A stretch of 64,000 bases of DNA from Micromonospora solifontis (GTDB lineage Bacteria; Actinomycetota; Actinomycetes; Mycobacteriales; Micromonosporaceae): NCBI RefSeq assembly GCF_003725545.1, contig NZ_RJLN01000002.1, positions 1 through 64,000 of the forward strand, read 5' to 3'. This document shows, in pieces, positions 1 to 64,000 of the stretch; positions within the stretch are counted from its first letter, which is position 1, and each line of letters starts with the position of its first letter. The notes under the pieces were generated by a model that saw only the letters and a list, made by a program, of their open reading frames with translations, was not told the origin of the DNA and searched no databases. Made by a program: the position numbers and the translations under genes.

Positions 1-699
1 GAGGCCGCGGCCGGCGAGGTCGCGGAGCGGATCGCCGGGCTCTTCACCGCCGCCGGGCTGGACGCCGCCGACGACCCGCTGCGGGACGCGGCGGTGGCCG
101 TGGAGCGCGCCGAGGCGGAGCTGCGCCGGCTGGAGGAACGCCGGGAGCAGGCCGCCGAGCTGCACGAGCAGCGGGCCGGGCACGAGCGCGAGGCCCGGGT
201 CGCCCGGGCCCTCGCGGGGCACCTGCGGGCCAACAACTTCGAGCGCTGGCTGCTGGCCGAGGCGTTGGACCTGCTGGTCGACGGCGCATCGCGGATCCTG
301 CGCGAGCTCTCCAACGGCCAGTACGACCTGGTGCACGACAAGGGCGAGTTCTTCGTCGTCGACCACCACGACGCCGGGCTGCGTCGGGGCGTCCGCACGC
401 TCTCGGGCGGGGAGACGTTCCAGGCGTCACTGGCGCTGGCCCTCGCGCTGTCCGAGCAGCTCGCCGGGATGTCCACCACGGCGGCCAGCCTGGAGTCGAT
501 CGTCCTGGACGAGGGTTTCGGCACCCTCGACGCGGCCACCCTGGACACCGTCGCGGCCACCCTGGAAAATCTGGCCGCCCGGGGCGACCGGATGGTCGGC
601 GTGGTCACCCACGTGCCGGCGCTCGCCGAGCGGATCCCGCTCCGGTTCGAGGTCCGCAAGGACGCCCGTACCGCCCGGGTGGAACGGACCGGCCTGTGA
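1..699 (+). CDS. sbcC: SbcC-type SMC nuclease ATPase, C-terminal part
   Basis: The frame is open from base 1, so only the last 232 residues are present and the start lies upstream. The visible part begins with a charged helical stretch rich in Glu, Arg and Ala (about residues 30-70), the tail of the long coiled coil. It then has the ABC signature LSGGETFQASLALALA at about residue 134 and Walker B/D-loop SIVLDEGFGTLD. This arrangement is typical of SbcC/Rad50 proteins, which work with the SbcD nuclease to open hairpins and trim DNA ends. The next gene starts 10 bp after the stop and is a candidate nuclease, which supports a DNA-end-processing operon. SbcD itself is not in view. Confidence 0.9.
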   Translation, partial: EAAAGEVAERIAGLFTAAGLDAADDPLRDAAVAVERAEAELRRLEERREQAAELHEQRAGHEREARVARALAGHLRANNFERWLLAEALDLLVDGASRILRELSNGQYDLVHDKGEFFVVDHHDAGLRRGVRTLSGGETFQASLALALALSEQLAGMSTTAASLESIVLDEGFGTLDAATLDTVAATLENLAARGDRMVGVVTHVPALAERIPLRFEVRKDARTARVERTGL

Positions 700-709
700 G
701 GGGTACGAC

Positions 710-1669
710 GTGACCCGGTTCTACGTCGACGCGTGGGACCCGGCGTACGGGGCGTCGTTCGAGGCGGCCGGCGGGGGCGGGCCGGCGGCGCCGAGCAGCG
801 CCCAGGTCGACGCCGACGTCGAGCTGCCGGCCGCCGACTGGCGGGCCGTCGGGCCCCGGTCGGACCTGGCCGCCCCGGACGTGGTGCTGCTGGTCGACGG
901 GGTACGCCGGATCGACGCCAGCGTCTGGACGGCCGAGGACGACGGTGGCTCGTACCCGGGCATCGCCGCCTCGTACGCGGCCGGGGTGGTCCGCTGCGAC
1001 CTGGACCGCGGCGCGGCGGAACTGGCCGGCGCGAGGGTGGGCCGGGGCCTCTTCACCGCCAGCCCGTCCGCGCAGGACGTGGTGGCCGGCGCGATCCGCT
1101 ACCCGGTGCACCGGGTCGGCGGCAGCGGTGAGCTGAGCAAGCTGCCGGCCGCGGTGCAGGGGCCGCTGACCGCGCTGGAGGTGGCCGTCTCCGACGCGGT
1201 ACGCACCGACGGCGACCTGCTGGTGGTGGACGGGCCGCTACGCAGCCGCCGCAACCTGCCCCGCACCCTCGGCTACATCAAGACCCAGCACAGCCAGTAC
1301 CTCGACGCCCGGCTCACGGCGGTGGTCACCGGGCTCGCGCCCGGCCAGCGCTGCCCGGTGTTCCGGCTGGGCACCGCGTGGGGCGGCTACTCGTGGTACC
1401 TGCGGCTGCCGGTGAGCGGCGGGGCGCCCTGGGCGGGCATCGTCCGGATGGAGTGCTCGGCCGAGCTGACCGAGGCCGAGGCGATCGGGCTGGCGGACCT
1501 GTCCCTGGTCACCCTCCCCCGGTTCGCCTCCAGCCCGTACAAGGACCCGCGCGCGCCGCAGAACCTGATCCCGATCGCCGGCCTGGAACGCCGGCTGCGC
1601 GGGCTGCTCGGCGACGCCCGCCTGCTGCACCGGGTGCTGACCGGCGCGGCCCGGGCGGGCCGCGGCTGA
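710..1669 (+). CDS. NurA-like nuclease candidate
   Basis: 319 residues, GTG start 10 bp after sbcC. I see features that resemble the NurA 5'-3' nuclease fold: an acidic motif VLLVDGVRRID (Asp63), a second strand-end Asp in LLVVDGPL (Asp174), a lysine shortly after (GYIKTQHSQ, Lys191), and a C-terminal RAPQNLIPIAGLE segment where NurA proteins carry their last conserved motif. NurA partners the HerA translocase and often Mre11-Rad50; here the neighbour is SbcC, the Rad50 homologue. The assignment rests on motif placement by eye and needs a profile search; a general 'hypothetical protein' label would be the safe alternative. The TGATG overlap with the next gene shows translational coupling. Confidence 0.55.
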   Translation: MTRFYVDAWDPAYGASFEAAGGGGPAAPSSAQVDADVELPAADWRAVGPRSDLAAPDVVLLVDGVRRIDASVWTAEDDGGSYPGIAASYAAGVVRCDLDRGAAELAGARVGRGLFTASPSAQDVVAGAIRYPVHRVGGSGELSKLPAAVQGPLTALEVAVSDAVRTDGDLLVVDGPLRSRRNLPRTLGYIKTQHSQYLDARLTAVVTGLAPGQRCPVFRLGTAWGGYSWYLRLPVSGGAPWAGIVRMECSAELTEAEAIGLADLSLVTLPRFASSPYKDPRAPQNLIPIAGLERRLRGLLGDARLLHRVLTGAARAGRG

Positions 1670-2526
1670 TGGGCCGCCGGCGCGACGCCGACCGGGTGGT
1701 CGAGCAGGTCGACACCGGGCGGGCCGAGCTGGTGCCGGACCCGGACCGGGCGGGCTCCTGGACGCTGCTGCTCGACGGCGCCCCGCAGTCGCACGTGGAC
1801 CTCACCGATCCGACGCACCTGGAGTTCGAGTACGTCCGCCGGCTGGCCGCCGCGCTCGACCTGGTCGCCCCGCCCGGTGCCCCGCTGCGGGTGCTGCACC
1901 TGGGCGGCGGCGCGCTGACCCTGCCCCGGTACGTGGCGGCGACCCGCCCCGGCTCCACCCAGCGGGTGTCCGAGGTGGACGGCGCGCTGGTGGAACTCGT
2001 GCGCCGGGCGCTGCCCTGGCCGAGCGACCCGCGGCTGCGGGTCCGGGTGGCGGACGCCCGGGCCACCCTGACGTCCAGCCGGGACGCCAGCTACGACGTG
2101 GTGGTGGCCGACGTGTTCGCCGGCGCCCGCACCCCGGCCCACCTGACCTCCGTGGAATACGCGGCGGAGGTGGCCCGGGTGCTCCGGCCCGGCGGGTCCT
2201 ACCTGGCCAACGTCGCCGACGGTCCGCCGCTGCGACACGCCCGCGCCCAGGTCGCCACGGTGCGTACGGTGCTGCCCCGGGCCTGCCTGGTCGGCGACGC
2301 GGCGGTGCTGCGCGGCCGGCGCTACGGCAACCTGGTGCTGGTCGCGTCCCGGGTCGAGCCGCCGGTGCCGGAGTTGACCCGGCGCGCCGCCGGGGACTGG
2401 TTCCCCGGCCGGGTGCTGGCTGGTGACGAGTTGGACCGGTTCGCCGGGGGCGCCCCGGTGGTCCACGACGCCGACGCCACCGACTCGACCCCGCCGCCGC
2501 CCGGAATTTTTTCCGTGCGGCGTTGA
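1669..2526 (+). CDS. Spermidine-synthase-like SAM-dependent methyltransferase
   Basis: 285 residues; the ATG overlaps the stop of the previous gene (TGATG), so I chose this start over in-frame codons inside that gene. The Rossmann motif VLHLGGGALTLPRY is followed by an acidic strand end (SEVDGALVELVRR) and DASYDVVVADVFAG, the layout of spermidine-synthase-like and related class I SAM-binding proteins. Actinobacteria have many such proteins that do not make polyamines, so the substrate is unknown. The C-terminal 40 residues are low-complexity. It is co-transcribed with, but not obviously related in function to, the nuclease genes before it. Confidence 0.75.
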   Translation: MGRRRDADRVVEQVDTGRAELVPDPDRAGSWTLLLDGAPQSHVDLTDPTHLEFEYVRRLAAALDLVAPPGAPLRVLHLGGGALTLPRYVAATRPGSTQRVSEVDGALVELVRRALPWPSDPRLRVRVADARATLTSSRDASYDVVVADVFAGARTPAHLTSVEYAAEVARVLRPGGSYLANVADGPPLRHARAQVATVRTVLPRACLVGDAAVLRGRRYGNLVLVASRVEPPVPELTRRAAGDWFPGRVLAGDELDRFAGGAPVVHDADATDSTPPPPGIFSVRR

Positions 2527-2735
2527 TCCGCTCGGCGGATCGCTCCGTATCACCGGGCGGCCACGCCCGTGGGGGGCCGGCTGATGTCATTGGACACCCG
2601 GAGGTCTGCATGCATGCGGTGGCGGCCGGCTGGCACGGCGAGGTGGCGAGGCCCGAGTGGATGTTCGCCCGGGCGCAGCCCCAGTCGCGCGCGTCCAGGT
2701 CGGGCCGTGGGGTCGACGCCCGGCCCGGGGATCGC

Positions 2736-2741
2736 CAGAAT
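2736..2741 (+). promoter_or_regulatory. Putative leaderless -10 hexamer CAGAAT before the ECF sigma gene
   Basis: CAGAAT lies exactly 6 nt before GTG 2748, which has no Shine-Dalgarno sequence. This spacing would place transcription start at the start codon and supports GTG 2748 over the longer frame beginning at 2523. No convincing -35 box is visible. Confidence 0.4.
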
Positions 2742-2747
2742 GACCCG

Positions 2748-3305
2748 GTGACGCCGCGACCGGCGCCCGGGCGCCACGCGGCGTCCACCGAGGCCAGTCA
2801 CTCCGACCAGCTGATCCGGCTGCTCTACGCGGAGCACGCGGGGCCGCTGCTGATGTTCGTGATGCGGCTGACCGGCGGTGACCGGCAGCGCGCCGAGGAC
2901 ATCGTGCAGGAGACGCTGCTGCGGGCCTGGCGCAACGCGCACCGGCTGGGCACCCAGGGCCAGGGCTCGTTGCGGCCGTGGCTGGTCACGGTGGCCCGGC
3001 GCATCGCCATCGACGAGCACCGCAGCGAGCAGGCCCGCCCGGCGGAGACGTACGACCGGGACCTGACCGCGTTCGCCGAGGCGGACAGCACGGACCGGGT
3101 GCTGCGCACCATGACCGTGGCCGACGCGCTGCGTACGCTGAGCCAGTCCCACCGGGAGATCCTGGTGGCCACGTACTTCCGGGGGCGTACCGTGCCCGAG
3201 GCGGCCGAGGAGCTGGGCCTTCCGCTCGGCACCGCGAAGTCGCGGGTCTACTACGCGCTGCGCGCGCTGCGCACGGCTCTGCAGGAAAGGGGGGTGACGG
3301 AATGA
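2748..3305 (+). CDS. ECF RNA polymerase sigma factor
   Basis: 185 residues from GTG 2748. Region 2 (about residues 20-88) contains AEDIVQETLLRAWR, the core-binding and -10 recognition helix of ECF sigma factors. Region 4 (about 125-180) is a helix-turn-helix with TVPEAAEELGLPLGTAKSRV. The frame stays open back to 2523, but that extension is low-complexity and lacks sigma homology. The stop overlaps the next start (ATGA), coupling it to a zinc-binding anti-sigma factor, the usual sigma/anti-sigma pairing. Such units often activate their own promoter and nearby envelope genes; the lipoprotein at 4288 is a plausible target. Confidence 0.9.
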   Translation: MTPRPAPGRHAASTEASHSDQLIRLLYAEHAGPLLMFVMRLTGGDRQRAEDIVQETLLRAWRNAHRLGTQGQGSLRPWLVTVARRIAIDEHRSEQARPAETYDRDLTAFAEADSTDRVLRTMTVADALRTLSQSHREILVATYFRGRTVPEAAEELGLPLGTAKSRVYYALRALRTALQERGVTE

Positions 3306-4081
3306 GCCGGGCAGATCACATGGACGTGGCCGCGTACGCGCTCGGCGTGCTGGACACGCAGGACGCGGAGCGGTTCGAGGAGCACCTCGCGACCTGCTGG
3401 GCGTGCGCCGCGGAGCTGGAGACGATGGTCCCGGTGGTGGGGCTGCTCTCCGGCATCGACGGCGAGACGATGATGGCGCTGGAGCAGACCCACACGGATC
3501 CCGCGCTGCTGGACCGGACGTTGATGGCGGTCCGCCGGGACCGGCGGCGGACCCGGCTGCGGCAGGTCTTCGCCACCGCGGCGGCCGTGGTGGCCTTCGG
3601 CGCGCTGAGCGGGGTCGGCTTCGCCACGGTGTTCCACGACGACCGGCAGTTCCAGCAGGCCGACCCGGCGCCGACCGTGCCCACCACGGCGCCCGCGCCG
3701 GAGCCGAAGTCGTCAGGGCCGGGGATCGGTGACCCCGCCGGGGTCGAGGGCGAGCAGCACGACGCCACCGATCCGGGCACCGGCGTGAACACCACCATGT
3801 TCCTGGTCGGCAAGGAGTACGGCACCGAGATCAACGTGCGGCTCACCAAGCTGCCCGGCCCGCGTACCTGCCGGCTGCTGGTGGTCCGGAAGAACAACAC
3901 CAGCGAGGTGGTCTCCACCTGGTCGGTCCCGGGCGGCGGGTACGGGACGAGCACCAACCAGCTGCCCTTGGAGCTGACCGCGTCCACCGCCGCCGCCCGC
4001 GACGACATCGCGAAGATCCAGGTGCAGTCGGTCGACGCGAACGGCATCGCCACCCCGCTGGTGACGGTGGCCGACCTCTGA
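3302..4081 (+). CDS. Membrane-bound zinc-type anti-sigma factor
   Basis: 259 residues; ATG overlaps the sigma factor stop. The N-terminal domain carries the zinc-associated anti-sigma signature HxxxCxxC (His28, Cys32, Cys35, in EEHLATCWAC), which binds and silences the partner sigma factor. One transmembrane helix (about residues 83-105, rich in Ala/Val) separates it from an extracytoplasmic part with a Pro/Thr-rich linker and a C-terminal beta-rich domain of about 120 residues. This layout lets an outside signal release the sigma factor. The external domain has no obvious enzyme motif. A strong hairpin follows the stop. Confidence 0.88.
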   Translation: MSRADHMDVAAYALGVLDTQDAERFEEHLATCWACAAELETMVPVVGLLSGIDGETMMALEQTHTDPALLDRTLMAVRRDRRRTRLRQVFATAAAVVAFGALSGVGFATVFHDDRQFQQADPAPTVPTTAPAPEPKSSGPGIGDPAGVEGEQHDATDPGTGVNTTMFLVGKEYGTEINVRLTKLPGPRTCRLLVVRKNNTSEVVSTWSVPGGGYGTSTNQLPLELTASTAAARDDIAKIQVQSVDANGIATPLVTVADL

Positions 4082-4094
4082 TCCGCGGGAACCC

Positions 4095-4125
4095 CGGCGC
4101 CGGGCAGCGACACCGCCCGGCGCCG
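4095..4125 (+). terminator. Hairpin terminator after the anti-sigma gene
   Basis: An 11-bp perfect stem (CGGCGCCGGGC at 4095-4105, complement at 4115-4125) with a 9-nt loop lies 14 bp after the stop. There is no T-tract, as is common in very GC-rich actinobacteria. Confidence 0.65.
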
Positions 4126-4287
4126 TTCCGGCATGTCCGGACGCGGACGCCCCGACGTGTCCCCCCACGCGGCGGCGGCCGGAACGGTTCAACGAGTCCA
4201 CTGTGAAATGGACCACCCTTTCCTCTTCAACCTTGACAGCCGCGGCAGCCGTACTACTCGGCGAACTGCCAAGACAGAGGAGGGCAC

Positions 4288-4944
4288 GTGGCACACCTGA
4301 AGCGGACGACCGTCATCGTCGCGAGCGCGATGGTCGCACTAACGGCCTGCGCGCCCGCGGGCTACGACGGGGCGAACTCGAGCGCGGCCGAGCCGGTCGC
4401 CGTCGCCGCGGCCGAACCCACCGCGGCGGCCGAGCCGGAGGCCTCCGCGACCGCGGACGCCCCCAGCGCCGACAAGGGCGCTCCCCCGGCCGACGTGCAG
4501 CTCACCGACCAGCTGATCGGCAAGAAGGTCCCCCGGATGGGCAACGTCGTCACCGACCAGGACGGCTGGGTCCTCTACCGCTTCGACAAGGACTCGGCCG
4601 ACCCGCCGCAGTCCAACTGCGTCGACAAGTGCGCCCAGGTCTGGCCGCCGGCGCTGACCGACGGCAACGCGCAGTTGCAGGGCGTCGCGGACGAGAAGGT
4701 CGGCACGGTCACCCGCCAGGACGGCACCCGGCAGCTCACCATCGGCGGCTGGCCGGTCTACCGCTACATCGGGGACAAGAAGCCCGGCCAGTGGAAGGGC
4801 CAGGGCGTCGGCGGCACCTGGTTCGTCGTCGACCAGAACGGCAAGAAGAACCTCACCTGCGTGCCGACCGGCACCCCGAAGGCGGTCGCCCCGCCGGCCA
4901 CCGGCGACTCGGGCGGCTCGGACGGCGGCGGCTACTCCTACTGA
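4288..4944 (+). CDS. Secreted lipoprotein with Yx(F/Y)xxD repeats
   Basis: 218 residues from GTG 4288, preceded by a good Shine-Dalgarno (GAGGAGGG). The signal peptide ends in the lipobox LTAC, so the mature protein is lipid-anchored outside the cell. After an Ala/Glu-rich linker (about 30-65) it has two repeats: LYRFDKD with a CVDKCAQVWPP segment, and VYRYIGDK. These match the YxFxxD lipoprotein family (COG4315-type), whose biochemical role is unknown. A TTGACA at 4233-4238 is a candidate -35 box, though the -10 is poor. It follows an ECF sigma/anti-sigma pair and may belong to that regulon; this is inference. Confidence 0.8.
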   Translation: MAHLKRTTVIVASAMVALTACAPAGYDGANSSAAEPVAVAAAEPTAAAEPEASATADAPSADKGAPPADVQLTDQLIGKKVPRMGNVVTDQDGWVLYRFDKDSADPPQSNCVDKCAQVWPPALTDGNAQLQGVADEKVGTVTRQDGTRQLTIGGWPVYRYIGDKKPGQWKGQGVGGTWFVVDQNGKKNLTCVPTGTPKAVAPPATGDSGGSDGGGYSY

Positions 4945-4958
4945 CGCCAAGCGGGACA

Positions 4959-4999
4959 CGGTGGCCGGTCGCAGCCGGGGAGGGCGCGGCCGGCCACCG
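4959..4999 (+). terminator. Hairpin after the lipoprotein gene
   Basis: Inverted repeat CGGTGGCCGG (4959-4968) and its complement (4990-4999) around a 21-nt loop, 15 bp past the stop. It is a likely transcription stop before the membrane-protein gene. Confidence 0.5.
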
Positions 5000-5163
5000 G
5001 CATGATCGGGACCGCCCGGCACACCGGCGTCCCACCGCGCCACGAGGGCGGGGTTCCCCGCCGGGGCGCGCGGGTGGCCTGCGCCCCACCCGGACGCACA
5101 GGTTCCGGTACTGTTCCGGCCGCGACCGCGTTGTGTGCGGCCGGAACGGGGAAGGAACGCCTG

Positions 5164-7218
5164 TTGACGACGCTCATCACCCTGGTCGTGGCCATCGTGC
5201 CCGGGGCTCTGCTCGGCTTCGCCCTCCCGCCGGGACGCTACCGGTGGGCCGTCTGGGCGGCCGCTCCCGCGCTGACCCTCGGCCTGATCGCGCTGGCGAT
5301 GGCGTGGCTGCCCGCGCTCGGGCTGCCGGACAGCGCCTCGGCGGTGCTCGTCGTGGAGCTGCTCGTCGCCGGCACCGCGGTCCTGCTCTCCCGGCTGGTG
5401 GCCCGGCGGGCGGTCGGCCGCCGGGCACCGGCCGCCGAGCCCGCGGCCGAGGAGGGCGACCGGCGCTCACTGACGTCCCGGTTCCGGGTACGGCCCGTCC
5501 TGCCGCGCCGCGCGGACCTGATCGGCGTGGCCGTGCCCTCGGTGATCAGCGTGGCCTACGGCTGGGCGATGGTGGGGCGGCTCGTCGCCATTCCCGGCTG
5601 GGACGCGATGAACCACGGCTACCTGGCCCGGCGCATCCTCGACGCCAACAGCGTCGAGATCAGCTCGGTGTGCAGTTCCGGGTCGACCGACCCGATCGTC
5701 TCCTGCGAGTTCTATCCCCTGGCGGAGAACGTCGCCTGGGCGCAGGCGACCCACCTGTCCGGCGGGTTGCTGAGCGCCACGATGACCGCGTGGGCGACCG
5801 TCGTCGGGCCGCTCGCCCTGGTCGCCGGCATCTACGCCGCGGTCCGGGTGCTCCGCGGGGGACCGGTGATCGCCGCCGCCGCGGCCACCGCCCCGGTCTT
5901 CCTGGGCCCGATGTGGGCCTCGCTACTCACCGGCCGGGTGAACGAGCAGACCGCGCCCTGCTTGGCCGGTGGGGTCGCCCTGCTGATCGCGCTCACCCTG
6001 CGCGGCCCGCACCCGGTACGGCTCGGACTGCTGGCCGGTCTCGCCTCCGCCGGCATCGTGATGATGCACTCGTACGACGTCCTCTTCGTCGGCGTGCTCG
6101 CGTTCGGCCTGCTCCTGCTGGTGCCGGGGGCGCTGACCTGGCGCCGCGGCGCGGCGGGCCTGGGCGCGGCCGCGGTCGCCGGCCTCGTCCCGCTCCTGCC
6201 CCTGCTCGAGGTCATCCTGGGGGCCAACGGTGAGCGGATTAGTGACCCGCCGATCCTGCTCGGGCAGTGGGGCAAGGCGTTCGAGTTCTGGGTCACCGAT
6301 CCGCAGCGCTACGTGCTGCTCGGCTACCCGCTGCCGGGTGACGACCGCTTCCAGCTCAGCGTGCCGACCGTGCAGATCGGTCTCTGGAGCACCATGGCCT
6401 GCCTGCTCGCGTCCCCGCTGTCGCTGGTGCTGCCGCAGCTGCGCTGGGCGCGGCCGTGGCTGCTGGCCGGCGTCGTGTTCACGCTGATCGGGATCTTCAC
6501 CGTCGCCTCCAGCTCGGCGCCCGCACGGATCCTGGCCAGCCTCTGGTACGGCGATCCGGAACGACCCCGTTCGATGATCTTCCCGGTCTACGGGGTGCTC
6601 ACCGTGGCGGGCGCGGTCGTTCTCGGGCTGGGCATCCAGTGGCTGCTGGTACGGCTGGTCGCCCGCGCCCGTACGTTGCGGGGGTCCGCCGTACCCGCCG
6701 CGGTGGCGGCGTCGGTCGTGGTGCTGAGCCTGACGTCGCTCGCCCTGGTGTCGGACACGTGGCGTCCGCTGCGCAAGGAGATGGTGCGGCGGGCGCCGGT
6801 CGGGCCGGAGTACACCCGGGCCTTCACCTGGCTGGCCGAGCACACCCCGCCGGGCAAGGTGGTCGCGTACGACCGGAACCGGCAGTTCATGAGCTGGTCC
6901 TACGCCGACTACGGCACGCCCACCCTGTTCGGCATCCCGCCGCTGGAGAAGGCGGCGCGAAACAACTACACGGACCGTTGGCGGGCGTTCAACTGGCTGG
7001 TCAACAACAAGAAGGCGCCGAGGAACCAGGGCTGCACGGTGCGCCGGTTCGGCATCGAGTACCTGGTGGTGGGCGGCCGTGACTACCAGGGCTGGGATGC
7101 GAACTACCAGCAGCGGCGGCTCGACGCCAGCGAGCGGCTGACCCTGGTCCACCGGGAGGGCCACGTGCGGATCTACCAGGTCACCGACGCGGGCCGGGCC
7201 TGCTCGTCCGCCCCGTGA
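5164..7218 (+). CDS. Large polytopic membrane protein (DUF6541-like, GT-C-like topology)
   Basis: 684 residues from TTG 5164, chosen because GGAAGG lies just upstream; an ATG at 5002 in the same frame has no ribosome site and would add a non-hydrophobic leader. The protein has many hydrophobic segments (about 12 or more) beginning directly after the start, an early external loop with a possible disulfide (SVCSSGSTDPIVSCEF), and a soluble C-terminal domain of about 150 residues after FTWLAEHTPPGKVVAYDRN. This layout recalls GT-C glycosyltransferases and the actinobacterial DUF6541 family; the family name is from memory. It stands just upstream of the Stealth genes, which fits a role in envelope glycopolymer assembly. 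Substrate unknown. Confidence 0.6.
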   Translation: MTTLITLVVAIVPGALLGFALPPGRYRWAVWAAAPALTLGLIALAMAWLPALGLPDSASAVLVVELLVAGTAVLLSRLVARRAVGRRAPAAEPAAEEGDRRSLTSRFRVRPVLPRRADLIGVAVPSVISVAYGWAMVGRLVAIPGWDAMNHGYLARRILDANSVEISSVCSSGSTDPIVSCEFYPLAENVAWAQATHLSGGLLSATMTAWATVVGPLALVAGIYAAVRVLRGGPVIAAAAATAPVFLGPMWASLLTGRVNEQTAPCLAGGVALLIALTLRGPHPVRLGLLAGLASAGIVMMHSYDVLFVGVLAFGLLLLVPGALTWRRGAAGLGAAAVAGLVPLLPLLEVILGANGERISDPPILLGQWGKAFEFWVTDPQRYVLLGYPLPGDDRFQLSVPTVQIGLWSTMACLLASPLSLVLPQLRWARPWLLAGVVFTLIGIFTVASSSAPARILASLWYGDPERPRSMIFPVYGVLTVAGAVVLGLGIQWLLVRLVARARTLRGSAVPAAVAASVVVLSLTSLALVSDTWRPLRKEMVRRAPVGPEYTRAFTWLAEHTPPGKVVAYDRNRQFMSWSYADYGTPTLFGIPPLEKAARNNYTDRWRAFNWLVNNKKAPRNQGCTVRRFGIEYLVVGGRDYQGWDANYQQRRLDASERLTLVHREGHVRIYQVTDAGRACSSAP

Positions 7219-7589
7219 CATTCGCTTCACGACCGGCCCGGGGCCGGCGACCCCGGCCGACGAGCCACGAACGGGCAAATCGGGAATGAGATTGCTTGCC
7301 CGATGTAGTCCGAACGGACAGCAACGCCAGGGTGAGGAGCGGGTGTCCAGGTCACGACCACACTGGTACCTTTCCGCTGCACGGCCGAGCCGGCCGTGGA
7401 ATGCGGCATGTCCGTAGCACCGAGGTGACGACGTCGACCGTTTCATCGGTCCACATGAACGGAACGAGGGCAAGGCGTGGGAGGCAGGGTGGTCGCCGGC
7501 CTTTTCTGGTCGGTACGGGGTGGTCCGGCCTGCGGGTGCGTACGCATCGCGGGTGAAGCGGCGGGGCGCCGGAACGGCGGCCGACGCTG
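7219..7589. other. 371-bp intergenic region before the Stealth locus
   Basis: No convincing gene. It holds a short inverted repeat CGGGCAA/TTGCCCG (7272-7278 and 7296-7302), a 7-bp hairpin at 7380-7398, and a patch of lower GC at about 7265-7335. It probably contains the promoter of the Stealth operon, but I cannot place a -35/-10 pair with confidence. Confidence 0.4.
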
Positions 7590-9386
7590 ATGGTGCGTGC
7601 GTACCGTGTGGTGCCGAAGGCGTACCGCCAGCGGCTCATCCAACTCGTGCCGCCCGAGCGGCAGCTCTGGCTCGTCCGTCGGCTGACCCGGGTCGCCGCG
7701 CGCCGGCCCCGGACCGCGCCCGGTGAGCTTCGCCGGGTCCGCGACGTCGGCGGTCTCCAGGTGCAGGCGCGGGTCGTCGAGGAGGCCACCCCGCTGGCCG
7801 TCCGGCAGCGCAACGTCGACCTGGTGACCCGGGTGCTCGACGACGCTGGCATCGACAGCTTCCACATCCGGCACGCCGACGACCTGCGCAGCGCGATCGC
7901 CGTGCCGCACCGGCACAAGGCGCAGGTGCTCCAGGCGCTCCGGCGGGCCGCGTCGGGCGACGACGTGACCCTGCGGTACATCGGCGCCGACGGCCGCGAG
8001 GTCGGCCCCGAGCACCGCGACGCGATCGCGCAGGTCTTCCACGCGGTCACCGACCCGTTCGGCCACACCGTCCTCGGCAGCGCCTTCGCCTGCGAGGTCG
8101 AGTTCTGGCGGACGGTGTCGCCGACGGACCGGCCGGGGACGGAGCTCGTGGCCCCACGCGGGAACCCGGTCGCGGCGACCCTGCCGGAGACGGGCGAGAC
8201 GGTGCAGGTGCCGGCGTCCCGGCTCAGCCGCTTCGTGCCGGCCGGCGGGCCCGCCACCTGCCGCACCCGCGCCGAGTTCGCCGGCCTCGGGTACGAGCAC
8301 GTCACCTTCCCCATCGACGTCGTCTACACCTGGGTGGACGGTGACGACAGCGACTGGCAGACCCGGAAGAACGCCGCCCTGCGCGAGCACGGAGCGGCCG
8401 AGATCAACGTCGTCGGCGCGCACGCCTCCCGCTACGCCAGCCGCGACGAACTCCGCTACTCCCTGCGCTCGGTGGTGTCGTTCGCACCCTGGGTCCGGCA
8501 GATCTACCTGGTGACCGACGACCAGATCCCGCCGTGGCTGGACGTCGAACACCCGATGGTGCGGGTGGTGCGCCACCGCGAGATCTTCGGTGCCACCGGC
8601 CGGCTGCCGACCTTCAACTCGCACGCCATCGAGTCCCGGCTGCACCTCATCCCGGGCCTCAGCGAGCACTTCATCTACGTCAACGACGACATGCTCTTCG
8701 GGCGCCCGCTGCTCCCGACGACGTTCTTCCACGCGAACGGCATCGCCAAGTTCTTCCCGTCGCCGGCCCAGCTGGACGTCGGCCCGGCGACCGTCCACGA
8801 CGCACCGGTGACCGCGGCCGGCAAGAACAACCGCCGGCACATCGAGGACCGGTTCGGGCGCACCATCACGCAGAAGATGCGGCACGTCCCGTACCCGCTG
8901 CGGCGGAGCGTGCTGGAGGACATCGAGCGGCAGCTGCCGGCCGAGGTGCTGGACACCGCCGGCCACCAGTTCCGGCACCCCAGGGACCTGTCGATTCCCT
9001 CCTCGCTGCAGCACTACTGGTCGTTCCTGTCGGGTCAGGCGGTGCCCGGGTCGATCAGGTACACGTACGCCGACCTCGCCGACCCGTCCACCCCGGTGAA
9101 GCTCGCCACCCTGCTGGCCAAGCGGCACTGCGACGTGTTCTGCCTCAACGACACCGACTCCGGTGAGGTGCCCCTCGCCGAACAGCACGCCATGCTCTCC
9201 GACTTCCTGTCGGCGTACTTCCCGTTCCGGGCGCCGTTCGAGCTCCCGGCCGAGGTCGAGGCGGAACGGGCGCGGATGACGGCGACGGCACGGGCGGCGG
9301 CGTACCTCCCGGAGGCCGCCACGGTCCCCGGCCAGCCGGCGGGCGGAACCGACAGCGTGACCGACCAACCCGAGCGGGTCCGATGA
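7590..9386 (+). CDS. Stealth-family sugar-phosphate transferase 1
   Basis: 598 residues, ATG start. All four Stealth conserved regions are visible: CR1 FPIDVVYTWVDGDD (about residue 240), CR2 from SRYASRDELRYSLRS through FNSHAIESRLH to EHFIYVNDDMLFGRPL (about 280-375), CR3 with AGKNNRRHIEDRFG (about 405) and CR4 with PSSLQHYWSFLSG (about 470). Known Stealth enzymes (GlcNAc-1-phosphotransferase, bacterial capsule polymerases) move hexose-1-phosphate from a nucleotide sugar to a sugar hydroxyl, giving phosphodiester-linked polymers. The first 235 residues form an extra domain with FACEVEFW that is repeated in the two other Stealth proteins here. The stop overlaps the next ATG. Confidence 0.9.
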   Translation: MVRAYRVVPKAYRQRLIQLVPPERQLWLVRRLTRVAARRPRTAPGELRRVRDVGGLQVQARVVEEATPLAVRQRNVDLVTRVLDDAGIDSFHIRHADDLRSAIAVPHRHKAQVLQALRRAASGDDVTLRYIGADGREVGPEHRDAIAQVFHAVTDPFGHTVLGSAFACEVEFWRTVSPTDRPGTELVAPRGNPVAATLPETGETVQVPASRLSRFVPAGGPATCRTRAEFAGLGYEHVTFPIDVVYTWVDGDDSDWQTRKNAALREHGAAEINVVGAHASRYASRDELRYSLRSVVSFAPWVRQIYLVTDDQIPPWLDVEHPMVRVVRHREIFGATGRLPTFNSHAIESRLHLIPGLSEHFIYVNDDMLFGRPLLPTTFFHANGIAKFFPSPAQLDVGPATVHDAPVTAAGKNNRRHIEDRFGRTITQKMRHVPYPLRRSVLEDIERQLPAEVLDTAGHQFRHPRDLSIPSSLQHYWSFLSGQAVPGSIRYTYADLADPSTPVKLATLLAKRHCDVFCLNDTDSGEVPLAEQHAMLSDFLSAYFPFRAPFELPAEVEAERARMTATARAAAYLPEAATVPGQPAGGTDSVTDQPERVR

Positions 9387-10369
9387 GCCCCGGCAACCGC
9401 CTGACGCAGCCCCGCCTGCTGCAGGCGATGTACGGTGCCCGCCGCCGGGCCGGTCTGGTCACCGACCGGCTCGTCGAGCGGGTAACCCGGCTACGCCACG
9501 ACTCGATCGCCGGACTGCCGCCGGCCGACTGCGACTTCTTCGCCGTACTCGACGGGCGCACGCTGCACGTGCACGCGGTGCTGCCGGCCGGCGTGGAACC
9601 GGCCGACCGGGCCGAGCTCTTCTTCGTGCGCGAGGGCCAGACGCTCCGCTGCCCGGCGACGCTCCGCCCGGAGGGCGACCGGCTCGCCGTGGCGGCGGTG
9701 GCCCGCCTCGGCGCCGACGCCGACGAGGTTCCGCTGGACAAGGGCACCTGGTCGGTGGGGCTCGCGGTGGCCGCCGGCGCCGAAGGCGAGCGCCACTTCT
9801 CCCTGCGGGTCGACGAGGCCGCCGACCGGGACGGCCCGACCGTGGCCAACCCGCCGCACCCGGTGTCCGGGTGGCTGTACCGGCCGGGCCGCGGCGGCAA
9901 CGGTCTCGCGCAGCTCACCGTCACCGGCGCGCGGGCCAGGGCCGAGGTGGTCAAGCTCGCGACCGGCCGCGTGGACGCCCGGATCCGGGCCCGGTTCGTC
10001 GGCGTACGGCCGCAGGACGCGCCGGTGGTGGTCTTCACGCCGCGCGGCGGTGGCACCGACGTCATCGTGCCCGTCGAGCCGGCCGGCGAGCAGTTCGAGT
10101 TCGTCGTACCCCTCGCCGAACTGGTGCCGGACCAGCCGGGTGAGGAGGTCATCTGGGAAGCCTGGGTGCGCACCTCCGCCACCCGGATGGTCCGGCTCGG
10201 CCGGTTCCTGCACGACCTCACCGACCCGCGTACGGTCCTGCGGGTCAGCCGGGCCGTCCTGCCCCTGCACGGCGACCAGTTCGTCGGTTACCGCCCCTAC
10301 TACACCGCGGCGGGCAACCTGGCGGTCGCCTGCCTCCGCTTCACACGTTTCACGGGGACACCGAGTTGA
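9383..10369 (+). CDS. Unknown beta-rich protein coupled to the Stealth genes
   Basis: 328 residues; start overlaps the upstream stop (ATGA) and its own stop overlaps the following TTG, so it is made in step with both Stealth enzymes. I do not recognise it. It has no signal peptide or membrane helix. After a basic helical N-terminus (about 1-45) it reads as alternating strands in two or three beta-sandwich-like units of about 100 residues each (for example around 55-140 and 160-270), ending in GYRPYYTAAGNLAVACLRF, a tail like those seen at the ends of some teichoic-acid-type transferases. A carbohydrate-binding or scaffolding role is an inference from context only. Confidence 0.7.
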   Translation: MSPGNRLTQPRLLQAMYGARRRAGLVTDRLVERVTRLRHDSIAGLPPADCDFFAVLDGRTLHVHAVLPAGVEPADRAELFFVREGQTLRCPATLRPEGDRLAVAAVARLGADADEVPLDKGTWSVGLAVAAGAEGERHFSLRVDEAADRDGPTVANPPHPVSGWLYRPGRGGNGLAQLTVTGARARAEVVKLATGRVDARIRARFVGVRPQDAPVVVFTPRGGGTDVIVPVEPAGEQFEFVVPLAELVPDQPGEEVIWEAWVRTSATRMVRLGRFLHDLTDPRTVLRVSRAVLPLHGDQFVGYRPYYTAAGNLAVACLRFTRFTGTPS

Positions 10370-13203
10370 AGATCACATTCCTCCTGTTGACCGCGGACGC
10401 CATGGGCGGCACGGAGCGCGCCATCCTCACCCAGGCCGACCATCTCGCGCGGCGGCACACGGTCGAGGTCATCAGCGTCTACCGCACCAGCCACGAGAGC
10501 TTCTTCCAGGCCGACAAGCGGGTACGGATGCGGTACCTCGTCGACCTGACCGGCCCGACGCCGCGACCGACCCGGCCGACGGACGTCGACGGCGAGGCGT
10601 ACGCCGCCCTGCACCGCAGCCCCAGCCGGTTGATGCCGGCCCGGTGGGAGAAGCAGGGCAGCCGCCTGGCCGACCTGGAGATCGACCGGGCGCTGCGGTC
10701 GCTCGAGACCGATGTGCTCGTCTCCTCCTCGCCGGCGCTGATGGCCATGGCCACCACGCTGGCGCCGCCGTCCGTGGTGACGGTGCACCAGGAGCACCGG
10801 CCGTCGCAGTTGCGGGGCGGGACGGGCGAGCCGCTGTTCCAGTTCGCGCCCCGACTGGACGCGCTGGTGGTGCTCACCGACCGCACCCGGGACTGGTTCG
10901 TCGACACCTTCGCCTCGTCCTGCCCGCGGATCGAGGTCATCCCGAACAGCATCCCCGACGGGTTCCGCCCCCGGTCCACCCTGCGCAACCCGATCGTCAG
11001 CGTGGCGGGTCGCATGGTGCCGGAGAAGCGCATCGACCACGCCATCCGCGCGTTCCGCACGGTCGCCGACGCGTACCCGGACTGGACGCTGCGGATCTTC
11101 GGCGACGGTCCGCTGCTGTCGGAGATGCGGAACCTCGCCGCCGACCTCGGCCTGACGGACAACGTCCAGGTGCTCGGCCCGAGCAGCCGGATGGTCGAGG
11201 AGTGGTCCAAGACCAGCATCGCGCTGCTCTCCTCGCGCGACGGGGAGGCGCTCCCGCTGGTGCTGCTGGAGGCGTTCGCGGCCGGCGTGCCCGCGGTGGC
11301 GTACGACATCCAGACCGGCCCCGCCGAGATCATCACCCACGGTGAGAACGGTTTCCTGGTCAGCTCGGGCGACATCGACGGGCTGGCCGAGGCGATGATG
11401 AAGCTCATCGCGGACGAGCGCCTGCGGCAGGACTTCGGGGCCAGCGCCCTGCGCGCCGCCGAGGACTACCGCATCGATCCGATCACGGAGCGCTGGGAGC
11501 AGCTCTACGAGGAGCTGATCGCCACGCGCGCCGACGCCGAGCAGGCGCGTGCCGACCGGCTCGCCGCATGGATCGGACGCACCGGCGGATCCGGCTTCGC
11601 TCCCGCCGCACCCCGTCCCTCCCAGGTGACCAGCGGGCCGGACGTGGCGGCCATCGAGGGACGGATCCAGGAGACCGTCCCGGGGCTGGTCCGCTCCGGC
11701 GGTCGCCTGAGCGTCGTCCGGGACGACCTGACGCCCGCCGATGCCGCCTACGCCAATTTCGCGGCGGTGACCGATCTCCTCCGGCGGCGGGACATCCCCT
11801 ACTGGGTGGCGCGCGACCACGGCGTCCGGCACCGGGTGGTCGTCGCCCTGGAGCACCGCGAGGCGGTGCTCGCCGCGCTGGCGGAGGAGTTCGCCACCGC
11901 GCCCTGCTACGCCGAGACCCTCGCCCCGGGCGCCAAGGTCACGGCGGTGACCCTGGCCGCGTGCCTGGCCGCCGAGAGCCGGGCCGCCGAGGCCGCCGGC
12001 CTGCGGCTGTTCCAGCCGGTGGTCTCCTCGTCGCGGACCCTGCGGTACGGGCCCGCGCTCGGCTGCGACGTGGAATTCTGGACCCCGTCGCCGGACGGCT
12101 CGGCGCTGGTCGCCACCCGCACCACGCTGCTCGGCCCGAGCGTCCCGACGGCCGCCATGACGCCGGCCACCCTGACCGTGCGGGGACGGGAACACCCGAC
12201 CATCGAGCCCTTCACCCATCGGCTGGTGTCCGACCTGGACTTCCCGATCGACGTGGTCTACACCTGGGTGGACGGTGACGACCCGCGGTGGCTCGCCGCC
12301 AAGAACCAGGTCCTCGCCGAGCTGGGCCGGGAGCCGCTCGCCGCGGCGGACGGCTCGGCCCGGTTCCGGGATCGCGACGAGCTGCGCTACTCGCTGCGCT
12401 CCATCGACATGTACGCGCCGTGGGCGCGCAACATCTACGTGGTGACGGCCGGGCAGACGCCGGCCTGGCTCGACACCGACCACCCCCGGATCACCGTCGT
12501 GGACCACCGCGCGCTGTTCGACGGACGCGGCACCCTGCCCACGTTCAACTCGCACGCCATCGAGTCGCAGCTGCACCACATCGACGGCCTCGCCGAACAC
12601 TTCGTCTACTTCAACGACGACTTCTTCCTTGGCCGTCCGGTCAATCCGACGCTGTTCTTCCACCCGACCGGGCTGAGCAAGTTCTTCCTCTCCCCGACGC
12701 CGATCCCGATGCTCGACGTCGAGGAGGAGGACGACTTCAACTTCAGCGCGGCGAAGAACAACCGTCGGCTGATCCGGAACGCCTACGGTCGTACGCTGAC
12801 CCACGGCCTGCTGCACGCCCCGTACCCGATGCGCCGCAGCGTCGCCCACGACCTGGACCGGCAGTTCGCCGACGAGGTGAAGCTCACCGCCGCGTCCCAG
12901 CTGCGGGCCCACTCCGACGTCTCGGTCGCCTCCTCGCTGCACCACTACTTCGGCTACCTCACCGGGCGCGCCGTGCCGGGCAGCATCCGGATGAGTTACG
13001 TGAACACCGGTGAGCCGCTGGAGCATCCGCAGCTGACCCAGATCCTGACCACCCGGGGCTACGACTCGTTCTGCCTGAACGACACCCATCACGGCAAGCT
13101 CGACGCCGAGGAGCAGGGCCGGACGGTCATGACCTTCCTGGAGAGCTACTTCCCGGTGGCCAGTCAGTTCGAGCGGGGCAGCGCCCGCAACCGGGCCCGC
13201 TGA
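10366..13203 (+). CDS. GT4 glycosyltransferase fused to a Stealth phosphotransferase
   Basis: 945 residues from TTG 10366, which overlaps the upstream stop (TTGA). Residues 1 to about 390 are a GT-B/GT4 glycosyltransferase: N-terminal LLTADAMGGTERA loop, donor domain with VSVAGRMVPEKRIDHAI, and DGEALPLVLLEAFAAGVPAVA. Residues of about 420-620 match the extra N-terminal domain of the other Stealth proteins (CDVEFW). From FPIDVVYTWVDGDD (about residue 626) to the end come CR1-CR4, including FNSHAIESQLHHI, FVYFNDDFFLGRP and AKKNNRRLIRN. One chain could thus add a sugar and a sugar phosphate, matching a polymer with alternating glycosidic and phosphodiester links. A strong terminator follows. Confidence 0.9.
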   Translation: MKITFLLLTADAMGGTERAILTQADHLARRHTVEVISVYRTSHESFFQADKRVRMRYLVDLTGPTPRPTRPTDVDGEAYAALHRSPSRLMPARWEKQGSRLADLEIDRALRSLETDVLVSSSPALMAMATTLAPPSVVTVHQEHRPSQLRGGTGEPLFQFAPRLDALVVLTDRTRDWFVDTFASSCPRIEVIPNSIPDGFRPRSTLRNPIVSVAGRMVPEKRIDHAIRAFRTVADAYPDWTLRIFGDGPLLSEMRNLAADLGLTDNVQVLGPSSRMVEEWSKTSIALLSSRDGEALPLVLLEAFAAGVPAVAYDIQTGPAEIITHGENGFLVSSGDIDGLAEAMMKLIADERLRQDFGASALRAAEDYRIDPITERWEQLYEELIATRADAEQARADRLAAWIGRTGGSGFAPAAPRPSQVTSGPDVAAIEGRIQETVPGLVRSGGRLSVVRDDLTPADAAYANFAAVTDLLRRRDIPYWVARDHGVRHRVVVALEHREAVLAALAEEFATAPCYAETLAPGAKVTAVTLAACLAAESRAAEAAGLRLFQPVVSSSRTLRYGPALGCDVEFWTPSPDGSALVATRTTLLGPSVPTAAMTPATLTVRGREHPTIEPFTHRLVSDLDFPIDVVYTWVDGDDPRWLAAKNQVLAELGREPLAAADGSARFRDRDELRYSLRSIDMYAPWARNIYVVTAGQTPAWLDTDHPRITVVDHRALFDGRGTLPTFNSHAIESQLHHIDGLAEHFVYFNDDFFLGRPVNPTLFFHPTGLSKFFLSPTPIPMLDVEEEDDFNFSAAKNNRRLIRNAYGRTLTHGLLHAPYPMRRSVAHDLDRQFADEVKLTAASQLRAHSDVSVASSLHHYFGYLTGRAVPGSIRMSYVNTGEPLEHPQLTQILTTRGYDSFCLNDTHHGKLDAEEQGRTVMTFLESYFPVASQFERGSARNRAR

Positions 13204-13210
13204 GCGGATC

Positions 13211-13252
13211 GAGGCCCCCGGGCACCGGTCAATCCCGGTGCTCGGGGGCCTC
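13211..13252. terminator. Strong bidirectional terminator between convergent Stealth genes
   Basis: An 18-bp stem (13211-13228 with 13235-13252, one G-T wobble) closes a 6-nt loop TCAATC. It lies 7 bp after the stop of the + strand gene and 22 bp after the stop of the - strand gene, so it can serve both. Confidence 0.85.
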
Positions 13253-13273
13253 GCCGTCGCTGAGCCGCCGTCG

Positions 13274-15178
13274 CTAAGCCGGTGGGAGGTCCGGCTGCGC
13301 ACGGCCCTCCCGTTCGTCCTGGGTCCGGCCGGCGGCGATCCGCATCGAGGGCAGCGTGGGCGCGTCCAGGCGCGGACCGACCCGCAGCGCGGGCGCGCTC
13401 TGGTCGTCCGCCCGCCGCACCGCCTGAATGGTGGGTGTGGTCGGGGCGTCGATCTGCCGGCTGTGCCGGTCCACCCCGAGCGACTGCCGCCAGAGGGCGC
13501 TCGCGCCGAGCTTCCGGCGCTCGGCGACCACGTCGTCGGGCAGCTCGAACGGCGCGGGGAACGGGAAGTAGCGCGGCAGGAAGTCGGCCAGCATGCGCTC
13601 CTGCTCCCCGAACGTCGCCGGGTCGGAGTCCGTGTCGTTCAGGCAGAAGACGTCGCGGTGCCGGTGGGTCAGCAGCTCGGCGAGGCGGGCCGGGGTCGAC
13701 GGGTGGCCGAGGTCGGCGTACTCGTACTCGATGTCGCCCGGCACCGCCTGCGCGGTCAGATAGGCCCAGTACTGGTACAGCGACGACGGGATGGACAGGT
13801 CCCGGTAGTGGCGGAACGGGTGGCTGGCCGTCTCGGTCACATCCGCCTGCAGTACCTGCTCGATCTGGTACATGATGCTGCGCCGCAACGCGAACGGGGT
13901 GTGCTTCATCTTCTGGGTGATGGTGACGCCGAACTGCCGCTGGATGTGCCGGCGGTTGTTCTTTCCGGCGGCCTTCACCGGCGCGTCGCCGGGCGTCGCC
14001 TCACCGAGGCCGAACTGCGCCGGGGAGAGAAAGAACTTGGCGATCCCGTTGGCGTGGAAGAAGTGGGTGGGCAGCAGCGGCCGGCCCAGGAACACGTCGT
14101 CGTTGAAGTAGAGGAAGTGCTCGGCGAGGCTCGGGATCCGGTGCAGCCGGGCCTCGATGGCGTGCGAGTTGAACGACGACCGCGCGCCGAGGTCGGCGAA
14201 CAGTTCGGCGTGCGTGACCACCGTGACCATCGGATGCGTCGGATCCAGCCAGCTCGGCAGCTGGCCGTCGGTGACCAGGAAGATCCTGCGGACCCAGGGC
14301 GCGAAGTTGTGCAGCGACCGCATCGTGTACCGCAGCTCGTCCCGGTTGTGGTAGCGCGAGGAGTTGGCGGCCACCGCGTGCCGTGCCTCGGGCGAGGCCA
14401 GCGCGCCCATCTTGCGGTGCAGCCACTCCGGGTCCGAGCCGTCCACCCAGGTGAAGACGGCGTCGATGGGGAAGCCCACCCGGTCCGGCGCCCGGACGGT
14501 CAGGTCCCGGCGCGTGCGGTACGTGTGGTCGTCCGCCTCGGGTACGAAGTGGCTGAGCAGCGCGGCGGCGACCCGGACCGGTTCCGCCCGGGCCGGTGCC
14601 TCGTCGACCACCGCGTTGTGCCGGGGCGCGCGGACCACGTCGTCCACCCGCGTCCAGAACTCGATCTCGCAGGCGAACTGGGCGCCCAGGACCACCCCGG
14701 CCCGGACGTCGGTCACCGGGAACCACACCTGGATGACCTCGGTGGGCCCCAGGTCGGGCTGGTTCCTTCCGGGCCGCACCTCGACGACCCGGACGTGCGC
14801 ACCGGCCAGCGCGGGTGCGGAGCGGACCAGCCGCAGCACCTCGGCCCGCCGGTTGTCGAGCACCGCGACCGAGCTGCGCAGGTAGTCGTCGTTGCGCAGG
14901 CAGTGGTGGTCGATCCCGGCCGCCGCCAGGACGCCGGTGACCGCGGTCAGGTTGCGATGCCACATCTCCAGCGGCGTCGCCGCGGCGACCACCTCGGCCT
15001 CGGTCCGTACGCCGCCGTCGTCGACGGTCACCCGCGAGCCCAGCCGGTGAACCTTGTCGCCGCCGGTGGGGCGGGTGAGGTTGCGCACGAGGCGGAGCCG
15101 CCGGTGCTCGGGCAGCAGGTGGATCAGTTGGCGCCGCATCCCCGCCGGAAGCATGCGGTACACCTTGAGCGCGATCAT
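13274..15178 (-). CDS. Stealth-family sugar-phosphate transferase 3
   Basis: 634 residues, ATG start. The N-terminal domain (about 1-230, with FACEIEFW) and the four Stealth regions are all present: CR1 FPIDAVFTWVDGSD (about 236), CR2 FNSHAIEARLHRI and EHFLYFNDDVFLGRP, CR3 AGKNNRRHIQRQFG, and CR4 PSSLYQYWAYLTA. It is closer in sequence to Stealth 1 than to the fused protein, suggesting a local duplication. A C-terminal tail of about 70 residues is rich in Arg, Pro and Thr and looks disordered. It is transcribed toward the other Stealth genes from its own long, AT-richer leader, so it can be regulated separately. Confidence 0.9.
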   Translation of the reverse strand: MIALKVYRMLPAGMRRQLIHLLPEHRRLRLVRNLTRPTGGDKVHRLGSRVTVDDGGVRTEAEVVAAATPLEMWHRNLTAVTGVLAAAGIDHHCLRNDDYLRSSVAVLDNRRAEVLRLVRSAPALAGAHVRVVEVRPGRNQPDLGPTEVIQVWFPVTDVRAGVVLGAQFACEIEFWTRVDDVVRAPRHNAVVDEAPARAEPVRVAAALLSHFVPEADDHTYRTRRDLTVRAPDRVGFPIDAVFTWVDGSDPEWLHRKMGALASPEARHAVAANSSRYHNRDELRYTMRSLHNFAPWVRRIFLVTDGQLPSWLDPTHPMVTVVTHAELFADLGARSSFNSHAIEARLHRIPSLAEHFLYFNDDVFLGRPLLPTHFFHANGIAKFFLSPAQFGLGEATPGDAPVKAAGKNNRRHIQRQFGVTITQKMKHTPFALRRSIMYQIEQVLQADVTETASHPFRHYRDLSIPSSLYQYWAYLTAQAVPGDIEYEYADLGHPSTPARLAELLTHRHRDVFCLNDTDSDPATFGEQERMLADFLPRYFPFPAPFELPDDVVAERRKLGASALWRQSLGVDRHSRQIDAPTTPTIQAVRRADDQSAPALRVGPRLDAPTLPSMRIAAGRTQDEREGRAQPDLPPA

Positions 15179-15631
15179 GCGAGCGGCCCGTCAGTGCTGA
15201 CGGCCGCGGCGTTCCGGGCCATGCTTCAGCGCCGGTCGGGCGAGGCTGGCAGCAACCGAGCCGGCATCCGGATACACCCTGCGTCAGCACGCATCGCTGT
15301 CAGCCCTTCCCGCTTCTCCCCGTGGCCGGCCGGGGCATCCAGGTCCGCCGGGCCAAGCGCTCGCCGCGGCAACCGTTGGATGTCTTCGGGTGCCGGCAGG
15401 CGAGACATTAGCAGCGGGTTCAGCCCAGAAACACCCGTTGTTCACTCTCTGCAGAACATGGCGATCCGTTGTGCACCATTTGTTGGGTAATTCTTGGTTG
15501 TCCTTGAGCAAGTGCAGCTGTTCGGATGAGACATCGACACCAGGTCGGCTGATCGTCCCGGCCCCGACGTCTGATCGCGCCGCCCGGAGCCGCAGCCGCG
15601 GCAGCTCTGTCCCACGTGGCAGAGTGTCGGG
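15179..15631. other. 453-bp divergent region with an AT-rich patch
   Basis: The region lies between the divergent Stealth 3 and AlkA-type genes. About 15405-15535 is clearly less GC-rich than its surroundings, as expected for a promoter region or a binding site of an AT-preferring protein such as Lsr2. The Stealth 3 transcript probably carries a long 5' leader from here. I see no convincing small gene. Confidence 0.4.
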
Positions 15632-16546
15632 GTGACCGCCCCCGCCGCCCGCCGTACGCTGCGCCCGCCGGCCGGCTACCGGCTGGCCGCGTCGGTGCGC
15701 GGGCTCACCTTCAGCCCGTACGACCCGTGCGCGCGGATCGCCGCCGGCACGTTCTGGTGGGCCACCCGCACCCCGGCCGGACCGGCCACCCTGGCGCTGC
15801 GACCCGAGGCGGGCGAGCTGATCGCCGAGGGCTACGGCCCCGGCGCGGACTGGGTCGTCGACCGGGCCGACGCGGTGGCCGGGCTCCGCGACCACCTGGC
15901 CGGCTTCGCCGAACTCGCGGCGGCGCATCCGCTCATCGCCCGGCTGGCCCGGGAACACCACGGGCTGCGGATGCCGGCCACCGGGCTGGTCTTCCCCCGG
16001 GTGCTGCGGGCCGTCCTCGAACAGAAGGTCACCGGCAAGGAGGCGTACCGCGCGTACGCCGCGACCGTCCGGCACTTCCGCGAGCCGGCGCCCGGTCCGC
16101 TGCAACCGCTGCTGCTGCCGCCCGAGCCCGCGGCGGTGGCGGCCACGCCGTACTGGGTCTTCCACCCGTTCGGGGTGGAGCAGCGCCGGGCCGACACGCT
16201 GCGTCGCGCGGCGGCCGTCGCGGACCGGCTGGAACGCTGCGCCGACGCCGCGGAGGCCACCCGGCGGCTCACCGCGATCCCCGGCGTCGGCCCGTGGACC
16301 GCCGCCGAGGTGGTCCGCGTCGCGTACGGCGATCCGGACGCGGTCAGCGTCGGCGACTACCACATTCCCAACACGGTGGCCTGGGCGCTCGCCGGCGAAC
16401 CGCGCGGCGACGACGCCCGGATGCTGGCCCTGCTGGAACCGTTCCGGGGCCACCGGGGGCGGGTCTGCCTGCTGCTGGAGGCCGCCGGCATCCAGGCGCC
16501 CCGGTACGGCCCCCGGGCGACCATCCGCTCCTTCGCCGCCTACTGA
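15632..16546 (+). CDS. DNA-3-methyladenine glycosylase II (AlkA-type)
   Basis: 304 residues from GTG 15632. The helix-hairpin-helix AIPGVGPWTAAEVV is followed by VSVGDYHIPN with the likely catalytic Asp242, and RAVLEQKVTGKEAYRAY is the typical helix before it; together these define the HhH-GPD base-excision fold. Such enzymes remove alkylated bases, leaving an abasic site. The hexamer CAGAGT sits 6 nt before the GTG and there is no Shine-Dalgarno, suggesting a leaderless mRNA. The 3' end overlaps the convergent DUF1990 gene by 7 bp. Confidence 0.85.
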   Translation: MTAPAARRTLRPPAGYRLAASVRGLTFSPYDPCARIAAGTFWWATRTPAGPATLALRPEAGELIAEGYGPGADWVVDRADAVAGLRDHLAGFAELAAAHPLIARLAREHHGLRMPATGLVFPRVLRAVLEQKVTGKEAYRAYAATVRHFREPAPGPLQPLLLPPEPAAVAATPYWVFHPFGVEQRRADTLRRAAAVADRLERCADAAEATRRLTAIPGVGPWTAAEVVRVAYGDPDAVSVGDYHIPNTVAWALAGEPRGDDARMLALLEPFRGHRGRVCLLLEAAGIQAPRYGPRATIRSFAAY

Positions 16547-17064
16547 CCGGCGCAGATCCGGCGCAGGGTGCGCCCCAGCCACCAGGCGTACCCGGCCTCG
16601 ACGGCCCGGGTGACCGGCCCGGCGACGCGGACGTACCAGCGGGCCGGCCGGCTGAACGCGGTCACCTCGAAGAAGACCCCGTCGGCCGCGCGGCGCACCA
16701 GGAACGCCTCCTCGCCGATCTCCGGGTGCCCGGGCAACGTGCCGTACCCGAAGCCGGCCCGGTCCGGCTCGTCCAGCGCCCAGACCACCTCGGTGGGCCC
16801 CCAGATCCGCAGCGGCCCGACACCCAGGCCCGGGGTGACCCGCACGCCGGCGTCGGCGCGCGGCGCGGCGGTGCGCATCACCACGCCCGCCGCGCGGTGC
16901 AGCCGCCAGCCGAGCACCGCGTCCGCCGCGGCCGGGAAGCAGCCGTCCGGCAGCCGGACCCGGTGGCGCAGGTGGTGGTAGCCGGCCGGCAGGCGTCCGT
17001 CGCGGGTCGCCCCCACCTCGGGGTACGTCAGCTCGGGCACGACCACCTCCACGCGCGGGGACAC
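16540..17064 (-). CDS. DUF1990 family protein
   Basis: 174 residues from GTG 17064; other GTG codons at +5, +7 and +9 are possible starts. The opening LTYPEVGATRDGRLPAGYHH and the later FPAAADAVLGWRLHRAAGV and VRVTPGLGVGPL are hallmarks of the DUF1990 (YndJ-like) family, small SRPBCC-like proteins of unknown function common in actinobacteria. No membrane segments. It overlaps the convergent glycosylase end by 7 bp, so the two transcripts are antisense at their 3' ends. Confidence 0.8.
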   Translation of the reverse strand: MSPRVEVVVPELTYPEVGATRDGRLPAGYHHLRHRVRLPDGCFPAAADAVLGWRLHRAAGVVMRTAAPRADAGVRVTPGLGVGPLRIWGPTEVVWALDEPDRAGFGYGTLPGHPEIGEEAFLVRRAADGVFFEVTAFSRPARWYVRVAGPVTRAVEAGYAWWLGRTLRRICAGQ

Positions 17065-17132
17065 CGCCAGCGTACGGCCGGGGCGGGCGGGCCGCCCGAC
17101 GTCGGGCGGCCGGGTTGTGGTGAGCTTGCCGG

Positions 17133-17639
17133 GTGACCGACGAGGTGACCATCGCCCCGGCCGGTGTCGCGGACGCCGGCGAGATCCTCACCCTGCAGCG
17201 CGCCGCCTATCTGGTGGAGGCGCAGCGCTACGGGGACCCGTTCCTGCCCCCGCTGACCGAGACGCTGGACGAGGTCCGCGCCGCCATCGCCGGCCCGACC
17301 ATCGTGCTGGCCGCCCGGCTCGGCACCCGCGTCGTCGGCTCGGTACGCGCCCGGGTCGACGGCGACACCGCCCACGTGGGCCGGCTCGCCGTGGCCCCGG
17401 ACCTGCAGGGCCGGGGCGTCGGCGGGCGCCTGCTCGCGGCGATCGAGGCGGCCTGCGCCGGTCGGGTGGCCCGGTTCGCGCTGTTCACCGGCGCGCAGAG
17501 CGCGGCGAACCTCGGCCTGTACGACCGGCGCGGCTACCGGGTGGTGGCACACCGGCCGGACGAGAACGGCAACCGCCTGGCGGTGCTGGAGAAGACCCCC
17601 GACCCGACCCGGGGCCAGCCCGGGGACGCGCCGGCCTGA
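17133..17639 (+). CDS. GNAT-family N-acetyltransferase
   Basis: 168 residues from GTG 17133. The acetyl-CoA binding motif A reads VGRLAVAPDLQGRGVGGRLLAAIE (about residues 88-111), with the conserved Q/RxxGxG/A turn, and motif B is LGLYDRRGYRVV. The substrate is not predictable. It stands alone between a divergent DUF1990 gene and a convergent SRPBCC gene; a palindromic repeat (17751-17798) lies in its 3' flank. Confidence 0.82.
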   Translation: MTDEVTIAPAGVADAGEILTLQRAAYLVEAQRYGDPFLPPLTETLDEVRAAIAGPTIVLAARLGTRVVGSVRARVDGDTAHVGRLAVAPDLQGRGVGGRLLAAIEAACAGRVARFALFTGAQSAANLGLYDRRGYRVVAHRPDENGNRLAVLEKTPDPTRGQPGDAPA

Positions 17640-17750
17640 TCGACTCGGGATGCGGCGGGTCGGGGTGTCCCGGCCGGCGGTGGGGCCGGCCCGCCGCGGG
17701 GCGAGTTGACCAATCCCGCGCCCGCGCCGCTGGTCGGCACATTCCCCGGA

Positions 17751-17798
17751 AGCGACATGTCGCTGAGACATGAATATGGCTGAGAGACATGTCCCTCT
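17751..17798. repeat. GACATG palindromic repeat, copy 1
   Basis: 48 bp; 40 of 48 positions match copy 2 at 33313-33360. It opens with the perfect 14-bp palindrome AGCGACATGTCGCT, then carries GACATG again at offsets 17 and 36. This copy lies between two convergent genes (17639 and 17889) and overlaps no coding region I can support. Confidence 0.75.
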
Positions 17799-17888
17799 GA
17801 CGTGCGTTGCCGCGGGGTCAGCGGCACCGAGGGTGAGGAAGCCGCGGCCCGCACCCGTCGCGGCCAGGCGGGCCGAGCGGCATGGCGG

Positions 17889-18311
17889 TCAGCCCTGCTC
17901 GCAGCGGCGCTTGAGCCCGTCGGCCTCCTGCCGCAGGTAGCCCCGGATGGTCCGGCCGCCGATCAGCCCGATCAGCCAGGCGAGCGGGCCGGTCTGCGTC
18001 ATCACCAGCTCGGCGCGGACCCGACCGTCGGGCAGCGCTACCACCCGGTGCTCGCCCCGGCTGTGCACGCCCGGACTGTCGGACTCCCAGGCGAAGACGT
18101 GCGGCGCGTCGATCTCGGTGACCCGCCAGACCGCGGGACGCAGCCGGGGCTGCTCCAGCCGGGCGGCGGAGCCGAGGGTGAACGGCCCGGGCTCCAGCCG
18201 GCGCGCGGCGGTCACCGTGGGGGTCCACTCCGGCCAGCGCTCCACATCGGTCTGCACCGCCCACACCCGGTCGACGTCGGCGTTGATCTCGACGGACTCG
18301 ACGAACCGCAT
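17889..18311 (-). CDS. SRPBCC / polyketide-cyclase-like protein
   Basis: 140 residues, ATG start with the Shine-Dalgarno GGGAGGG upstream. It begins MRFVESVEINADVDRVWAV and continues WPEWTPTVTAARRLEPGPF, the standard opening of START/SRPBCC proteins such as the polyketide cyclase/dehydrase group, and ends with a long amphipathic helix (YLRQEADGLKRRCEQG). These proteins bind hydrophobic ligands in a helix-grip pocket. The ligand is unknown. Confidence 0.8.
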   Translation of the reverse strand: MRFVESVEINADVDRVWAVQTDVERWPEWTPTVTAARRLEPGPFTLGSAARLEQPRLRPAVWRVTEIDAPHVFAWESDSPGVHSRGEHRVVALPDGRVRAELVMTQTGPLAWLIGLIGGRTIRGYLRQEADGLKRRCEQG

Positions 18312-18350
18312 CCGCGCTCCCTCCCCTGAACTCCAGGGTCAGGCTACGCC

Positions 18351-18374
18351 CGGGATCGGCGCCCGGCGATCCCG
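18351..18374 (-). terminator. Hairpin after the 70-residue Cys protein gene
   Basis: Stem CGGGATCG (18351-18358) with its complement (18367-18374) and an 8-nt loop, about 10 bp beyond the - strand stop at 18384. It would insulate the SRPBCC gene downstream. Confidence 0.5.
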
Positions 18375-18383
18375 CGTCGCGGG

Positions 18384-18596
18384 TCAGGCGGCCTCGCGGA
18401 GATCGGCCAGGCCGACCGGGGCGTGCCGGCGGAGCAGCTCCTCCAGCTCGGCCACGGAGCCGACCTCGCCGATGACGTTGGCGCCGCCGCCGTGCTCGGC
18501 GCGGTAGCGGTGCACCAGCCGGTAGCGGTACCGCCCCCGGACCAGCTGCACGCTGACCCGCCAGCGTCCGCAACACCCGCAGATCCACTCCGGCAC
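18384..18596 (-). CDS. Small Cys/Arg-rich protein of unknown function (70 aa)
   Basis: 70 residues from GTG 18596. Upstream translation in this frame is low-complexity and not protein-like, so I start at this GTG, which is preceded by TACCGT at 7 nt spacing (18604-18609). Residues 4-12 are WICGCCGRW, a compact Cys cluster flanked by Trp; residues 20-32 are basic and aromatic (RGRYRYRLVHRYR); the C-terminal half is a leucine-rich helix (VAELEELLRRHAPVGLADLREA). It could bind a metal or nucleic acid, but I do not recognise the family. It runs divergently from the DNA ligase gene. Confidence 0.65.
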   Translation of the reverse strand: MPEWICGCCGRWRVSVQLVRGRYRYRLVHRYRAEHGGGANVIGEVGSVAELEELLRRHAPVGLADLREAA

Positions 18597-18603
18597 GCCG
18601 CGA

Positions 18604-18609
18604 ACGGTA
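18604..18609 (-). promoter_or_regulatory. Putative leaderless -10 hexamer TACCGT
   Basis: TACCGT on the - strand, 7 nt before GTG 18596. The same hexamer precedes msrB. It supports the short start of the 70-residue gene. Confidence 0.4.
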
Positions 18610-18732
18610 GCGCTGAGCTGCGGTTTCACTATCCGGGCGGGCGGGACGAACGGGTCGGTGCGGGGACACGCCGCCCGGCACCGCCGGTGATCTGCCTCAC
18701 GACCGTCGGTGGCGTCTGATTGACTGGTCGCC

Positions 18733-19845
18733 GTGGACCTGCCGATCAACCCGCCGGTCGAGCCGATGCTGGCCAAGAGCGTGCCCCAGCTGCCCACCGC
18801 GCCCGGCATGACGTACGAGCCGAAGTGGGACGGCTTCCGCTGCATCATCTTCCGGGACGGGGACGAGGTCGAGCTGGCCAGCCGGGGCGGCAAGACGATG
18901 ACCCGCTACTTCCCGGAGGTCGTCGCGCAGGCGCTCCGCCAGCTCCCCGAGCGGTGCGCGGTCGACGGCGAGCTGATCGTGATCCGCCGCGACGGCCCGG
19001 GCGGGCAGCCCCGGCTCGACTTCGAGCTGCTCGCCCAGCGCATCCACCCGGCCGCCTCGCGGGTGAAGCTGCTCGCCGAGACCACCCCGGCCGACTTCGT
19101 GGCCTTCGACCTGCTCGCCCTCGACGACGAGCCGCTGATCGACCGGCCCTACCCGGAGCGGCGGGCCGCGCTGGAGAAGGCGCTGGCCAAGGTCCGCCCG
19201 CCGGTGCACGTCACCCAGATCACCACCGACCCGGAGACGGCCCGGCGCTGGTTCGACGTCTTCGAGGGCGCCGGGCTGGACGGCCTCATCGTCAAGCCGG
19301 CCGACCTGCCGTACGAGCCGGGCAAGCGGCTCATGTTCAAGGTCAAGCACGCCCGCACCGCCGACGCGGTGGTGGCCGGCTTCCGCTGGCACAAGTCCGG
19401 CCCGGTGGTCGGCTCGCTGCTGCTCGGCCTCTACGACGACGCCGGCGTGCTGCACCACATCGGGGTCAGCTCCTCGTTCACCGCGGCCCGGCGCAAGGAG
19501 CTGCTGGACGAGTTGGCGCCGTACCGGGACGCCGGCGGCGACCACCCGTGGGTGCACGGCGACCACGAGCGCGGGCAGCGCATCCCCGGCGGGGTGAGCC
19601 GGTGGACCGGCACGAAGAACCTCGAGTGGGAGCCGCTGCGCCCCGAGCTGGTGGCCGAGGTCGGCTACGACGCGATGGAGGGCGACCGGCTGCGGCACAC
19701 CGCCCAGTTCGTCCGCTGGCGCCCCGACCGCGATCCCCGCTCCTGCACCTACGACCAGCTTGAGCGCCCGATCCGCTACGACGTGGACCAGGTGCTGCGC
19801 GGGGACCCGGCGGCGACGGCCGGCGGTGGGGGCGGCCGGGCGTAG
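18733..19845 (+). CDS. ligC: ATP-dependent DNA ligase (LigC type)
   Basis: 370 residues from GTG 18733. The adenylation motif EPKWDGFR (Lys31 takes the AMP) and later ligase motifs are present: VDGELIV, DFVAFDLLALD, GLDGLIVKP and RLMFKVKH, followed by an OB-fold domain. Length and lack of extra domains match the actinobacterial LigC-type single-module ligases, which join nicks and work with the stand-alone LigD polymerase domain in repair of ends and ribonucleotide-containing gaps. That partner is at 31055-32083, not adjacent. A polymerase or nuclease domain is absent from this chain. Confidence 0.88.
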   Translation: MDLPINPPVEPMLAKSVPQLPTAPGMTYEPKWDGFRCIIFRDGDEVELASRGGKTMTRYFPEVVAQALRQLPERCAVDGELIVIRRDGPGGQPRLDFELLAQRIHPAASRVKLLAETTPADFVAFDLLALDDEPLIDRPYPERRAALEKALAKVRPPVHVTQITTDPETARRWFDVFEGAGLDGLIVKPADLPYEPGKRLMFKVKHARTADAVVAGFRWHKSGPVVGSLLLGLYDDAGVLHHIGVSSSFTAARRKELLDELAPYRDAGGDHPWVHGDHERGQRIPGGVSRWTGTKNLEWEPLRPELVAEVGYDAMEGDRLRHTAQFVRWRPDRDPRSCTYDQLERPIRYDVDQVLRGDPAATAGGGGGRA

Positions 19846-19879
19846 CCTGGCCGTCGACACGATCATGGAAGGCTCCCAC

Positions 19880-21469
19880 GTGACCCGCTTCTCCGACCGG
19901 ATCCGCCGGATCCGACCGGCCCTGGCCGGGTTCGCCGCGGCGGTGCTGCTCACCGCCGGGTGCACCCTGCCGGTGATCGCCCCGCGCGTCGAGGGCCAGG
20001 GCGAGGCCGCTCCGCCGGGCACCGCCCCGACCTGGCGGGCCTGCCCGGAGGTCCCCGACGAACTGGTGGGCCGGGGCGCGCAGGGCATGCGCTACGAGTG
20101 CGCCCGGATCGCCGTACCCCGGAACTGGGGCAACGGCGCGGCGACCGGCGCGACCGCCGGGCCGGGCACCGGCGAGACCTTCGAGATCGCGCTGATCCGG
20201 ATCCGGTCGGAGCGCCAGCACGACCGGATCGGCTCGCTCGTGGTCAACCCCGGCGGGCCCGGCGCCTCCGGCGTGGACACCGCCGTCTACCTCTCGTACG
20301 GCTCCGGGTTCGGCGGGCTGCCGGCCGCGGTGACCGACCGGTTCGACATCGTCGGCTTCGACCCGCGCGGGGTGGCCCGGTCCAGCCCGGTGAAGTGCAT
20401 CCCCGACGCCGACCTGGACGCCAGCTTCGGCTACGACCCCGACCCGCAGAGCCAGGCGTCGTTCGACGGCTTCGCCGACCTCAACGGGCGGATCGGGCGG
20501 CGGTGCGGCGACAGGTACGGCGACCAGCTCCCGCTCTACGGCACCGAGCAGGCGGCCCGGGACATGGACGCGGTCCGCGCGGCGGTGGGCGACGAGAAGC
20601 TGACCTACCTCGGCTACTCGTACGGCACCCTGCTCGGCGCCACCTACGCCCAGCTCTACCCGCAACGGGTCCGGGCGCTGGTGCTCGACGGCGCGGTGGA
20701 CCCGCAGCAGAAGCTGATCGCCGGGTCGGAGAGCCAGGCGAAGGGCTTCGAGCGGGCGTTCGACAACTTCGCCCGCTGGTGCGGCGCGAACGCCGGCCGG
20801 TGCCCGATCGCGCCGGACGCCCGGGGCGCGGTCACCTCCGCCATCGACAAGGCCCGGGTCTCCCCGGTACGCGGCCGGGACGGCCGGGAGGCCACCGCCG
20901 GCTGGGTCTTCTACGCGGTGATCTCCTCCCTCTACACCGAGACGGGTTGGCAGGAGCTGGCCCGGGCGATCGACTCGTTGCAGGGCGGCGACCCGACCGG
21001 AGTGTTCAAGCTCGCCGACGCGTACGCGGGCCGGGAGGAGAACGGGCACTACTCGAACCTGTTCGACGCCAACATGGCGGTGAACTGCGCCGACGAGACG
21101 GAGAAGCCGTCGATCCCGCAGATTCGCCAGCTCCAGTCGCAGTGGCGCGCGAAGTACCCGCTCTTCGGTCCGGCCCTGGCGGTCGGGATGCTCGGCTGCG
21201 TGCAGTGGCCGGGCGGGCGCGACCCGTACCCGACCGGCAAGGCGGCGGGCGCGCCACCGATCCTGGTCGTCGGCACCACCGGCGACCCGGCAACGCCGTA
21301 CGAGCAGACCGCCGCGCTCGCCTCGATGCTGGGCGTCGGGCAGGTGCTCACCTGGGAGGGCGAGGGGCACACGGCGTACCCGCAGACCGCCTGCGTGACG
21401 AACGCGGTCGACGCGTACCTGATCTCGCTCACCGTCCCCCGGGCGGGGTTGCGCTGCCCCGCCCGGTGA
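19880..21469 (+). CDS. Secreted S33-type tripeptidyl aminopeptidase lipoprotein
   Basis: 529 residues from GTG 19880, chosen because GGAAGG lies 7 nt upstream; an ATG at 19865 overlaps that site. The signal peptide ends in LLTAGC, a lipobox. The alpha/beta-hydrolase core has VVNPGGPGASG (oxyanion region), the nucleophile elbow GYSYGT (Ser247), TTGDPATP with the Asp and GEGHTAY with the His. This matches the Streptomyces SlpD/SlpE and Tap group of secreted peptidases that clip N-terminal tripeptides. The protein should be anchored outside the membrane. A hairpin overlaps the stop codon. Confidence 0.85.
   Translation: MTRFSDRIRRIRPALAGFAAAVLLTAGCTLPVIAPRVEGQGEAAPPGTAPTWRACPEVPDELVGRGAQGMRYECARIAVPRNWGNGAATGATAGPGTGETFEIALIRIRSERQHDRIGSLVVNPGGPGASGVDTAVYLSYGSGFGGLPAAVTDRFDIVGFDPRGVARSSPVKCIPDADLDASFGYDPDPQSQASFDGFADLNGRIGRRCGDRYGDQLPLYGTEQAARDMDAVRAAVGDEKLTYLGYSYGTLLGATYAQLYPQRVRALVLDGAVDPQQKLIAGSESQAKGFERAFDNFARWCGANAGRCPIAPDARGAVTSAIDKARVSPVRGRDGREATAGWVFYAVISSLYTETGWQELARAIDSLQGGDPTGVFKLADAYAGREENGHYSNLFDANMAVNCADETEKPSIPQIRQLQSQWRAKYPLFGPALAVGMLGCVQWPGGRDPYPTGKAAGAPPILVVGTTGDPATPYEQTAALASMLGVGQVLTWEGEGHTAYPQTACVTNAVDAYLISLTVPRAGLRCPAR
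21439..21466 (+). terminator. Hairpin terminator overlapping the S33 peptidase stop
   Basis: A 10-bp stem (21439-21448 with 21457-21466) and an 8-nt loop TTGCGCTG end just before the TGA at 21467. A second weaker inverted repeat (21475-21482 with 21499-21506) follows, on the way to the convergent channel gene. Confidence 0.55.
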
Positions 21470-21594
21470 CGGTGCGCGGGCCGGTCAGCCGGCCGGCGGG
21501 CCCGCGATCGAGGACGGGCCACGGTGGACGGTGCGCGAGACCCTGCACTGGTGGTGGGCGCTGCGTACCTGGCTGGAGCGCTGACCGGGCGGTC

Positions 21595-22104
21595 TCACCG
21601 CCCCCGTCGGCGGCGGCGCCGCGCGGACCGCTCCCAGAGCGGATCGTCGCTGCCCGGCCCGTGCGCCGGTGGGCGGGGCTCCGGCTCGGGCACCTCGATG
21701 CCCTGCCGGGCCGCCATCTCCTCCAGCAGCGCCCGCAGCCGGCGTACGTCGGCCTTCAACTCCTCCTGCTCGTCGTGCTCGAAGGCGTCGTCGTCGACGA
21801 TGAGCCGGCTGGCGAAGTGCGCGGTGATGAGCGGGATCACCAGCAGCACCATGGTGGAGATGAGCAGCGCGGCGAGGAACCGGCCCGCGACGGTGGTCGG
21901 CGAGATGTCGCCGTAGCCGACCGTGGAGGCGGTCACCACCGCCCACCAGACGGAGTCGGCGGCGCTCTTGTGCTCGGCGTGGCTGTAGAGGACGCCCGCC
22001 ACCACGATCATCAGCAGGTACGACACGATCAGGGTCCGCGGCGAGTTGGCGAACCACACCAGGCCCCGGTAGATCAACCGGAACGGCAGCAGCAGGGCGT
22101 CCAT
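21595..22104 (-). CDS. Two-TM potassium-channel-like protein
   Basis: 169 residues from ATG 22104. Two transmembrane helices flank a pore loop with the potassium selectivity filter TVGYGD (residues 61-66), the Ion_trans_2 layout. The cytoplasmic tail has a coiled coil (LKADVRRLRALLEEMAARQ) and ends in a run of Arg. An upstream GTG at 22158 would add 18 non-hydrophobic residues; I prefer the ATG because CAGCAT sits exactly 6 nt before it, as in other leaderless starts here. No RCK gating domain is present, so the tail helix may set tetramer assembly. Confidence 0.85.
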   Translation of the reverse strand: MDALLLPFRLIYRGLVWFANSPRTLIVSYLLMIVVAGVLYSHAEHKSAADSVWWAVVTASTVGYGDISPTTVAGRFLAALLISTMVLLVIPLITAHFASRLIVDDDAFEHDEQEELKADVRRLRALLEEMAARQGIEVPEPEPRPPAHGPGSDDPLWERSARRRRRRGR

Positions 22105-22110
22105 GGCGAC

Positions 22111-22116
22111 ATGCTG
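22111..22116 (-). promoter_or_regulatory. Putative leaderless -10 hexamer CAGCAT (channel gene)
   Basis: CAGCAT on the - strand, 6 nt before ATG 22104; no Shine-Dalgarno is present. Confidence 0.35.
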
Positions 22117-22163
22117 CCCGGTGCCGGCAAGCGCCGCCCGTACATCGCCCGTGGCCACTGTGT

Positions 22164-22169
22164 CAGGCT
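22164..22169 (+). promoter_or_regulatory. Putative leaderless -10 hexamer CAGGCT (GNAT gene)
   Basis: CAGGCT followed by GCCGGC and then ATG 22176. The DUF3000 gene has TAGGCT plus the same GCCGGC and ATG. Confidence 0.4.
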
Positions 22170-22175
22170 GCCGGC

Positions 22176-22628
22176 ATGACCGACGTGATCTTCCGGGAGG
22201 CGGTCCGCGCGGACCTGCCGGCCGTCATCGCCCTGCTCGCCGACGACGTGCTGGGCAAGGCGCGCGACTTCACCGCGGTGGACGAGGCGTACGAGAAGGC
22301 GTTCGCCGACATCACCGCCGACCCGCGCAACCACCTGGTGGTCGCCGATCGCGGCGGCGAGCTGGTCGGCTGCATGCAGATCACCTACATCCCGGGGCTG
22401 GGCCGGCACGGCGCCGAGCGGTCCCTGATCGAGGCGGTGCGGGTCCGTTCGGACCTGCGCGGGCAGGGGCTGGGCCGGGAGATGATGACCTGGGCGATCG
22501 ACCGCGCCCGCGAGCGGGGTTGCGCCCTGGTGCAGCTCACCACCGACAAGTCCCGCACCGACGCGCACCGCTTCTATCACCACCTCGGCTTCGTGGCCAG
22601 TCACGAGGGGATGAAGCTGGCGTTGTGA
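22176..22628 (+). CDS. GNAT-family N-acetyltransferase
   Basis: 150 residues, ATG start. IEAVRVRSDLRGQGLGREMMTWAIDRA is motif A with the R/QxxGxG acetyl-CoA loop, and TDAHRFYHHLGFVASHEGMKL is motif B. It resembles the common single-domain acetyltransferases with unknown small substrates. It is divergent from the channel gene with a 71-bp spacer that would hold both promoters. Confidence 0.85.
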   Translation: MTDVIFREAVRADLPAVIALLADDVLGKARDFTAVDEAYEKAFADITADPRNHLVVADRGGELVGCMQITYIPGLGRHGAERSLIEAVRVRSDLRGQGLGREMMTWAIDRARERGCALVQLTTDKSRTDAHRFYHHLGFVASHEGMKLAL

Positions 22629-22727
22629 CGGACCGCTCCCCCACGCCGGGGAGCCGGTTCCCCGGCGGGCGGGAGGGCGGCACCGGGTCGCCGGGGAAGG
22701 CTGGACGGACAGCCGAGGAGGAACGTC

Positions 22728-23246
22728 ATGTCCGTCACCACCCTGCCCACCGGCCGGCCCGCCCCCGCCTGGGCGGAACGCGTCGCCCACCTGATCCCGC
22801 TGGTCGTGCTCCCGTCCGGTCTATGGCGGATCGCCCTGGTCGCCGGGGTCCCGATCGGCGCCTCGGCGCACGGGGTGCCGGTCCACCTCGGGGTCGGCGA
22901 GAGCGTCTACATCGTCGCACTGAGCCTCGTGTCGGAGGCGCTGGCACTGCTCGCCTTCGGCCTGGTCCGCCCCTGGGGCGAGGTGCTCCCCCGATGGCTG
23001 CCGCTGCTCGGTGCGCGCCGGGTGCCGCCGCTGTTCGCGGTCACCGTCGCCACCGCCGGCGCCGTCGCGCTCACCCTGATCTGGGGGTACGCGGCGTGGG
23101 GCGTCGTCGTCGACGGCAACGACCTGGATTTCTCGCCCGCCGGCTTCGCCCTGCTGGTGGCCTGTTACCTCCCCCTCCTGCTCTGGGGTCCGCTCCTGCT
23201 CGCCCTGACGGTCGCCTACCACCACCGCCGCCGCCCACCCGCATGA
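22728..23246 (+). CDS. Small multi-pass membrane protein of unknown function
   Basis: 172 residues, ATG start with a strong GAGGAGGAA ribosome site. Four hydrophobic segments are visible (about residues 22-45, 58-80, 100-128 and 138-162) with short basic loops and a C-terminal HHRRRPPA tail. I recognise no family motif. It is convergent with the ABC transporter operon, with only a 24-bp gap and no clear terminator between them. Confidence 0.8.
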   Translation: MSVTTLPTGRPAPAWAERVAHLIPLVVLPSGLWRIALVAGVPIGASAHGVPVHLGVGESVYIVALSLVSEALALLAFGLVRPWGEVLPRWLPLLGARRVPPLFAVTVATAGAVALTLIWGYAAWGVVVDGNDLDFSPAGFALLVACYLPLLLWGPLLLALTVAYHHRRRPPA

Positions 23247-23270
23247 TCGGCGGGGTGGGCGGCGGGACGG

Positions 23271-23990
23271 TCAGGCGTCGACCAGGCGGCCGTCGCGGAG
23301 GGTGAGGGTACGGTCGGCCATCTCGATCAGGGCCGGGTCGTGGGTGGCCACCAGGGCCGTCATCCCCTTCGCGTGCACCACGGCCCGGAGCAGGTCCATG
23401 ATGGCGCGGCCGGTCTCCGAGTCCAGCTGGCCGGTCGGCTCGTCGGCGATGAGCAGGTCCGGCTCGTTCGCCAGCGCCCGGGCCACGGCGACCCGCTGCT
23501 GCTGCCCGCCGGAGAGCTCGTACGGCCGTTGCGCCGCGTGGCCGCCCAGCCCGACCAGTTCCAGCAGCACGGCGACCCGCTGCTCCCGCTCCGCGGCCGG
23601 CACCTTGGCCAGCCGCAGCGGCACCCCGACGTTCTCCGCGGCCGACAGGATCGGCACCAGGCCGAAGGTCTGGAAGACGAAGCCCACGGTCCCCCGGCGC
23701 AGCGCCAGCAGCTCCCGCTCGCTGGCCGCGGTCACCTCGTGCCCGGCCACCCGGATCCGGCCGGAGTCCGGCCGGTCCAGCCCGCCGACCAGGTTCAGCA
23801 GGGTGGTCTTGCCGGCGCCGGAGCGGCCCCGGACGGCGACCAGCTCGCCCCGACCGGCGGAGAGGGAGACGTCCCGCACCGCGTGCACGGCGTGCTCGCC
23901 CCGGCCGAAGGTACGGCTCACCCCCTCCACCCGGAGCACCTCGTCGGTGGTGGCCACCGCGACCGGCGCCATGACGGACCGCTCGGTCAT
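23271..23990 (-). CDS. ABC transporter ATPase (MacB/LolD-type), second ATPase of the operon
   Basis: 239 residues; ATG 23990 overlaps the upstream stop (ATGA). Walker A is GRSGAGKTT (residues 55-63), the signature is LSGGQQQRVAVARAL and Walker B is LLIADEPTGQLD. The LolD/MacB/FtsE group powers FtsX-type permeases, and two such permeases lie upstream in the same operon. It probably energises lipid or peptide handling at the membrane rather than classical transport. Confidence 0.9.
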   Translation of the reverse strand: MTERSVMAPVAVATTDEVLRVEGVSRTFGRGEHAVHAVRDVSLSAGRGELVAVRGRSGAGKTTLLNLVGGLDRPDSGRIRVAGHEVTAASERELLALRRGTVGFVFQTFGLVPILSAAENVGVPLRLAKVPAAEREQRVAVLLELVGLGGHAAQRPYELSGGQQQRVAVARALANEPDLLIADEPTGQLDSETGRAIMDLLRAVVHAKGMTALVATHDPALIEMADRTLTLRDGRLVDA

Positions 23991-25030
23991 CGCTCACTCT
24001 CCTCGGCGTGCGCCCGGTCGCCGGGCCGCACCTCGACGTGGTCGGGTTCCAGGTTGAGCCGGACCCGGTCGCGCAGCGACAGGGCGTCCACGAAGGGCGC
24101 CGGCAGCTGCATCCGGCCGGTGCGGTCCAGCACCGCGTACTCCTCGGAGACCAGCTCGGTGCTCCCGTCGGCGGCGACGCGCGCGGTCCGGCGTACCTCC
24201 GAGGAGGTCCGGCCGTCGCGGATGGCGACGGTCCGGCGGACCTGACCGGCGACGGCGTGGTCGTGGGTGACCACCACGATGGTGACGCCCAGCTCGGCGT
24301 TGATGGTCCGCAGCGCGGCGAAGACCTCGGCCCCGGTCGCCTCGTCCAGCTCGCCGGTCGGCTCGTCGGCGAAGAGCACCTCCGGGTCGTTGGCCACCGC
24401 CACGGCGACCGCGCAGCGCTGCTGCTCGCCGCCGCTCATCTGGCCGGGCTTCCGGTTCGCGCAGTAGCCGACGCCGACCAGGTCGAGCAGCTCGCGGGCC
24501 CGGGCCCGGCGGGCCCGGCGGGACCGCCCGCCGGCCAGCTTCATCGGCAGCTCCACGTTCTCCAGCGCGGTCAGGTACGGCAGCAGGTTCCGGCCGGTCT
24601 GCTGCCAGACGAAACCGACCACCTGGCGCCGGTAGGCGAGCCGCCGCCGGCTCGACAGGGCCAGCAGGTCGTACTCGGCGACCCGGGCGATGCCGGCGGT
24701 CGGTGTGTCCAGCCCGGAGAGGATGTTGAGCAGGGTCGACTTGCCGGACCCGGAGGCCCCGACGATCGCCACCAGTTCGCCCCGGTCGATGACCAGGTCG
24801 AGGCCCTGGAGGGCGACCACCTCCACCCCTTCGGTCTTGAAGATACGCACCAGGCCGTCGCAGACGATGTGCCCGCGCAACCGGTCCCGGCCGCCGGCCC
24901 GTTCCGCCGCGCGCTGCGCGGCGCGCTGCTGCAGGGCGGCCAGGTCCGGCACGGCGGAAACTGGCTGTCCGGGGTCGGAGCGCGGCGCCAGACGCGCCGA
25001 ACCCGGATGGCCATAGGCGGTCCCTGTCAT
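23987..25030 (-). CDS. ABC transporter ATPase (MacB/LolD-type), first ATPase of the operon
   Basis: 347 residues, longer than usual (about 230). An N-terminal extension of about 50 residues is Ala/Arg-rich. The ATPase core follows with Walker A GASGSGKST (91-99), signature MSGGEQQRCAVAVAVAND and Walker B VLFADEPTGELD. A C-terminal extension of about 70 residues includes LDRTGRMQLPAPFVDALSLRDRVRL, a segment resembling AbrB/SpoVT-like strands seen at the end of some actinobacterial ATPases. The start lies 2 bp after the permease stop. Confidence 0.88.
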   Translation of the reverse strand: MTGTAYGHPGSARLAPRSDPGQPVSAVPDLAALQQRAAQRAAERAGGRDRLRGHIVCDGLVRIFKTEGVEVVALQGLDLVIDRGELVAIVGASGSGKSTLLNILSGLDTPTAGIARVAEYDLLALSSRRRLAYRRQVVGFVWQQTGRNLLPYLTALENVELPMKLAGGRSRRARRARARELLDLVGVGYCANRKPGQMSGGEQQRCAVAVAVANDPEVLFADEPTGELDEATGAEVFAALRTINAELGVTIVVVTHDHAVAGQVRRTVAIRDGRTSSEVRRTARVAADGSTELVSEEYAVLDRTGRMQLPAPFVDALSLRDRVRLNLEPDHVEVRPGDRAHAEESER

Positions 25031-25031
25031 C

Positions 25032-27761
25032 TCAGCTCTCCTCTCCGAGCCGGAGCACCTCGCCGAGGCGCATCCGGCGGTTGTTCAGGGCCTCGACGGC
25101 GACCGCGAAGCCGAGGGCCAGCACGGCGAGGCCCAGCACGCCGGCCACCAGACCGGGTTCGAAACGCACCGGCACCGCCACCCCGCCGGTGAAGGCGGGC
25201 AGGCCGAGCACCGGGGTGAGCAGAGCCGGCAGCAGCGCGCCGACCACCGCGCCGGTGAGCACCGAGGCCAGCACCAGCGGGGCCAGCTCGACCAGCAGCA
25301 GCCCCCGCCACTGGCCGCGGGACAGGCCCATGGTGCGCAGCCGGGAGAGCACCTGTCCCCGGCTGCGCGCCTCGGCGAGCACCGCGAACGCGAGCGCCAG
25401 CAGGCCCAGCACACCGCCGCCGGCCGCGCCGATGGCGAAGCCGAACACCAGCAGCCCGTTCACCCCGCTGCCGCCGAGGTCGGCGCGGACCGCCGCGCGG
25501 GTGAGCACCTCCGGCTGGCGGGGCCGGTCCACGCCGGTGAAACCGCCCGACCGCTGGTACCGGCGCTGTCCCTTCTCGACCACCGTGGCCACACCGGCTG
25601 GGTCCACCCCGTCGCCGGCCAGCACGAAACCGGTGGGGGCGAGCGGGTGCGGGGCGTCCGCCGGCTGCTCCGGCCAGGGCAGCACCACGAACCGGGACAC
25701 GTTCCCGTCGACCAGCGGGAACTGGTCGACCGTGCCGGCCGTCCGCACCGGCAGCCGGTTGCCCTGCACGTCCAGCCAGGCGGGCCGGCGGCCGTCCCGG
25801 TCGGCCAGCCCGACGTCGGCGAACTCCTCGGCGAGCGCCGGGGAGACCAGCGCCGGCAGCGGCGTACCGGGGTCACCGGTGGCGCGCAGCGCGTCGGGGA
25901 CGCTGACCGGCACGCCGGCCGCGCGGGCGACCTCGGCGAACCGGGCGCCGTCGACCAGCAGGATCCGGGTCTCCCCGACGCCGCCGAAGTGGCCGGCCTC
26001 GTCGGCGTACGGGCGTTCGCCGGGCACGACCAGCAGCGGGGCGACCGCCCGCACCCCGGGCAGCGCGGCCAGCTCTCCGGTGGTGTCCGGGGCGAACCGT
26101 TCGCCCTTCACCAGGACGTCGCCGGGGACGGCGCGGGCCGCGGCCCGGTCCCGGCCGGTCTCGATGCCGGCGGCCACCACTCCGCAGAACGCGGCGGTGG
26201 CGATGGCGAGCACCACCACGACCAGCGGGCCGGTGGTCGACGCCCGGCCGGCGCGAGCGGTGCCGAGGAACGCCACGCTGCCCCGGGCCCGGGCGGCGGC
26301 CCGGCTGAGCAGCCGCACCGGCCACGGGTACGCGCGCAGCGCGAGCAGCGCCGCGGCGACCGCCAGCAGCACCGGCACCGACACCAGCAGCGGGTCCACC
26401 GTGCCGTCGAGGGTGAGCCCTCGCCGCCGCAGCAGGAACGCCCCGAGCACGGCCACCCCGAGCACGGTCACCTCGACGGTCAGCCGGACCGCGGTGGCCC
26501 GGGCGTGGGTCAGGTCCGCCCGCCCGCCGTCACCCCGGCCGGCGGTGAGCGCGGTGACCGGCGGCAGCAGGGTGACCAGCACCGCGGCGAGCACCACCCA
26601 GCGCGGGTCGGCCTCGTCCCCGGGCAGCAGCCCGCCGAGCAGCCAGCCGGCGGCGGCCGCCAGGGGCAGCACCAGCACCGACTCGGTGAGGCCGCGGCGC
26701 AGCACCGCGCCGGTGGAGCCGCCCCGGGCGCGCAGCAGCCGGTACTCGGCCCGGCGGCGGCGCGCCGCGAGCCGGGCGGCGAGCAGGGTCAGGCCGGCCA
26801 GGGTCGCGAGCAGCCCGGCGGCGATGACGGCGAGCAGCGTACGGGCGGCGGCGAGCGACTCGGCGAAGCGCCGCAGCGGGATGTCGACGCCCTGGTTGAA
26901 GGACAGCCCCGCCGGGCGGGACCGGTCCATCACGGCCAGGCCGTCCACCATGGCCGTCAACCGGTCGGGGTCGACCCGCTCCGGGGAGACCCGGTAGCGC
27001 CACGAGAAGCCGACCGGCCACCCGACGGACGCCATCGCCGTGAAGCCGGGCGAGGTCGTCACCCCGACCAGCAGGTACGGCTTGCCGTCCCCCTCGGGTT
27101 CGGTGAGCCGCAGCAGGCTGGGCAGCTCGTCCCAGATCCCGTCGTGCGGGTCGGCCGGCTTGAACACCCCGACCAGGACAAGTTTCCGGGTGACCAGCGG
27201 GTTGTTGTTCTGGTCCAGGATGGCGATCCGGAACCGGCTGCCGACGTGCAGTCCGAGCGGACCGGCGACGGTGTCGGCGAGCGCGAACTCCACCGACTTG
27301 TCCGCGGTGACCCCCGCCTGCGGCCACCGGCCCTCGACCAGCGTGGCCGCGTCCTGGATGCCGGCCATGACCCGCAGGCTGAGGTCCAGCAGCCCCTGCT
27401 CCGGACGGACGTCGCCGCCGCTGAGCCGGCCGAAGGCGGTACGTGCGGTGTACCAGCGTTCGCCCACCGCGTCCCGGACGGCCGGCGGCATCCGCTCCTC
27501 AAGGGAGTTCAGCTCACCGGCGCGGACCGTGGCCGCGTTGCCGCTGATCCCGCGCAACGGCGAATCCGGGGCCGCGTACGTGAGGTCCCGGCGCGCCACC
27601 GGCTGGCTCGCCATGTACTCGCGCAGCCCCTGCCCGGTGAGGCGGTCGGCCACCCGCGGCACGCCGGTGATCAGCAGCGCGGTGACCAGGGTCAGGACGG
27701 CGAGGAGCAGGAAGTGCCCCCCGTACGCCCGGACCCGCCGCAGAGCCGCGAAGAGGCTCAT
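25032..27761 (-). CDS. FtsX-family ABC permease 2
   Basis: 909 residues; ATG 27761 overlaps the upstream permease stop (ATGA). An N-terminal transmembrane helix (GGHFLLLAVLTLVTALLITG) is followed by a large extracytoplasmic domain, then a first FtsX core (LAAARTLLAVIAAGLLATLAGLTLLAARL), several more helices, a second periplasmic domain, and a C-terminal FtsX core near 780-890. The duplicated FtsX layout is that of large actinobacterial MacB-like permeases. No peptidase or binding motif stands out in the outer domains. Confidence 0.87.
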   Translation of the reverse strand: MSLFAALRRVRAYGGHFLLLAVLTLVTALLITGVPRVADRLTGQGLREYMASQPVARRDLTYAAPDSPLRGISGNAATVRAGELNSLEERMPPAVRDAVGERWYTARTAFGRLSGGDVRPEQGLLDLSLRVMAGIQDAATLVEGRWPQAGVTADKSVEFALADTVAGPLGLHVGSRFRIAILDQNNNPLVTRKLVLVGVFKPADPHDGIWDELPSLLRLTEPEGDGKPYLLVGVTTSPGFTAMASVGWPVGFSWRYRVSPERVDPDRLTAMVDGLAVMDRSRPAGLSFNQGVDIPLRRFAESLAAARTLLAVIAAGLLATLAGLTLLAARLAARRRRAEYRLLRARGGSTGAVLRRGLTESVLVLPLAAAAGWLLGGLLPGDEADPRWVVLAAVLVTLLPPVTALTAGRGDGGRADLTHARATAVRLTVEVTVLGVAVLGAFLLRRRGLTLDGTVDPLLVSVPVLLAVAAALLALRAYPWPVRLLSRAAARARGSVAFLGTARAGRASTTGPLVVVVLAIATAAFCGVVAAGIETGRDRAAARAVPGDVLVKGERFAPDTTGELAALPGVRAVAPLLVVPGERPYADEAGHFGGVGETRILLVDGARFAEVARAAGVPVSVPDALRATGDPGTPLPALVSPALAEEFADVGLADRDGRRPAWLDVQGNRLPVRTAGTVDQFPLVDGNVSRFVVLPWPEQPADAPHPLAPTGFVLAGDGVDPAGVATVVEKGQRRYQRSGGFTGVDRPRQPEVLTRAAVRADLGGSGVNGLLVFGFAIGAAGGGVLGLLALAFAVLAEARSRGQVLSRLRTMGLSRGQWRGLLLVELAPLVLASVLTGAVVGALLPALLTPVLGLPAFTGGVAVPVRFEPGLVAGVLGLAVLALGFAVAVEALNNRRMRLGEVLRLGEES

Positions 27762-30700
27762 CGTTCTCCCCCGATCCGGAGCTGCACGGCGGCCACCCGC
27801 TGCCGGAGGCCGGTGGTTATGACGGCGCTGAACAGCAGGGCGACCGCCAGCAACCCGAGCGCGGTCGCCCCGACCGGTGTCCAGGGCAGGATGAAGGCCG
27901 CCTCGGGCACCGGGCGGCCGGCGGCCTGGGTGAGGATCACCAGCGGCACCATGGTGGCCGCGACCCCCGCGCCGACCAGCAGGCCGACGCCGACCCCGAT
28001 GCCGGCGAGGAAGGACTGCTCGGCCAGGAGGGCCCGGGCCAGCAGGCGCGGCGTGGCCCCCTGGGTGTGCAGCACCGCGAACTCCATCGTCCGGTGCCGG
28101 GCCGTGGCCCACACGTCGACGGCCAGGCCGACGAGGGCGAGCAGCACCGAGCCGAGGGCGGCGGCGAGCAGGCCGGTCCGGGCACCGCGCCAGTACGGGT
28201 CCCGGGCGGCTTCCGCCGCGACCTGGCGCCGGTCGAGCAGGGTGGTGCCGGGCAGGTCGGCGAGGGCGGCCGCCGCGGCGGTGTGCCCGGCGGCGTCGGT
28301 ACGCAGCCACCATTCGGCCATCGTCCGAACGGTGCCCTGCTGGCGCAGCAGGAGGTTGGTGGCGGCGGGCAGGTCCAGCAGCACGCCGTCGCCGGCGGTG
28401 CTGGGCACGGCCTTCACCTGGCCGACCACCTTCACCGGCAGCGTCACCCCGGACAGTGAGAGCGGCACCGTGTCGCCGGTGTGCAGGCTCAACGCCGCCG
28501 CGACACCGGGTGTGACCAGGGCCGCCACCCACGGGTCCTCGCCGGCGGGCACCACGGCGAACCGGGCGGCGGGCTGCCGGGCGAACTCGAGCAGTCCGGC
28601 CGGTAGCGCGACGTTCAGCGTGCCGTCGACCACACCCCCGGTCATCGTGGCGCTGTCCTTCGGCCCCTCGCTGTCGGTGACCCGCCAGGGGCCCTCGAAC
28701 GGCAGCGGCAGCGCGGCACCGGCGGCGTCGGTGAGTCGGAGCCCGTCGATCCGCAGCCGGTAGCTGTCACCGAGGGCAACCCCACCGTCGGCCTCGAATC
28801 CGGCCAGCCGCAGCGGGCCGCCACCCGTCGCGGGCAGCGGCACCGAGAACGACACCGGCCGGCCGGCCCCGCCGCCGGTCGCCAGCGGCAGCCGCCAGGC
28901 GGTACCCCCGTCGGCGGTGAGCAGCGCGGATACCGCCACCTGCGGGGAGGAGAACGACTTCCGGACCGGGGTGCGGACGGTGCCGGAGAGGGTGTGCGCA
29001 CCGGCCGGAAGGAGGACGCCGGCAGCCGTGGGCCGCGCCCTGGCCAGCCGGTCGAGCAGCGCGGCCGTGGACGCTCCGCCCTCGGCGTCGTCGAGCCGGA
29101 ACAGGCCGCCCGCGGCCGCCGCGTCCAGGCTCACGACGGTGGCCGGCCGGGCCTCCCGGCCGAGCCGGACCTCGTCCCGCCAGGCTGGCAGCGCCCGGTC
29201 CACCCCGGCTGCCGCGGCCAACTGGGCCGCGCGGTCGGCGGGGGCGACGCCGTTGCGCTCGGTCAGGCGCAGGTCGGCGCCGACGGTGTGCCGCGCCTGG
29301 TCCCGCTGTGACCGTTCCCAGGAGGCGACCAGCGACCAGGCGAGGGTGCTGGCGCCGACGGCGAGGGCGAGCAGCAGCACCGGGCCGGCGTGCGGCCGCC
29401 GGCCGGCCTGCCACATGCCGAACATGGTCGCGGTCCATGGACGCCGGTCCACGAACCGTTCCGCGAACCGGGTCGTCGGGGGCAGCAGCCGCAGCGCGAG
29501 GACGGCCCCGGCCAGCACGCCGAGGGTGGGCGCGGCGGCGAGCAGTGGGTCGATGCCGAGCTGGCCGCCCGCCCCGGCCAGCGGCGAGGAGTACTGGCGC
29601 AGCTGCGTCCAGGCGAGCACCGCGAGGGCGACGAGGGCGAGGTCGACGCTGGCCCGCTGCACCGCCGCGGCCCGGGTGGGGCGGGACCGGGCCGCCATGT
29701 CGGCGACGTAGGTGCCGGCCCGACGCAGCGCCGGCAGCACCATGGCGAGCAGGCAGCCGATAGCGGCGGCGACCGCCACCGCCCAGACCCGGGCCAGGCC
29801 GCCGCCGGCCAGCCCGAGGTCCGCACCGAGCCGGTGCACGGCCTGCCCGGACAGCGCCGGGGCGAGCAGCAGGGCCGGGGCCACCACCAGGGTCGCCTCC
29901 CGTACGGCGAGTCCGGCGATCTGGCCCCGCGCCGCGCCGCGGGCGCGCAGCAGCGCGGTCTGCGCCCGCCGGTCCTCGTTGAGCAGCGCGGCGACCAGCA
30001 CCAGGGCGTACCCGCCGAGGACCACGATCAGCAGCAGCGGGGTGAGCAGGGCGGACCGGCCGACCAGGTCGGCGCGGCCGAGCCGGTCGGCGAGCCGGTC
30101 CAGGTTGCTGACGGCGGTGGCTGAGGAGCCGAGGCCGGTCGCCTCGGGGATCCGCTCGGCGACGGTGGCCAGGGCCGCGTTGACCACGGCGAGCCGGCTC
30201 GGCGGGACGGTGGCGAGGTCGGGGGTGACCACCCAGGCCGCCGAGGTCGAGCCGGGAAAAGTGCCGGCGAAGTCGGTCGGGTCCAGGGCGAACGGCCCGT
30301 ACGAGGTGACCGCCCCGGTTCCCTGGCTGGTCCCCACGCCCGGGGCGAGCCGCCAGTAGGCGTCCCCCGGGTCCCGTGGCCGCCAGGTGCCGGCGAGCAC
30401 CACCGCGCCGGCCCGCTCGGCGCTGCGGTCGTAGAGCGGGACCCGGTCCCCGACCCGCAGCCGGAGCTGACCGGCGGCCTTCTCCGGCAGGGTGACCTGC
30501 AACGGGCTCGCCCCGGGGGTGGGCCACGACCCGGCGGTCAGCTCGGCGTGCGCGGGCAGGTCGGTCAGCGTGGCGAGGTTGGCGAACATCGGGTCGTCGC
30601 CGACCCGGGCGGCGCCGAGGTCGCCGGTCAGCTCCCGCCCGGTGCCGTAGCGGGCGGCGGCGACGGTGACCGGCACGCCGTCCAGCCCGTCGGCGAACTG

Positions 30701-30940
30701 GGCACGGACCGCCCGGTCCCGGTCGGCGTACGCGGCGGCGTCCTTACCGCCGGCGCCGCTGACCAGGAGGCTGCGCTCCTCGGCCGGGGCGGCGTCGAGC
30801 ACCGCGCGCTGGCCGGCGTCGACAGCCCGGCGGTTGTAGTCGGAGAGCCCGGTGACCAGCCCGACCGCCACCAGGGCCGCGACCGCGGCGGCGAGCAGCA
30901 GCCCGCGCGCCTCGACGGCCCGCCTCCACACCAGCTTCAT
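27758..30940 (-). CDS. FtsX-family ABC permease 1 (operon start)
   Basis: 1060 residues from ATG 30940, chosen because GGAAGG precedes it; an in-frame codon at 31012 lacks a ribosome site. The N-terminal helix (LLLAAAVAALVAVGLVTGLSDY) is followed by an outer domain of about 200 residues and a first FtsX core near 310-400 (LLLIVVLGGYALVLVAALL). A second long outer domain spans about 560-900, before C-terminal helices (GLLAAALGSVLLALVGLAVD). An AT-richer patch at about 31013-31035 may hold the operon promoter. Export or lipoprotein-extraction function is likely; cargo unknown. Confidence 0.87.
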   Translation of the reverse strand: MKLVWRRAVEARGLLLAAAVAALVAVGLVTGLSDYNRRAVDAGQRAVLDAAPAEERSLLVSGAGGKDAAAYADRDRAVRAQFADGLDGVPVTVAAARYGTGRELTGDLGAARVGDDPMFANLATLTDLPAHAELTAGSWPTPGASPLQVTLPEKAAGQLRLRVGDRVPLYDRSAERAGAVVLAGTWRPRDPGDAYWRLAPGVGTSQGTGAVTSYGPFALDPTDFAGTFPGSTSAAWVVTPDLATVPPSRLAVVNAALATVAERIPEATGLGSSATAVSNLDRLADRLGRADLVGRSALLTPLLLIVVLGGYALVLVAALLNEDRRAQTALLRARGAARGQIAGLAVREATLVVAPALLLAPALSGQAVHRLGADLGLAGGGLARVWAVAVAAAIGCLLAMVLPALRRAGTYVADMAARSRPTRAAAVQRASVDLALVALAVLAWTQLRQYSSPLAGAGGQLGIDPLLAAAPTLGVLAGAVLALRLLPPTTRFAERFVDRRPWTATMFGMWQAGRRPHAGPVLLLALAVGASTLAWSLVASWERSQRDQARHTVGADLRLTERNGVAPADRAAQLAAAAGVDRALPAWRDEVRLGREARPATVVSLDAAAAGGLFRLDDAEGGASTAALLDRLARARPTAAGVLLPAGAHTLSGTVRTPVRKSFSSPQVAVSALLTADGGTAWRLPLATGGGAGRPVSFSVPLPATGGGPLRLAGFEADGGVALGDSYRLRIDGLRLTDAAGAALPLPFEGPWRVTDSEGPKDSATMTGGVVDGTLNVALPAGLLEFARQPAARFAVVPAGEDPWVAALVTPGVAAALSLHTGDTVPLSLSGVTLPVKVVGQVKAVPSTAGDGVLLDLPAATNLLLRQQGTVRTMAEWWLRTDAAGHTAAAAALADLPGTTLLDRRQVAAEAARDPYWRGARTGLLAAALGSVLLALVGLAVDVWATARHRTMEFAVLHTQGATPRLLARALLAEQSFLAGIGVGVGLLVGAGVAATMVPLVILTQAAGRPVPEAAFILPWTPVGATALGLLAVALLFSAVITTGLRQRVAAVQLRIGGER

Positions 30941-31054
30941 CCGAGGTCCTTCCCTGCCCCGGGCGGGGCGATGCCCCAGGGAGACCACCCGGGGGGCGGG
31001 AAAGGTTCGCACGCGTTACGTGATCGTTATCCGACGCCGTGCCGGCGCCCGCCG

Positions 31055-32083
31055 TCAGGTGCGCGGGCGGTCGCGGTCCTTGGAGGGCTGCACCCGCTTC
31101 GGCTCGCCGGGCATCTTCGGGTATTCCGGCGGGTACGGCAGGTCGCCCTGCCCGGCGGCGGCGTCCCGCTCGGCCCACTCCAGCAGCGGGCTGATGTCCC
31201 ACGGGGAGTCGTCGATGCCGGCGTGCGGGTCGCCGCGCTCGGCCAACCGGGCCGGCACGGTGCGCAGGTCGAAGTCGTCCGGGTCGACCCGGGTCAGCTC
31301 GTCCCAGTCGACCGGGGTGGAGACGGTGGCCCGCGCGTTGGCCCGCAACGAGTACGCGCACGCGATGGTCCGGTCCCGGGCCATCTGGTTGAAGTCGACG
31401 AAGACCCGGCTGCCGCGCTCCTCCTTCCACCAGGCCGTGGTGACCAGCTCGGGGCGGCGGCGTTCCAGCTCCCGGGCCAGCGCGATGGTGGCCCGGCGCA
31501 CCTCGACGAACGTCCAGCGGGGGTGGATGCGCAGGTAGACGTGGACCCCTCGGCCGCCGGAGGTCTTCGGCCAGCCGGTCGCGCCCAGCTCGTCGAGGAT
31601 GACCCGCAGCTCGCCGGCGGCGGTCACCGCGTGGGTGAAGTCGGTGCCGGGCTGCGGGTCCAGGTCGATCCGCAGCTCGTCGGGGCGGTCGACGTCGGCG
31701 GCCCGGACCGGCCACGGGTGGAACACCACCGTGCCCATCTGCGCCGCCCAGGCCACGTGCGCCAGGTCGGCCGGACAGAGCTCGGCCGCCTTGCGGCCGC
31801 TCGGGAAGGCGATCTCCGCGGTGCGGACCCACGGCGGTACGCCCCGGGCCGGCACCCGCTTCTGGAAGAACATCTCCCCCTCGACGCCCTCCGGGAAGCG
31901 CTGCAGGGTGGTGGGCCGGTCCCGCAGCGCGCGCGTGATCCCGTCGCCCACGGAGAGGTAGTAGTGGAAGACGTCCGTCTTGGTGAAGCCGCGCTGCGGG
32001 AAGATCACCCGATCGGGGCTGCTGAGCCGCACGGTGTGCCCGGCCACCTCGATCTCCTCGGCCGCGGCTTTGCTGCCAGCCAT
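31055..32083 (-). CDS. LigD-type polymerase/primase domain protein
   Basis: 342 residues, ATG 32083. VIFPQRGFTKTDVFHYYLSV is the typical start of LigD polymerase domains, RIDLDPQPG holds the catalytic Asp140 and Asp142, and KTSGGRGVHVYLRI is the nucleotide-binding motif. There is no ligase or phosphoesterase domain, so this is a stand-alone PolDom (primase-polymerase). Such proteins fill gaps with ribonucleotides and act with LigC, found at 18733 in this window. TAAGGT lies 6 nt before the ATG, indicating a leaderless transcript divergent from msrB. Confidence 0.9.
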   Translation of the reverse strand: MAGSKAAAEEIEVAGHTVRLSSPDRVIFPQRGFTKTDVFHYYLSVGDGITRALRDRPTTLQRFPEGVEGEMFFQKRVPARGVPPWVRTAEIAFPSGRKAAELCPADLAHVAWAAQMGTVVFHPWPVRAADVDRPDELRIDLDPQPGTDFTHAVTAAGELRVILDELGATGWPKTSGGRGVHVYLRIHPRWTFVEVRRATIALARELERRRPELVTTAWWKEERGSRVFVDFNQMARDRTIACAYSLRANARATVSTPVDWDELTRVDPDDFDLRTVPARLAERGDPHAGIDDSPWDISPLLEWAERDAAAGQGDLPYPPEYPKMPGEPKRVQPSKDRDRPRT

Positions 32084-32089
32084 GGCGCG

Positions 32090-32095
32090 ACCTTA
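32090..32095 (-). promoter_or_regulatory. Putative leaderless -10 hexamer TAAGGT (LigD polymerase gene)
   Basis: TAAGGT on the - strand exactly 6 nt before ATG 32083, with no Shine-Dalgarno. Confidence 0.45.
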
Positions 32096-32118
32096 TGCGA
32101 TGCCCCCGACGCCCGGCG

Positions 32119-32124
32119 TACCGT
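32119..32124 (+). promoter_or_regulatory. Putative leaderless -10 hexamer TACCGT (msrB)
   Basis: TACCGT exactly 6 nt before GTG 32131; no ribosome site. Its mirror partner for the divergent LigD gene lies 24 bp away. Confidence 0.45.
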
Positions 32125-32130
32125 TGACCG

Positions 32131-32541
32131 GTGAGTCTTTCCGAGAGCGAACTGCCCCGTACCGAGGACGAGTGGCGGGTCCGGCTGAGCCCCGAGGAGT
32201 TCCGGGTGCTCCGCGAGGCCGGTACGGAGCCACCGTGGACCGGCGAGTACGTCGACACCAAGACCCCCGGCGTCTACCACTGCCGGGCCTGTGGCGCGGA
32301 ACTGTTCCGCAGCGAGGACAAGTTCGACTCGCACTGCGGCTGGCCGAGCTTCGACGACGCCATCCCGGGTGCGGTCAAGGAGATCCCCGACAACACCCTG
32401 GGCATGCGGCGTACGGAGATCCGGTGCGCCCGCTGCGACAGCCACCTGGGGCACGTCTTCGAGGGTGAGGGCTTCACCCCGAAGGACACCCGGCACTGCG
32501 TGAACTCGATCTCCGTCCGGCTGGAGCCGAAGCAGGGCTGA
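32131..32541 (+). CDS. msrB: Peptide-methionine (R)-S-oxide reductase MsrB
   Basis: 136 residues from GTG 32131. Two CxxC pairs (Cys51/Cys54 and Cys99/Cys102) bind structural zinc, RHCVNS carries the catalytic Cys123, and SHCGWPSF contains the candidate resolving Cys69. This is a full-length, cytosolic MsrB that repairs methionine-R-sulfoxide in proteins using thioredoxin. It is divergent from the LigD polymerase gene over a 47-bp shared promoter region. Confidence 0.95.
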   Translation: MSLSESELPRTEDEWRVRLSPEEFRVLREAGTEPPWTGEYVDTKTPGVYHCRACGAELFRSEDKFDSHCGWPSFDDAIPGAVKEIPDNTLGMRRTEIRCARCDSHLGHVFEGEGFTPKDTRHCVNSISVRLEPKQG

Positions 32542-32552
32542 CCGGCGGCCGG

Positions 32553-32828
32553 TCAGAGGTGCAGGCGGCTGCCCTGCTCGTCGATCGCGTCCGCGCAGTC
32601 GTCGTCCAGCCACACCCCGCCGGTGGCCAGGTAGCGGAACCGGTGCTCGCCCGGGGCGAGCCGGACGGTCACCGTCCGGGTGCCGTCCCGGCGGGTCACC
32701 AGCTCGTGCCGGCCGGGCTCCCAGTCGTTGAAGGAACCGACCACGCTCACCGTGCCGGGCGGGGTGTCCCGGGGCAGGCAGAAGGTGACCCGGGTCTGGT
32801 TGCCGAAGAGCTTGTTGCGCTTGATCAC
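32553..32828 (-). CDS. Stand-alone CBM48 / isoamylase N-terminal-like domain protein
   Basis: 91 residues from GTG 32828, with Shine-Dalgarno GGAGG upstream. The sequence CLPRDTPPGTVSVVGSFNDWEPG ... RTVTVRLAPGEHRFRYLATGGVWLDDDCADAIDEQG is a textbook glycogen-binding (CBM48/AMPK-beta-like) module, including the GxFNxW and YxY/F-type strands. No catalytic domain is attached. It could target a partner protein to glycogen or act as a regulator; that is inference. The gene ends 11 bp from the convergent msrB stop. Confidence 0.82.
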   Translation of the reverse strand: MIKRNKLFGNQTRVTFCLPRDTPPGTVSVVGSFNDWEPGRHELVTRRDGTRTVTVRLAPGEHRFRYLATGGVWLDDDCADAIDEQGSRLHL

Positions 32829-32985
32829 GGGGGTCCTCCGGGGTTCGAGGGCGGTCACCAGGCCTAACGCGCGACACGCCGGGGGCGACTCGCCGTCGAG
32901 CCGGACCAGGTTCGCCGGTTTCGGTTGCCCCGGGGTGTCCGCTCCCCGACCCTGGGATGACGGGTCCGTTTTCGGGGGGTTTCGT

Positions 32986-33246
32986 ATGGCAACCTGTGAG
33001 GTCTGCGGCAACGACTACTGGATGGCGTTCGAGGTGCGCACGGTCAGCGGCGACACGCACACCTTCGACTCCTTCGAGTGCGCCATCAACCGGATGGCAC
33101 CGATCTGCGAGCACTGCCAGACGAAGATCGTCGGCCATGGCGTCGAGGTCTCCGGCCGCTTCTTCTGCTGCGCGCACTGCGCCCGGGCGGTCGACGGCGC
33201 CCAGGGGGCCGAGATCCGCGACGCGGTCGGGGCCCGCCCGGCCTGA
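32986..33246 (+). CDS. Small zinc-ribbon / metallothionein-like protein (86 aa)
   Basis: 86 residues from ATG 32986; upstream translation in this frame is unlike protein. Cysteines come as CEVC, FEC, CEHC and FFCCAHC, eight to nine in all, in a layout that suggests one or two zinc sites. The segment CEHCQTKIVGHGVEVSGRFFCCAHCA resembles the core of prokaryotic metallothioneins (SmtA-like). Conserved hypothetical proteins of this type are widespread in actinobacteria. A zinc storage or sensing role is possible but unproven. Confidence 0.75.
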   Translation: MATCEVCGNDYWMAFEVRTVSGDTHTFDSFECAINRMAPICEHCQTKIVGHGVEVSGRFFCCAHCARAVDGAQGAEIRDAVGARPA

Positions 33247-33312
33247 GGCCGCCACGGGAGGCGACCACCCCGGCGGACCGCGGGTCACGCCCGGGGCGGC
33301 ACCGCGCTGAGG

Positions 33313-33360
33313 AGCGACATGTCGCTGGGACATGTTCATGTCGCAGAGACATGTCCGTCT
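33313..33360. repeat. GACATG palindromic repeat, copy 2
   Basis: 48 bp, 83 % identical to the copy at 17751-17798, in the same orientation. It again begins with AGCGACATGTCGCT. It lies between two + strand genes (33246 and 33494). The matching ends and divergent centre (offsets 23-32) suggest that the palindromic parts are conserved for structure or protein binding. Confidence 0.75.
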
Positions 33361-33481
33361 CAGGGAGACGACCGGGGAACCGACCTCACCCTGCGTGACG
33401 GCGGCCGGTCGGCGAGAGCTGGCCGGCAGCCGCCGTCGTTCCAGGATGCCAGCCGCGCCGGCCGGCCGTCGGGCCGCCACC

Positions 33482-33487
33482 TAATCT
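33482..33487 (+). promoter_or_regulatory. Putative leaderless -10 hexamer TAATCT (ElaA-type gene)
   Basis: TAATCT exactly 6 nt before ATG 33494, no Shine-Dalgarno. Confidence 0.45.
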
Positions 33488-33493
33488 GGCCGG

Positions 33494-33943
33494 ATGCCGA
33501 TCGAAGCGCACGTCGCCACCTTCGCCGAGCTGGACGCCCGCACCTTCCACGACCTGCTCCGGCTGCGCATCGACGTGTTCGTCGTCGAGCAGGCCTGCCC
33601 GTACCCCGAGCTGGACGGCCGGGACACCGAGACCGGCACCCGGCACCTGTGGCTGACCCGGGACGGCGCGGTGCTCGCGTACCTGCGGATCCTGGCCGAC
33701 CCGGACGGGGTGGCCCGGATCGGCCGGGTGGTGGTCGCGCCGGCGGCCCGCGGCGCCGGCCTGGCCGGCCGGCTGATGACCGAGGCCCTGGCCCTGGTCG
33801 GCGACCGGCCGTGCGTGCTGGAGGCGCAGACCCACCTGGTCGGCTTCTACGCCGGCCACGGCTTCGCGGTCAGCGGCCCCGGATACGTCGAGGACGGCAT
33901 CCCGCACACGCCGATGCGCCGGTCGGCGGGGCCGCCGGCCTGA
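33494..33943 (+). CDS. ElaA-type GNAT acetyltransferase
   Basis: 149 residues, ATG start. LLRLRIDVFVVEQACPYPELDGRD is the diagnostic N-terminal block of the ElaA family, and IGRVVVAPAARGAGLAGRLMTEAL is the acetyl-CoA loop. The E. coli homologue is a GNAT protein of uncertain substrate. The predicted leaderless start and short flanks suggest a single-gene transcript. Confidence 0.85.
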   Translation: MPIEAHVATFAELDARTFHDLLRLRIDVFVVEQACPYPELDGRDTETGTRHLWLTRDGAVLAYLRILADPDGVARIGRVVVAPAARGAGLAGRLMTEALALVGDRPCVLEAQTHLVGFYAGHGFAVSGPGYVEDGIPHTPMRRSAGPPA

Positions 33944-34072
33944 CGAGACATTGACGGATACCGCTTTCCTGTGGCAGCGTGCCAGGCGGAGCCGTCGCGC
34001 GAGCCAGCGAGTGGGAGGGGCAACTCCCGCACCGTCCGGGCGTCATCCGACATCCTCATCCCGGAGGCTCAG

Positions 34073-35167
34073 ATGTCCACCCCGCACCGCCGCCGCGCCC
34101 TGGTCGCGGCGGCCCTGCTCGCCGTCGGCACCCTCGTCGCGGCGCTGCTCAACGTCACCCTGGCCGGTCCGGCCTCGGCGCACGGATCGGTGGTCGACCC
34201 GGCGTCCCGCAACTACGGCTGCTGGCAGCGCTGGGGCGATGACTTCCAGAACCCGGCCATGGCCACCGAGGACCCGATGTGCTGGCAGGCCTGGCAGGCC
34301 GACCCGAACGCCATGTGGAACTGGAACGGCCTGTTCCGCGAGGGCGTCGCCGGCAACCACCAGGCCGCCATCCCGGACGGCCAGCTGTGCAGCGCCGGGC
34401 ACACCCAGTCCGGGCGCTACAACGCCCTCGACACCGTCGGCGCCTGGAAGACCGCGGCGGTGACCAGCAACTTCCGGATCAAGCTGTACGACCAGGCCAG
34501 CCACGGCGCGGACTACATCCGGGTGTACGTGACCAAGCAGGGCTTCGACGCGCTGACCACCCCGCTGCGCTGGAGCGACCTGGAACTGGTCGGCCAGATC
34601 GGCAACACCCCGGCCAGCCAGTGGACGCCCGAGACGCAGGGCGTGTCGATCCAGGTGCCGGCGAGCGCGCCGGGCCGCAGCGGTCGGCACATCGTCTACA
34701 CCATCTGGCAGGCCAGCCACCTGGACCAGTCGTACTACCTGTGCAGCGACGTCGACTTCGGTGGCGGCTCCACCACGCCGCCCACCACCACGCCGCCCAC
34801 CACGGCGCCGCCGACCACCGCCCCGCCCACCACGCCGCCGCCGACCACGCCGAACCCGGCCGGGGCCTGCACGGCGACCTACAAGATCATCGGCCAGTGG
34901 GGCGGCGGCTTCCAGGCCGAGGTGCAGGTGACCAACGGCGGCTCGCCGATCCGCGGCTGGTCGGTGAGCTGGAACTACGCCAACGGCCAACAGGTCACCT
35001 CGGCGTGGAACGCCACGGTCAGCACCAGCGGGACCCTGGTGACCGCCCGCAACGTCGCCTACAACGGCTCGCTCGCGCCCGGTGCCAGCACCTCGTTCGG
35101 CTTCACCGGCTCGTCCGGCGCGACGAACCCGGTGCCCGGCATCGTGTCCTGCACGACAACCGCCTGA
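34073..35167 (+). CDS. AA10 lytic polysaccharide monooxygenase with CBM2
   Basis: 364 residues from ATG 34073, with GGAGG upstream. A signal peptide (1-36) ends in ASA, exposing His37 as the mature N-terminus. His37 and His144 (in QASHGADY) form the copper histidine brace. The catalytic domain (37-230) has paired cysteines and resembles Streptomyces coelicolor LPMO10B-type enzymes, which act on cellulose and in part chitin. A Pro/Thr linker (231-262) leads to a CBM2 (about 264-360; GQWGGGFQAEVQVTN, GWSVSWNY). It should be secreted and help oxidative cellulose breakdown. The 3' flank carries a palindromic repeat shared with 56412-56465. Confidence 0.93.
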   Translation: MSTPHRRRALVAAALLAVGTLVAALLNVTLAGPASAHGSVVDPASRNYGCWQRWGDDFQNPAMATEDPMCWQAWQADPNAMWNWNGLFREGVAGNHQAAIPDGQLCSAGHTQSGRYNALDTVGAWKTAAVTSNFRIKLYDQASHGADYIRVYVTKQGFDALTTPLRWSDLELVGQIGNTPASQWTPETQGVSIQVPASAPGRSGRHIVYTIWQASHLDQSYYLCSDVDFGGGSTTPPTTTPPTTAPPTTAPPTTPPPTTPNPAGACTATYKIIGQWGGGFQAEVQVTNGGSPIRGWSVSWNYANGQQVTSAWNATVSTSGTLVTARNVAYNGSLAPGASTSFGFTGSSGATNPVPGIVSCTTTA

Positions 35168-35204
35168 CACCGCGTCCATTCCCCGGGGCCCTGCTCGACA
35201 CTGT

Positions 35205-35260
35205 GGGTGTTAAGCAGGGCCCCCGCCTCTACCGCAGGCGTTAAGAAGGGGCCCTTCCTT
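35205..35260. repeat. Convergent-end palindromic repeat, copy 1 (likely bidirectional terminator)
   Basis: The element has two palindromic modules joined by a CTCTACCG link. Its right 24 bp (35237-35260) are an exact reverse complement of 56412-56435, built around GGGCCC with GTTAAGAAGG on one side. It sits between the convergent LPMO and hemQ genes, touching the hemQ stop at 35261. Hairpins of both modules could end both transcripts. Confidence 0.75.
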
Positions 35261-35962
35261 TCAGACCAGGCAGGTGACGATGTCGGCGATCGAGCGGCGG
35301 CGGCCGGTGTAGAAGGGGATCTCCTCGCGGACGTGCCGGCGGGCCCGGGCGGCCCGCAGGTCCCGCATCAGGTCGACGATCCGGTGCAGCTCGTCGGCCT
35401 CGAAGGCGAGCATCCACTCGAAGTCGCCGAGGGCGAACGAGGCCACCGTGTTGGCCCGCACGTCGGGGTAGCCCCGGGCCATCTTCCCGTGCTCGGCCAG
35501 CATCTCGCGCCGCTCGGCGTCCGGCAGCAGGTACCACTCGTACGAGCGGACGAACGGGTAGACGCAGAGGTAGTTGCGGGCCTCCTCGCCGGCCAGGAAC
35601 GCCGGGATGTGGCTCTTGTTGAACTCGGCCGGCCGGTGCAGCGCCATCTGCGACCAGACCGGGGTGAGCGCCCGACCCAGCGTGGTCCGGCGGAACCGCA
35701 GGTAGGCGTCCTGCAGCGCGTCGCTGGAGGAGGAGTGCCACCAGATCATCAGGTCGGCGTCGGCGCGCAGCCCGGCGACGTCGTACGTGCCCCGGATCGT
35801 GACGTCCTTGCCGGCCAGCTCCGTGAAGAGGGACTCGACCTCGTCGACGACGTTCTCGCGCAGCGACGGGAGCGGGCTGGTGGCCCGGTACACCGACCAC
35901 ATGGTGTAACGGATGCTCTCGTTGAGCTCCCGCAGCCGCGCCGCGTTGGTCTGCTCGGTCAT
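35261..35962 (-). CDS. hemQ: Coproheme decarboxylase HemQ (chlorite-dismutase-like)
   Basis: 233 residues; ATG 35962 overlaps the hemY stop (ATGA). Typical actinobacterial HemQ segments are present: [32 protein letters not shown] and [34 protein letters not shown]. The Tyr in the [10 protein letters not shown] block and the His in LAEHG are the likely reactive and haem-ligand residues. HemQ converts coproheme to heme b, the last step of the coproporphyrin-dependent pathway. It closes a hemE-hemY-hemQ operon. Confidence 0.93.
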
Positions 35963-37368
35963 GCTGCCGATCCTCCCAGTGCCGTGATGATCTCTTCGGC
36001 CGCCGTCTCGCCGGAGCGGACGCAGACCGGGATGCCCACGCCGTCGTAGCCGGCCCCGGCCAGGGCCAGCGTGGGGTGGGCGGTACGCAGGGTCGCCCGG
36101 ACCGCCGCCACCCGGGCGAGGTGGCCCGGGGTGTACTGCGGCAGGGCCCCGCCCCACCGCTGCACGTGCCCGGCGACCGGGGTGGGCAGTGCGGCGCCCA
36201 GCGCCTTCGACAGCTCCCGGTGCACGGTGGCGAGCAGGTCGTCGTCGGTGAGCTGGAGGGAGGTCTCGTCGCCGTACCGGCCGACCGACGCGCGGACCAG
36301 GGCCAGCCCGTCGGGGCGGCGCAGGTGCCCCCACTTGGTGGTGAAGAAGGTGGACGCCTTGATCAGCAGCCCCTCGGTGGCCGGCACCAGGAAGCCGGAC
36401 AGCCCCGGCAGCTCCGGCTCGGGCAGGGCCATGGTGATCAGGGCGACGCTGGCGTAGTCCAGGCCGCCGACGGTGTCGGCCACCTCCGGCGCCGGACCGG
36501 CGAGCAGCCGGGCCGCCGGGCGTGCCGGCACCGCGAGCAGGACCGCGTCGACCTCGACGTGCTCGGGTTCGCGGGTCGGGCCGACGGTGAGCCGCCAGCC
36601 CGCCGGGGTGCGGTGCAGTTCGCGGACCGCGGCGTCCCGCCGGACCGCCGCGCCGCTGGTCCGCGCCGCCGCCTCGACCAGCGTGCTCAGTCCGCCGTCC
36701 AGGGTGCCGAAGACGGGCGCGCCGGTGGCGCGGGGGGCGGCGGCCTGCGCGGCGCGGACCGCGCCGACCAGGGTGTGCTCGCTCCGGGCCGCGCGGGCCA
36801 GCGCCGGCATGGTGGTGACCAGGGAGAGGTCGTCGGCCCGGCCGGCGTAGACGCCGCCGAGCATCGGGTCGACCAGCCGCTCCACCACCTGGTCGCCGAG
36901 GCGGGCCCGGACCAGCCGGCCGACCGAGGTGTCGTCGTCCGGGCCGAGCAGCGGCCGGCCGTCGTCGGTGTCGGCGTCCGCGGCCGGCTCCGCCACCGCC
37001 GCCACCTTCGCCAGATCCCCGGGTACGCCGACCAGGGTGCCGCCGGGGACCGGGCGCAGCCCGCCGTCGACCAGCAGCGCGGCCTGCCCGACCGTCGGGT
37101 GCACGATCCGCTCGGCCAGGCCGACCCGGCGGACCAGGGACACCGCGGCCGACTCCGCGCCGTTCGGGCCGCGCATCAGGAACGACTCGGCGCCGAACTC
37201 GACCGGGCCACCGGCCAGCTCGCCGGTGAGCAGCTTGCCGCCGAGCCGGCCGGACTGCTCGTACACGGTGATCTCGGTGCCCGCGGGCGCGCGGTCGCGC
37301 AACCGGACGGCGGCGGCCAGCCCGGTGATCCCACCACCGACGATCGCTACCCGCCACGGTCGCGCCAT
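35959..37368 (-). CDS. hemY: Coproporphyrinogen III oxidase (HemY/HemG type)
   Basis: 469 residues, ATG 37368 with AAGGAG upstream. The FAD-binding motif [14 protein letters not shown] (GxGxxG at residues 10-15) opens the chain, with RLGGKL about 30 residues later, and a C-terminal [20 protein letters not shown] closes the FAD fold. In actinobacteria this flavoenzyme oxidises coproporphyrinogen III to coproporphyrin III, feeding the ferrochelatase and then HemQ. It starts 3 bp after hemE and overlaps hemQ by 4 bp, so all three are coupled. Confidence 0.93.
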
Positions 37369-37370
37369 GA

Positions 37371-38522
37371 TCAGCTCCTTGGGTCGGCCGGCCGCGCGCT
37401 GAGCTCGTGCACCAGCGCGACCACCCGGGTCAGCACATCGGGGTCGGTCTCCGGCAGCACGCCGTGACCGAGGTTGAACACGTGACCGGGGGCGGCCCGC
37501 CCCTGGTCGAGGATCCGGCGCACCTCGGCCTCCACCACCGGCCAGGGGGCGAGCAGCACGCAGGGGTCGAGGTTGCCCTGCACGGCCTTGTCCGGGCCGA
37601 TCCGGCGGGTGGCCACGTCCAGCGGGGTACGCCAGTCCACGCCGACGACGTCGGCGCCGGCCTCGCCCATCGCGCCGAGCAGCTCGGCGGTGCCCACGCC
37701 GAAGTGGATCCGGGGCACGCCCGGCGACCGCTCCGGCTCGGCGCGGCTGTCGCCGCGCGGCGACCCGGAGCGGTCGTCGGCCAGGCCGGCGAGCACGTGC
37801 GCCGAGTGCGGCAGCACGTACCGGCGGTAGTCGGCCTCGGAGAGCGCCCCCGCCCACGAGTCGAAGAGCTGCACCGCGGAGACCCCGGCGTCGATCTGCA
37901 CCCGCAGGAAGGCGAGCGTCACCTCGGCCAGCCGGCCGCAGAGCGCGTGCCACAGGTCCGGGTCGCCGTACATCAGCGCCTTGGTCTTCGCGTGGGTGCG
38001 CGACGGCCCGCCCTCGACCAGGTAGCTGGCCAGGGTGAACGGGGCGCCGGCGAAGCCGATCAGCGGGGTGGCGCCCAGCTCGGCGACGAGCTGCCGGACC
38101 GCCTCGTCCACGTAGGACACGTCGTCGCGGCTGATCGGGCGGATCCGCTCGACGTCCTCGGCGGTACGCACCGGCTCGGCGACCACCGGGCCGGTGCCAG
38201 CCACGATGTCCAGGTCGACGCCGGCGGCGGCCACCGGGACCACGATGTCGCTGAACAGGATCGCGGCGTCGACGCCGTGCCGGCGCACCGGCTGGAGGGT
38301 GATCTCGGTGACCAGCTCGGGTCGGCGGCACGACTCCAGCATCGGCACGTTGGCCCGGATCTCCCGGTATTCCGGCAGCGACCGGCCGGCCTGGCGCATG
38401 AACCAGACCGGCGTGTGCGGGCCCGGCTCGCGCCGGCAGGCGCGGACGAAGGGCGAGTCGGCCGGCCCGCCGCGGCGGGCGTCTCCGTCTCGGGCGGCAG
38501 TGCCCGTGGTGTCGGTGGTCAT
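37371..38522 (-). CDS. hemE: Uroporphyrinogen decarboxylase HemE with a 20-residue insertion
   Basis: 383 residues from ATG 38522. [16 protein letters not shown] is the conserved substrate-binding motif, followed by [26 protein letters not shown] and VGVDWRTPL. It decarboxylates uroporphyrinogen III to coproporphyrinogen III. Between GLAD and [10 protein letters not shown], where the family usually runs directly on, there are about 20 extra residues ([20 protein letters not shown]) encoded by a 60-bp near-perfect DNA palindrome at 37721-37780. The active-site regions are intact, so the enzyme is probably functional. CACGAT lies 7 nt before the ATG. Confidence 0.93.
37721..37780. repeat. 60-bp palindromic insertion inside hemE
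   Basis: The outer arms pair over 16 positions (37721-37736 with 37765-37780, one G-T wobble; 12 bp perfect at CGACCGCTCCGG). An inner 6-bp stem pairs 37741-37746 with 37753-37758. The length is exactly 20 codons, so the frame is kept. It resembles a small palindromic mobile element inserted in a protein-coding gene. Confidence 0.7.
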
Positions 38523-38529
38523 CGCGGCA

Positions 38530-38535
38530 ATCGTG
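38530..38535 (-). promoter_or_regulatory. Putative leaderless -10 hexamer CACGAT (hemE)
   Basis: CACGAT on the - strand, 7 nt before ATG 38522, with no ribosome site between them. Confidence 0.35.
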
Positions 38536-38676
38536 CCACGCGCCCGAGGGGCGCTCGCACTCACCGTCACCTTTTGTGACGTGAAACGAAGGGCCCCGGT
38601 CGACAGCCGGCACCGCTGTCACATGATCGTGATCGGGCCCCGGCGCGCCGTCACCCGGTGCGGGCGGGCGGCGGCA

Positions 38677-38682
38677 TAGGCT
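38677..38682 (+). promoter_or_regulatory. Putative leaderless -10 hexamer TAGGCT (DUF3000 gene)
   Basis: TAGGCT then GCCGGC then ATG 38689; same spacing and spacer as the GNAT gene at 22176. Confidence 0.45.
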
Positions 38683-38688
38683 GCCGGC

Positions 38689-39261
38689 ATGGCCCCCCCG
38701 ATCGCGCTCCCGGAAACCTTCGCTCGCGCGGTCGCGGGGCTGCGCTCGGCGACCTGCCGGCCCGAGATCGTGCTGGAGGAGGTCGGCGCGCCGCAGCGGC
38801 TGGCCCCGTACGCGTTCGCGCTCTCCGCCGCGGTCCTACGGGACGACGACGAGGTGGCCACCGGGCGGCTGATCCTGCTGCACGACCCGGCCGGGCACGA
38901 GGCCTGGCAGGGCACCCTCCGGCTGGTCACCTACGTGACCGCCGAGCTGGAGGTGGACCTGGCCAGCGACCCGCTGCTGCCCGGGGTGGGCTGGACCTGG
39001 CTGACCGACGCGCTGGACGCGCAGCACGCCCGGTACCGGGCGATCGGCGGCACGGTCACCCAGACCCTCTCCACCCGGTTCGGCGAGCTGGCCGGGCCGC
39101 CCGCGGCCGGGGACATCGAGATCCGTGCCTCGTGGACCCCGCTCGGGGTCGACCTGGCACCGCACCTGCTCGGCTGGTGCACCCTGCTCGCCTCGACGGC
39201 CGGCCTGCCCCCACCCGGCGTGACCGCCCTGCCCACCCGCCGCCCCGCCGGCGCCGCCTGA
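38689..39261 (+). CDS. DUF3000 family protein
   Basis: 190 residues, ATG start. PETFARAVAGLRSATCRPEIVLEEVGAPQRLAPYAFALSA and WLTDALDAQHARYRAIGGTVTQTLSTRFGEL match the actinobacterial DUF3000 family. The gene is often found next to hemE and ribonuclease D in actinobacteria, as here. No motif points to an enzymatic role; no membrane segment. It is divergent from hemE over a 166-bp promoter region. Confidence 0.88.
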   Translation: MAPPIALPETFARAVAGLRSATCRPEIVLEEVGAPQRLAPYAFALSAAVLRDDDEVATGRLILLHDPAGHEAWQGTLRLVTYVTAELEVDLASDPLLPGVGWTWLTDALDAQHARYRAIGGTVTQTLSTRFGELAGPPAAGDIEIRASWTPLGVDLAPHLLGWCTLLASTAGLPPPGVTALPTRRPAGAA

Positions 39262-39327
39262 CCCCTACCCGCCCGGCCTGGGCCCGCCCGGCCTGGGCCC
39301 CGCCCGGCCCGCCCCCGCCCGGCGCGG

Positions 39328-39387
39328 GCGGTTTGCGGGGAACCGCTGTCTCCAGGTGCTCTGCGGCAGCAGTCTGCGGCAAACCGC
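39328..39387 (+). terminator. Inverted-repeat region after the DUF3000 gene
   Basis: GCGGTTTGC (39328-39336) is repeated inverted at 39379-39387, and an alternative small hairpin GCGGTT/AACCGC (39328-39333, 39341-39346) overlaps its left arm. A 15-bp tandem motif (CCCGCCCGGCCTGGG, twice, about 39269-39298) precedes it. The structure is a possible terminator. Confidence 0.4.
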
Positions 39388-39425
39388 GCGGGGACGGCGG
39401 GCGCCAGCCGGACGGGAAGACGCCG

Positions 39426-39456
39426 ACGGGCCGCCCCGGGAAGCGGGGCGGCCCGT
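39426..39456 (-). terminator. Hairpin terminator of the coiled-coil membrane protein gene
   Basis: A perfect 13-bp stem (39426-39438 with 39444-39456) and a 5-nt loop GGAAG lie 13 bp beyond the - strand stop. Confidence 0.75.
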
Positions 39457-39469
39457 GCCGGGTCGGTGC

Positions 39470-40300
39470 TCAGAGGTAGTTGTCGGCCTCGTCGCAGACC
39501 TTGTCCATGCCCTTGCTGGCCGCGTCGAAGCCGGCCTTGTCGCCGCGCGACGCCGCCCGCAGGGCGGTGGTCAGCTTGTCCAGGCAGCTGGCGATGACCT
39601 TCTTCTGCCGGGCCTGCTCGTCCCGGTCGTTCTTGGTGCCGGTCAGGTCCTGCTGGGTGTCGGACAGCTTGTCCTGGACCGACTGGAGGTCGGCCTTGAG
39701 CTTGTCGATCTCCTGCTGGTTGGCCGTGATGGTGCCGCTCTGCTGGCTGACCTGCTTCTCGGCCTTGTCCAGCTTGCCGTTGGTGCTGACGTAGAGGCCC
39801 GTCATCACGCCGCCGAGGATGAAGAGCAGGCCGGCGACGACGGCGAGGATCAGGGTGGTGCGCCCCTTGCCGGCGCCCGCCGCCGGTGCCCCGTACGGCG
39901 GCACCGGACCGGGCGGGCCCGACATCGGCTGGGGGCCGAACCCGGGGCCGGACACCGGCGGGGCGGACATCGGCGGGGCCGACAGCGGCTGCGGGTAGCC
40001 GGGCGCGGAGACCGGGGCGGTGCCGGGGCTGGAGACCGGGGCGGCGCCCGGCGCGTACTGGCCCGGGGCCGGAGCGGCGCCCGGGGCGTACTGGCCCGGG
40101 GATGGAGCGGTGGCCGGTGGGTACTGGCCGGGAACCGGCGGCGTGGCCTGCGGCACGGTGGGCTGCGGCATGGTCGGCTCCGGCTGGGCCGGCCCGTACT
40201 GCTGGGGTGCCGGCTGGCCGCCCCCGTACGGGCTGCCGTACACGGTGCCGCCCGGCGGCTGGGGCGGGTACCCGCCCGCGCCGGTCGGTGGCTGGGACAT
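39470..40300 (-). CDS. Proline-rich, single-pass membrane protein with coiled coil
   Basis: 276 residues, ATG 40300. Residues 1 to about 145 are a Pro/Gly/Gln/Tyr-rich cytoplasmic segment with repeated PGQY and APGAAP units. One transmembrane helix (LILAVVAGLLFILGGVMTGLYV) follows, then a coiled coil of about 80 residues (LDKAEKQVSQQSG ... VQDKLSDTQQDLTGTK) and a C-terminal helix pair with two Cys (ASCLDKLT, DKVCDEAD). The layout matches many actinobacterial envelope proteins of unknown role. It is likely co-transcribed from the protease gene upstream, 133 bp away. Confidence 0.8.
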   Translation of the reverse strand: MSQPPTGAGGYPPQPPGGTVYGSPYGGGQPAPQQYGPAQPEPTMPQPTVPQATPPVPGQYPPATAPSPGQYAPGAAPAPGQYAPGAAPVSSPGTAPVSAPGYPQPLSAPPMSAPPVSGPGFGPQPMSGPPGPVPPYGAPAAGAGKGRTTLILAVVAGLLFILGGVMTGLYVSTNGKLDKAEKQVSQQSGTITANQQEIDKLKADLQSVQDKLSDTQQDLTGTKNDRDEQARQKKVIASCLDKLTTALRAASRGDKAGFDAASKGMDKVCDEADNYL

Positions 40301-40433
40301 GTCTTCCTCCAGGTGTGCTGGTCCCCCACGGGGTGGCCCCGGAGGGGGCCGGGGTCTACGGCTCGGGCGTGGTCGGGGCCGCGCGCCGACGGTGGTGCGA
40401 TGCGGTCGAGGGGCGGACCGGCGGCGGCGCCGG

Positions 40434-41951
40434 TCAGCAGAGCGAGAAGGTGTCGCAGGCGGTCTTGATGGGCACCGCGAGGCCGATGCCCTCGGCGTCC
40501 CGCGCCTTGGCGGTGGCGATGCCGACGACCTCCTTGGACCCGTTGATCACCGGCCCGCCCGAGTTGCCGGGGTTGATCGGCGCGTCGAACTGGATGACCG
40601 GACCCGAGTCCTCCTTGCGGAACGCGCTCACCACGCCCGTGGTGACGGTGTCCTGCAGGCCGAGCGGGGCGCCGACCACCACGATCTGCTGGCCGGACTT
40701 GACCGGCGTGCTCGCCGCGACCAGCGCCTTGAACCGGGCGCTGGTGCGCAACTGGGCGATGTCCTTGTCCTTGTCGACCCGGACGATGGTCGCCTCGAAG
40801 CGCTGGTCGGACCGCTCCAGGAAGACCTTCCGTCCGCCGCCGTCGTAGACCGATTCGACCACGTGGAAGTTGGTCAGCAGCGTGGTGCCGCCGCCGGCCG
40901 GCGGCTTGCCGACCGCGAAGGCCGTGCCGGTGAAGTCGCCGGCCCGGACCCGGAACACGCTGGGCAGCACCGCACTCGCCACGGCCTCCGGGTTGAAGGC
41001 CGCCCCGGCCTGCTTCTCCAGGGCGCCCGCCCGCTGCTCCAGGCCGTCGAACCGGGTGCCGGCCGCGCCCTGGACCTCGGTCAGCCGCCGGTCGGTGGCG
41101 GCGAGCCGGTCGCCCAGCCGGTGGATCTGGTACGCCTGCACGCCGGCGACCACCGCGAGCAGCCCGGCGAGGACCAGCGCCAACACCGGCAGCCGGCGCC
41201 GCCGGGCCGCCGGATGCCCGGGCTGCGCGGGCACCGGCCCGGAGACGGGCTGCCCGGGGTACGCCACGGCGGAGGTCAACTGCCCGGGGTAGGCCGGACC
41301 GGAAACCGGCTGCCCGGGATACGCCGACCCGGAAACCGACTGCCCGGGATACGCCGACCCGGAAACCGACTGCCCGGGATACGCCGACCCGGAAAGCGGC
41401 TGGCCGGGGGCGGGGCCGGTCGGCTGGCCGGGGACGGTGGCGGTGGACTGGCCGGGGGCGGTGGCCGGCGGCCACCCGTCCTGGGCGCGGGGTGCGGTGG
41501 GCGCGCCGCCCGGACCGCCCCACTGCCCGCTGTTCGGCGTGGGCGACCAGGTGGCGCGGGGTGCCGGCACGGCAGGCTGGCCGGGACCGCCGGGCTGCCC
41601 GGCCGAAGGGCCAGCGGTGGCCGGCGACGCGGGGAAGCCGTCGGGAGCAGGCGGTGGGCCGGTGGGCGCCGGGACCGCGAAGCCTCCGGGCGCAGACGGC
41701 GGGCCGGTGGGCGCCGGGACGGGGAAGCCCTCGGGCGCAGGCGGTGGGCCCCCGGCCGGGGCGGGGAACGCGCTTCCGGCCATGGGAAAACTGGTCTGTC
41801 CGGGCACCTGGGCGTGGCCGGCCGGGCGCGCGATACGCGGCGGCAGTGGCCCCGGGCGACCGCCCGGCGACGGCTCGCCGGGCCCGTGGTCGGCCGTCTC
41901 GTCCGTGCCCTGCCCGGGCACCCCGTCGCCGGCTCCGTAACCCGCCGTCAT
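40434..41951 (-). CDS. Membrane-anchored trypsin-like serine protease (HtrA-like)
   Basis: 505 residues from ATG 41951. The first 240 residues are a Pro/Gly/Ala-rich cytoplasmic region with two internal repeats: PAPTGPP-type units of about 15 residues and five 10-residue SGSAYPGQ-type units. A transmembrane helix (LPVLALVLAGLLAVVAGVQAY) and a short coiled coil lead to a chymotrypsin-fold domain with His363 (TNFHVVES), Asp397 (KDKDIAQL) and Ser464 (PGNSGGPV). No PDZ domain is present. The C-terminus ends ACDTFSLC, a likely disulfide. The protease domain should face outside. Confidence 0.88.
   Translation of the reverse strand: MTAGYGAGDGVPGQGTDETADHGPGEPSPGGRPGPLPPRIARPAGHAQVPGQTSFPMAGSAFPAPAGGPPPAPEGFPVPAPTGPPSAPGGFAVPAPTGPPPAPDGFPASPATAGPSAGQPGGPGQPAVPAPRATWSPTPNSGQWGGPGGAPTAPRAQDGWPPATAPGQSTATVPGQPTGPAPGQPLSGSAYPGQSVSGSAYPGQSVSGSAYPGQPVSGPAYPGQLTSAVAYPGQPVSGPVPAQPGHPAARRRRLPVLALVLAGLLAVVAGVQAYQIHRLGDRLAATDRRLTEVQGAAGTRFDGLEQRAGALEKQAGAAFNPEAVASAVLPSVFRVRAGDFTGTAFAVGKPPAGGGTTLLTNFHVVESVYDGGGRKVFLERSDQRFEATIVRVDKDKDIAQLRTSARFKALVAASTPVKSGQQIVVVGAPLGLQDTVTTGVVSAFRKEDSGPVIQFDAPINPGNSGGPVINGSKEVVGIATAKARDAEGIGLAVPIKTACDTFSLC
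41251..41400 (-). repeat. Five tandem 30-bp repeats in the protease gene
   Basis: Units begin at 41251, 41281, 41311, 41341 and 41371; the last three are nearly identical. Each encodes a 10-residue unit of the type SGSAYPGQSV. Copy number is likely to vary between strains. Confidence 0.8.
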
Positions 41952-42169
41952 GGTCGCTCGTCCTCCCCCGTACCCGCCCCGCCGTGACACCGCCGCGGGA
42001 GCCCTCCGGCCCCGACGCGGCCCGAAGGACCGTACCGGTGCGAACGGGGTTTGTCTCCCCCGATGTCCGACCCTGCCACATCGACGCAAGCCGACTCTGC
42101 CACGACATCTGCCGGTCACCCCGCCGACACGCGCCCGACCGGCTGCGCACACCGGATCTCCCGGCGCAC

Positions 42170-42175
42170 TAGGGT
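42170..42175 (+). promoter_or_regulatory. Putative leaderless -10 hexamer TAGGGT (RNase D gene)
   Basis: TAGGGT exactly 6 nt before GTG 42182, which has no Shine-Dalgarno. Confidence 0.45.
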
Positions 42176-42181
42176 TGGCAG

Positions 42182-43504
42182 GTGACCGACGAACCACCCC
42201 TGCGCCGTCGGGCCGCCGAAAGCCGTACGGGAGACGCCTCACCGCACCCGTCGCCGGCCGTCCCGGAGCCGGCGGACGCGGGGAGCGAACCGACCGCCGG
42301 CGGGCCCGTCCCGCTGACCGCTCCACGCGAGGGCACTCCCGCTCCGGTGGCCGCTCCGGCCCAGCTCGACGAGGTCGTGACCCGTTTCGCGGCCGGCACC
42401 GGCCCGGTGGCCCTGGACGCCGAGCGCGCCTCCGGATACCGCTACAGCCAGCGGGCGTACCTGGTGCAGCTGCGCCGGGCCGGCGCCGGCACCGTGCTGA
42501 TCGACCCGCTGCCGCTGCCCGACCTCTCCGCTCTGGACGCGGCGATCGCCGAGGCCGAGTGGGTGCTGCACGCGGCCAGCCAGGATCTGGCCTGCCTCGC
42601 CGAGCTGGGGTTGCGGCCCCGCCGCCTCTTCGACACCGAGCTGGCGGCCCGGCTGGCTGGCTTCGAGCGGGTCGGCCTGGCCGCGCTGACCGAGCAGCTC
42701 CTCGGCTACACGCTGGAGAAGCACCACTCGGCGGCGGACTGGTCCAGCCGGCCGTTGCCGGAGTCCTGGCTGACGTACGCGGCGCTGGACGTGGAGATGC
42801 TCGTCGACCTGCGCGACGCCCTCGACGAGGAGCTGCGCCGGCAGGGCAAGTCGGAGTGGGCGGCGGAGGAGTTCGCCGCGCTGGTCCGCAACGGCGCCCG
42901 GCCGCCCCGCACGCGCGCCGAGCCGTGGCGGCGCACCTCGGGGATCCACCGGGTACGCGGCGCGCGGGCGCAGGCCCGGGTGCGCTCGCTCTGGTACGCG
43001 CGGGACCAGATCGCCGCGCGGCGGGACGCCGCCCCCGGGCGGGTGCTGCCGGACTCGGCCATCGTGGCCGCCGCCGAGCTGGACCCGAAGGACGAGAAGA
43101 CCCTGCTGACCCTCCCCGGCTTCGGCGGTCGCTCGGTGCGCCGGCTGGCGCGTACCTGGCTGGCGGCCCTGGACGACGCGCGCCAGCTCCCGGACGACGC
43201 GCTGCCGGTGACCCCGGTGGTGGAGGGGCCGCCCCCGCCGCACCGGTGGGCGGAGCGGGACCCGGTGGCCGCGGGCCGGCTGGCCCGCTGCCGGGAGGTG
43301 GTGGTCGGCACGGCCGGCGCGCACGACCTCCCGCCGGAGAACCTGGTCGCGCCGGACTACATCCGTCGCCTCGCCTGGCAGCCCCCCGAGGAGATCACCG
43401 ACGAGAGCGTCGCGGAGGTGCTGCGTACCTTCGGCGCCCGCGAGTGGCAGATCACCCTCCTCCTCCCCGCCCTCACCCAAGCCCTCCACCTCCCAGCGTC
43501 CTGA
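42182..43504 (+). CDS. rnd: Ribonuclease D-like 3'-5' exoribonuclease with HRDC domain
   Basis: 440 residues from GTG 42182. After a disordered N-terminus (1-60) the DEDD exonuclease domain has ALDAERASGYRY (Asp79, Glu81), HAASQDLACL and the final Asp in TYAALDVEMLVDL. An HRDC-like helical domain follows (RDQIAARRDAAPGRVLPDSAI, LLTLPGFGGRSVRRLARTW). Such enzymes trim tRNA and other RNA 3' ends. Its place between DUF3000 and fadA recalls other actinobacterial genomes. An 18-bp inverted repeat lies 18 bp after the stop. Confidence 0.88.
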   Translation: MTDEPPLRRRAAESRTGDASPHPSPAVPEPADAGSEPTAGGPVPLTAPREGTPAPVAAPAQLDEVVTRFAAGTGPVALDAERASGYRYSQRAYLVQLRRAGAGTVLIDPLPLPDLSALDAAIAEAEWVLHAASQDLACLAELGLRPRRLFDTELAARLAGFERVGLAALTEQLLGYTLEKHHSAADWSSRPLPESWLTYAALDVEMLVDLRDALDEELRRQGKSEWAAEEFAALVRNGARPPRTRAEPWRRTSGIHRVRGARAQARVRSLWYARDQIAARRDAAPGRVLPDSAIVAAAELDPKDEKTLLTLPGFGGRSVRRLARTWLAALDDARQLPDDALPVTPVVEGPPPPHRWAERDPVAAGRLARCREVVVGTAGAHDLPPENLVAPDYIRRLAWQPPEEITDESVAEVLRTFGAREWQITLLLPALTQALHLPAS

Positions 43505-43521
43505 CCCCGACCTCCAGCGTC

Positions 43522-43576
43522 GATCATGAAGTTAGCGGCAGTTTCGGAGATCGACATCGCCGCCAACTTCATGATC
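43522..43576. repeat. Palindromic element with GATCATGAAGTT arms
   Basis: Arms of 18 bp (43522-43539 and 43559-43576, one mismatch) begin GATCATGAAGTT and enclose a 19-nt loop. It is AT-richer than its surroundings and lies between the RNase D and fadA genes. It may be a terminator for the former or a member of a dispersed intergenic palindrome family. A G-rich stretch follows (43581-43640). Confidence 0.65.
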
Positions 43577-43761
43577 AACCGGGCGGTGGGGGCGGCGGTG
43601 GGTGGGGGGTGCGGGGTGGGGTGGGACACATGGGGGGTGGTGACGGGGTTGGTTACTGGCGAGTAGCATCCGGGGAAATGCCAGTGCCGGCGGCCTTCAT
43701 CCGGCCGCCGCGCCGGGAGACGGCGCGGACGCCGGATCTATGGCCGAAAAGGAGGCTCCAA

Positions 43762-44958
43762 GTGCCCCGTGAAGTTCGGGATGTCGTCTTCGTCGACGGC
43801 GTCCGCACCCCGTTCGGCAAGGCGGGTGGCATGTACGCCAACACCCGCGCCGACGACCTGGTGATCCGCTGCATCCGCGAGCTGATGCGGCGTAACCCGC
43901 AGCTGCCGCCGGAGCGGGTCGAGGAGGTCGCCATCGCGGCCACCACCCAGATCGGCGACCAGGGCCTGACCATCGGCCGCACCGCGGCCCTACTGGCCGG
44001 CCTGCCCAAGACCGTGCCCGGCTTCGCCATCGACCGGATGTGCGCCGGCGCGATGACCGCGGTCACCACGGTGGCCAGCGGCATCGCCATGGGCGCGTAC
44101 GACGTGGCCATCGCCGGCGGCGTCGAGCACATGGGCCGCCACCCGATGGGTGAGGGCGTCGACCCCAACCCGCGGATCATCGCGGAGAAGCTGGTCGACC
44201 CGTCCGCCCTGGTCATGGGGGCCACCGCGGAGAACCTGCACGACCGGGTCCCGCACATCACCAAGGAGCGCACCGACGCGTTCGCGCTCGCCTCGCAGCA
44301 GAAGACCGCCAAGGCGTACGCCAACGGCAAGCTCCAGGGCGACCTGGTGCCGGTCGCCATCCGGGACGAGGCGAACGGCTGGGGCCTGGCCAGCGTGGAC
44401 GAGGCTCCCCGGGACACCTCGATGGAGAAGCTGGCCACCCTGAAGACCCCGTTCCGCCCGCACGGCAAGGTCACCGCGGGCAACGCGGCGGGCCTGAACG
44501 ACGGCGCCACCGCCGCGCTGGTCGTCGCCGAGGACACCGCCCGCGAACTGGGCCTGCCGATCGGCATGCGGCTGGTGTCGTACGGCTTCGTGGGCGTGGA
44601 GCCCGAGGTGATGGGCGTCGGCCCGATCCCGTCGACCGAGAAGGCGCTGCGGATCGCCGGCCTGAGCATCGACGACATCGGCCTGTTCGAGCTGAACGAG
44701 GCGTTCGCCGTGCAGGTGCTCGCCTTCCTCGACCACTTCGGCATCGCCGACGACGACCCGCGGGTCAACCCGTGGGGCGGCGCGATCGCCATCGGTCACC
44801 CGCTCGCCTCCTCGGGTGTCCGGCTGATGACCCAGCTGGCCCGGCAGTTCGCCGAGCACCCCGAGGTCCGCTACGGCCTCACCGCCATGTGCATCGGCAT
44901 CGGCATGGGCGGCACCGTGATCTGGGAGAACCCGCACTGGAAGGGTGGAGACAAGTGA
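43762..44958 (+). CDS. fadA: Acetyl-CoA acyltransferase (thiolase), FadA
   Basis: 398 residues from GTG 43762, with an excellent AAAAGGAGG ribosome site; the open frame extends far upstream but is not thiolase-like. Catalytic residues are clear: Cys94 (DRMCAGAM), His346 (IGHPLASSG) and Cys377 (AMCIGIGMG). It performs the last, thiolytic step of beta-oxidation. Its stop overlaps the fadB GTG, so the two subunits of the oxidation complex are made together. Confidence 0.95.
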   Translation: MPREVRDVVFVDGVRTPFGKAGGMYANTRADDLVIRCIRELMRRNPQLPPERVEEVAIAATTQIGDQGLTIGRTAALLAGLPKTVPGFAIDRMCAGAMTAVTTVASGIAMGAYDVAIAGGVEHMGRHPMGEGVDPNPRIIAEKLVDPSALVMGATAENLHDRVPHITKERTDAFALASQQKTAKAYANGKLQGDLVPVAIRDEANGWGLASVDEAPRDTSMEKLATLKTPFRPHGKVTAGNAAGLNDGATAALVVAEDTARELGLPIGMRLVSYGFVGVEPEVMGVGPIPSTEKALRIAGLSIDDIGLFELNEAFAVQVLAFLDHFGIADDDPRVNPWGGAIAIGHPLASSGVRLMTQLARQFAEHPEVRYGLTAMCIGIGMGGTVIWENPHWKGGDK

Positions 44959-47018
44959 GCCTCGCCGCACCGAACGAGGTCGTCACCAAGGCGCTGCTGC
45001 GCCAGGTGAACGTACCCGGGCTGGACCGTCCCGCCGCCCTGATCACCCTGGACAACGGGTTCGACCACACCAAGCCGAACACCTTCGGCCCGGGCGGCCT
45101 GACCAGCCTGGACGAGGCGATCACCGCTGCCCTCGCGGCGAACCCGGCGTTCATCGCGGTCACCGGCAAGCCGTACATCTTCTGCGTCGGCGCGGACATC
45201 ACCGGCCTGCCGCTGCTGGAGAGCCGCGAGCAGGCGCTGGAGATCGGCCGGCTCGGCCACCGGGTCTTCGCCCGGCTCAAGGACAGCGAGATCCCCACCT
45301 TCGCCTTCGTCAACGGCGCGGCGATGGGCGGCGGCCTGGAGCTGGCCCTGCACTGCCACTACCGGACGCTGTCGGCGGGCGCGGCGGCCCTGGCGCTGCC
45401 CGAGGTCTCGCTCGGCCTGGTCCCCGGCTGGGGCGGCACCCAGCTGCTGCCGAACCTGATCGGCATCCCGGCCGCGACCCAGGTGATCCTGCAGAACCCG
45501 CTGATGCAGAACAAGATGCTCAAGCCGAAGCAGGCGGCCGAGATGGGTGTCGCGGACGTGCTGCTGGAGCCGGCCGACTTCCTGGAGCGGTCCCTGGAGT
45601 GGGCGGCCGGCGTGGTCCGGGGCGAGGTCACCGTGACCCGGCCCGAGGTCGACAAGGACATGTGGGCGGGCGTGCTCTACTTCGCCCGGCAGACCCTCGA
45701 CCAGCGGCTGCACGGCGCGGTCCCGGCCGCGTACAAGGCGCTGGACCTGCTGGAGACGGCGAAGGACGCCGACTTCGCCACCGGCACCGCCGCGGAGGAC
45801 GAGGCCCTCGCCGACCTCATCTTCTCCGAGGAGCTGCGCAGCGGCCTGTACGCCTTCGACCTGGTGCAGCGGCGGGCCAAGCGGCCGGCCGGCGCGCCGG
45901 ACAAGGGCCTGGCCCGGCCGGTCACCAAGGTCGGCATCGTCGGCGCCGGCCTGATGGCCAGCCAGCTCGCCCTGCTCTTCGCCCGCCGCCTCCAGGTGCC
46001 GGTCGTCATGACCGACCTGGACCAGTCCCGGGTGGACAAGGGCGTCGGCTACGTGCACGCCCAGATCGAGAAGGCGGTCAGCAAGGGCCGGATGGACAAG
46101 GGCACCGCCGCCAAGCTGTACGGCCTGGTCAGCGGCTCGGTCGACAAGTCCGTCTTCGCCGACGCCGACTTCGTCATCGAGGCGGTCTTCGAGGACCTGG
46201 GCGTCAAGAAGCAGGTCTGGGCCGAGCTGGAGAAGATCGTCAAGCCGGAGGCGGTGCTCGCCACCAACACCAGCTCGCTGTCGGTCACCGCGATGGCGGA
46301 GGACCTGGAGCACCCGGAGCGGGTGGTCGGCTTCCACTTCTTCAACCCGGTCGCGGTGCTGCCGCTGCTGGAGATCGTCCGGGGCGAGCGGACCGACGAC
46401 GCCACCCTGGCCACCGCGTTCGCCGTCGGCAAGCAGCTGAAGAAGTCGTCGGTGCTGGTCAAGGATGCCCCGGCGTTCGTGGTCAACCGGCTGCTCACCC
46501 GCTTCCTCGGCACCGTCTTCGCCGCCGTCGACGCCGGCACCCCGCTGGACGTGGCGAACAGCGCACTGGACCCGCTGGGCCTGCCGATGCGCCCGCTCGC
46601 GCTGCTCCAGCTGGTCGGCCCGGCCGTGGCGTACCACGTGGGCGGCACCCTGCACGCCGCCTTCCCGGACCGGTTCGGGGTCAGCGAGAACCTGAAGCGG
46701 ATCGCCGACTCCGGCCAGCCGATCGTGGTCGACGACCAGATCAACGAGGAGGTCGCCAAGCTGCTCGTGGTCGGCGACCAGCCGCTCACCGCCGAGCAGG
46801 TCCGGCAGAACGCGCTGGACGCGCTGGCGCAGGAGATCCGGCTCATGCTCGACGAGGGCGTCGTCGCCGAGGCGCAGGACATCGACCTGTGCATGATCCT
46901 CGGCGCCGGCTGGCCGTTCCACCTGGGCGGCGTCACGCCGTACCTGGACCGGACCGGCACCGCCGAGCGGGTCACCGGCCGGCGGTTCCTGCCGCGCGGG
47001 ACGGCCAGCCTGCGCTGA
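44955..47018 (+). CDS. fadB: Enoyl-CoA hydratase / 3-hydroxyacyl-CoA dehydrogenase, FadB
   Basis: 687 residues from GTG 44955 overlapping the fadA stop. The crotonase domain (1 to about 300) shows GAAMGGGLELAL and LPEVSLGLVPGWGGTQLLP with the two expected Glu residues. The NAD-binding domain begins near residue 325 with VGIVGAGLMASQ; the usual third glycine of GxGxxG is Ala. The dehydrogenase motif VVGFHFFNPVAVLPLLEIV holds the catalytic His. It hydrates enoyl-CoA and oxidises the product, with FadA as partner. A large terminator follows. Confidence 0.95.
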   Translation: MSLAAPNEVVTKALLRQVNVPGLDRPAALITLDNGFDHTKPNTFGPGGLTSLDEAITAALAANPAFIAVTGKPYIFCVGADITGLPLLESREQALEIGRLGHRVFARLKDSEIPTFAFVNGAAMGGGLELALHCHYRTLSAGAAALALPEVSLGLVPGWGGTQLLPNLIGIPAATQVILQNPLMQNKMLKPKQAAEMGVADVLLEPADFLERSLEWAAGVVRGEVTVTRPEVDKDMWAGVLYFARQTLDQRLHGAVPAAYKALDLLETAKDADFATGTAAEDEALADLIFSEELRSGLYAFDLVQRRAKRPAGAPDKGLARPVTKVGIVGAGLMASQLALLFARRLQVPVVMTDLDQSRVDKGVGYVHAQIEKAVSKGRMDKGTAAKLYGLVSGSVDKSVFADADFVIEAVFEDLGVKKQVWAELEKIVKPEAVLATNTSSLSVTAMAEDLEHPERVVGFHFFNPVAVLPLLEIVRGERTDDATLATAFAVGKQLKKSSVLVKDAPAFVVNRLLTRFLGTVFAAVDAGTPLDVANSALDPLGLPMRPLALLQLVGPAVAYHVGGTLHAAFPDRFGVSENLKRIADSGQPIVVDDQINEEVAKLLVVGDQPLTAEQVRQNALDALAQEIRLMLDEGVVAEAQDIDLCMILGAGWPFHLGGVTPYLDRTGTAERVTGRRFLPRGTASLR

Positions 47019-47050
47019 CACCGCCCGCCTGAGCCATCGTCGCTCCCCCG

Positions 47051-47101
47051 CGATCGCGGTGGCCGGCCGTCCCACCCGACGGGGCCCGGCCACCGCGATC
47101 G
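47051..47101 (+). terminator. Long hairpin terminator after fadB
   Basis: A perfect 16-bp stem (47051-47066 with 47086-47101) encloses a 19-nt loop that itself contains a small CCGTC/GACGG hairpin. Confidence 0.8.
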
Positions 47102-47282
47102 TCGTCTCCGGCCAGCGGCGGCGGTGCCGGAATCGAACTGATGGGGACAGTCGAGGCACGACGGGCCGCCGGGTCACGACCGGGTTCCGATTTCGTCACC
47201 CCGGCCGATGGTGGACGACGCGGGGTTGGCCGGGCTGGCTACGATCACCCGTCCAGAGTCTTCACAGGAGCTGCCAACAAAC

Positions 47283-48028
47283 ATGTCTCAGCCCGGTTCC
47301 TACCCCCGCCCCCGCAGCAGCCCGGCGGTTACCCGCCGCCGCAGCAGCCGCAGTACGGCGGCGGATACCCGCCCCAGCAGCCCGGCCAGCCGTACGGCGC
47401 CGAGGCCGGCCAGCCCGGCTACGGCATGCCGGCCCAGCCGCCGAAGAAGAAGTCCAGCGCCGGCAAGATCCTGCTGATCGTGCTGGGCGTCGTGGTGCTG
47501 CTCTGCATCGGTGGCGGCACCGCCGTCTACCTCGCCACCAAGGACAAGGTGACCGAGGTCGTCGACGCCACCAAGACCCGGGTGGAGGCCCCGGCGACCC
47601 TGGCCGGCAAGCCCAAGGTGACCGAGCCGAAGCTCGTGGCCGCCGCGGAGCAGATGAAGTCGCAGATCCAGGGGGACGTGCCCGGGGCGACCAGCACGGT
47701 CGGCGCCTTCTACGGCGACCCGGCGAAGCAGGACCTGCTGATGATCGCTGGCGCGTCCGGCCTGATCGCCGACCCCAAGAAGGAACTGGACGACGCCACC
47801 AACGGCATCTCCAAGGACATGGGCGTGACCAACTTCAAGTCGGTCGAGCCGGGTCCGCTGGGCGGCGACGCCAAGTGCGGCGACGGCGAGACCTCGGGCG
47901 TGGACGTCGGCGTCTGCGTCTGGGCCGACAAGGGCAGCCTCGGCATGCTCCTCATCTACAACAAGCCGGCGAGCGAGCTGGAGAAGCAGTTCGTCACCAT
48001 GCGGGGCCAGATCGAGAAGCGGGACTGA
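47283..48028 (+). CDS. Proline-rich single-pass membrane protein with an apparent frameshift
   Basis: The natural N-terminus MSQPGSYP starts at ATG 47283, but the rest of the protein (PPQQPGGYPPPQQPQYGGGY...) is one frame over. The switch is in a C-rich run at 47303-47310, where one extra base would restore a single chain of about 249 residues. After the Pro/Gln/Tyr-rich segment there are a KKK motif, one transmembrane helix (ILLIVLGVVVLLCIGGGTAVYL) and an outer domain of about 170 residues with two Cys (DAKCGDG, GVCVWAD). Without the ATG frame no good start exists downstream. The gene is either truly broken or carries a sequencing error; the intact downstream frame favours the latter. Confidence 0.7.
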
Positions 48029-48048
48029 CCGCTACCCCGAGCCCGGAG

Positions 48049-48078
48049 ACCGGCCCCCGCCGCGCGGCGGGGGCCGGT
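48049..48078. terminator. Bidirectional terminator between convergent genes
   Basis: A perfect 14-bp inverted repeat (48049-48062 with 48065-48078) separated by 2 nt. It lies 20 bp after the + strand stop and 13 bp after the - strand VOC gene stop. Confidence 0.75.
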
Positions 48079-48091
48079 CCGCGTATCCGGG

Positions 48092-48481
48092 TCAGGCCGG
48101 GGCGGCGGCCCGTTCCGCGGGGCTACGGCAGACGCAGAACTCGTTCCCCTCGGGGTCGGCCAGCACCACCCAGCCGGTGCCGTCCGGCCGCCGCCGGTCG
48201 GCGACCAGGGTCGCGCCGAGCCCGCGCAGCCGCTCGACCTCGGCATCCCGGGTCCCCTCGGCGGCGTGCACGTCGAGGTGGAACGCGCCCTTGCGGTGCC
48301 GCTCCCCCACCTGCACGAAGAGCAGGTCGGGGCCGTGTCCGTCGGGCGCGACCAGGACCGCCTCCGGGTCGCCGGGGTGGTCGTCGTCGTGCAGCTTCCG
48401 GTCGAGCACCCCCGCCCACCAACTGGCCAGGGCGTACGGGTCGTCACTCTCGACGGTGACGCAGTGGATCTGAGCACTCAC
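48092..48481 (-). CDS. VOC-superfamily (glyoxalase-like) protein
   Basis: 129 residues from GTG 48481, with AGGAGG upstream. IHCVTVESDDPYALASWWAGVLD and GWVVLADPEGNEFCVCRSP are the standard first and last strands of VOC domains, with a possible metal ligand His in FHLDVHAAEG. Members include dioxygenases, glyoxalases and resistance proteins. Nothing here identifies the substrate. Confidence 0.85.
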   Translation of the reverse strand: MSAQIHCVTVESDDPYALASWWAGVLDRKLHDDDHPGDPEAVLVAPDGHGPDLLFVQVGERHRKGAFHLDVHAAEGTRDAEVERLRGLGATLVADRRRPDGTGWVVLADPEGNEFCVCRSPAERAAAPA

Positions 48482-48605
48482 GGTGCTTTCCTCCTGATTG
48501 GAGTGCGCCCCGCTGGAACTCGATGACGTCAGCGGCGACCGGTGCGGGGCGCGGGAATGTTCACGGTGGACATCGACGGCACCCCCCTCCTGCGGCTCGG
48601 GCTGA

Positions 48606-48626
48606 CCGGCTGATCATGTCAGCCGG
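48606..48626 (-). terminator. Hairpin after the histidine kinase gene
   Basis: CCGGCTGA (48606-48613) pairs with 48619-48626 around a 5-nt loop, 28 bp beyond the kinase stop. Confidence 0.45.
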
Positions 48627-48653
48627 CCGGCCCCGGGCGCAAGGCCGGCCGCT

Positions 48654-49814
48654 TCAGGTGGCGGCCGGGGTGTCCGCCGACGGCAGCGTGACGGTCACCT
48701 CCAGGCCGCCGCCCGGCTGGGCGACCACCTTCACCGTGCCGCCGTGCGCGTCGCAGACCGCGCGGACGATGGAGAGACCGAGACCCGACCCGCGCGCCCC
48801 GGTCCGCTCCTGGCCACCCCGGCGGAACGGCTCGAACAGCCCTGGCACGTCGGCCTGGGCGACCTCGAAGCCGGTGTTGCCGACCACCAGCCAGGAGCGC
48901 CGGCCGTCGGTGCCGGTCCGCACCCAGAGCCGGCCCTGCAGGTGGTTGTAGCGGACCGCGTTCTCCACCAGGTTGCCGGCCAGCCGGTCGAGCAGGCCCG
49001 GGTCGCCGACCACTGGCGCCGGGCGCAGCGAGGTGTGCACCCGCAGGCCGATCCGCTCCACCTCCCGGGACATCGCCGACAGCGCGTTGGCGGTGCCCAC
49101 CGCGAGGTCGCACTCGGCCCGGCGGGCCAGCCGGCGGCCGGTCTGGGCCTCGCTGCGGGCCAGCACCAGCAGCGCGTCGACCAGGCCGTTGGCCCGCTCC
49201 GAGGCCTCCCGGACCACGGTCGCCATCCGGCGGTACTCGCCGATGTCCGCCTCGTCGTCGCTGAGGGTCACGTCGATCTCGGTCCGCATCACCGCGAGCG
49301 GGGTACGCAGCTCGTGCGAGGCGTTGGCGACGAAACGTTTCTGCGCCTCGAACGCGGCGGCGATCCGGTCCAGCATGGCGTCGAAGGTCTCGGCCAGCTC
49401 GGCCACCTCGTCGTCCGCACCGGACCAGCCGATCCGCTGGTCGAGGGTGGCCTCGCCGAGTCGCCGGGCGGTGGCGGTGACCTGGTGCAGCGGGCGCAGC
49501 GCCCGGCCGGCCACCGCGTACGCGCCGGCCACCCCGACCACGCTGATCGCCAGCAGCGCCGCCAGGCCCTTGACCAGCAGCTCCCGGGAGGCGCCGTCGA
49601 CGAGCTGCCGCTGCCACTGCCCGGCGTCCAGGGTGCGGCCGTCGGCCAGCACCACCGTGGTGCCGGGCAGCAGCTCGTCGGTGGGCCGCAACGCGTCGCG
49701 TACCAGCAGCCAGGCCAGCAGCACCAGGATCGCCCCGGCGCCGACCAGCAGCACCCCGTTGAGCAGGGTGAGCCGCAGCCGCAGGGTGGGCCGAGGCCAG
49801 CGCCGACCGCTCAC
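48654..49814 (-). CDS. Sensor histidine kinase
   Basis: 386 residues; GTG 49814 overlaps the response regulator stop (GTGA). Two transmembrane helices (about 16-40 and 85-108) flank a small outer domain of about 45 residues, too short for a large ligand. HAMP and dimerisation segments follow with the phosphorylated His167 in NASHELRTPLAVMRTEI, then N, G1 and G2 ATP-binding boxes (LVENAVRYNH, RGSGLGLSIVRAV). It is the partner of the OmpR-type regulator upstream. A peptide or envelope signal is plausible. Confidence 0.92.
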   Translation of the reverse strand: MSGRRWPRPTLRLRLTLLNGVLLVGAGAILVLLAWLLVRDALRPTDELLPGTTVVLADGRTLDAGQWQRQLVDGASRELLVKGLAALLAISVVGVAGAYAVAGRALRPLHQVTATARRLGEATLDQRIGWSGADDEVAELAETFDAMLDRIAAAFEAQKRFVANASHELRTPLAVMRTEIDVTLSDDEADIGEYRRMATVVREASERANGLVDALLVLARSEAQTGRRLARRAECDLAVGTANALSAMSREVERIGLRVHTSLRPAPVVGDPGLLDRLAGNLVENAVRYNHLQGRLWVRTGTDGRRSWLVVGNTGFEVAQADVPGLFEPFRRGGQERTGARGSGLGLSIVRAVCDAHGGTVKVVAQPGGGLEVTVTLPSADTPAAT

Positions 49815-50482
49815 CGTGCCACCTGGGCCAGCATCCGGTAGCCGGCCCCGACCACCGTCTCGATCAGCGGCGGGTCGCCCAGCTTCTTGCGCAACGTCAT
49901 CACGGTGACCCGGACGATGGTGGTGAACGGGTCGGTGTTCGCGTCCCAGACCCGTTCCAGCAGCTCCTCGCTGGAGACCACCGCGCCGCGCGCCTTGAGC
50001 AGCTCGGCCAGCACGCCGAACTCCTTGTTGGTCAGGTCGACCGGTGTCCCGCCCCGGGTGACCACCCGGCGGGCCGGGTCGAGCACCAGGTCGGCGACCT
50101 CGAACACCGGCGGGGCGGCCGGGGTGGCCCGCCTGCCGAGCGCCTGCACCCGGGCCACCAGCTCGTCGAAGGCGAACGGCTTGGGCAGGTAGTCGTCGGC
50201 GCCGAGCTGGAGGCCCTCGACCCGGTCGGCGACCGTGCCGCTGGCGGTCAGCATCAGCACCCGGGTCAGCGCCCCGGAGGCGGCCAGGTCGGCGCAGATC
50301 CGATCGCCGTGCACCCCGGGCAGGTCCCGGTCGAGGATCACCACGTCGTACCGGGTGACGAAGGCCGCCTCGTGCCCGGCGTCGCCGTCGTAGGCGACGT
50401 CCACGGCCATGCCGCGCTTGCGCAGCCCGCGCGCGATCGCGTCGGCGAGGTTCCGCTCGTCCTCGACCACCAGTACCCGCAT
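49811..50482 (-). CDS. OmpR-family response regulator
   Basis: 223 residues from ATG 50482 with GAGG upstream; a longer frame runs back to 50674 but is not receiver-like. The receiver has the acidic pair in VVEDER, phosphoacceptor Asp51 (VVILDRDLPG) and Lys in YLPKPF. The C-terminal winged helix contains LTNKEFGVLAELLKARGAVVSSEELLERVWD. It should bind DNA on phosphorylation by the coupled kinase. The divergent gene at 50643 is a natural target candidate. Confidence 0.93.
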   Translation of the reverse strand: MRVLVVEDERNLADAIARGLRKRGMAVDVAYDGDAGHEAAFVTRYDVVILDRDLPGVHGDRICADLAASGALTRVLMLTASGTVADRVEGLQLGADDYLPKPFAFDELVARVQALGRRATPAAPPVFEVADLVLDPARRVVTRGGTPVDLTNKEFGVLAELLKARGAVVSSEELLERVWDANTDPFTTIVRVTVMTLRKKLGDPPLIETVVGAGYRMLAQVAR

Positions 50483-50642
50483 CCCGGCCTCCCACCTCGT
50501 GACCTCCCGACAACCTAGTGCCGGCCACCAAACCAGCGTCCCTCGCCGTCGTTGCAAAGATCCTTCAGGTACGCGATGCTTCGCGGCATCCGTTGACATC
50601 CGCCCGGCCGCCGTGCCGGGCACCGAGCGGAGGGAGCACGCC

Positions 50643-51854
50643 GTGACCGCGGTCGACCCCGGGCGGGACATCACCTACCGGCGCTTCCGGTTCCCGGCGG
50701 ACCTGGCGCTCGGCACGGCCGACGGGGTGACCGCCGGGGCGGGCGGCCTGGTCATCGGCGCGCCGGCCGGCCGGATCGCGCACACCGATCCGCACTCGGG
50801 GGTCACCGCCGACTACGAGTTGGCGACCTGGACCTCGCCGGTGGTCGAGGCGGGCTTCCCGGTCGCCGAGGTGGTGCCGTCCTGGACCGGGGACACCCCG
50901 GTGGGCTGCTGGCTGCGGGTGGAGCTGCGCGGCCACGACGCGGGGAAGCCGACCACCGACTGGTACGACCTGGGGCACTGGGCCGCCGACGAGACCACGA
51001 TCCACCGCAGCTCGGTGCCCGGGCAGACGCGGGACGAGGCGTGGGCGAAGGTGGACACCTTCGGCCCGCTGCGCTCGGCGGTCACCGGCTGGCAGCTCCG
51101 GGTCACCCTCCACCGGCGGACCGGCCAGGCGGTGAGCCCGGTGCTGCGTACCGTCGGCGCGGTGGCCACGGCGACGCTCCCGGAACCGGCCGGCAGCGCC
51201 GACGCCGGGCCGGCCGGCCCGCCCGGGAGCGCGGGGCAGGCCCGGGGACGGGTGCTCGACGTGCCCCGGTACTCGCAGCGGCTGCACGCCGGCGGGGAGA
51301 CCCGGTGGGGCGGCGGCGGGGACTCCTGGTGCAGCCCCACCTGCGTCTCGATGGTGCTGGACTTCTGGGGCGCCGGCCCCACCCCCGACCGCTACGCCTG
51401 GGTGGCGCCGCCCGGCCACCGGCCGGTCGTGGTGCACGCCGCCCGGCACTGCTACGACCACGCGTACGCGGGGGCCGGGAACTGGCCGTTCAACACCGCG
51501 TACGCGGGCCGGCACGGGGTGGACGCCTTCGTCACCCGGCTGCGCGGCCTGGCCGAGGCGGAGCGGTTCGTCGCGGCGGGCATCCCGCTGATCGTGTCGG
51601 CGGCCTTCGCGAAGGGCCAGGTGCCGGGGCTGGACTACGACACCCGGGGGCACCTGATGGTGCTGGTCGGCTTCACCGCCGACGGCGACCCGGTGCTCAA
51701 CGACCCGTACGCGCCGGACGACGAGGCGGTCCGCCGGACCGTGCCCCGGGGGCCGTTCGAGGCGGCCTGGCAGGGCGGCAGCGGGGGTGTCGCGTACGTG
51801 ATCCGGCCGGAGCCGGTCCCGCTGCCCCCGCCGCCCGCGCAACCCAACTGGTGA
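50643..51854 (+). CDS. C39-like cysteine peptidase family protein
   Basis: 403 residues from GTG 50643, with GGAGGGAG upstream. Residues 1 to about 200 form a beta-rich domain, probably a jelly-roll (YRRFRFPADLALGTAD ... GWQLRVTLHRR). The C-terminal peptidase_C39_2 domain has VPRYSQRL, the nucleophile in DSWCSPTC (Cys230), HLMVLVGF (His) and LNDPYAPDD (Asn/Asp). No signal peptide or membrane helix is visible, so its location is unclear. It is divergent from the two-component genes and may answer to them. Confidence 0.82.
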   Translation: MTAVDPGRDITYRRFRFPADLALGTADGVTAGAGGLVIGAPAGRIAHTDPHSGVTADYELATWTSPVVEAGFPVAEVVPSWTGDTPVGCWLRVELRGHDAGKPTTDWYDLGHWAADETTIHRSSVPGQTRDEAWAKVDTFGPLRSAVTGWQLRVTLHRRTGQAVSPVLRTVGAVATATLPEPAGSADAGPAGPPGSAGQARGRVLDVPRYSQRLHAGGETRWGGGGDSWCSPTCVSMVLDFWGAGPTPDRYAWVAPPGHRPVVVHAARHCYDHAYAGAGNWPFNTAYAGRHGVDAFVTRLRGLAEAERFVAAGIPLIVSAAFAKGQVPGLDYDTRGHLMVLVGFTADGDPVLNDPYAPDDEAVRRTVPRGPFEAAWQGGSGGVAYVIRPEPVPLPPPPAQPNW

Positions 51855-51855
51855 C

Positions 51856-53178
51856 TCACCGGTCCACCGGCCACACCACCAGCCCGCCGGCCGGCCGCAG
51901 GCAGACCAGCGCCGTGCCGGCGTCCGCGCACTCGTCCCAGGAGCCGGGCAGCACCGCCCGGATCCGGACCTGACCGGCCGGGACGTCCAGGGTCGCGACG
52001 AGCGTGCGGTCGCCGGGGAGCCGGCGGAGCCCGAGCTGCCGGGACGCCGACCGGTCGCCGGCCAGCCGCCACCGGCCGAACCGGGCGAGGACGCGGCCGG
52101 TGACCGGGTCCAGGGCCGCCAGCTCGACCTCCAGCCCGACCGCCGGGGCGGCGGCGAGCAGCCGGTCACCGACCGGCGTCGCGCCGAGCCAGTGCTCGTC
52201 CGACCAGAGCTGCCGGCCGGTCACCGGGTCGTACACGCGCAGCCCGGGCAGCTGGCCCTGCAGGCACACCACGCCCGCGCAGTCGGCGAACCAGGCGGGG
52301 ACCCGCGCCGGCACCGGCACGGTCCAGCGCCGCTCCAACCGGTCCAGCCCGTACGCGGTGACCGGGTTCAGCTCGCGGCTCGGCGGCGGACTCGCCGGGC
52401 CGGCGTCGTCGGCGCCGTCGACCAGCAGCAGGTCCGCCACCACCTGGGTGAACCGGTACGACACCCGGTCGATGGCCGGCGGCACCCGGCCGGTGCGGCG
52501 CAGCGCGCCGGACCCCGCGTCGTACACCGCCACCCGGCCGTCGGCGGAGACCAGCACGATCTCCGTCACGCCGTGGTCGCCGTCCCGGTACGCCACCCCG
52601 TTGCCGGGCAGCGGCAGGGACCAGCGGGCCCGGCCGGTCGCCGGGTCGACCGACCGGATCGTGCCCGAGCCGTCGGCCCGGGGCGTCTCGAAGAGGAGCC
52701 CGCCGGCCTGGGTCTGCGCCGGGTAGCCGGACTGCCGCCAGCGCTCCGCCCCGGACTCCGGGTCCAGCACGACGGTGACGGTGTCCCCGGCTCCGGCCGG
52801 GCTGCTGGTGACCAGCAGCAGCCCGGCCAGCGTGCCCAGGCCGAGCACGTGGTCGCCGGCCGGGAGGAGGAAGCGCCACCGCTGCTGCCCGTCGGGCAGC
52901 CGGTGCCCGGTGACCACCCGGCCCGAGCCGCCCACCGTGCCCGGTCCGTCGGCCACCACCAGCCGGCCGGCCACGATCAGGAAAGTGGCGCCCGGCGGTG
53001 CGGGCACCGGGGCACCCGGTGGCTGGCGCGGCGCCGGCACCGCGCCGGCCAGGGTGAGCAGCGCGACGAGACCGAGCGCCACCACCCGGACGGCGGGGGC
53101 AGGGGGCCGGCGCGGTCCGGCCGGCGGGTCGGCCTCGTCGCCGTGCGGCATCTCCCCCAGCTCGATCAACCGGCTCAT
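51856..53178 (-). CDS. PQQ-type beta-propeller protein, membrane-anchored (copy 2)
   Basis: 440 residues; ATG 53178 overlaps the upstream stop (ATGA). A short cytoplasmic head (MSRLIELGEMP) and one transmembrane helix (VVALGLVALLTLAGAVPAP) lead to an outer domain of about 370 residues built from repeats of the type VLDPESGAERWRQSG, SVDPATGRARWSLP and VYDPVTGRQLWSDE. These DPxTGxxxW units are blades of PQQ-like (BamB-type) beta-propellers. No PQQ enzyme residues are evident, so it is likely a binding or scaffold protein. It is a paralogue of the next gene. Confidence 0.85.
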   Translation of the reverse strand: MSRLIELGEMPHGDEADPPAGPRRPPAPAVRVVALGLVALLTLAGAVPAPRQPPGAPVPAPPGATFLIVAGRLVVADGPGTVGGSGRVVTGHRLPDGQQRWRFLLPAGDHVLGLGTLAGLLLVTSSPAGAGDTVTVVLDPESGAERWRQSGYPAQTQAGGLLFETPRADGSGTIRSVDPATGRARWSLPLPGNGVAYRDGDHGVTEIVLVSADGRVAVYDAGSGALRRTGRVPPAIDRVSYRFTQVVADLLLVDGADDAGPASPPPSRELNPVTAYGLDRLERRWTVPVPARVPAWFADCAGVVCLQGQLPGLRVYDPVTGRQLWSDEHWLGATPVGDRLLAAAPAVGLEVELAALDPVTGRVLARFGRWRLAGDRSASRQLGLRRLPGDRTLVATLDVPAGQVRIRAVLPGSWDECADAGTALVCLRPAGGLVVWPVDR

Positions 53179-54449
53179 CCGATCCGCCACACCCCGAAGC
53201 CCCCGTCGCCCTGCCGGCAGACGAGCAGCACCCCGCCGGCCCGGCAGCTGCTGAGCAGGCCGGCCACGGCGTCGCGGACCACGGCACGGCCGGTGGCCGG
53301 ATCGAGCTGCGCCACCCGTAGTCGACCGTCACCAGCGAGGCGGACACCGAGCACCCGGCCGTCGGCCTCGTCCTGCGGGACCAGGCTCCAGTCGCCGAGG
53401 TCGGCGACCACCCGGCCGGTGCCCTCCTCCAGCACGGCCAGCGTGGTGCCGGCCCCGCCCTCCACGGCGACCAGCAGCCGGCCGCCGGCCGCTGCCAGCG
53501 CGCCCGTGAACCGGTCGTCGCTCCACCGGATCGCCCCGGTCGCCGGGTCGAGCGCCCACATGCCGCCGGTCTGCCGGCTCAGGCAGAGCAGGTGGCCGCA
53601 GTCCTGCGCGTAGCCGACCAGCGGGATGGCGACGGTCCAGCGGCGGTCCAGGGTGTCCAGGTCGTAGGCGCTGACGGTGCCGGCCGAGTCCCGGGCCACC
53701 AGCAGCAGGCCGCCGGCGATCAGGACCCGCGGCCGGGCGGGCAGCTCGCCGGGGCGCAGGTCGCGGGCGACCAGCCGGGCACCCGTGCCGGCGTCGTACA
53801 CCTCGGTCACGCCGGAGGCGGGCAGGTGCACCAACCGATCGACCCCGGCCGGGCCGAAACTGAGCAGCAGGTCTCCGGACAGTGGCGGGACCGTCCACAG
53901 TGTCCGACCGGTGGTCACCTCGACCCGCCGGGGCGGCTGGTCACCGCGCTCGTCGACCGCCTGCACCAGCAGGCCGTCGCCGGCCGGGTAGGCCACGCCG
54001 GACTCCCGCCACCCGATCCGCCCGGTACCGGCCTCGACGCCCACCGTCTCCCACCCGACGTCGGCGGCGGTCCGCCCGACGAGCAGGACCATCCCATCCT
54101 GCTCCCACACCGCGACGGCCGCCCCGTCGACCGGCAGCAGGGTCCGCCAGAGCAGCCGCGGCGGGCCCTGGTCCACCCGGTACGCGACGAGCTGCCGGCC
54201 CACCCCACGGCCCGGGTCACGCGGCTCCACCACGTACACCCGGTCGCCGGCCACGAACGCCGCGGCGGCCGGACCGCCCGGCACGGTGGCCGCGACCCGC
54301 GCGGCCACGGGCGTCGCGGCGGCGAGGGTGAGCAACGCCACCGCCAGCACGGCGAGCAACCGGTACGGGCGGCCGCCGGCCGGCCGCCGCCGGGCCGGCG
54401 GATCCGGCGTGACGTCGTCACGGAGCTCACCCAGATCGATGATGGTCAC
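53175..54449 (-). CDS. PQQ-type beta-propeller protein, membrane-anchored (copy 1)
   Basis: 424 residues from GTG 54449, chosen because the preceding purine-rich GGAGAGG is well spaced and because MTIIDLGELRDD mirrors the start of its paralogue. One transmembrane helix (LLAVLAVALLTLAAATPVAA) precedes about 350 outer residues with propeller blades (VEAGTGRIGWRESG, LDPATGAIRWSDDR). Two cysteines in QDCGHLLC align with DCAGVVC of the other copy. The pair shares start, anchor and blade layout, showing a tandem duplication. Confidence 0.85.
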   Translation of the reverse strand: MTIIDLGELRDDVTPDPPARRRPAGGRPYRLLAVLAVALLTLAAATPVAARVAATVPGGPAAAAFVAGDRVYVVEPRDPGRGVGRQLVAYRVDQGPPRLLWRTLLPVDGAAVAVWEQDGMVLLVGRTAADVGWETVGVEAGTGRIGWRESGVAYPAGDGLLVQAVDERGDQPPRRVEVTTGRTLWTVPPLSGDLLLSFGPAGVDRLVHLPASGVTEVYDAGTGARLVARDLRPGELPARPRVLIAGGLLLVARDSAGTVSAYDLDTLDRRWTVAIPLVGYAQDCGHLLCLSRQTGGMWALDPATGAIRWSDDRFTGALAAAGGRLLVAVEGGAGTTLAVLEEGTGRVVADLGDWSLVPQDEADGRVLGVRLAGDGRLRVAQLDPATGRAVVRDAVAGLLSSCRAGGVLLVCRQGDGGFGVWRIG

Positions 54450-54527
54450 GGCCACCCCTCTCCGCGCCGCCGCCCACGGCGGGACCCACCGCGCCACCGG
54501 CTGGCCGGGTCGACGGCGTGCCGCCTG

Positions 54528-54533
54528 TACGAT
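54528..54533 (+). promoter_or_regulatory. Putative -10 hexamer TACGAT (GT-C-like gene 1)
   Basis: TACGAT lies 8 nt before GTG 54542; the transcript would be leaderless or have a 1-2 nt leader. Confidence 0.35.
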
Positions 54534-54541
54534 GGCCCGTC

Positions 54542-56413
54542 GTGGCCGTGCCGGTGGTAGACCCTTCGCTGAACTCCTCGCCCGTCGCTACCGAGCCGGT
54601 CGTGGTGGACCCGCCGCACCGGCCCCGACGCCGGCCCGCCCGCGCCGACGTGCTGGCGCTCGCAGCCTATGCGGTGCTCGGTGTTCTCGTCTGCCTCAAC
54701 TACTGGGGCGATGTGCAGCACCGGGTCTCCTCGCACCTGCCGACCGACCACAGCTGGTTCGAGTGGCTCTTCGCGCACGGCGCCTACTCGGTCCGCCACC
54801 TGGAGAACCCGCTCTTCACCGCCCGGCAGAACGCCCCGGACGGGGTGAACATGATGGCGAACACCTCGCTGCTCGGGGTGACCCTGCCGCTGGCGCCGCT
54901 CACCCTGCTCCTCGGCCCGCAGGTGATGTACGCGCTCTACCTCGGCGCGGCGCTGTCGGCCACCGCGGCCACGTCGTACTGGATGCTCTCCCGGCATCTG
55001 GTCCGGTCCCGCGCGGCGGCCTTCGTCGGCGGCGCGTTCCTCGGCTTCGCCCCCGGCATCGTGCACCACGCCAACGGGCAGCCGAACTTCGTCTCCAACT
55101 TCCTGCTCCCGCTGATCGTGGTCCGGGTGCTGCGGCTCGGCGAGCCGGGCCGCCGGCTGCGCAACGGGATCGCGCTGGGCCTGCTGGTGTCCTACCAGAT
55201 CTTCATCAACGAGGAGATGTTGCTGCTCACCGCGCTGGCCTGCCTGGTCGTGGTGCTCGCGTACGTGGTGCAGCGGCCGCGCGCGGCCTGGCGTCAGGCG
55301 GGCACCTTCCTGGCCGCCGGCGGCGTCGGCGCGGGGGTGGCCCTGCTGCTCACCGCGTACCCGATCTGGTACCAGTTCAACGGGCCGCAGTCCTACCGGG
55401 GGCTGCAGGGCGGCATCTTCCACAGCTGGGGCGAGGACCTGATGGCCTTCGTCACCTTCGCCCGGGACACCGTGGCCGGCGACGAGGCGGTGGAGAAGAC
55501 CATCGGGCTGACCGAGCAGAACAGCTGGTTCGGCTGGCCGCTGGTGCTGGTCGCGCTGGTCGCCCTGGTGCTGCTGGTGCGCCGCTCGCTGCCGGCCCGG
55601 ATCGTCGCCGTGCTGGTGGTCCTCTTCACCGTCGCCGCGCTCGGCCCCAAGCTGCGCTTCGACGGGGTGGAGACCACCGTCGACGGCCCCTGGGCGTACG
55701 TGCCGGACAACCTGCCGCTGGTCGAGATGATGATGCCGACCAGGCTGACCCTGGTGGTCGCCGGCGCGGTCGGCGTGCTGCTCGCGCTGGCCTGGAACGC
55801 CCTCGCCGGGGGCGGCCGCCCGCCGGTGCCGGCCCCGCGTGCCGCCGTCGAGGCTCCGCCGGCGCCGTCGCCCGCCGCCGGGCCGCGCCGACGCTGGCTG
55901 CGCGGTCTCGGGTACGCCGCGATCGTGGCCGCCCTGCTGCCGCTCCTGCCCCGCCCGCTGCCGGCCCAGCAGATCGATCCGCCGCCGCACTTCATCACCG
56001 CCGGCGGCTGGCGGCCGTACGTGCCGGCGGGCCGGACCCTCGTGCCGGTGCCGATCCCGAGCAACGTGCACGGCCTGCCCACGCTGCGCTGGAGCGCGCT
56101 GACCGGGCTGGAGTTCCCCATCCCGGCCGGCTACTTCATCGGCCCGAACGAGAACGGCGAGGGCGTCTTCGGCGCGCCGAACCGGCCGACCAGCACGCTC
56201 ATCTACTCCACCATGGACGCCGGCAAGGTGCCGGAGATCACCGACGAGAACCGCCGCCAGGCGCTCGAGGACCTGCGCTTCTGGAAGGCGTCCGTGGTGG
56301 TGCTCGGGGCGAACCCGAGCGAGGGCGTGCTCCGCGAGCTGATGACCGCCCTGCTCGGCCCGCCCCAGCGCGTCGACGACGTCTGGCTCTGGAACGTCCA
56401 CGACCGCGTGTAA
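54542..56413 (+). CDS. Polytopic GT-C-like membrane protein 1
   Basis: 623 residues from GTG 54542; an in-frame GTG at 54518 would sit upstream of the -10-like TACGAT. About 11 transmembrane helices, beginning near residue 38. The first outer loop contains a family block APDGVNMMANTSLLGVTLPLAPLTLLLGP, followed by FLGFAPGIVHHANGQPN and YQIFINEEMLLLTALA. A soluble C-terminal domain of about 150 residues starts at FITAGGWRPYVPAGRTLVPVPIP. The same blocks recur in the two genes on the other strand (56486 and 58258). The topology fits lipid-linked-sugar (GT-C) glycosyltransferases; no specific substrate can be named. Confidence 0.75.
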   Translation: MAVPVVDPSLNSSPVATEPVVVDPPHRPRRRPARADVLALAAYAVLGVLVCLNYWGDVQHRVSSHLPTDHSWFEWLFAHGAYSVRHLENPLFTARQNAPDGVNMMANTSLLGVTLPLAPLTLLLGPQVMYALYLGAALSATAATSYWMLSRHLVRSRAAAFVGGAFLGFAPGIVHHANGQPNFVSNFLLPLIVVRVLRLGEPGRRLRNGIALGLLVSYQIFINEEMLLLTALACLVVVLAYVVQRPRAAWRQAGTFLAAGGVGAGVALLLTAYPIWYQFNGPQSYRGLQGGIFHSWGEDLMAFVTFARDTVAGDEAVEKTIGLTEQNSWFGWPLVLVALVALVLLVRRSLPARIVAVLVVLFTVAALGPKLRFDGVETTVDGPWAYVPDNLPLVEMMMPTRLTLVVAGAVGVLLALAWNALAGGGRPPVPAPRAAVEAPPAPSPAAGPRRRWLRGLGYAAIVAALLPLLPRPLPAQQIDPPPHFITAGGWRPYVPAGRTLVPVPIPSNVHGLPTLRWSALTGLEFPIPAGYFIGPNENGEGVFGAPNRPTSTLIYSTMDAGKVPEITDENRRQALEDLRFWKASVVVLGANPSEGVLRELMTALLGPPQRVDDVWLWNVHDRV

Positions 56414-56465
56414 GGAAGGGCCCCTTCTTAACGCCTCCGGTAGAGCAGGGGCCCCCTGCTAACAC
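56412..56465. repeat. Convergent-end palindromic repeat, copy 2 (likely bidirectional terminator)
   Basis: Reverse-oriented copy of the element at 35205-35260. The left 24 bp (56412-56435) match exactly; the second module AGCAGGGGCCCCCTGCT (56444-56460) is a 17-nt palindrome. The TAA stop of the + strand gene (56411-56413) overlaps its first bases. It lies between convergent genes, like copy 1. Confidence 0.75.
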
Positions 56466-56485
56466 ACGCCACCGCGCCTCGCCGT

Positions 56486-58234
56486 TCAGCCGAGGAGGGG
56501 GCGGACGTCCCAGATGTGTGCGCCGGGCACGTCCCGGCCGGGGCCGACCAGGGCGTCCACCGTGGCCCGGACCGGGTCGCCGGGGGACGACGCGGCCTGC
56601 ACCAGCACCGCCGCCCGCCAGTGCCGCAGATCCTCGACCGCCTGGCGGCGTTCCACCTCGCCGACCGGCGGCACCTGGCCGGTCTCGGCGGCCCGGCGCA
56701 GCAGCACCGAGGTGGGGCGGTCCGGGGCGCCCCAGCGGGCGGTCGGGTCGTCCACTCCCCGCGGGCCGATGAAGTAGCCGCCGGGCGCGTCGAAGGCCAG
56801 CAGGGTGCGGGCCGACCAGAGGGTGCCCGGGCTCACCGCGGCCCCGGTCACCGGGGGCACGGGCACCAGTGTCCGTCCGGGTGGGACGTACCCCCGCCAG
56901 TCGCCGCCGGCGACGAAGGCCGGCACCGGCGCGGCCGGCACGGTCCGGATCGGCGTCGGGGCCAGCGGCAGCAGCGCGGCGGCGACCGCGCCGGCCCATG
57001 GCGCCCAGGTCCGGACGACGCGCAGACGGACCCGGTCCAGGGCGAGGGCCAGCAGCACCCCGAGCACCGGTACGCAGACCAGCGCGAACCGGGCCGGCAC
57101 CACCAGGTCGAGCAGCGGCACCCCGGCGAGCAGCCGGTACGGCCCGGGCAGCCCGGTGTCGTGCCGGTTCACCACGATCGTGGTGCCGAGCGAGAGCAGC
57201 GCGAAGAGCACCCCGCAGGCGGCCAGGGCACGGACCAGGGGCCGCCGCCCCAGCCGGACCACCACCAGCACGGCCAGCAGCGGCAGGAACGGCCCGAAGT
57301 AGGAATTCTGCTCGGTCGGATTCGGCGACAGCAGCCCCGCCCGGTAGCCGTCCCCGGCGACGCTCTGCCGGGCGGCGGCGGTGAACGAGGCCGCGTCGAG
57401 CCGGAAGCTTCGGGTGTGGAACGGCATCCCGCTGTAGTGGCCCGGGCCGTGGAACTGGAACCACAGCGGGTACGCCAGCAGCACCCCGGCGACCAGCGCC
57501 CCGACGCCGAGCCGGCGGGCCACTGCGGGCGCCAGTCGGCGCGCCCCGGCCCGGTCGGCCAGCGCGTACGTCCCGGCGAACACCCCGGCGGCGAGGGTGA
57601 GCAGGACCAGCACCTCCTCGCCGAGGAAGACCTGGTACGCGACGGCCAGCCCGAGCAGCACCCCGTCCCGCCGGATCCGGTCGGTGCGCGGCCGGAACAC
57701 CAGCGCGAGGATCACCGGCACCAGGAACTGGGCGGCCATGTGCAGGTGCGCCCCCGCCTGGGCCACCATGCCGGGGGCGAACCCGCAGAACAGGCCGCCG
57801 ACCGCCGCGGCGGGCCGGGACCGGACCAGGCGGCGGGCCAGCAGCGCGTACCAGGCGGTGGCGGTGCCGGCCAGGCAGGCCACCACGGCGACGATGAAGG
57901 CCGCCTGGGGGCCGCCGAGCAGGGTGACCGGGGCGAGCGGCACACCCAGTCCGAGCACCGACGTGTTGGCCATCAGGTTGACCCCGTCCGGGGCGTTCAG
58001 GGCGGTGCTGTAGAGCAGGTTCTCCCCGCCGGTCACCGCCCGGGCCGCGTGGGCCAGCATCCATTCGAAGAGGATCTGGTCACCGGCCTGGTGGAACAGC
58101 CGGTCGGGGCGGCCCCACTGGCCGGCGGTGAGCGCGGCGGCCAGGCCGAGGTAGCCGGCGACGACCAGCGCGTCGACCGGGCGCGGCCATCGCCGGCGGT
58201 CGCGCCGTCCCGGGCCGTCGTCGGCCGCCGGCAC
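56486..58234 (-). CDS. Polytopic GT-C-like membrane protein 3
   Basis: 582 residues from GTG 58234, 23 bp after the upstream paralogue's stop; no better start is present. It has about 11 hydrophobic segments and the family blocks NAPDGVNLMANTSVLGLGVP, FCGFAPGMVAQAGAHLHMAAQF and YQVFLGEEVLVLLTLA. The C-terminal soluble part opens FVAGGDWRGYVPPGRTLVPVP and ends DVPGAHIWDVRPLLG, parallel to the other two copies. It is probably translated from the same mRNA as the 58258 gene. Confidence 0.75.
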   Translation of the reverse strand: MPAADDGPGRRDRRRWPRPVDALVVAGYLGLAAALTAGQWGRPDRLFHQAGDQILFEWMLAHAARAVTGGENLLYSTALNAPDGVNLMANTSVLGLGVPLAPVTLLGGPQAAFIVAVVACLAGTATAWYALLARRLVRSRPAAAVGGLFCGFAPGMVAQAGAHLHMAAQFLVPVILALVFRPRTDRIRRDGVLLGLAVAYQVFLGEEVLVLLTLAAGVFAGTYALADRAGARRLAPAVARRLGVGALVAGVLLAYPLWFQFHGPGHYSGMPFHTRSFRLDAASFTAAARQSVAGDGYRAGLLSPNPTEQNSYFGPFLPLLAVLVVVRLGRRPLVRALAACGVLFALLSLGTTIVVNRHDTGLPGPYRLLAGVPLLDLVVPARFALVCVPVLGVLLALALDRVRLRVVRTWAPWAGAVAAALLPLAPTPIRTVPAAPVPAFVAGGDWRGYVPPGRTLVPVPPVTGAAVSPGTLWSARTLLAFDAPGGYFIGPRGVDDPTARWGAPDRPTSVLLRRAAETGQVPPVGEVERRQAVEDLRHWRAAVLVQAASSPGDPVRATVDALVGPGRDVPGAHIWDVRPLLG

Positions 58235-58257
58235 GAGGCCCGACGGGGCGGCCGGGC

Positions 58258-60240
58258 TCAGGCCGACTGGCTGGTCAGTGTCCGGACGTCCCACAACCAC
58301 ACGTCCAGCTCCTGCCGGGCCGGGCCGAGCAGCTGCTCGACGCTCCGGCGCAGCGGCTCGGCGTTCGGCTCGTTCAGCGGCAGCACGACGATGGCGGCCC
58401 GCCAGTGGCGCAGCTCGTCGAGGAAGCGGCGGCGCTGCCGGTCGTCCAGCTTCGGCGTACGCCCGGTGGCCGCGACCTCCTCCAGCAGGTCGCCGATGCC
58501 GCTCGGGCGCCCGCCGAACCGGCCCGGGTCGCCGGTGACGCCGTTGCGCGGGGCGAGGAAGTAGCCACCGGGGATCTTGAAGGCCAGGTCGGTGCTGGCC
58601 GCCCAGCGCATCGGGTCGGTGTTGCCCATGCTCGGCACCGGCACCGACACCAGGGTCTGATCCGGCCCGACGTACTGCCGCCAGCGGTCGGCGGTGATGA
58701 ACTTCGGTACCGGCGGACGGCTGGTGACCTGCAACGGCATCGGCGCGATCGGCAGCAGCGCGAGCACCAGGCCGGCGACGGTCACGATCCGGATGGTCCG
58801 CCGGTCGGGCACCCGCAGCGCGGCGGCCCGCTCGACGGCGAACGCCAACAGCACGCCGATGACCACGCCGGTGATCAGGCCGAACCGGGTGGGCACCACC
58901 GCGTCCAGCAGCGGCAGGTGGACCAGCAGCTCCCACGGCCCGGTGAACAGGTCCCGGTCCCACCAGGACACCCGCTCGCCGAGCGAGAGCACCGCGAAGA
59001 GCGCCCCGGTCACGGCGAGTGCCCGGACCAGCACCTCCCGGTGCAACCAGACCACGATGCCGACGGTGAGCAGGGACAGGCTCCAGCCGAAGAAGGCGTT
59101 CTCCTCGGAGTAGTTCGGGGCCAGGTTGACGTTGGCCCGCTCGTTGCCGCCCAGGGTGGTCGAGCCGGGCGCGAAGAACGCGGCGATGTCGTTGCCGTAG
59201 TCGCGCACGGTGTCGCTGAGCCCGTGGTACGCCATCGGCCCGGCGAACTGCACCTGGAGCGGGTACGCCAGCAGCGCCCCGGCGAGCACCGCGCAGACCG
59301 CCAGTCCGGTGCCGAGGGGACGCCACGCGGCGGCCCAGAGGTCGCGCCGCTGGACGAGCACGGCGAGCAGGAACACGCCGCAGGCCAGCGCGGTGAAGAG
59401 CAGGATCTCCTCGTTGATGAACGCCTGCCCGGTGACCAGCAGGGCGAGCAGCGCGCCGTCGCGGACCGGGCGGGTGGAGCGGGTCAGCACCAGCACCCGC
59501 CAGACGATGAACGGCAGTAGGAACTGGGAGATGATGTTGGGGTGCCAGTTGGCGTGCGAGAGCATCGCCGGCGAGAACCCGCAGAACCAGGCGCCGACCG
59601 CGGCGGCCAGCCGGAGCCGGACCACGTGCCGGGAGAGCACCCGGTACCAGGCCGCGGCCGTGCCGGCCAGGCCCAGCGTGACCAGGGTGACGAAGGAGAC
59701 CGCCGGTCCGAACAGGAGGGTGACCGGCACCATCGGGATGCCGAGGGCCAGGATGGCCGTGTTCGCCATCAGGTTGACCCCGTCCGGATAGTTGAACTGG
59801 TCGGTGTAGAACGGGAACTCGCCGTGCAGCACCACGCGGACCGAGTGGGCGAGGAAGAACTGCACCTGCGCCGGATCGCTGCTGTAGAGGGCCGCCACCC
59901 GGCCGGCGGGGTCGACCCACATCCCGCTGGTCACCCAGAGCGCGGCGAGCAGGAAGACGGCGTGCACCGCGAGGTCGATCCGGCGCAGGGTCCAGCGCCG
60001 GCGCCGCCGGACCACCGGGCGGCCGGCGGACCTGACCGGTGCGGCGTCGGTTTTGCCAGGTGCGGCGGCGTCGGCCCCGCCGAGTGCGGTGGTGTCGGTC
60101 GGGGCCGGTTCGGGCGCGGTGGTGGGCGCCGGGACGGCGGGCGGCCCGGGGGCGGTCGGGGCGACGGTGGTGACGGAGGCGGAGCCCGTCGGGGCGTCGG
60201 TGTCCGGCGGCGAGTCGCCACGGGGCTCGGCAGGCGTCAC
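58258..60240 (-). CDS. Polytopic GT-C-like membrane protein 2
   Basis: 660 residues from GTG 60240. A Pro/Thr/Ala-rich cytoplasmic N-terminus of about 85 residues precedes roughly 11 membrane helices. The shared blocks are YPDGVNLMANTAILALGIP, FCGFSPAMLSHANWHPN, GQAFINEEILLFTALA and, in the C-terminal domain, FITADRWRQYVGPDQTLVSVPVP. An early acidic/aromatic loop (LYSSDPAQVQFFLAHS) matches the position of the first GT-C outer loop. TAGACT lies 9 nt before the GTG. It leads a two-gene unit with the 56486 gene and is divergent from the lipoprotein gene. Confidence 0.75.
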   Translation of the reverse strand: MTPAEPRGDSPPDTDAPTGSASVTTVAPTAPGPPAVPAPTTAPEPAPTDTTALGGADAAAPGKTDAAPVRSAGRPVVRRRRRWTLRRIDLAVHAVFLLAALWVTSGMWVDPAGRVAALYSSDPAQVQFFLAHSVRVVLHGEFPFYTDQFNYPDGVNLMANTAILALGIPMVPVTLLFGPAVSFVTLVTLGLAGTAAAWYRVLSRHVVRLRLAAAVGAWFCGFSPAMLSHANWHPNIISQFLLPFIVWRVLVLTRSTRPVRDGALLALLVTGQAFINEEILLFTALACGVFLLAVLVQRRDLWAAAWRPLGTGLAVCAVLAGALLAYPLQVQFAGPMAYHGLSDTVRDYGNDIAAFFAPGSTTLGGNERANVNLAPNYSEENAFFGWSLSLLTVGIVVWLHREVLVRALAVTGALFAVLSLGERVSWWDRDLFTGPWELLVHLPLLDAVVPTRFGLITGVVIGVLLAFAVERAAALRVPDRRTIRIVTVAGLVLALLPIAPMPLQVTSRPPVPKFITADRWRQYVGPDQTLVSVPVPSMGNTDPMRWAASTDLAFKIPGGYFLAPRNGVTGDPGRFGGRPSGIGDLLEEVAATGRTPKLDDRQRRRFLDELRHWRAAIVVLPLNEPNAEPLRRSVEQLLGPARQELDVWLWDVRTLTSQSA

Positions 60241-60394
60241 AGTCGGCGGAGTCTACCGGAGCCGAAAAATGGCCACGAAAGGCGCACCGCTGTCCTCTGT
60301 GGTCGCTTCCGGAAGGGTGAGGCGGTTGCGGGCGGAGCGCCGCGCGTCTCGTACCATGTGGCTTCGCGAAAACGACCGGATCGGGGGCGTACAG

Positions 60395-61588
60395 GTGGTT
60401 TCAGTCCGCCACCGCGGCACGACGGCCACCGCGCTGCTCATCCTGCTGCTGGCCACGACCGGCTGCGGGCCGGTCGCCGGACGGCAGTCCGCGGACCTGC
60501 GGGTCGGCTACGACAGCCTGGACGGGCCGCTCACCGTCTGGCCGGCGCGCGGCGGCCTGGCCGCGGACGGGGCCGCGACCGCCGGGATCGCCTCGGCCGT
60601 CCGGAGCTGGCGCTCACCGGTCGACGACCGGGCGCACCTGCCGTCCTCGGGCATCCTCTTCGCCGGCGAGGTCGCCGGCGCCCCGCTGGCCCTGGTCGCC
60701 GCCGACGTGCCCGGCGAGAGCGCCTCCTGGCTGCTGCAACTCGGCCGCGACGGGGACCGCTGGCGGGTCGACCACGCCGCCGAGTACACCGACCCCGGCT
60801 ACCTGGTCTACTCCGACGTGCTGCCGGTCCGGACGGCGGAGGGCCGCCGCTACCTCACCTCAGCCCGGGTGCAGCGGCTGCTCGGCCCGGACGGGCGGAC
60901 GCTGGCCACCACCGACGGCGTCACCGAGCCGGTCGCCGTGCCGCCCTGCCGGGCGGTGGAGCTGACCGCGACGCTGCGGGCCACCCGGTCGCTGCCGCGC
61001 GGCCGGGCCGCGGACCGCGTCCTCGACCTGGGTACGGCCACCGCCGACCCCCGCTACCCCCTGGTACGCGACGAGACGGGCTCCGGCAAGCGGGCGCTGA
61101 CCGGCCTGGACACCTGCCAGCTCGCCGGCCCGCAGGGGCCGTTCGGCAGCGTGCCGCGCCGGATCGGCGACCGGAACGCGCCCCGGTCCGTGCCGGAGTC
61201 CTGGCCGATGGCGAAGATCGCCGTGCGGTCGCTGGGCGAGGTCACGCTGGGCGGCGGCGAGCCGGGTGACCTGGAGCAGCTGACCTGGGAGAGTGCCACC
61301 GGCACGATGACCGCCGTGGTCTACCGCCCGGCCGACGGCGCGGCCCCGGTGCTCTCCCCCGCCGACCGGTCCACCACCCTCCAGGCGTACTACCTGCCGG
61401 TGCCCGGGCAGCCCGTCGCGGTGCTGAGCTGGCGGAACAACCGGGACGCCTCGTTCGCCGCCCCACCGGGCACCCAGCGGCTGGTGGAGCGCCCGGGCCT
61501 CGTGGTGGTCCCCCAGCCCGACCGCAAGCAGACCTTCAGCCTCGCCGGCACGGAGAAGACCTGGTACCGGTCGGTGGGTGGGCGCTGA
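60395..61588 (+). CDS. Secreted lipoprotein of unknown function
   Basis: 397 residues from GTG 60395, preceded by GGGGG at a usable distance. The signal peptide ATALLILLLATTGC ends in a lipobox, so the protein is anchored on the outer face. The mature part has a beta-rich first half (VYSDVLPVRTAEGRRYLTSARVQRLLGPDG) and a second half with few features. I do not recognise a family. It is divergent from the GT-C-like genes, with 154 bp between them; TACCAT at 60352-60357 is a possible -10 box. Confidence 0.78.
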   Translation: MVSVRHRGTTATALLILLLATTGCGPVAGRQSADLRVGYDSLDGPLTVWPARGGLAADGAATAGIASAVRSWRSPVDDRAHLPSSGILFAGEVAGAPLALVAADVPGESASWLLQLGRDGDRWRVDHAAEYTDPGYLVYSDVLPVRTAEGRRYLTSARVQRLLGPDGRTLATTDGVTEPVAVPPCRAVELTATLRATRSLPRGRAADRVLDLGTATADPRYPLVRDETGSGKRALTGLDTCQLAGPQGPFGSVPRRIGDRNAPRSVPESWPMAKIAVRSLGEVTLGGGEPGDLEQLTWESATGTMTAVVYRPADGAAPVLSPADRSTTLQAYYLPVPGQPVAVLSWRNNRDASFAAPPGTQRLVERPGLVVVPQPDRKQTFSLAGTEKTWYRSVGGR

Positions 61589-61742
61589 CCCAATGTTGGT
61601 CGCCAGCTCGGCGAGGTGGCGGCATCCACCTGACCACGACCCCGCCACCTCCCCGACCTGGTGGCCGAGCACCTGCTCATTCCGGCAGCTCGACGACCGA
61701 CCGCCGGAACGGGCTCCAACCGAGGCTGGGCCGGGCGCGGTG

Positions 61743-62144
61743 TCAGGCGGCGCCGACCAGCCGTATCTCGCAGCGGACACCGTTCACCTTCGCGAGCCGG
61801 CCATCACCGGTCACGAGCGGACAGGCCAGCATTTCCGCTGCCGCGACGTACGCCGCGTCGTACGCCGTGACGTTGCCGCGTAGCTGCCACATCCGGTCGA
61901 GCAGCAGCGCGGCGTTGACCTCGTCGATGACCAACGACGGCAGCGTCTCGACCGCCTCCTGAGCCCGGGAGAGGTGGAGCTTCCCCCCGAGGGTCTTGCC
62001 CCGGATGACGGACATGACCTCGACCAGGAGGTGACCAGGCGCGGCCCAGTGCGGATCCTTGGTCAACTCGGCCCGCGCCGCATCCCCGACCGGACCGTCG
62101 TCGACCAAGGCGTCGGCGAGTACCGACGCGTCAACGACGATCAC
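61743..62144 (-). CDS. vapC: PIN-domain toxin (VapC type)
   Basis: 133 residues; GTG 62144 overlaps the antitoxin stop (GTGA). The four acidic residues of PIN nucleases are in place: Asp5 (VVDASVLADAL), Glu42 (LLVEVMS), Asp96 (TAYDAAYVAAAE) and Asp114 (VTGDGRL). VapC toxins cut specific RNAs, often tRNA, when freed from the antitoxin. Full length, no sign of decay. Confidence 0.88.
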   Translation of the reverse strand: MIVVDASVLADALVDDGPVGDAARAELTKDPHWAAPGHLLVEVMSVIRGKTLGGKLHLSRAQEAVETLPSLVIDEVNAALLLDRMWQLRGNVTAYDAAYVAAAEMLACPLVTGDGRLAKVNGVRCEIRLVGAA

Positions 62145-62395
62145 GCCGCGTCTCCCCAGGTACCGCGCCGCTCCCGATCGTCTGCAAGCTCGGCGGCACT
62201 CTCTCCGGGGAGGGAGCGCGCGCCGTCGGACCTGCCGGCGAAGCGATCGAGCAGTGCGGTGTTGCGCAAACGTCGGGCCTGCGTCTCGACCAGTTCCAGT
62301 AGATATGCCTGCAGCGACTGGCCACGCGCCTTGGCCTGGGCGGCCAGAGCGTCCCGAACCTCTTCCGGTACGTCACGGATTTGCAGGGCAACCAT
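62141..62395 (-). CDS. vapB: Ribbon-helix-helix antitoxin (VapB/FitA type)
   Basis: 84 residues from ATG 62395; another ATG lies at 62410. MVALQIRDVPEEVRDALAAQAKARGQSLQAYLLELVE is a ribbon-helix-helix DNA-binding unit, as in FitA-like antitoxins. The C-terminal half (ARSLPGESAAELADDRERRGTWG) should wrap the toxin. The start codon overlaps an inverted repeat, ATGCAT-TCATT-ATGCAT, that is a natural operator for autoregulation. Confidence 0.85.
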   Translation of the reverse strand: MVALQIRDVPEEVRDALAAQAKARGQSLQAYLLELVETQARRLRNTALLDRFAGRSDGARSLPGESAAELADDRERRGTWGDAA

Positions 62396-62411
62396 GCATT
62401 CATTATGCATG
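62393..62411 (-). promoter_or_regulatory. Putative operator and leaderless -10 of the toxin-antitoxin pair
   Basis: Perfect 7-bp arms CATGCAT/ATGCATG (62393-62399, 62405-62411) around 5 nt. The hexamer CATAAT (62402-62407, - strand) lies 6 nt before ATG 62395, so the operator, the -10 box and the start codon all overlap. Confidence 0.5.
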
Positions 62412-62463
62412 CACCGCAGGTCCTCCGTCGAGGAAAAACGCGTGTCCGCCACACCCGAACGGG

Positions 62464-62495
62464 ACGGGCGGCCCCGCTGGTGCGAGGCCGCCCGT
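62464..62495 (-). terminator. Hairpin terminator after dxs
   Basis: A perfect 10-bp stem ACGGGCGGCC (62464-62473 with 62486-62495) and a 12-nt loop, 13 bp beyond the - strand stop. It separates dxs from the toxin-antitoxin pair. Confidence 0.75.
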
Positions 62496-62507
62496 GCCGG
62501 ATGAGCG

Positions 62508-64000
62508 TCAGTTCTTGGCGGCGGCCTCGTCGGCCTGGTGCGGGTCGACCGGCGCGGCGTCCAGGCCGGAGATCCAGCCGGTGACGTCGCGGGCCACGTC
62601 CTGCGCGGTGAGCCCCAGGTCGGCGAGGATCTGGGCGCGGGTGCCGTGCGGGTGCCAGTCGGCCGGCACGCCCAGGTCCTTCAGCGGCACCCGGACGTCG
62701 GCGTCCCGCATGGCCTGGCCGAGCGCGTCGCCCACGCCGCCGACCCGGACCCCGTCCTCGACGGTGACCACGAGCCGGTGCGCGGCGGCCAGCTCGACCA
62801 GCTCGGCCGGGACCGGGCGGACCCAGCGCGGGTCGACCACGGTGACGCCGTAGCCCTGCTCGGCGACCCGGGCGGCGACCTCCATGCCGAGCCCGGCGAA
62901 CGAGCCCACCGCGACCAGCAGCACGTCGGTACGCGCCGTCTCGGCCAGCACGTCGACCGCGCCGACCCGGCGGACGGCCGGCAGGTCGGCGGCGACCGTG
63001 CCGGTCGGGAAGCGCAGGATGGTCGGGCCGTCGTCCACGGCCAGCGCCTCGCGCAGCTCCTCGCGGAGGCTGGCGGAGTCGCGGGGCGCGGCGATCCGGA
63101 GCCCGGGCACCACGCCGAAGACCGACATGTCCCAGATGCCGTAGTGGCTCGGCCCGTCCGGGCCGGTGATGCCGGCCCGGTCCAGCACGAAGGTGACCGG
63201 CAGCTTGTGCATCGCCACGTCCAGCAGGACCTGGTCGAAGGCGCGGTTGAGGAAGGTGGCGTAGACGGCGACCACCGGGTGCAGGCCGCCCATCGCGAGG
63301 CCGGCCGCCGAGGTGGCCGCGTGCTGCTCGGCGATGCCCACGTCGTACACCCGCTCCGGGTACTTGCGGGCCAGGGTGGCGATGCCGGTGGGCTCGGCCA
63401 TCGCGGCCGTGATGCCGACCACGTCCGGCCGCTCGTCGGCGATCTTGACCAGCTCGTCGGCGAAGACGTGGGTCCACTTCACCGACGGCGCGGCGACCAG
63501 CTGACCGGTCTCGACGTCGAAGGCGCCGGGGCCGTGCAGGCAGTCCGCCTCGTCCTCCTCGGCCGGGCGGTAGCCGTAGCCCTTGCGGGTGACCGCGTGC
63601 ACTATCACCGGGCCGCCGAAGTTCTTCGCGGCGCGCAGCGCCGACTCCACCGCGGCGACGTCGTGGCCGTCGACCGGGCCGACGTACTTGATGCCGAGGT
63701 CCTCGAACATGGCCTGCGGGGCGACCGCGTCCTTGATGCCCTTCTTGACCGCGTGCAGCACCTCGTACATCGGCTTGCCGACGAACGGGGTGTTGCCGAG
63801 CGCGTCCTTGACGGTGTCGAGCACCTTCTCGTAGCCGGGGTTGAGCCGCAGCGACGACAGGTGGTCGGCGAGGCCGCCGATGGTCGGCGAGTAGGACCGG
63901 CCGTTGTCGTTGACCACGATGACGAGGGGGTTGCCGGCGGTGGCGATGTTGTTCAGCGCCTCCCAGCACATGCCGCCGGTCAGCGCGCCGTCGCCGACCA
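62508..64000 (-). CDS. dxs: 1-deoxy-D-xylulose-5-phosphate synthase, partial (N-terminus outside window)
   Basis: 497 residues are visible, open to the window end. The first visible residues [17 protein letters not shown] are the thiamine diphosphate binding motif. Later come [22 protein letters not shown], the pyrimidine domain [32 protein letters not shown] and a C-terminal transketolase domain. Dxs joins pyruvate and glyceraldehyde-3-phosphate in the first step of the MEP isoprenoid pathway. Length and motifs indicate a normal gene; about 140-150 N-terminal residues are missing only because the window ends. Confidence 0.95.

Follow-up and report, generated by a model that had tools for sequence, protein, structure and literature searches.

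A dispersed palindromic element of Micromonospora that co-occurs and co-varies with an XRE-type helix–turn–helix protein

Dispersed palindromes of bacterial genomes are usually tied to RAYT transposases, whose gene adjoins a copy of the repeat, or left unexplained. Among regulators of the XRE type, the restriction controller C proteins and the HigA, HipB and SinR families autoregulate. REPINs are described (PMC8049555) as extragenic hairpins made of inverted units, present in many copies, accompanied by a partner gene and persisting in genomes that lack this partner; REP hairpins follow a rule by which their foot carries a GTAG or CGTC tag, as given in PMC3733652, which makes no mention of Micromonospora, Actinobacteria, Streptomyces or Salinispora. 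The DNA uptake sequences of Neisseriaceae form species-specific dialects with a cognate DNA-binding protein, ComP (PMC3630211, PMC3868556). In this work we analysed a window of 64,000 nucleotides (the whole stretch of DNA under study) from a Micromonospora genome, and we describe a palindromic element that seems to be partnered by a regulator that binds DNA. A literature search, its coverage excluding most subscription journals, found no description of this element.

The two copies in the window and their neighbours are given in Table 1, gene positions and intergenic status being those of our own gene calls. A preliminary description of this DNA had reported a 48-bp repeat in noncoding DNA, at 17751–17798 and 33313–33360, with 40 of 48 positions in common and three GACATG units, at offsets 4, 17 and 36. 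A hand count gave the same identity at the same coordinates, the three GACATG units are present in both copies, and the gene calls place copy 1 in a convergent gap and copy 2 in a co-directional gap. A chance similarity, which that description considered implausible, is ruled out by shuffles, by BLAST and by the size of the family: a 14-mer with at most two mismatches occurs three times in the window versus 0.21 expected, a number reached in none of 100 shuffles; a BLAST search of the genome with copy 2 as query recovers copy 1 (E 1.1e-7); and the genome holds 28 copies. The 48-bp repeat is thus real, but it does not delimit the element, which is larger, about 56 bp, and a quasi-palindrome from end to end; the two 48-bp intervals lie inside the matches to the model.

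Table 1. Features of the window at the two copies of the palindromic element
Feature	Position	Strand	Basis
Copy 1, palindromic element	17742..17805	.	model R1 match, best E 6.4e-13; copy in R1 training set
Copy 1, first pseudo-palindromic site, ATGTC-GCTGA-GACAT	17757..17771	.	read from sequence
Copy 1, second site, ATGGC-TGAGA-GACAT	17776..17790	.	read from sequence; one half-site deviates
Copy 2, palindromic element	33304..33367	.	model R1 match, best E 2.1e-15; copy in R1 training set
Copy 2, first site, ATGTC-GCTGG-GACAT	33319..33333	.	read from sequence
Copy 2, second site, ATGTC-GCAGA-GACAT	33338..33352	.	read from sequence
GNAT acetyltransferase gene, ends ahead of copy 1	17133..17639	+	gene call, Pfam PF00583 8.8e-13
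Polyketide cyclase/lipid transport family gene, converges on copy 1	17889..18311	-	gene call, PF10604 2.2e-20
Small cysteine-rich protein gene, ends ahead of copy 2	32986..33246	+	gene call; without Pfam family at E 0.1
GNAT acetyltransferase gene, follows copy 2	33494..33943	+	gene call, PF13673 8.1e-14

The element is composed of two inverted pseudo-palindromic sites, each ATNNC-N5-GNNAT, and the foot of the hairpin has the consensus GAGCG. Genomes searched closely hold roughly 10 to 35 copies, the 28 of the own genome being counted without a chance match (L091) and a member of another hairpin family (L114), both also left out of the context counts; a copy at a contig end (L095) was left out of the orientation counts. 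Conservation among relatives, a check that the preliminary description had proposed together with the search for further copies, was found as matches in 98 of 151 genomes of the genus; neither outcome that the description had named as refuting it therefore applies. The palindrome is maintained across the family, as read from aligned copies: the stem positions AT, C, G and AT are nearly invariant while the remaining ones covary, and in three genomes the two arms of a copy resemble each other more than they resemble the arms of other copies (0 of 2000 shuffles in each). Covariation among the copies of the own genome alone is modest, one of five measures not being above shuffles (297 of 500). A copy with a 4-bp deletion (L113/L043) was left out of alignment A1 and of the arm comparison. 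Alignment A2 combines six own copies with the best-scoring copy from each of 29 relatives and favours perfect hairpins; alignment A4 holds 33 of 54 partner-side copies, hand-picked for variety from copies gathered by a rule under which pairing was already required, and shares two copies with A2; one set of copies from relatives contains one own copy (L119). The two halves also match across the N5 spacers, which binding alone does not require; this points to an additional constraint, or else to some process of copying. At the sequence level, the fold previously suggested for the repeat is real. The RNA fold of copy 2 has -34.7 kcal/mol and z -6.4. A scan of a genome contig collection with the strict own-dialect pattern gave zero matches, yet two records there carry other dialects; eight plasmid records matching 8–18% of a 5.5-kb query held no information on the element.

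The candidate partner is an XRE helix–turn–helix protein with a long C-terminal domain, encoded beside another copy of the element (gene G000:C180). Of 74 genomes in which this gene is clearly present, 71 match the element, versus 24 of the 226 in which it is not, and some of the latter 24 carry remnants of the gene. Two of the three exceptions (G082 and G258) hold many copies in dialects missed by the first model: with model R3, both strands give 62 and 50 matches, respectively, as the presence of the gene had predicted, and the count is zero in each of four relatives lacking it. The three loci read in each of these two genomes carry the new spelling of the genome concerned, some G082 arms having variant letters. 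Of 71 partner loci, 61 have a palindrome within the interval that runs from 700 nt upstream to 100 nt downstream of the XRE gene start, and in 27 of these 61 it is 71–79 nt ahead of the start; there is none in the remaining 203 kb of the same loci, and 10 of the 71 have no palindrome by the rule used. The spelling of the palindrome differs among relatives, which thus have dialects, and these covary with the recognition helix. Among the 60 of 71 partner loci covered, the partial Mantel correlation between helix and dialect, given C-terminal distance, is 0.40 (0 of 2000 permutations), and that between C-terminal domain and dialect, given the helix, is -0.04. The relatedness of the species makes P-values look stronger than they are. 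On the other side, two genomes have mixed dialects (G005 and G093), and G118 is less uniform than others, with outer halves ATGCC in 15, ATGTC in 14 and ATGAC in 8 of 40 arms. H or N at one position of the recognition helix goes with an inner A in five of five cases, and R with A in none of 55; H and N fall into two distinct clades when the tree is built from the C-terminal domain. The helix–turn–helix domain matches PDB sequences of HigA (1.8e-7), C.BclI (1.1e-6), SinR (1.5e-5) and HipB (3.2e-5), while the C-terminal domain has no match and the protein no recognised catalytic domain. Co-occurrence and co-variation with one protein strongly suggest that the palindrome is a multi-site protein-binding element, one of the functions initially envisaged.

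Could the element instead be a REPIN-like non-autonomous mobile repeat, its hairpins copied single-stranded by some enzyme, with the XRE protein merely a regulator or target chooser of the machinery? The two inverted sites form a hairpin, the arms are more similar within than between copies, one protein gene accompanies the repeats, and slots common to different species are few (4 of 28–29 copies compared between G118 and G350). Some slots, including that of copy 2 (located in other species through relatives of the GNAT gene that follows it), hold differently spelled copies elsewhere. This turnover of slots, from which movement is read rather than from observed events, suggests that copies come and go as REP elements do. 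Mobility of the repeat is to this extent suggested, but the enzyme that would mobilise it was not found. A RAYT/Y1 transposase was rejected as the partner, as no match exists in the own genome (assembly 93% complete) and across the genus Y1 shows no link with the element (30 of 98 genomes that have the element versus 14 of 53 that lack it), and we consider the REPIN-like reading rather unlikely. Four unpaired arms were inspected separately, with genes there called and not annotated, so that a transposase may have escaped notice, and no clear full-length insertion sequence with element ends was seen: the partner arm is degraded at L303 and L304 (G350) and reduced to its outer end at L306 (G118), and L305 has no clear partner arm.

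The position of the copies bears on two further alternatives. Among 67 copies in three genomes, 34 lie in convergent, 26 in co-directional and 7 in divergent gaps, versus 5, 35 and 27 expected by intergenic length, or 8, 37 and 22 by gap number; the background excludes element-bearing gaps, which lowers the convergent expectation, and restoring the 34 convergent gaps by hand raises the expectation by number to about 15 of 67, which is still under half of the observed value. Of the 26 co-directional copies, 24 are closer to the stop of the upstream gene. This location just after genes is that of intrinsic terminators, and together with the RNA folds, which are strong in the four copies folded (z -4.0 to -12.7), it would fit plain bidirectional terminators or mRNA 3'-end hairpins, repeated since a good terminator spread. 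However, the stem is not followed by a U tract (T fraction 0.01–0.37 per position over 12 nt at 94 ends), there is no bias towards G–U mismatches (19 GT versus 28 AC overall, 8 versus 13 along the transcript), certain stem positions are near-invariant while others covary, and a terminator would not be expected to have dialects that go with a DNA-binding protein. Such an origin is improbable, and the view that the element is not a terminator alone agrees with this absence of the signs of RNA-level selection; Rfam gave 0 matches above gathering score in the window. Least probable of all, in our opinion, is an ordinary transcription-factor regulon, in which the copies would be operators repressing adjacent promoters: the copy upstream of the XRE gene resembles an operator, and 61 of 71 partner loci have such a start-proximal copy, but the scarcity of copies in divergent gaps and the proximity of co-directional copies to upstream stops count against it. 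Along the chromosome, positions do not differ from uniform, with no sign of macrodomain clustering (G350, P 0.22; G118, P 0.17; at least 31 places each).

The explanation that we find probable is that the palindromes are putative binding sites of a self-regulated XRE protein, with REP-like dispersal and turnover, perhaps acting as boundaries at gene ends. The element would be recognised by a single XRE-type protein whose gene lies elsewhere in the genome, with one dimer proposed for each ATNNC-N5-GNNAT site, and the copy upstream of the XRE gene would be its own operator. Where copies lie at gene ends, in many cases in convergent gaps, the bound palindrome might form a two-way transcription boundary, a role that we offer as a guess. 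Copies would arise and vanish like REP elements, and when the recognition helix changes, the sites across the genome would tend to change too. A bolder version, which we hold only tentatively, is that REP-like palindromes are kept by a fast-evolving XRE protein and not by a transposase, that the code switches jointly in lineage after lineage, and that bound sites separate convergent genes as boundaries of a structural or transcriptional kind. The many dialects offer a natural experiment on how the specificity of a helix–turn–helix protein may shift together with that of some 30 sites spread over the genome; a recognition code may be readable from such comparisons, and the system bears on what keeps repeats at gene ends.

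Compared with known systems, the element resembles REPINs in being extragenic, composed of two inverted units that form a hairpin, present in many copies, accompanied by a partner gene and persistent where the partner is lacking. It differs from them in that the partner is an XRE protein without recognised catalytic domain, RAYT genes being absent or uncorrelated, and in that the GTAG or CGTC tag is missing from the consensus, where GAGCG forms the foot. The protein itself shares with restriction controller C proteins, HigA, HipB and SinR the helix–turn–helix match and a site upstream of its gene, whereas here dozens of distant sites lie mostly at gene ends and the long C-terminal domain is unmatched. 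As with DNA uptake sequences, there are species dialects with a candidate cognate protein, the difference being that these are tens of 56-bp palindromes rather than thousands of short words.

The two 48-bp sequences singled out in the preliminary description lie where it placed them and are identical at 40 of 48 positions, and its 14-mer palindrome is present in the window at a frequency far exceeding chance; with copy 2 as BLAST query, copy 1 was recovered with an E value of 1.1e-7. The repeat does extend through the genome of M. solifontis: a covariance model trained on 21 of its copies (R1) gave 30 places when 150 of 1017 candidates were scored. Of these, 28 were accepted, and two were dropped, one at C151 (E 0.36) and one at C70, which is a different hairpin. 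A second hairpin family in this genome consists of GCGGCATGTCGC and its inverted copy flanking a variable 22-bp loop, and further single arms of it are also present. No description of the element was found in the literature searches made, and Rfam gave no match within the window.

In a centred alignment the element is a single palindrome of about 56 bp, in which arms of the form TTGAG-AGCG-NN-ATGTC-NNNNN-GACAT flank a centre reading TT or AA in 19 of 22 copies. The three GACATG words first noticed belong to two pseudo-palindromic sites, ATGTC-N5-GACAT, mutually inverted and 19 bp apart from centre to centre. Covariation is modest among 21 copies of M. solifontis (14 pairs with both members changed, compared with 10.8 in shuffles; 8 of 500 shuffles reached the score), and a measure of pair types showed no excess over shuffles in these copies. 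When 35 copies were aligned (6 from M. solifontis, 29 belonging to relatives), both members had changed at 20 of 27 pairs, and compensated cells numbered 198 against 68 in shuffles, figures biased towards paired copies because the 29 were found by a hairpin model; 33 copies beside the partner gene described below, selected by a rule requiring pairing, gave 136 compensated cells against 45. Independently of such selection, the two arms of one copy are more alike than arms across copies in each of three genomes (27, 20 and 20 copies; 0 of 2000 shuffles each). In relatives, weak pairing reaches about 7 bp past the conserved arm.

Coordinates of the palindrome copies and of related features
Feature	Position	Source
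Palindrome, copy 1	17742..17805	window
Palindrome, copy 2	33304..33367	window
Second hairpin family	L050:1018-1063; L051:1001-1046	G000:C70 and C162
Partner-gene fragments adjoining tsaB	L288:1335-1448; L294:2200-2352	G003, G144
Slot common to copies from 5 genomes	L180:2973-3119	

The commonest gene gap (slot) shared by copies lies between tsaB (TIGR03725, 1.9e-50) and a gene for an XRE-type helix–turn–helix protein, here called the partner. In 28 genomes picked for zero or near-zero palindrome matches, about 1.5 kb beside tsaB was inspected, and the XRE gene was not found there in 25, in two of which the stretch was cut by a contig end; the exceptions are one whole gene, with a decayed copy (genome G027), and two with fragments. 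Among the 25, G082 proved to have the gene at a distance of 2 kb, and G001 a fragment in another place. A partner profile built from nine members was compared with a broader palindrome model, R2, on the same 300 family genomes: of 74 genomes where the partner gene is clear (E at or below 1e-60, a few genes being partial or having an in-frame stop), 71 show element matches, against 24 of the 226 without, several of the 24 holding gene remnants. As the genomes are related, a Fisher value for this association is not meaningful as a probability. The three genomes with a clear gene and no R2 match are G027, G082 and G258, and the last two carry a previously unseen palindrome spelling upstream of the partner gene. 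A third model, R3, built from partner-side copies including one from each of these two, gave 62 both-strand matches in G082 and 50 in G258, and none in four relatives lacking the gene. The new spelling is present at all three loci read in G258, which do not include the operator (the copy upstream of the partner gene), and at three in G082, of which one is the operator and the other two have variant letters in some arms. Half-sites are uniform in G183 (four loci) and G139 (three loci), and G005 and G093 mix dialects, as we call these spellings. In G003 and G144, gene fragments with few palindrome matches represent a gene–palindrome pair that is now decaying.

A palindrome lies close to the partner gene start in 61 of 71 loci, 54 of them having 16 or more of 21 pairs and 27 of them 71–79 nt ahead of the first aligned residue; none was found in the other 203 kb that these loci span. 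Across 60 loci, dialect distance tracks the distance between putative recognition helices, located by comparison with known XRE proteins, once that between C-terminal domains is controlled for (partial r 0.40, 0 of 2000 permutations), and C-terminal distance given the helix adds nothing (-0.04). Where one helix position changes from R to H or N, the site has an inner A (5/5, against 0/55 with R); the M. solifontis operator has it in just one arm. T at another site position accompanies all 13 proteins with the R to H/N change or a VDQ..F helix and not one of the remaining 47. A tree of the C-terminal domain places the N and H forms in two distinct groups (support 92/94 and 96/87), with the VDQ..F form adjoining VSQ..I relatives having another dialect. 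This domain has no convincing match in NCBIfam, PADLOC, PDB or Pfam: matches in the first three (60 of 84 PDB matches, among those listed) span the helix–turn–helix region or little more, and Pfam gave a single weak one in one of nine members (Xre_MbcA_ParS_C, E 0.011). Our impression is of a degenerate nucleotidyltransferase fold.

Named relatives of the neighbouring gene point to Micromonospora as the genus. Among relatives, R1 matched 98 of 151 genomes of the genus (under stricter filters, with no more than 35 candidates per genome scored) and R2 matched 95 of 300 family genomes, in 12 of 44 genera. Spelling is mostly common within a genome and changes from one genome to another. For the outer half-site, 55/56 M. 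solifontis arms have ATGTC, 36/40 in G350 have ATACC, and 37/40 in G118 have ATGCC, ATGTC or ATGAC; for the inner half, GACAT is found in 45/56, and GTCAT in 30/40 and 24/40, respectively. Counts of the arm pattern in these three genomes were 25, 37 and 32, with 0 in a reversed control. With 28–29 copies compared per genome, slots matched on both sides number four between G118 and G350 and three between M. solifontis and each of them; two additional pairs match on one side only. Slots common to two species can carry different spellings. Most slots are not common between species, and copies therefore turn over. The copy 2 slot is occupied in M. veneta (ATACC) and M. sicca (ATGCC), two of 80 loci examined, among which gene order or the full flank is not always kept. 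In two other species this slot (L197, L199, upstream of 2501) holds other repeats, a GGGGCCC/GTTAAC-rich inverted repeat and tandem CTGACCGGTGACAGAGACCGCC, as if gene ends attracted several repeat families. Apart from that at tsaB, one further slot is filled in all three deeply compared genomes (L099, L316, L311). The five-genome slot has an error-prone DNA polymerase gene on one side and, on the other, a gene with weak resemblance to DNA polymerase IV; the two probably form a single mutagenesis operon.

None of 68 copies read in M. solifontis, G350 and G118 lies within a called gene (home-made caller), and one (L170) overlaps a gene end. The 67 with genes on both sides occupy 34 convergent, 26 co-directional and 7 divergent gaps, against 5, 35 and 27 expected by intergenic length and 8, 37 and 22 by count of gaps of at least 60 bp, the background being the window and the same neighbourhoods with occupied gaps left out. 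For 24 of the 26 co-directional copies the nearer end is the upstream stop codon. Positions on two complete chromosomes were not different from uniform. Other shared slots (L181, L103, L093) lie behind core genes, those for cytochrome c oxidase subunit I, glutamate-tRNA ligase and an RsmE-type rRNA methyltransferase.

From co-occurrence, co-variation and a tested prediction, we propose that the XRE protein would bind both sites of each palindrome and control itself via the copy at its own gene; from position, that at other copies the bound, hairpin-capable DNA may block transcription coming from the two sides or keep it apart. The match of the halves across the spacer is unexplained by binding, which leaves room for a copying process. 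REPINs driven by a RAYT, a Y1 transposase, were rejected, there being no Y1 match in the M. solifontis genome, as was a RAYT link in the genus, where Y1 occurs in 30 of 98 element-positive and 14 of 53 element-negative genomes. Such transposases, unrelated to the element, are found in 44 of 151 genus genomes with at most nine matches each (e.g. G138, G147, G014, G048). The RNA of the element is predicted to fold strongly; simple selection at the RNA level was not supported, as G-U mismatches do not exceed A-C ones and there is no U tract.

The element population works like a REPIN population, yet fails a defining REPIN test, going by the features described in PMC8049555. Likewise, although the element fails a defining test of uptake sequences, its dialects resemble those of DNA uptake sequences (PMC3630211).
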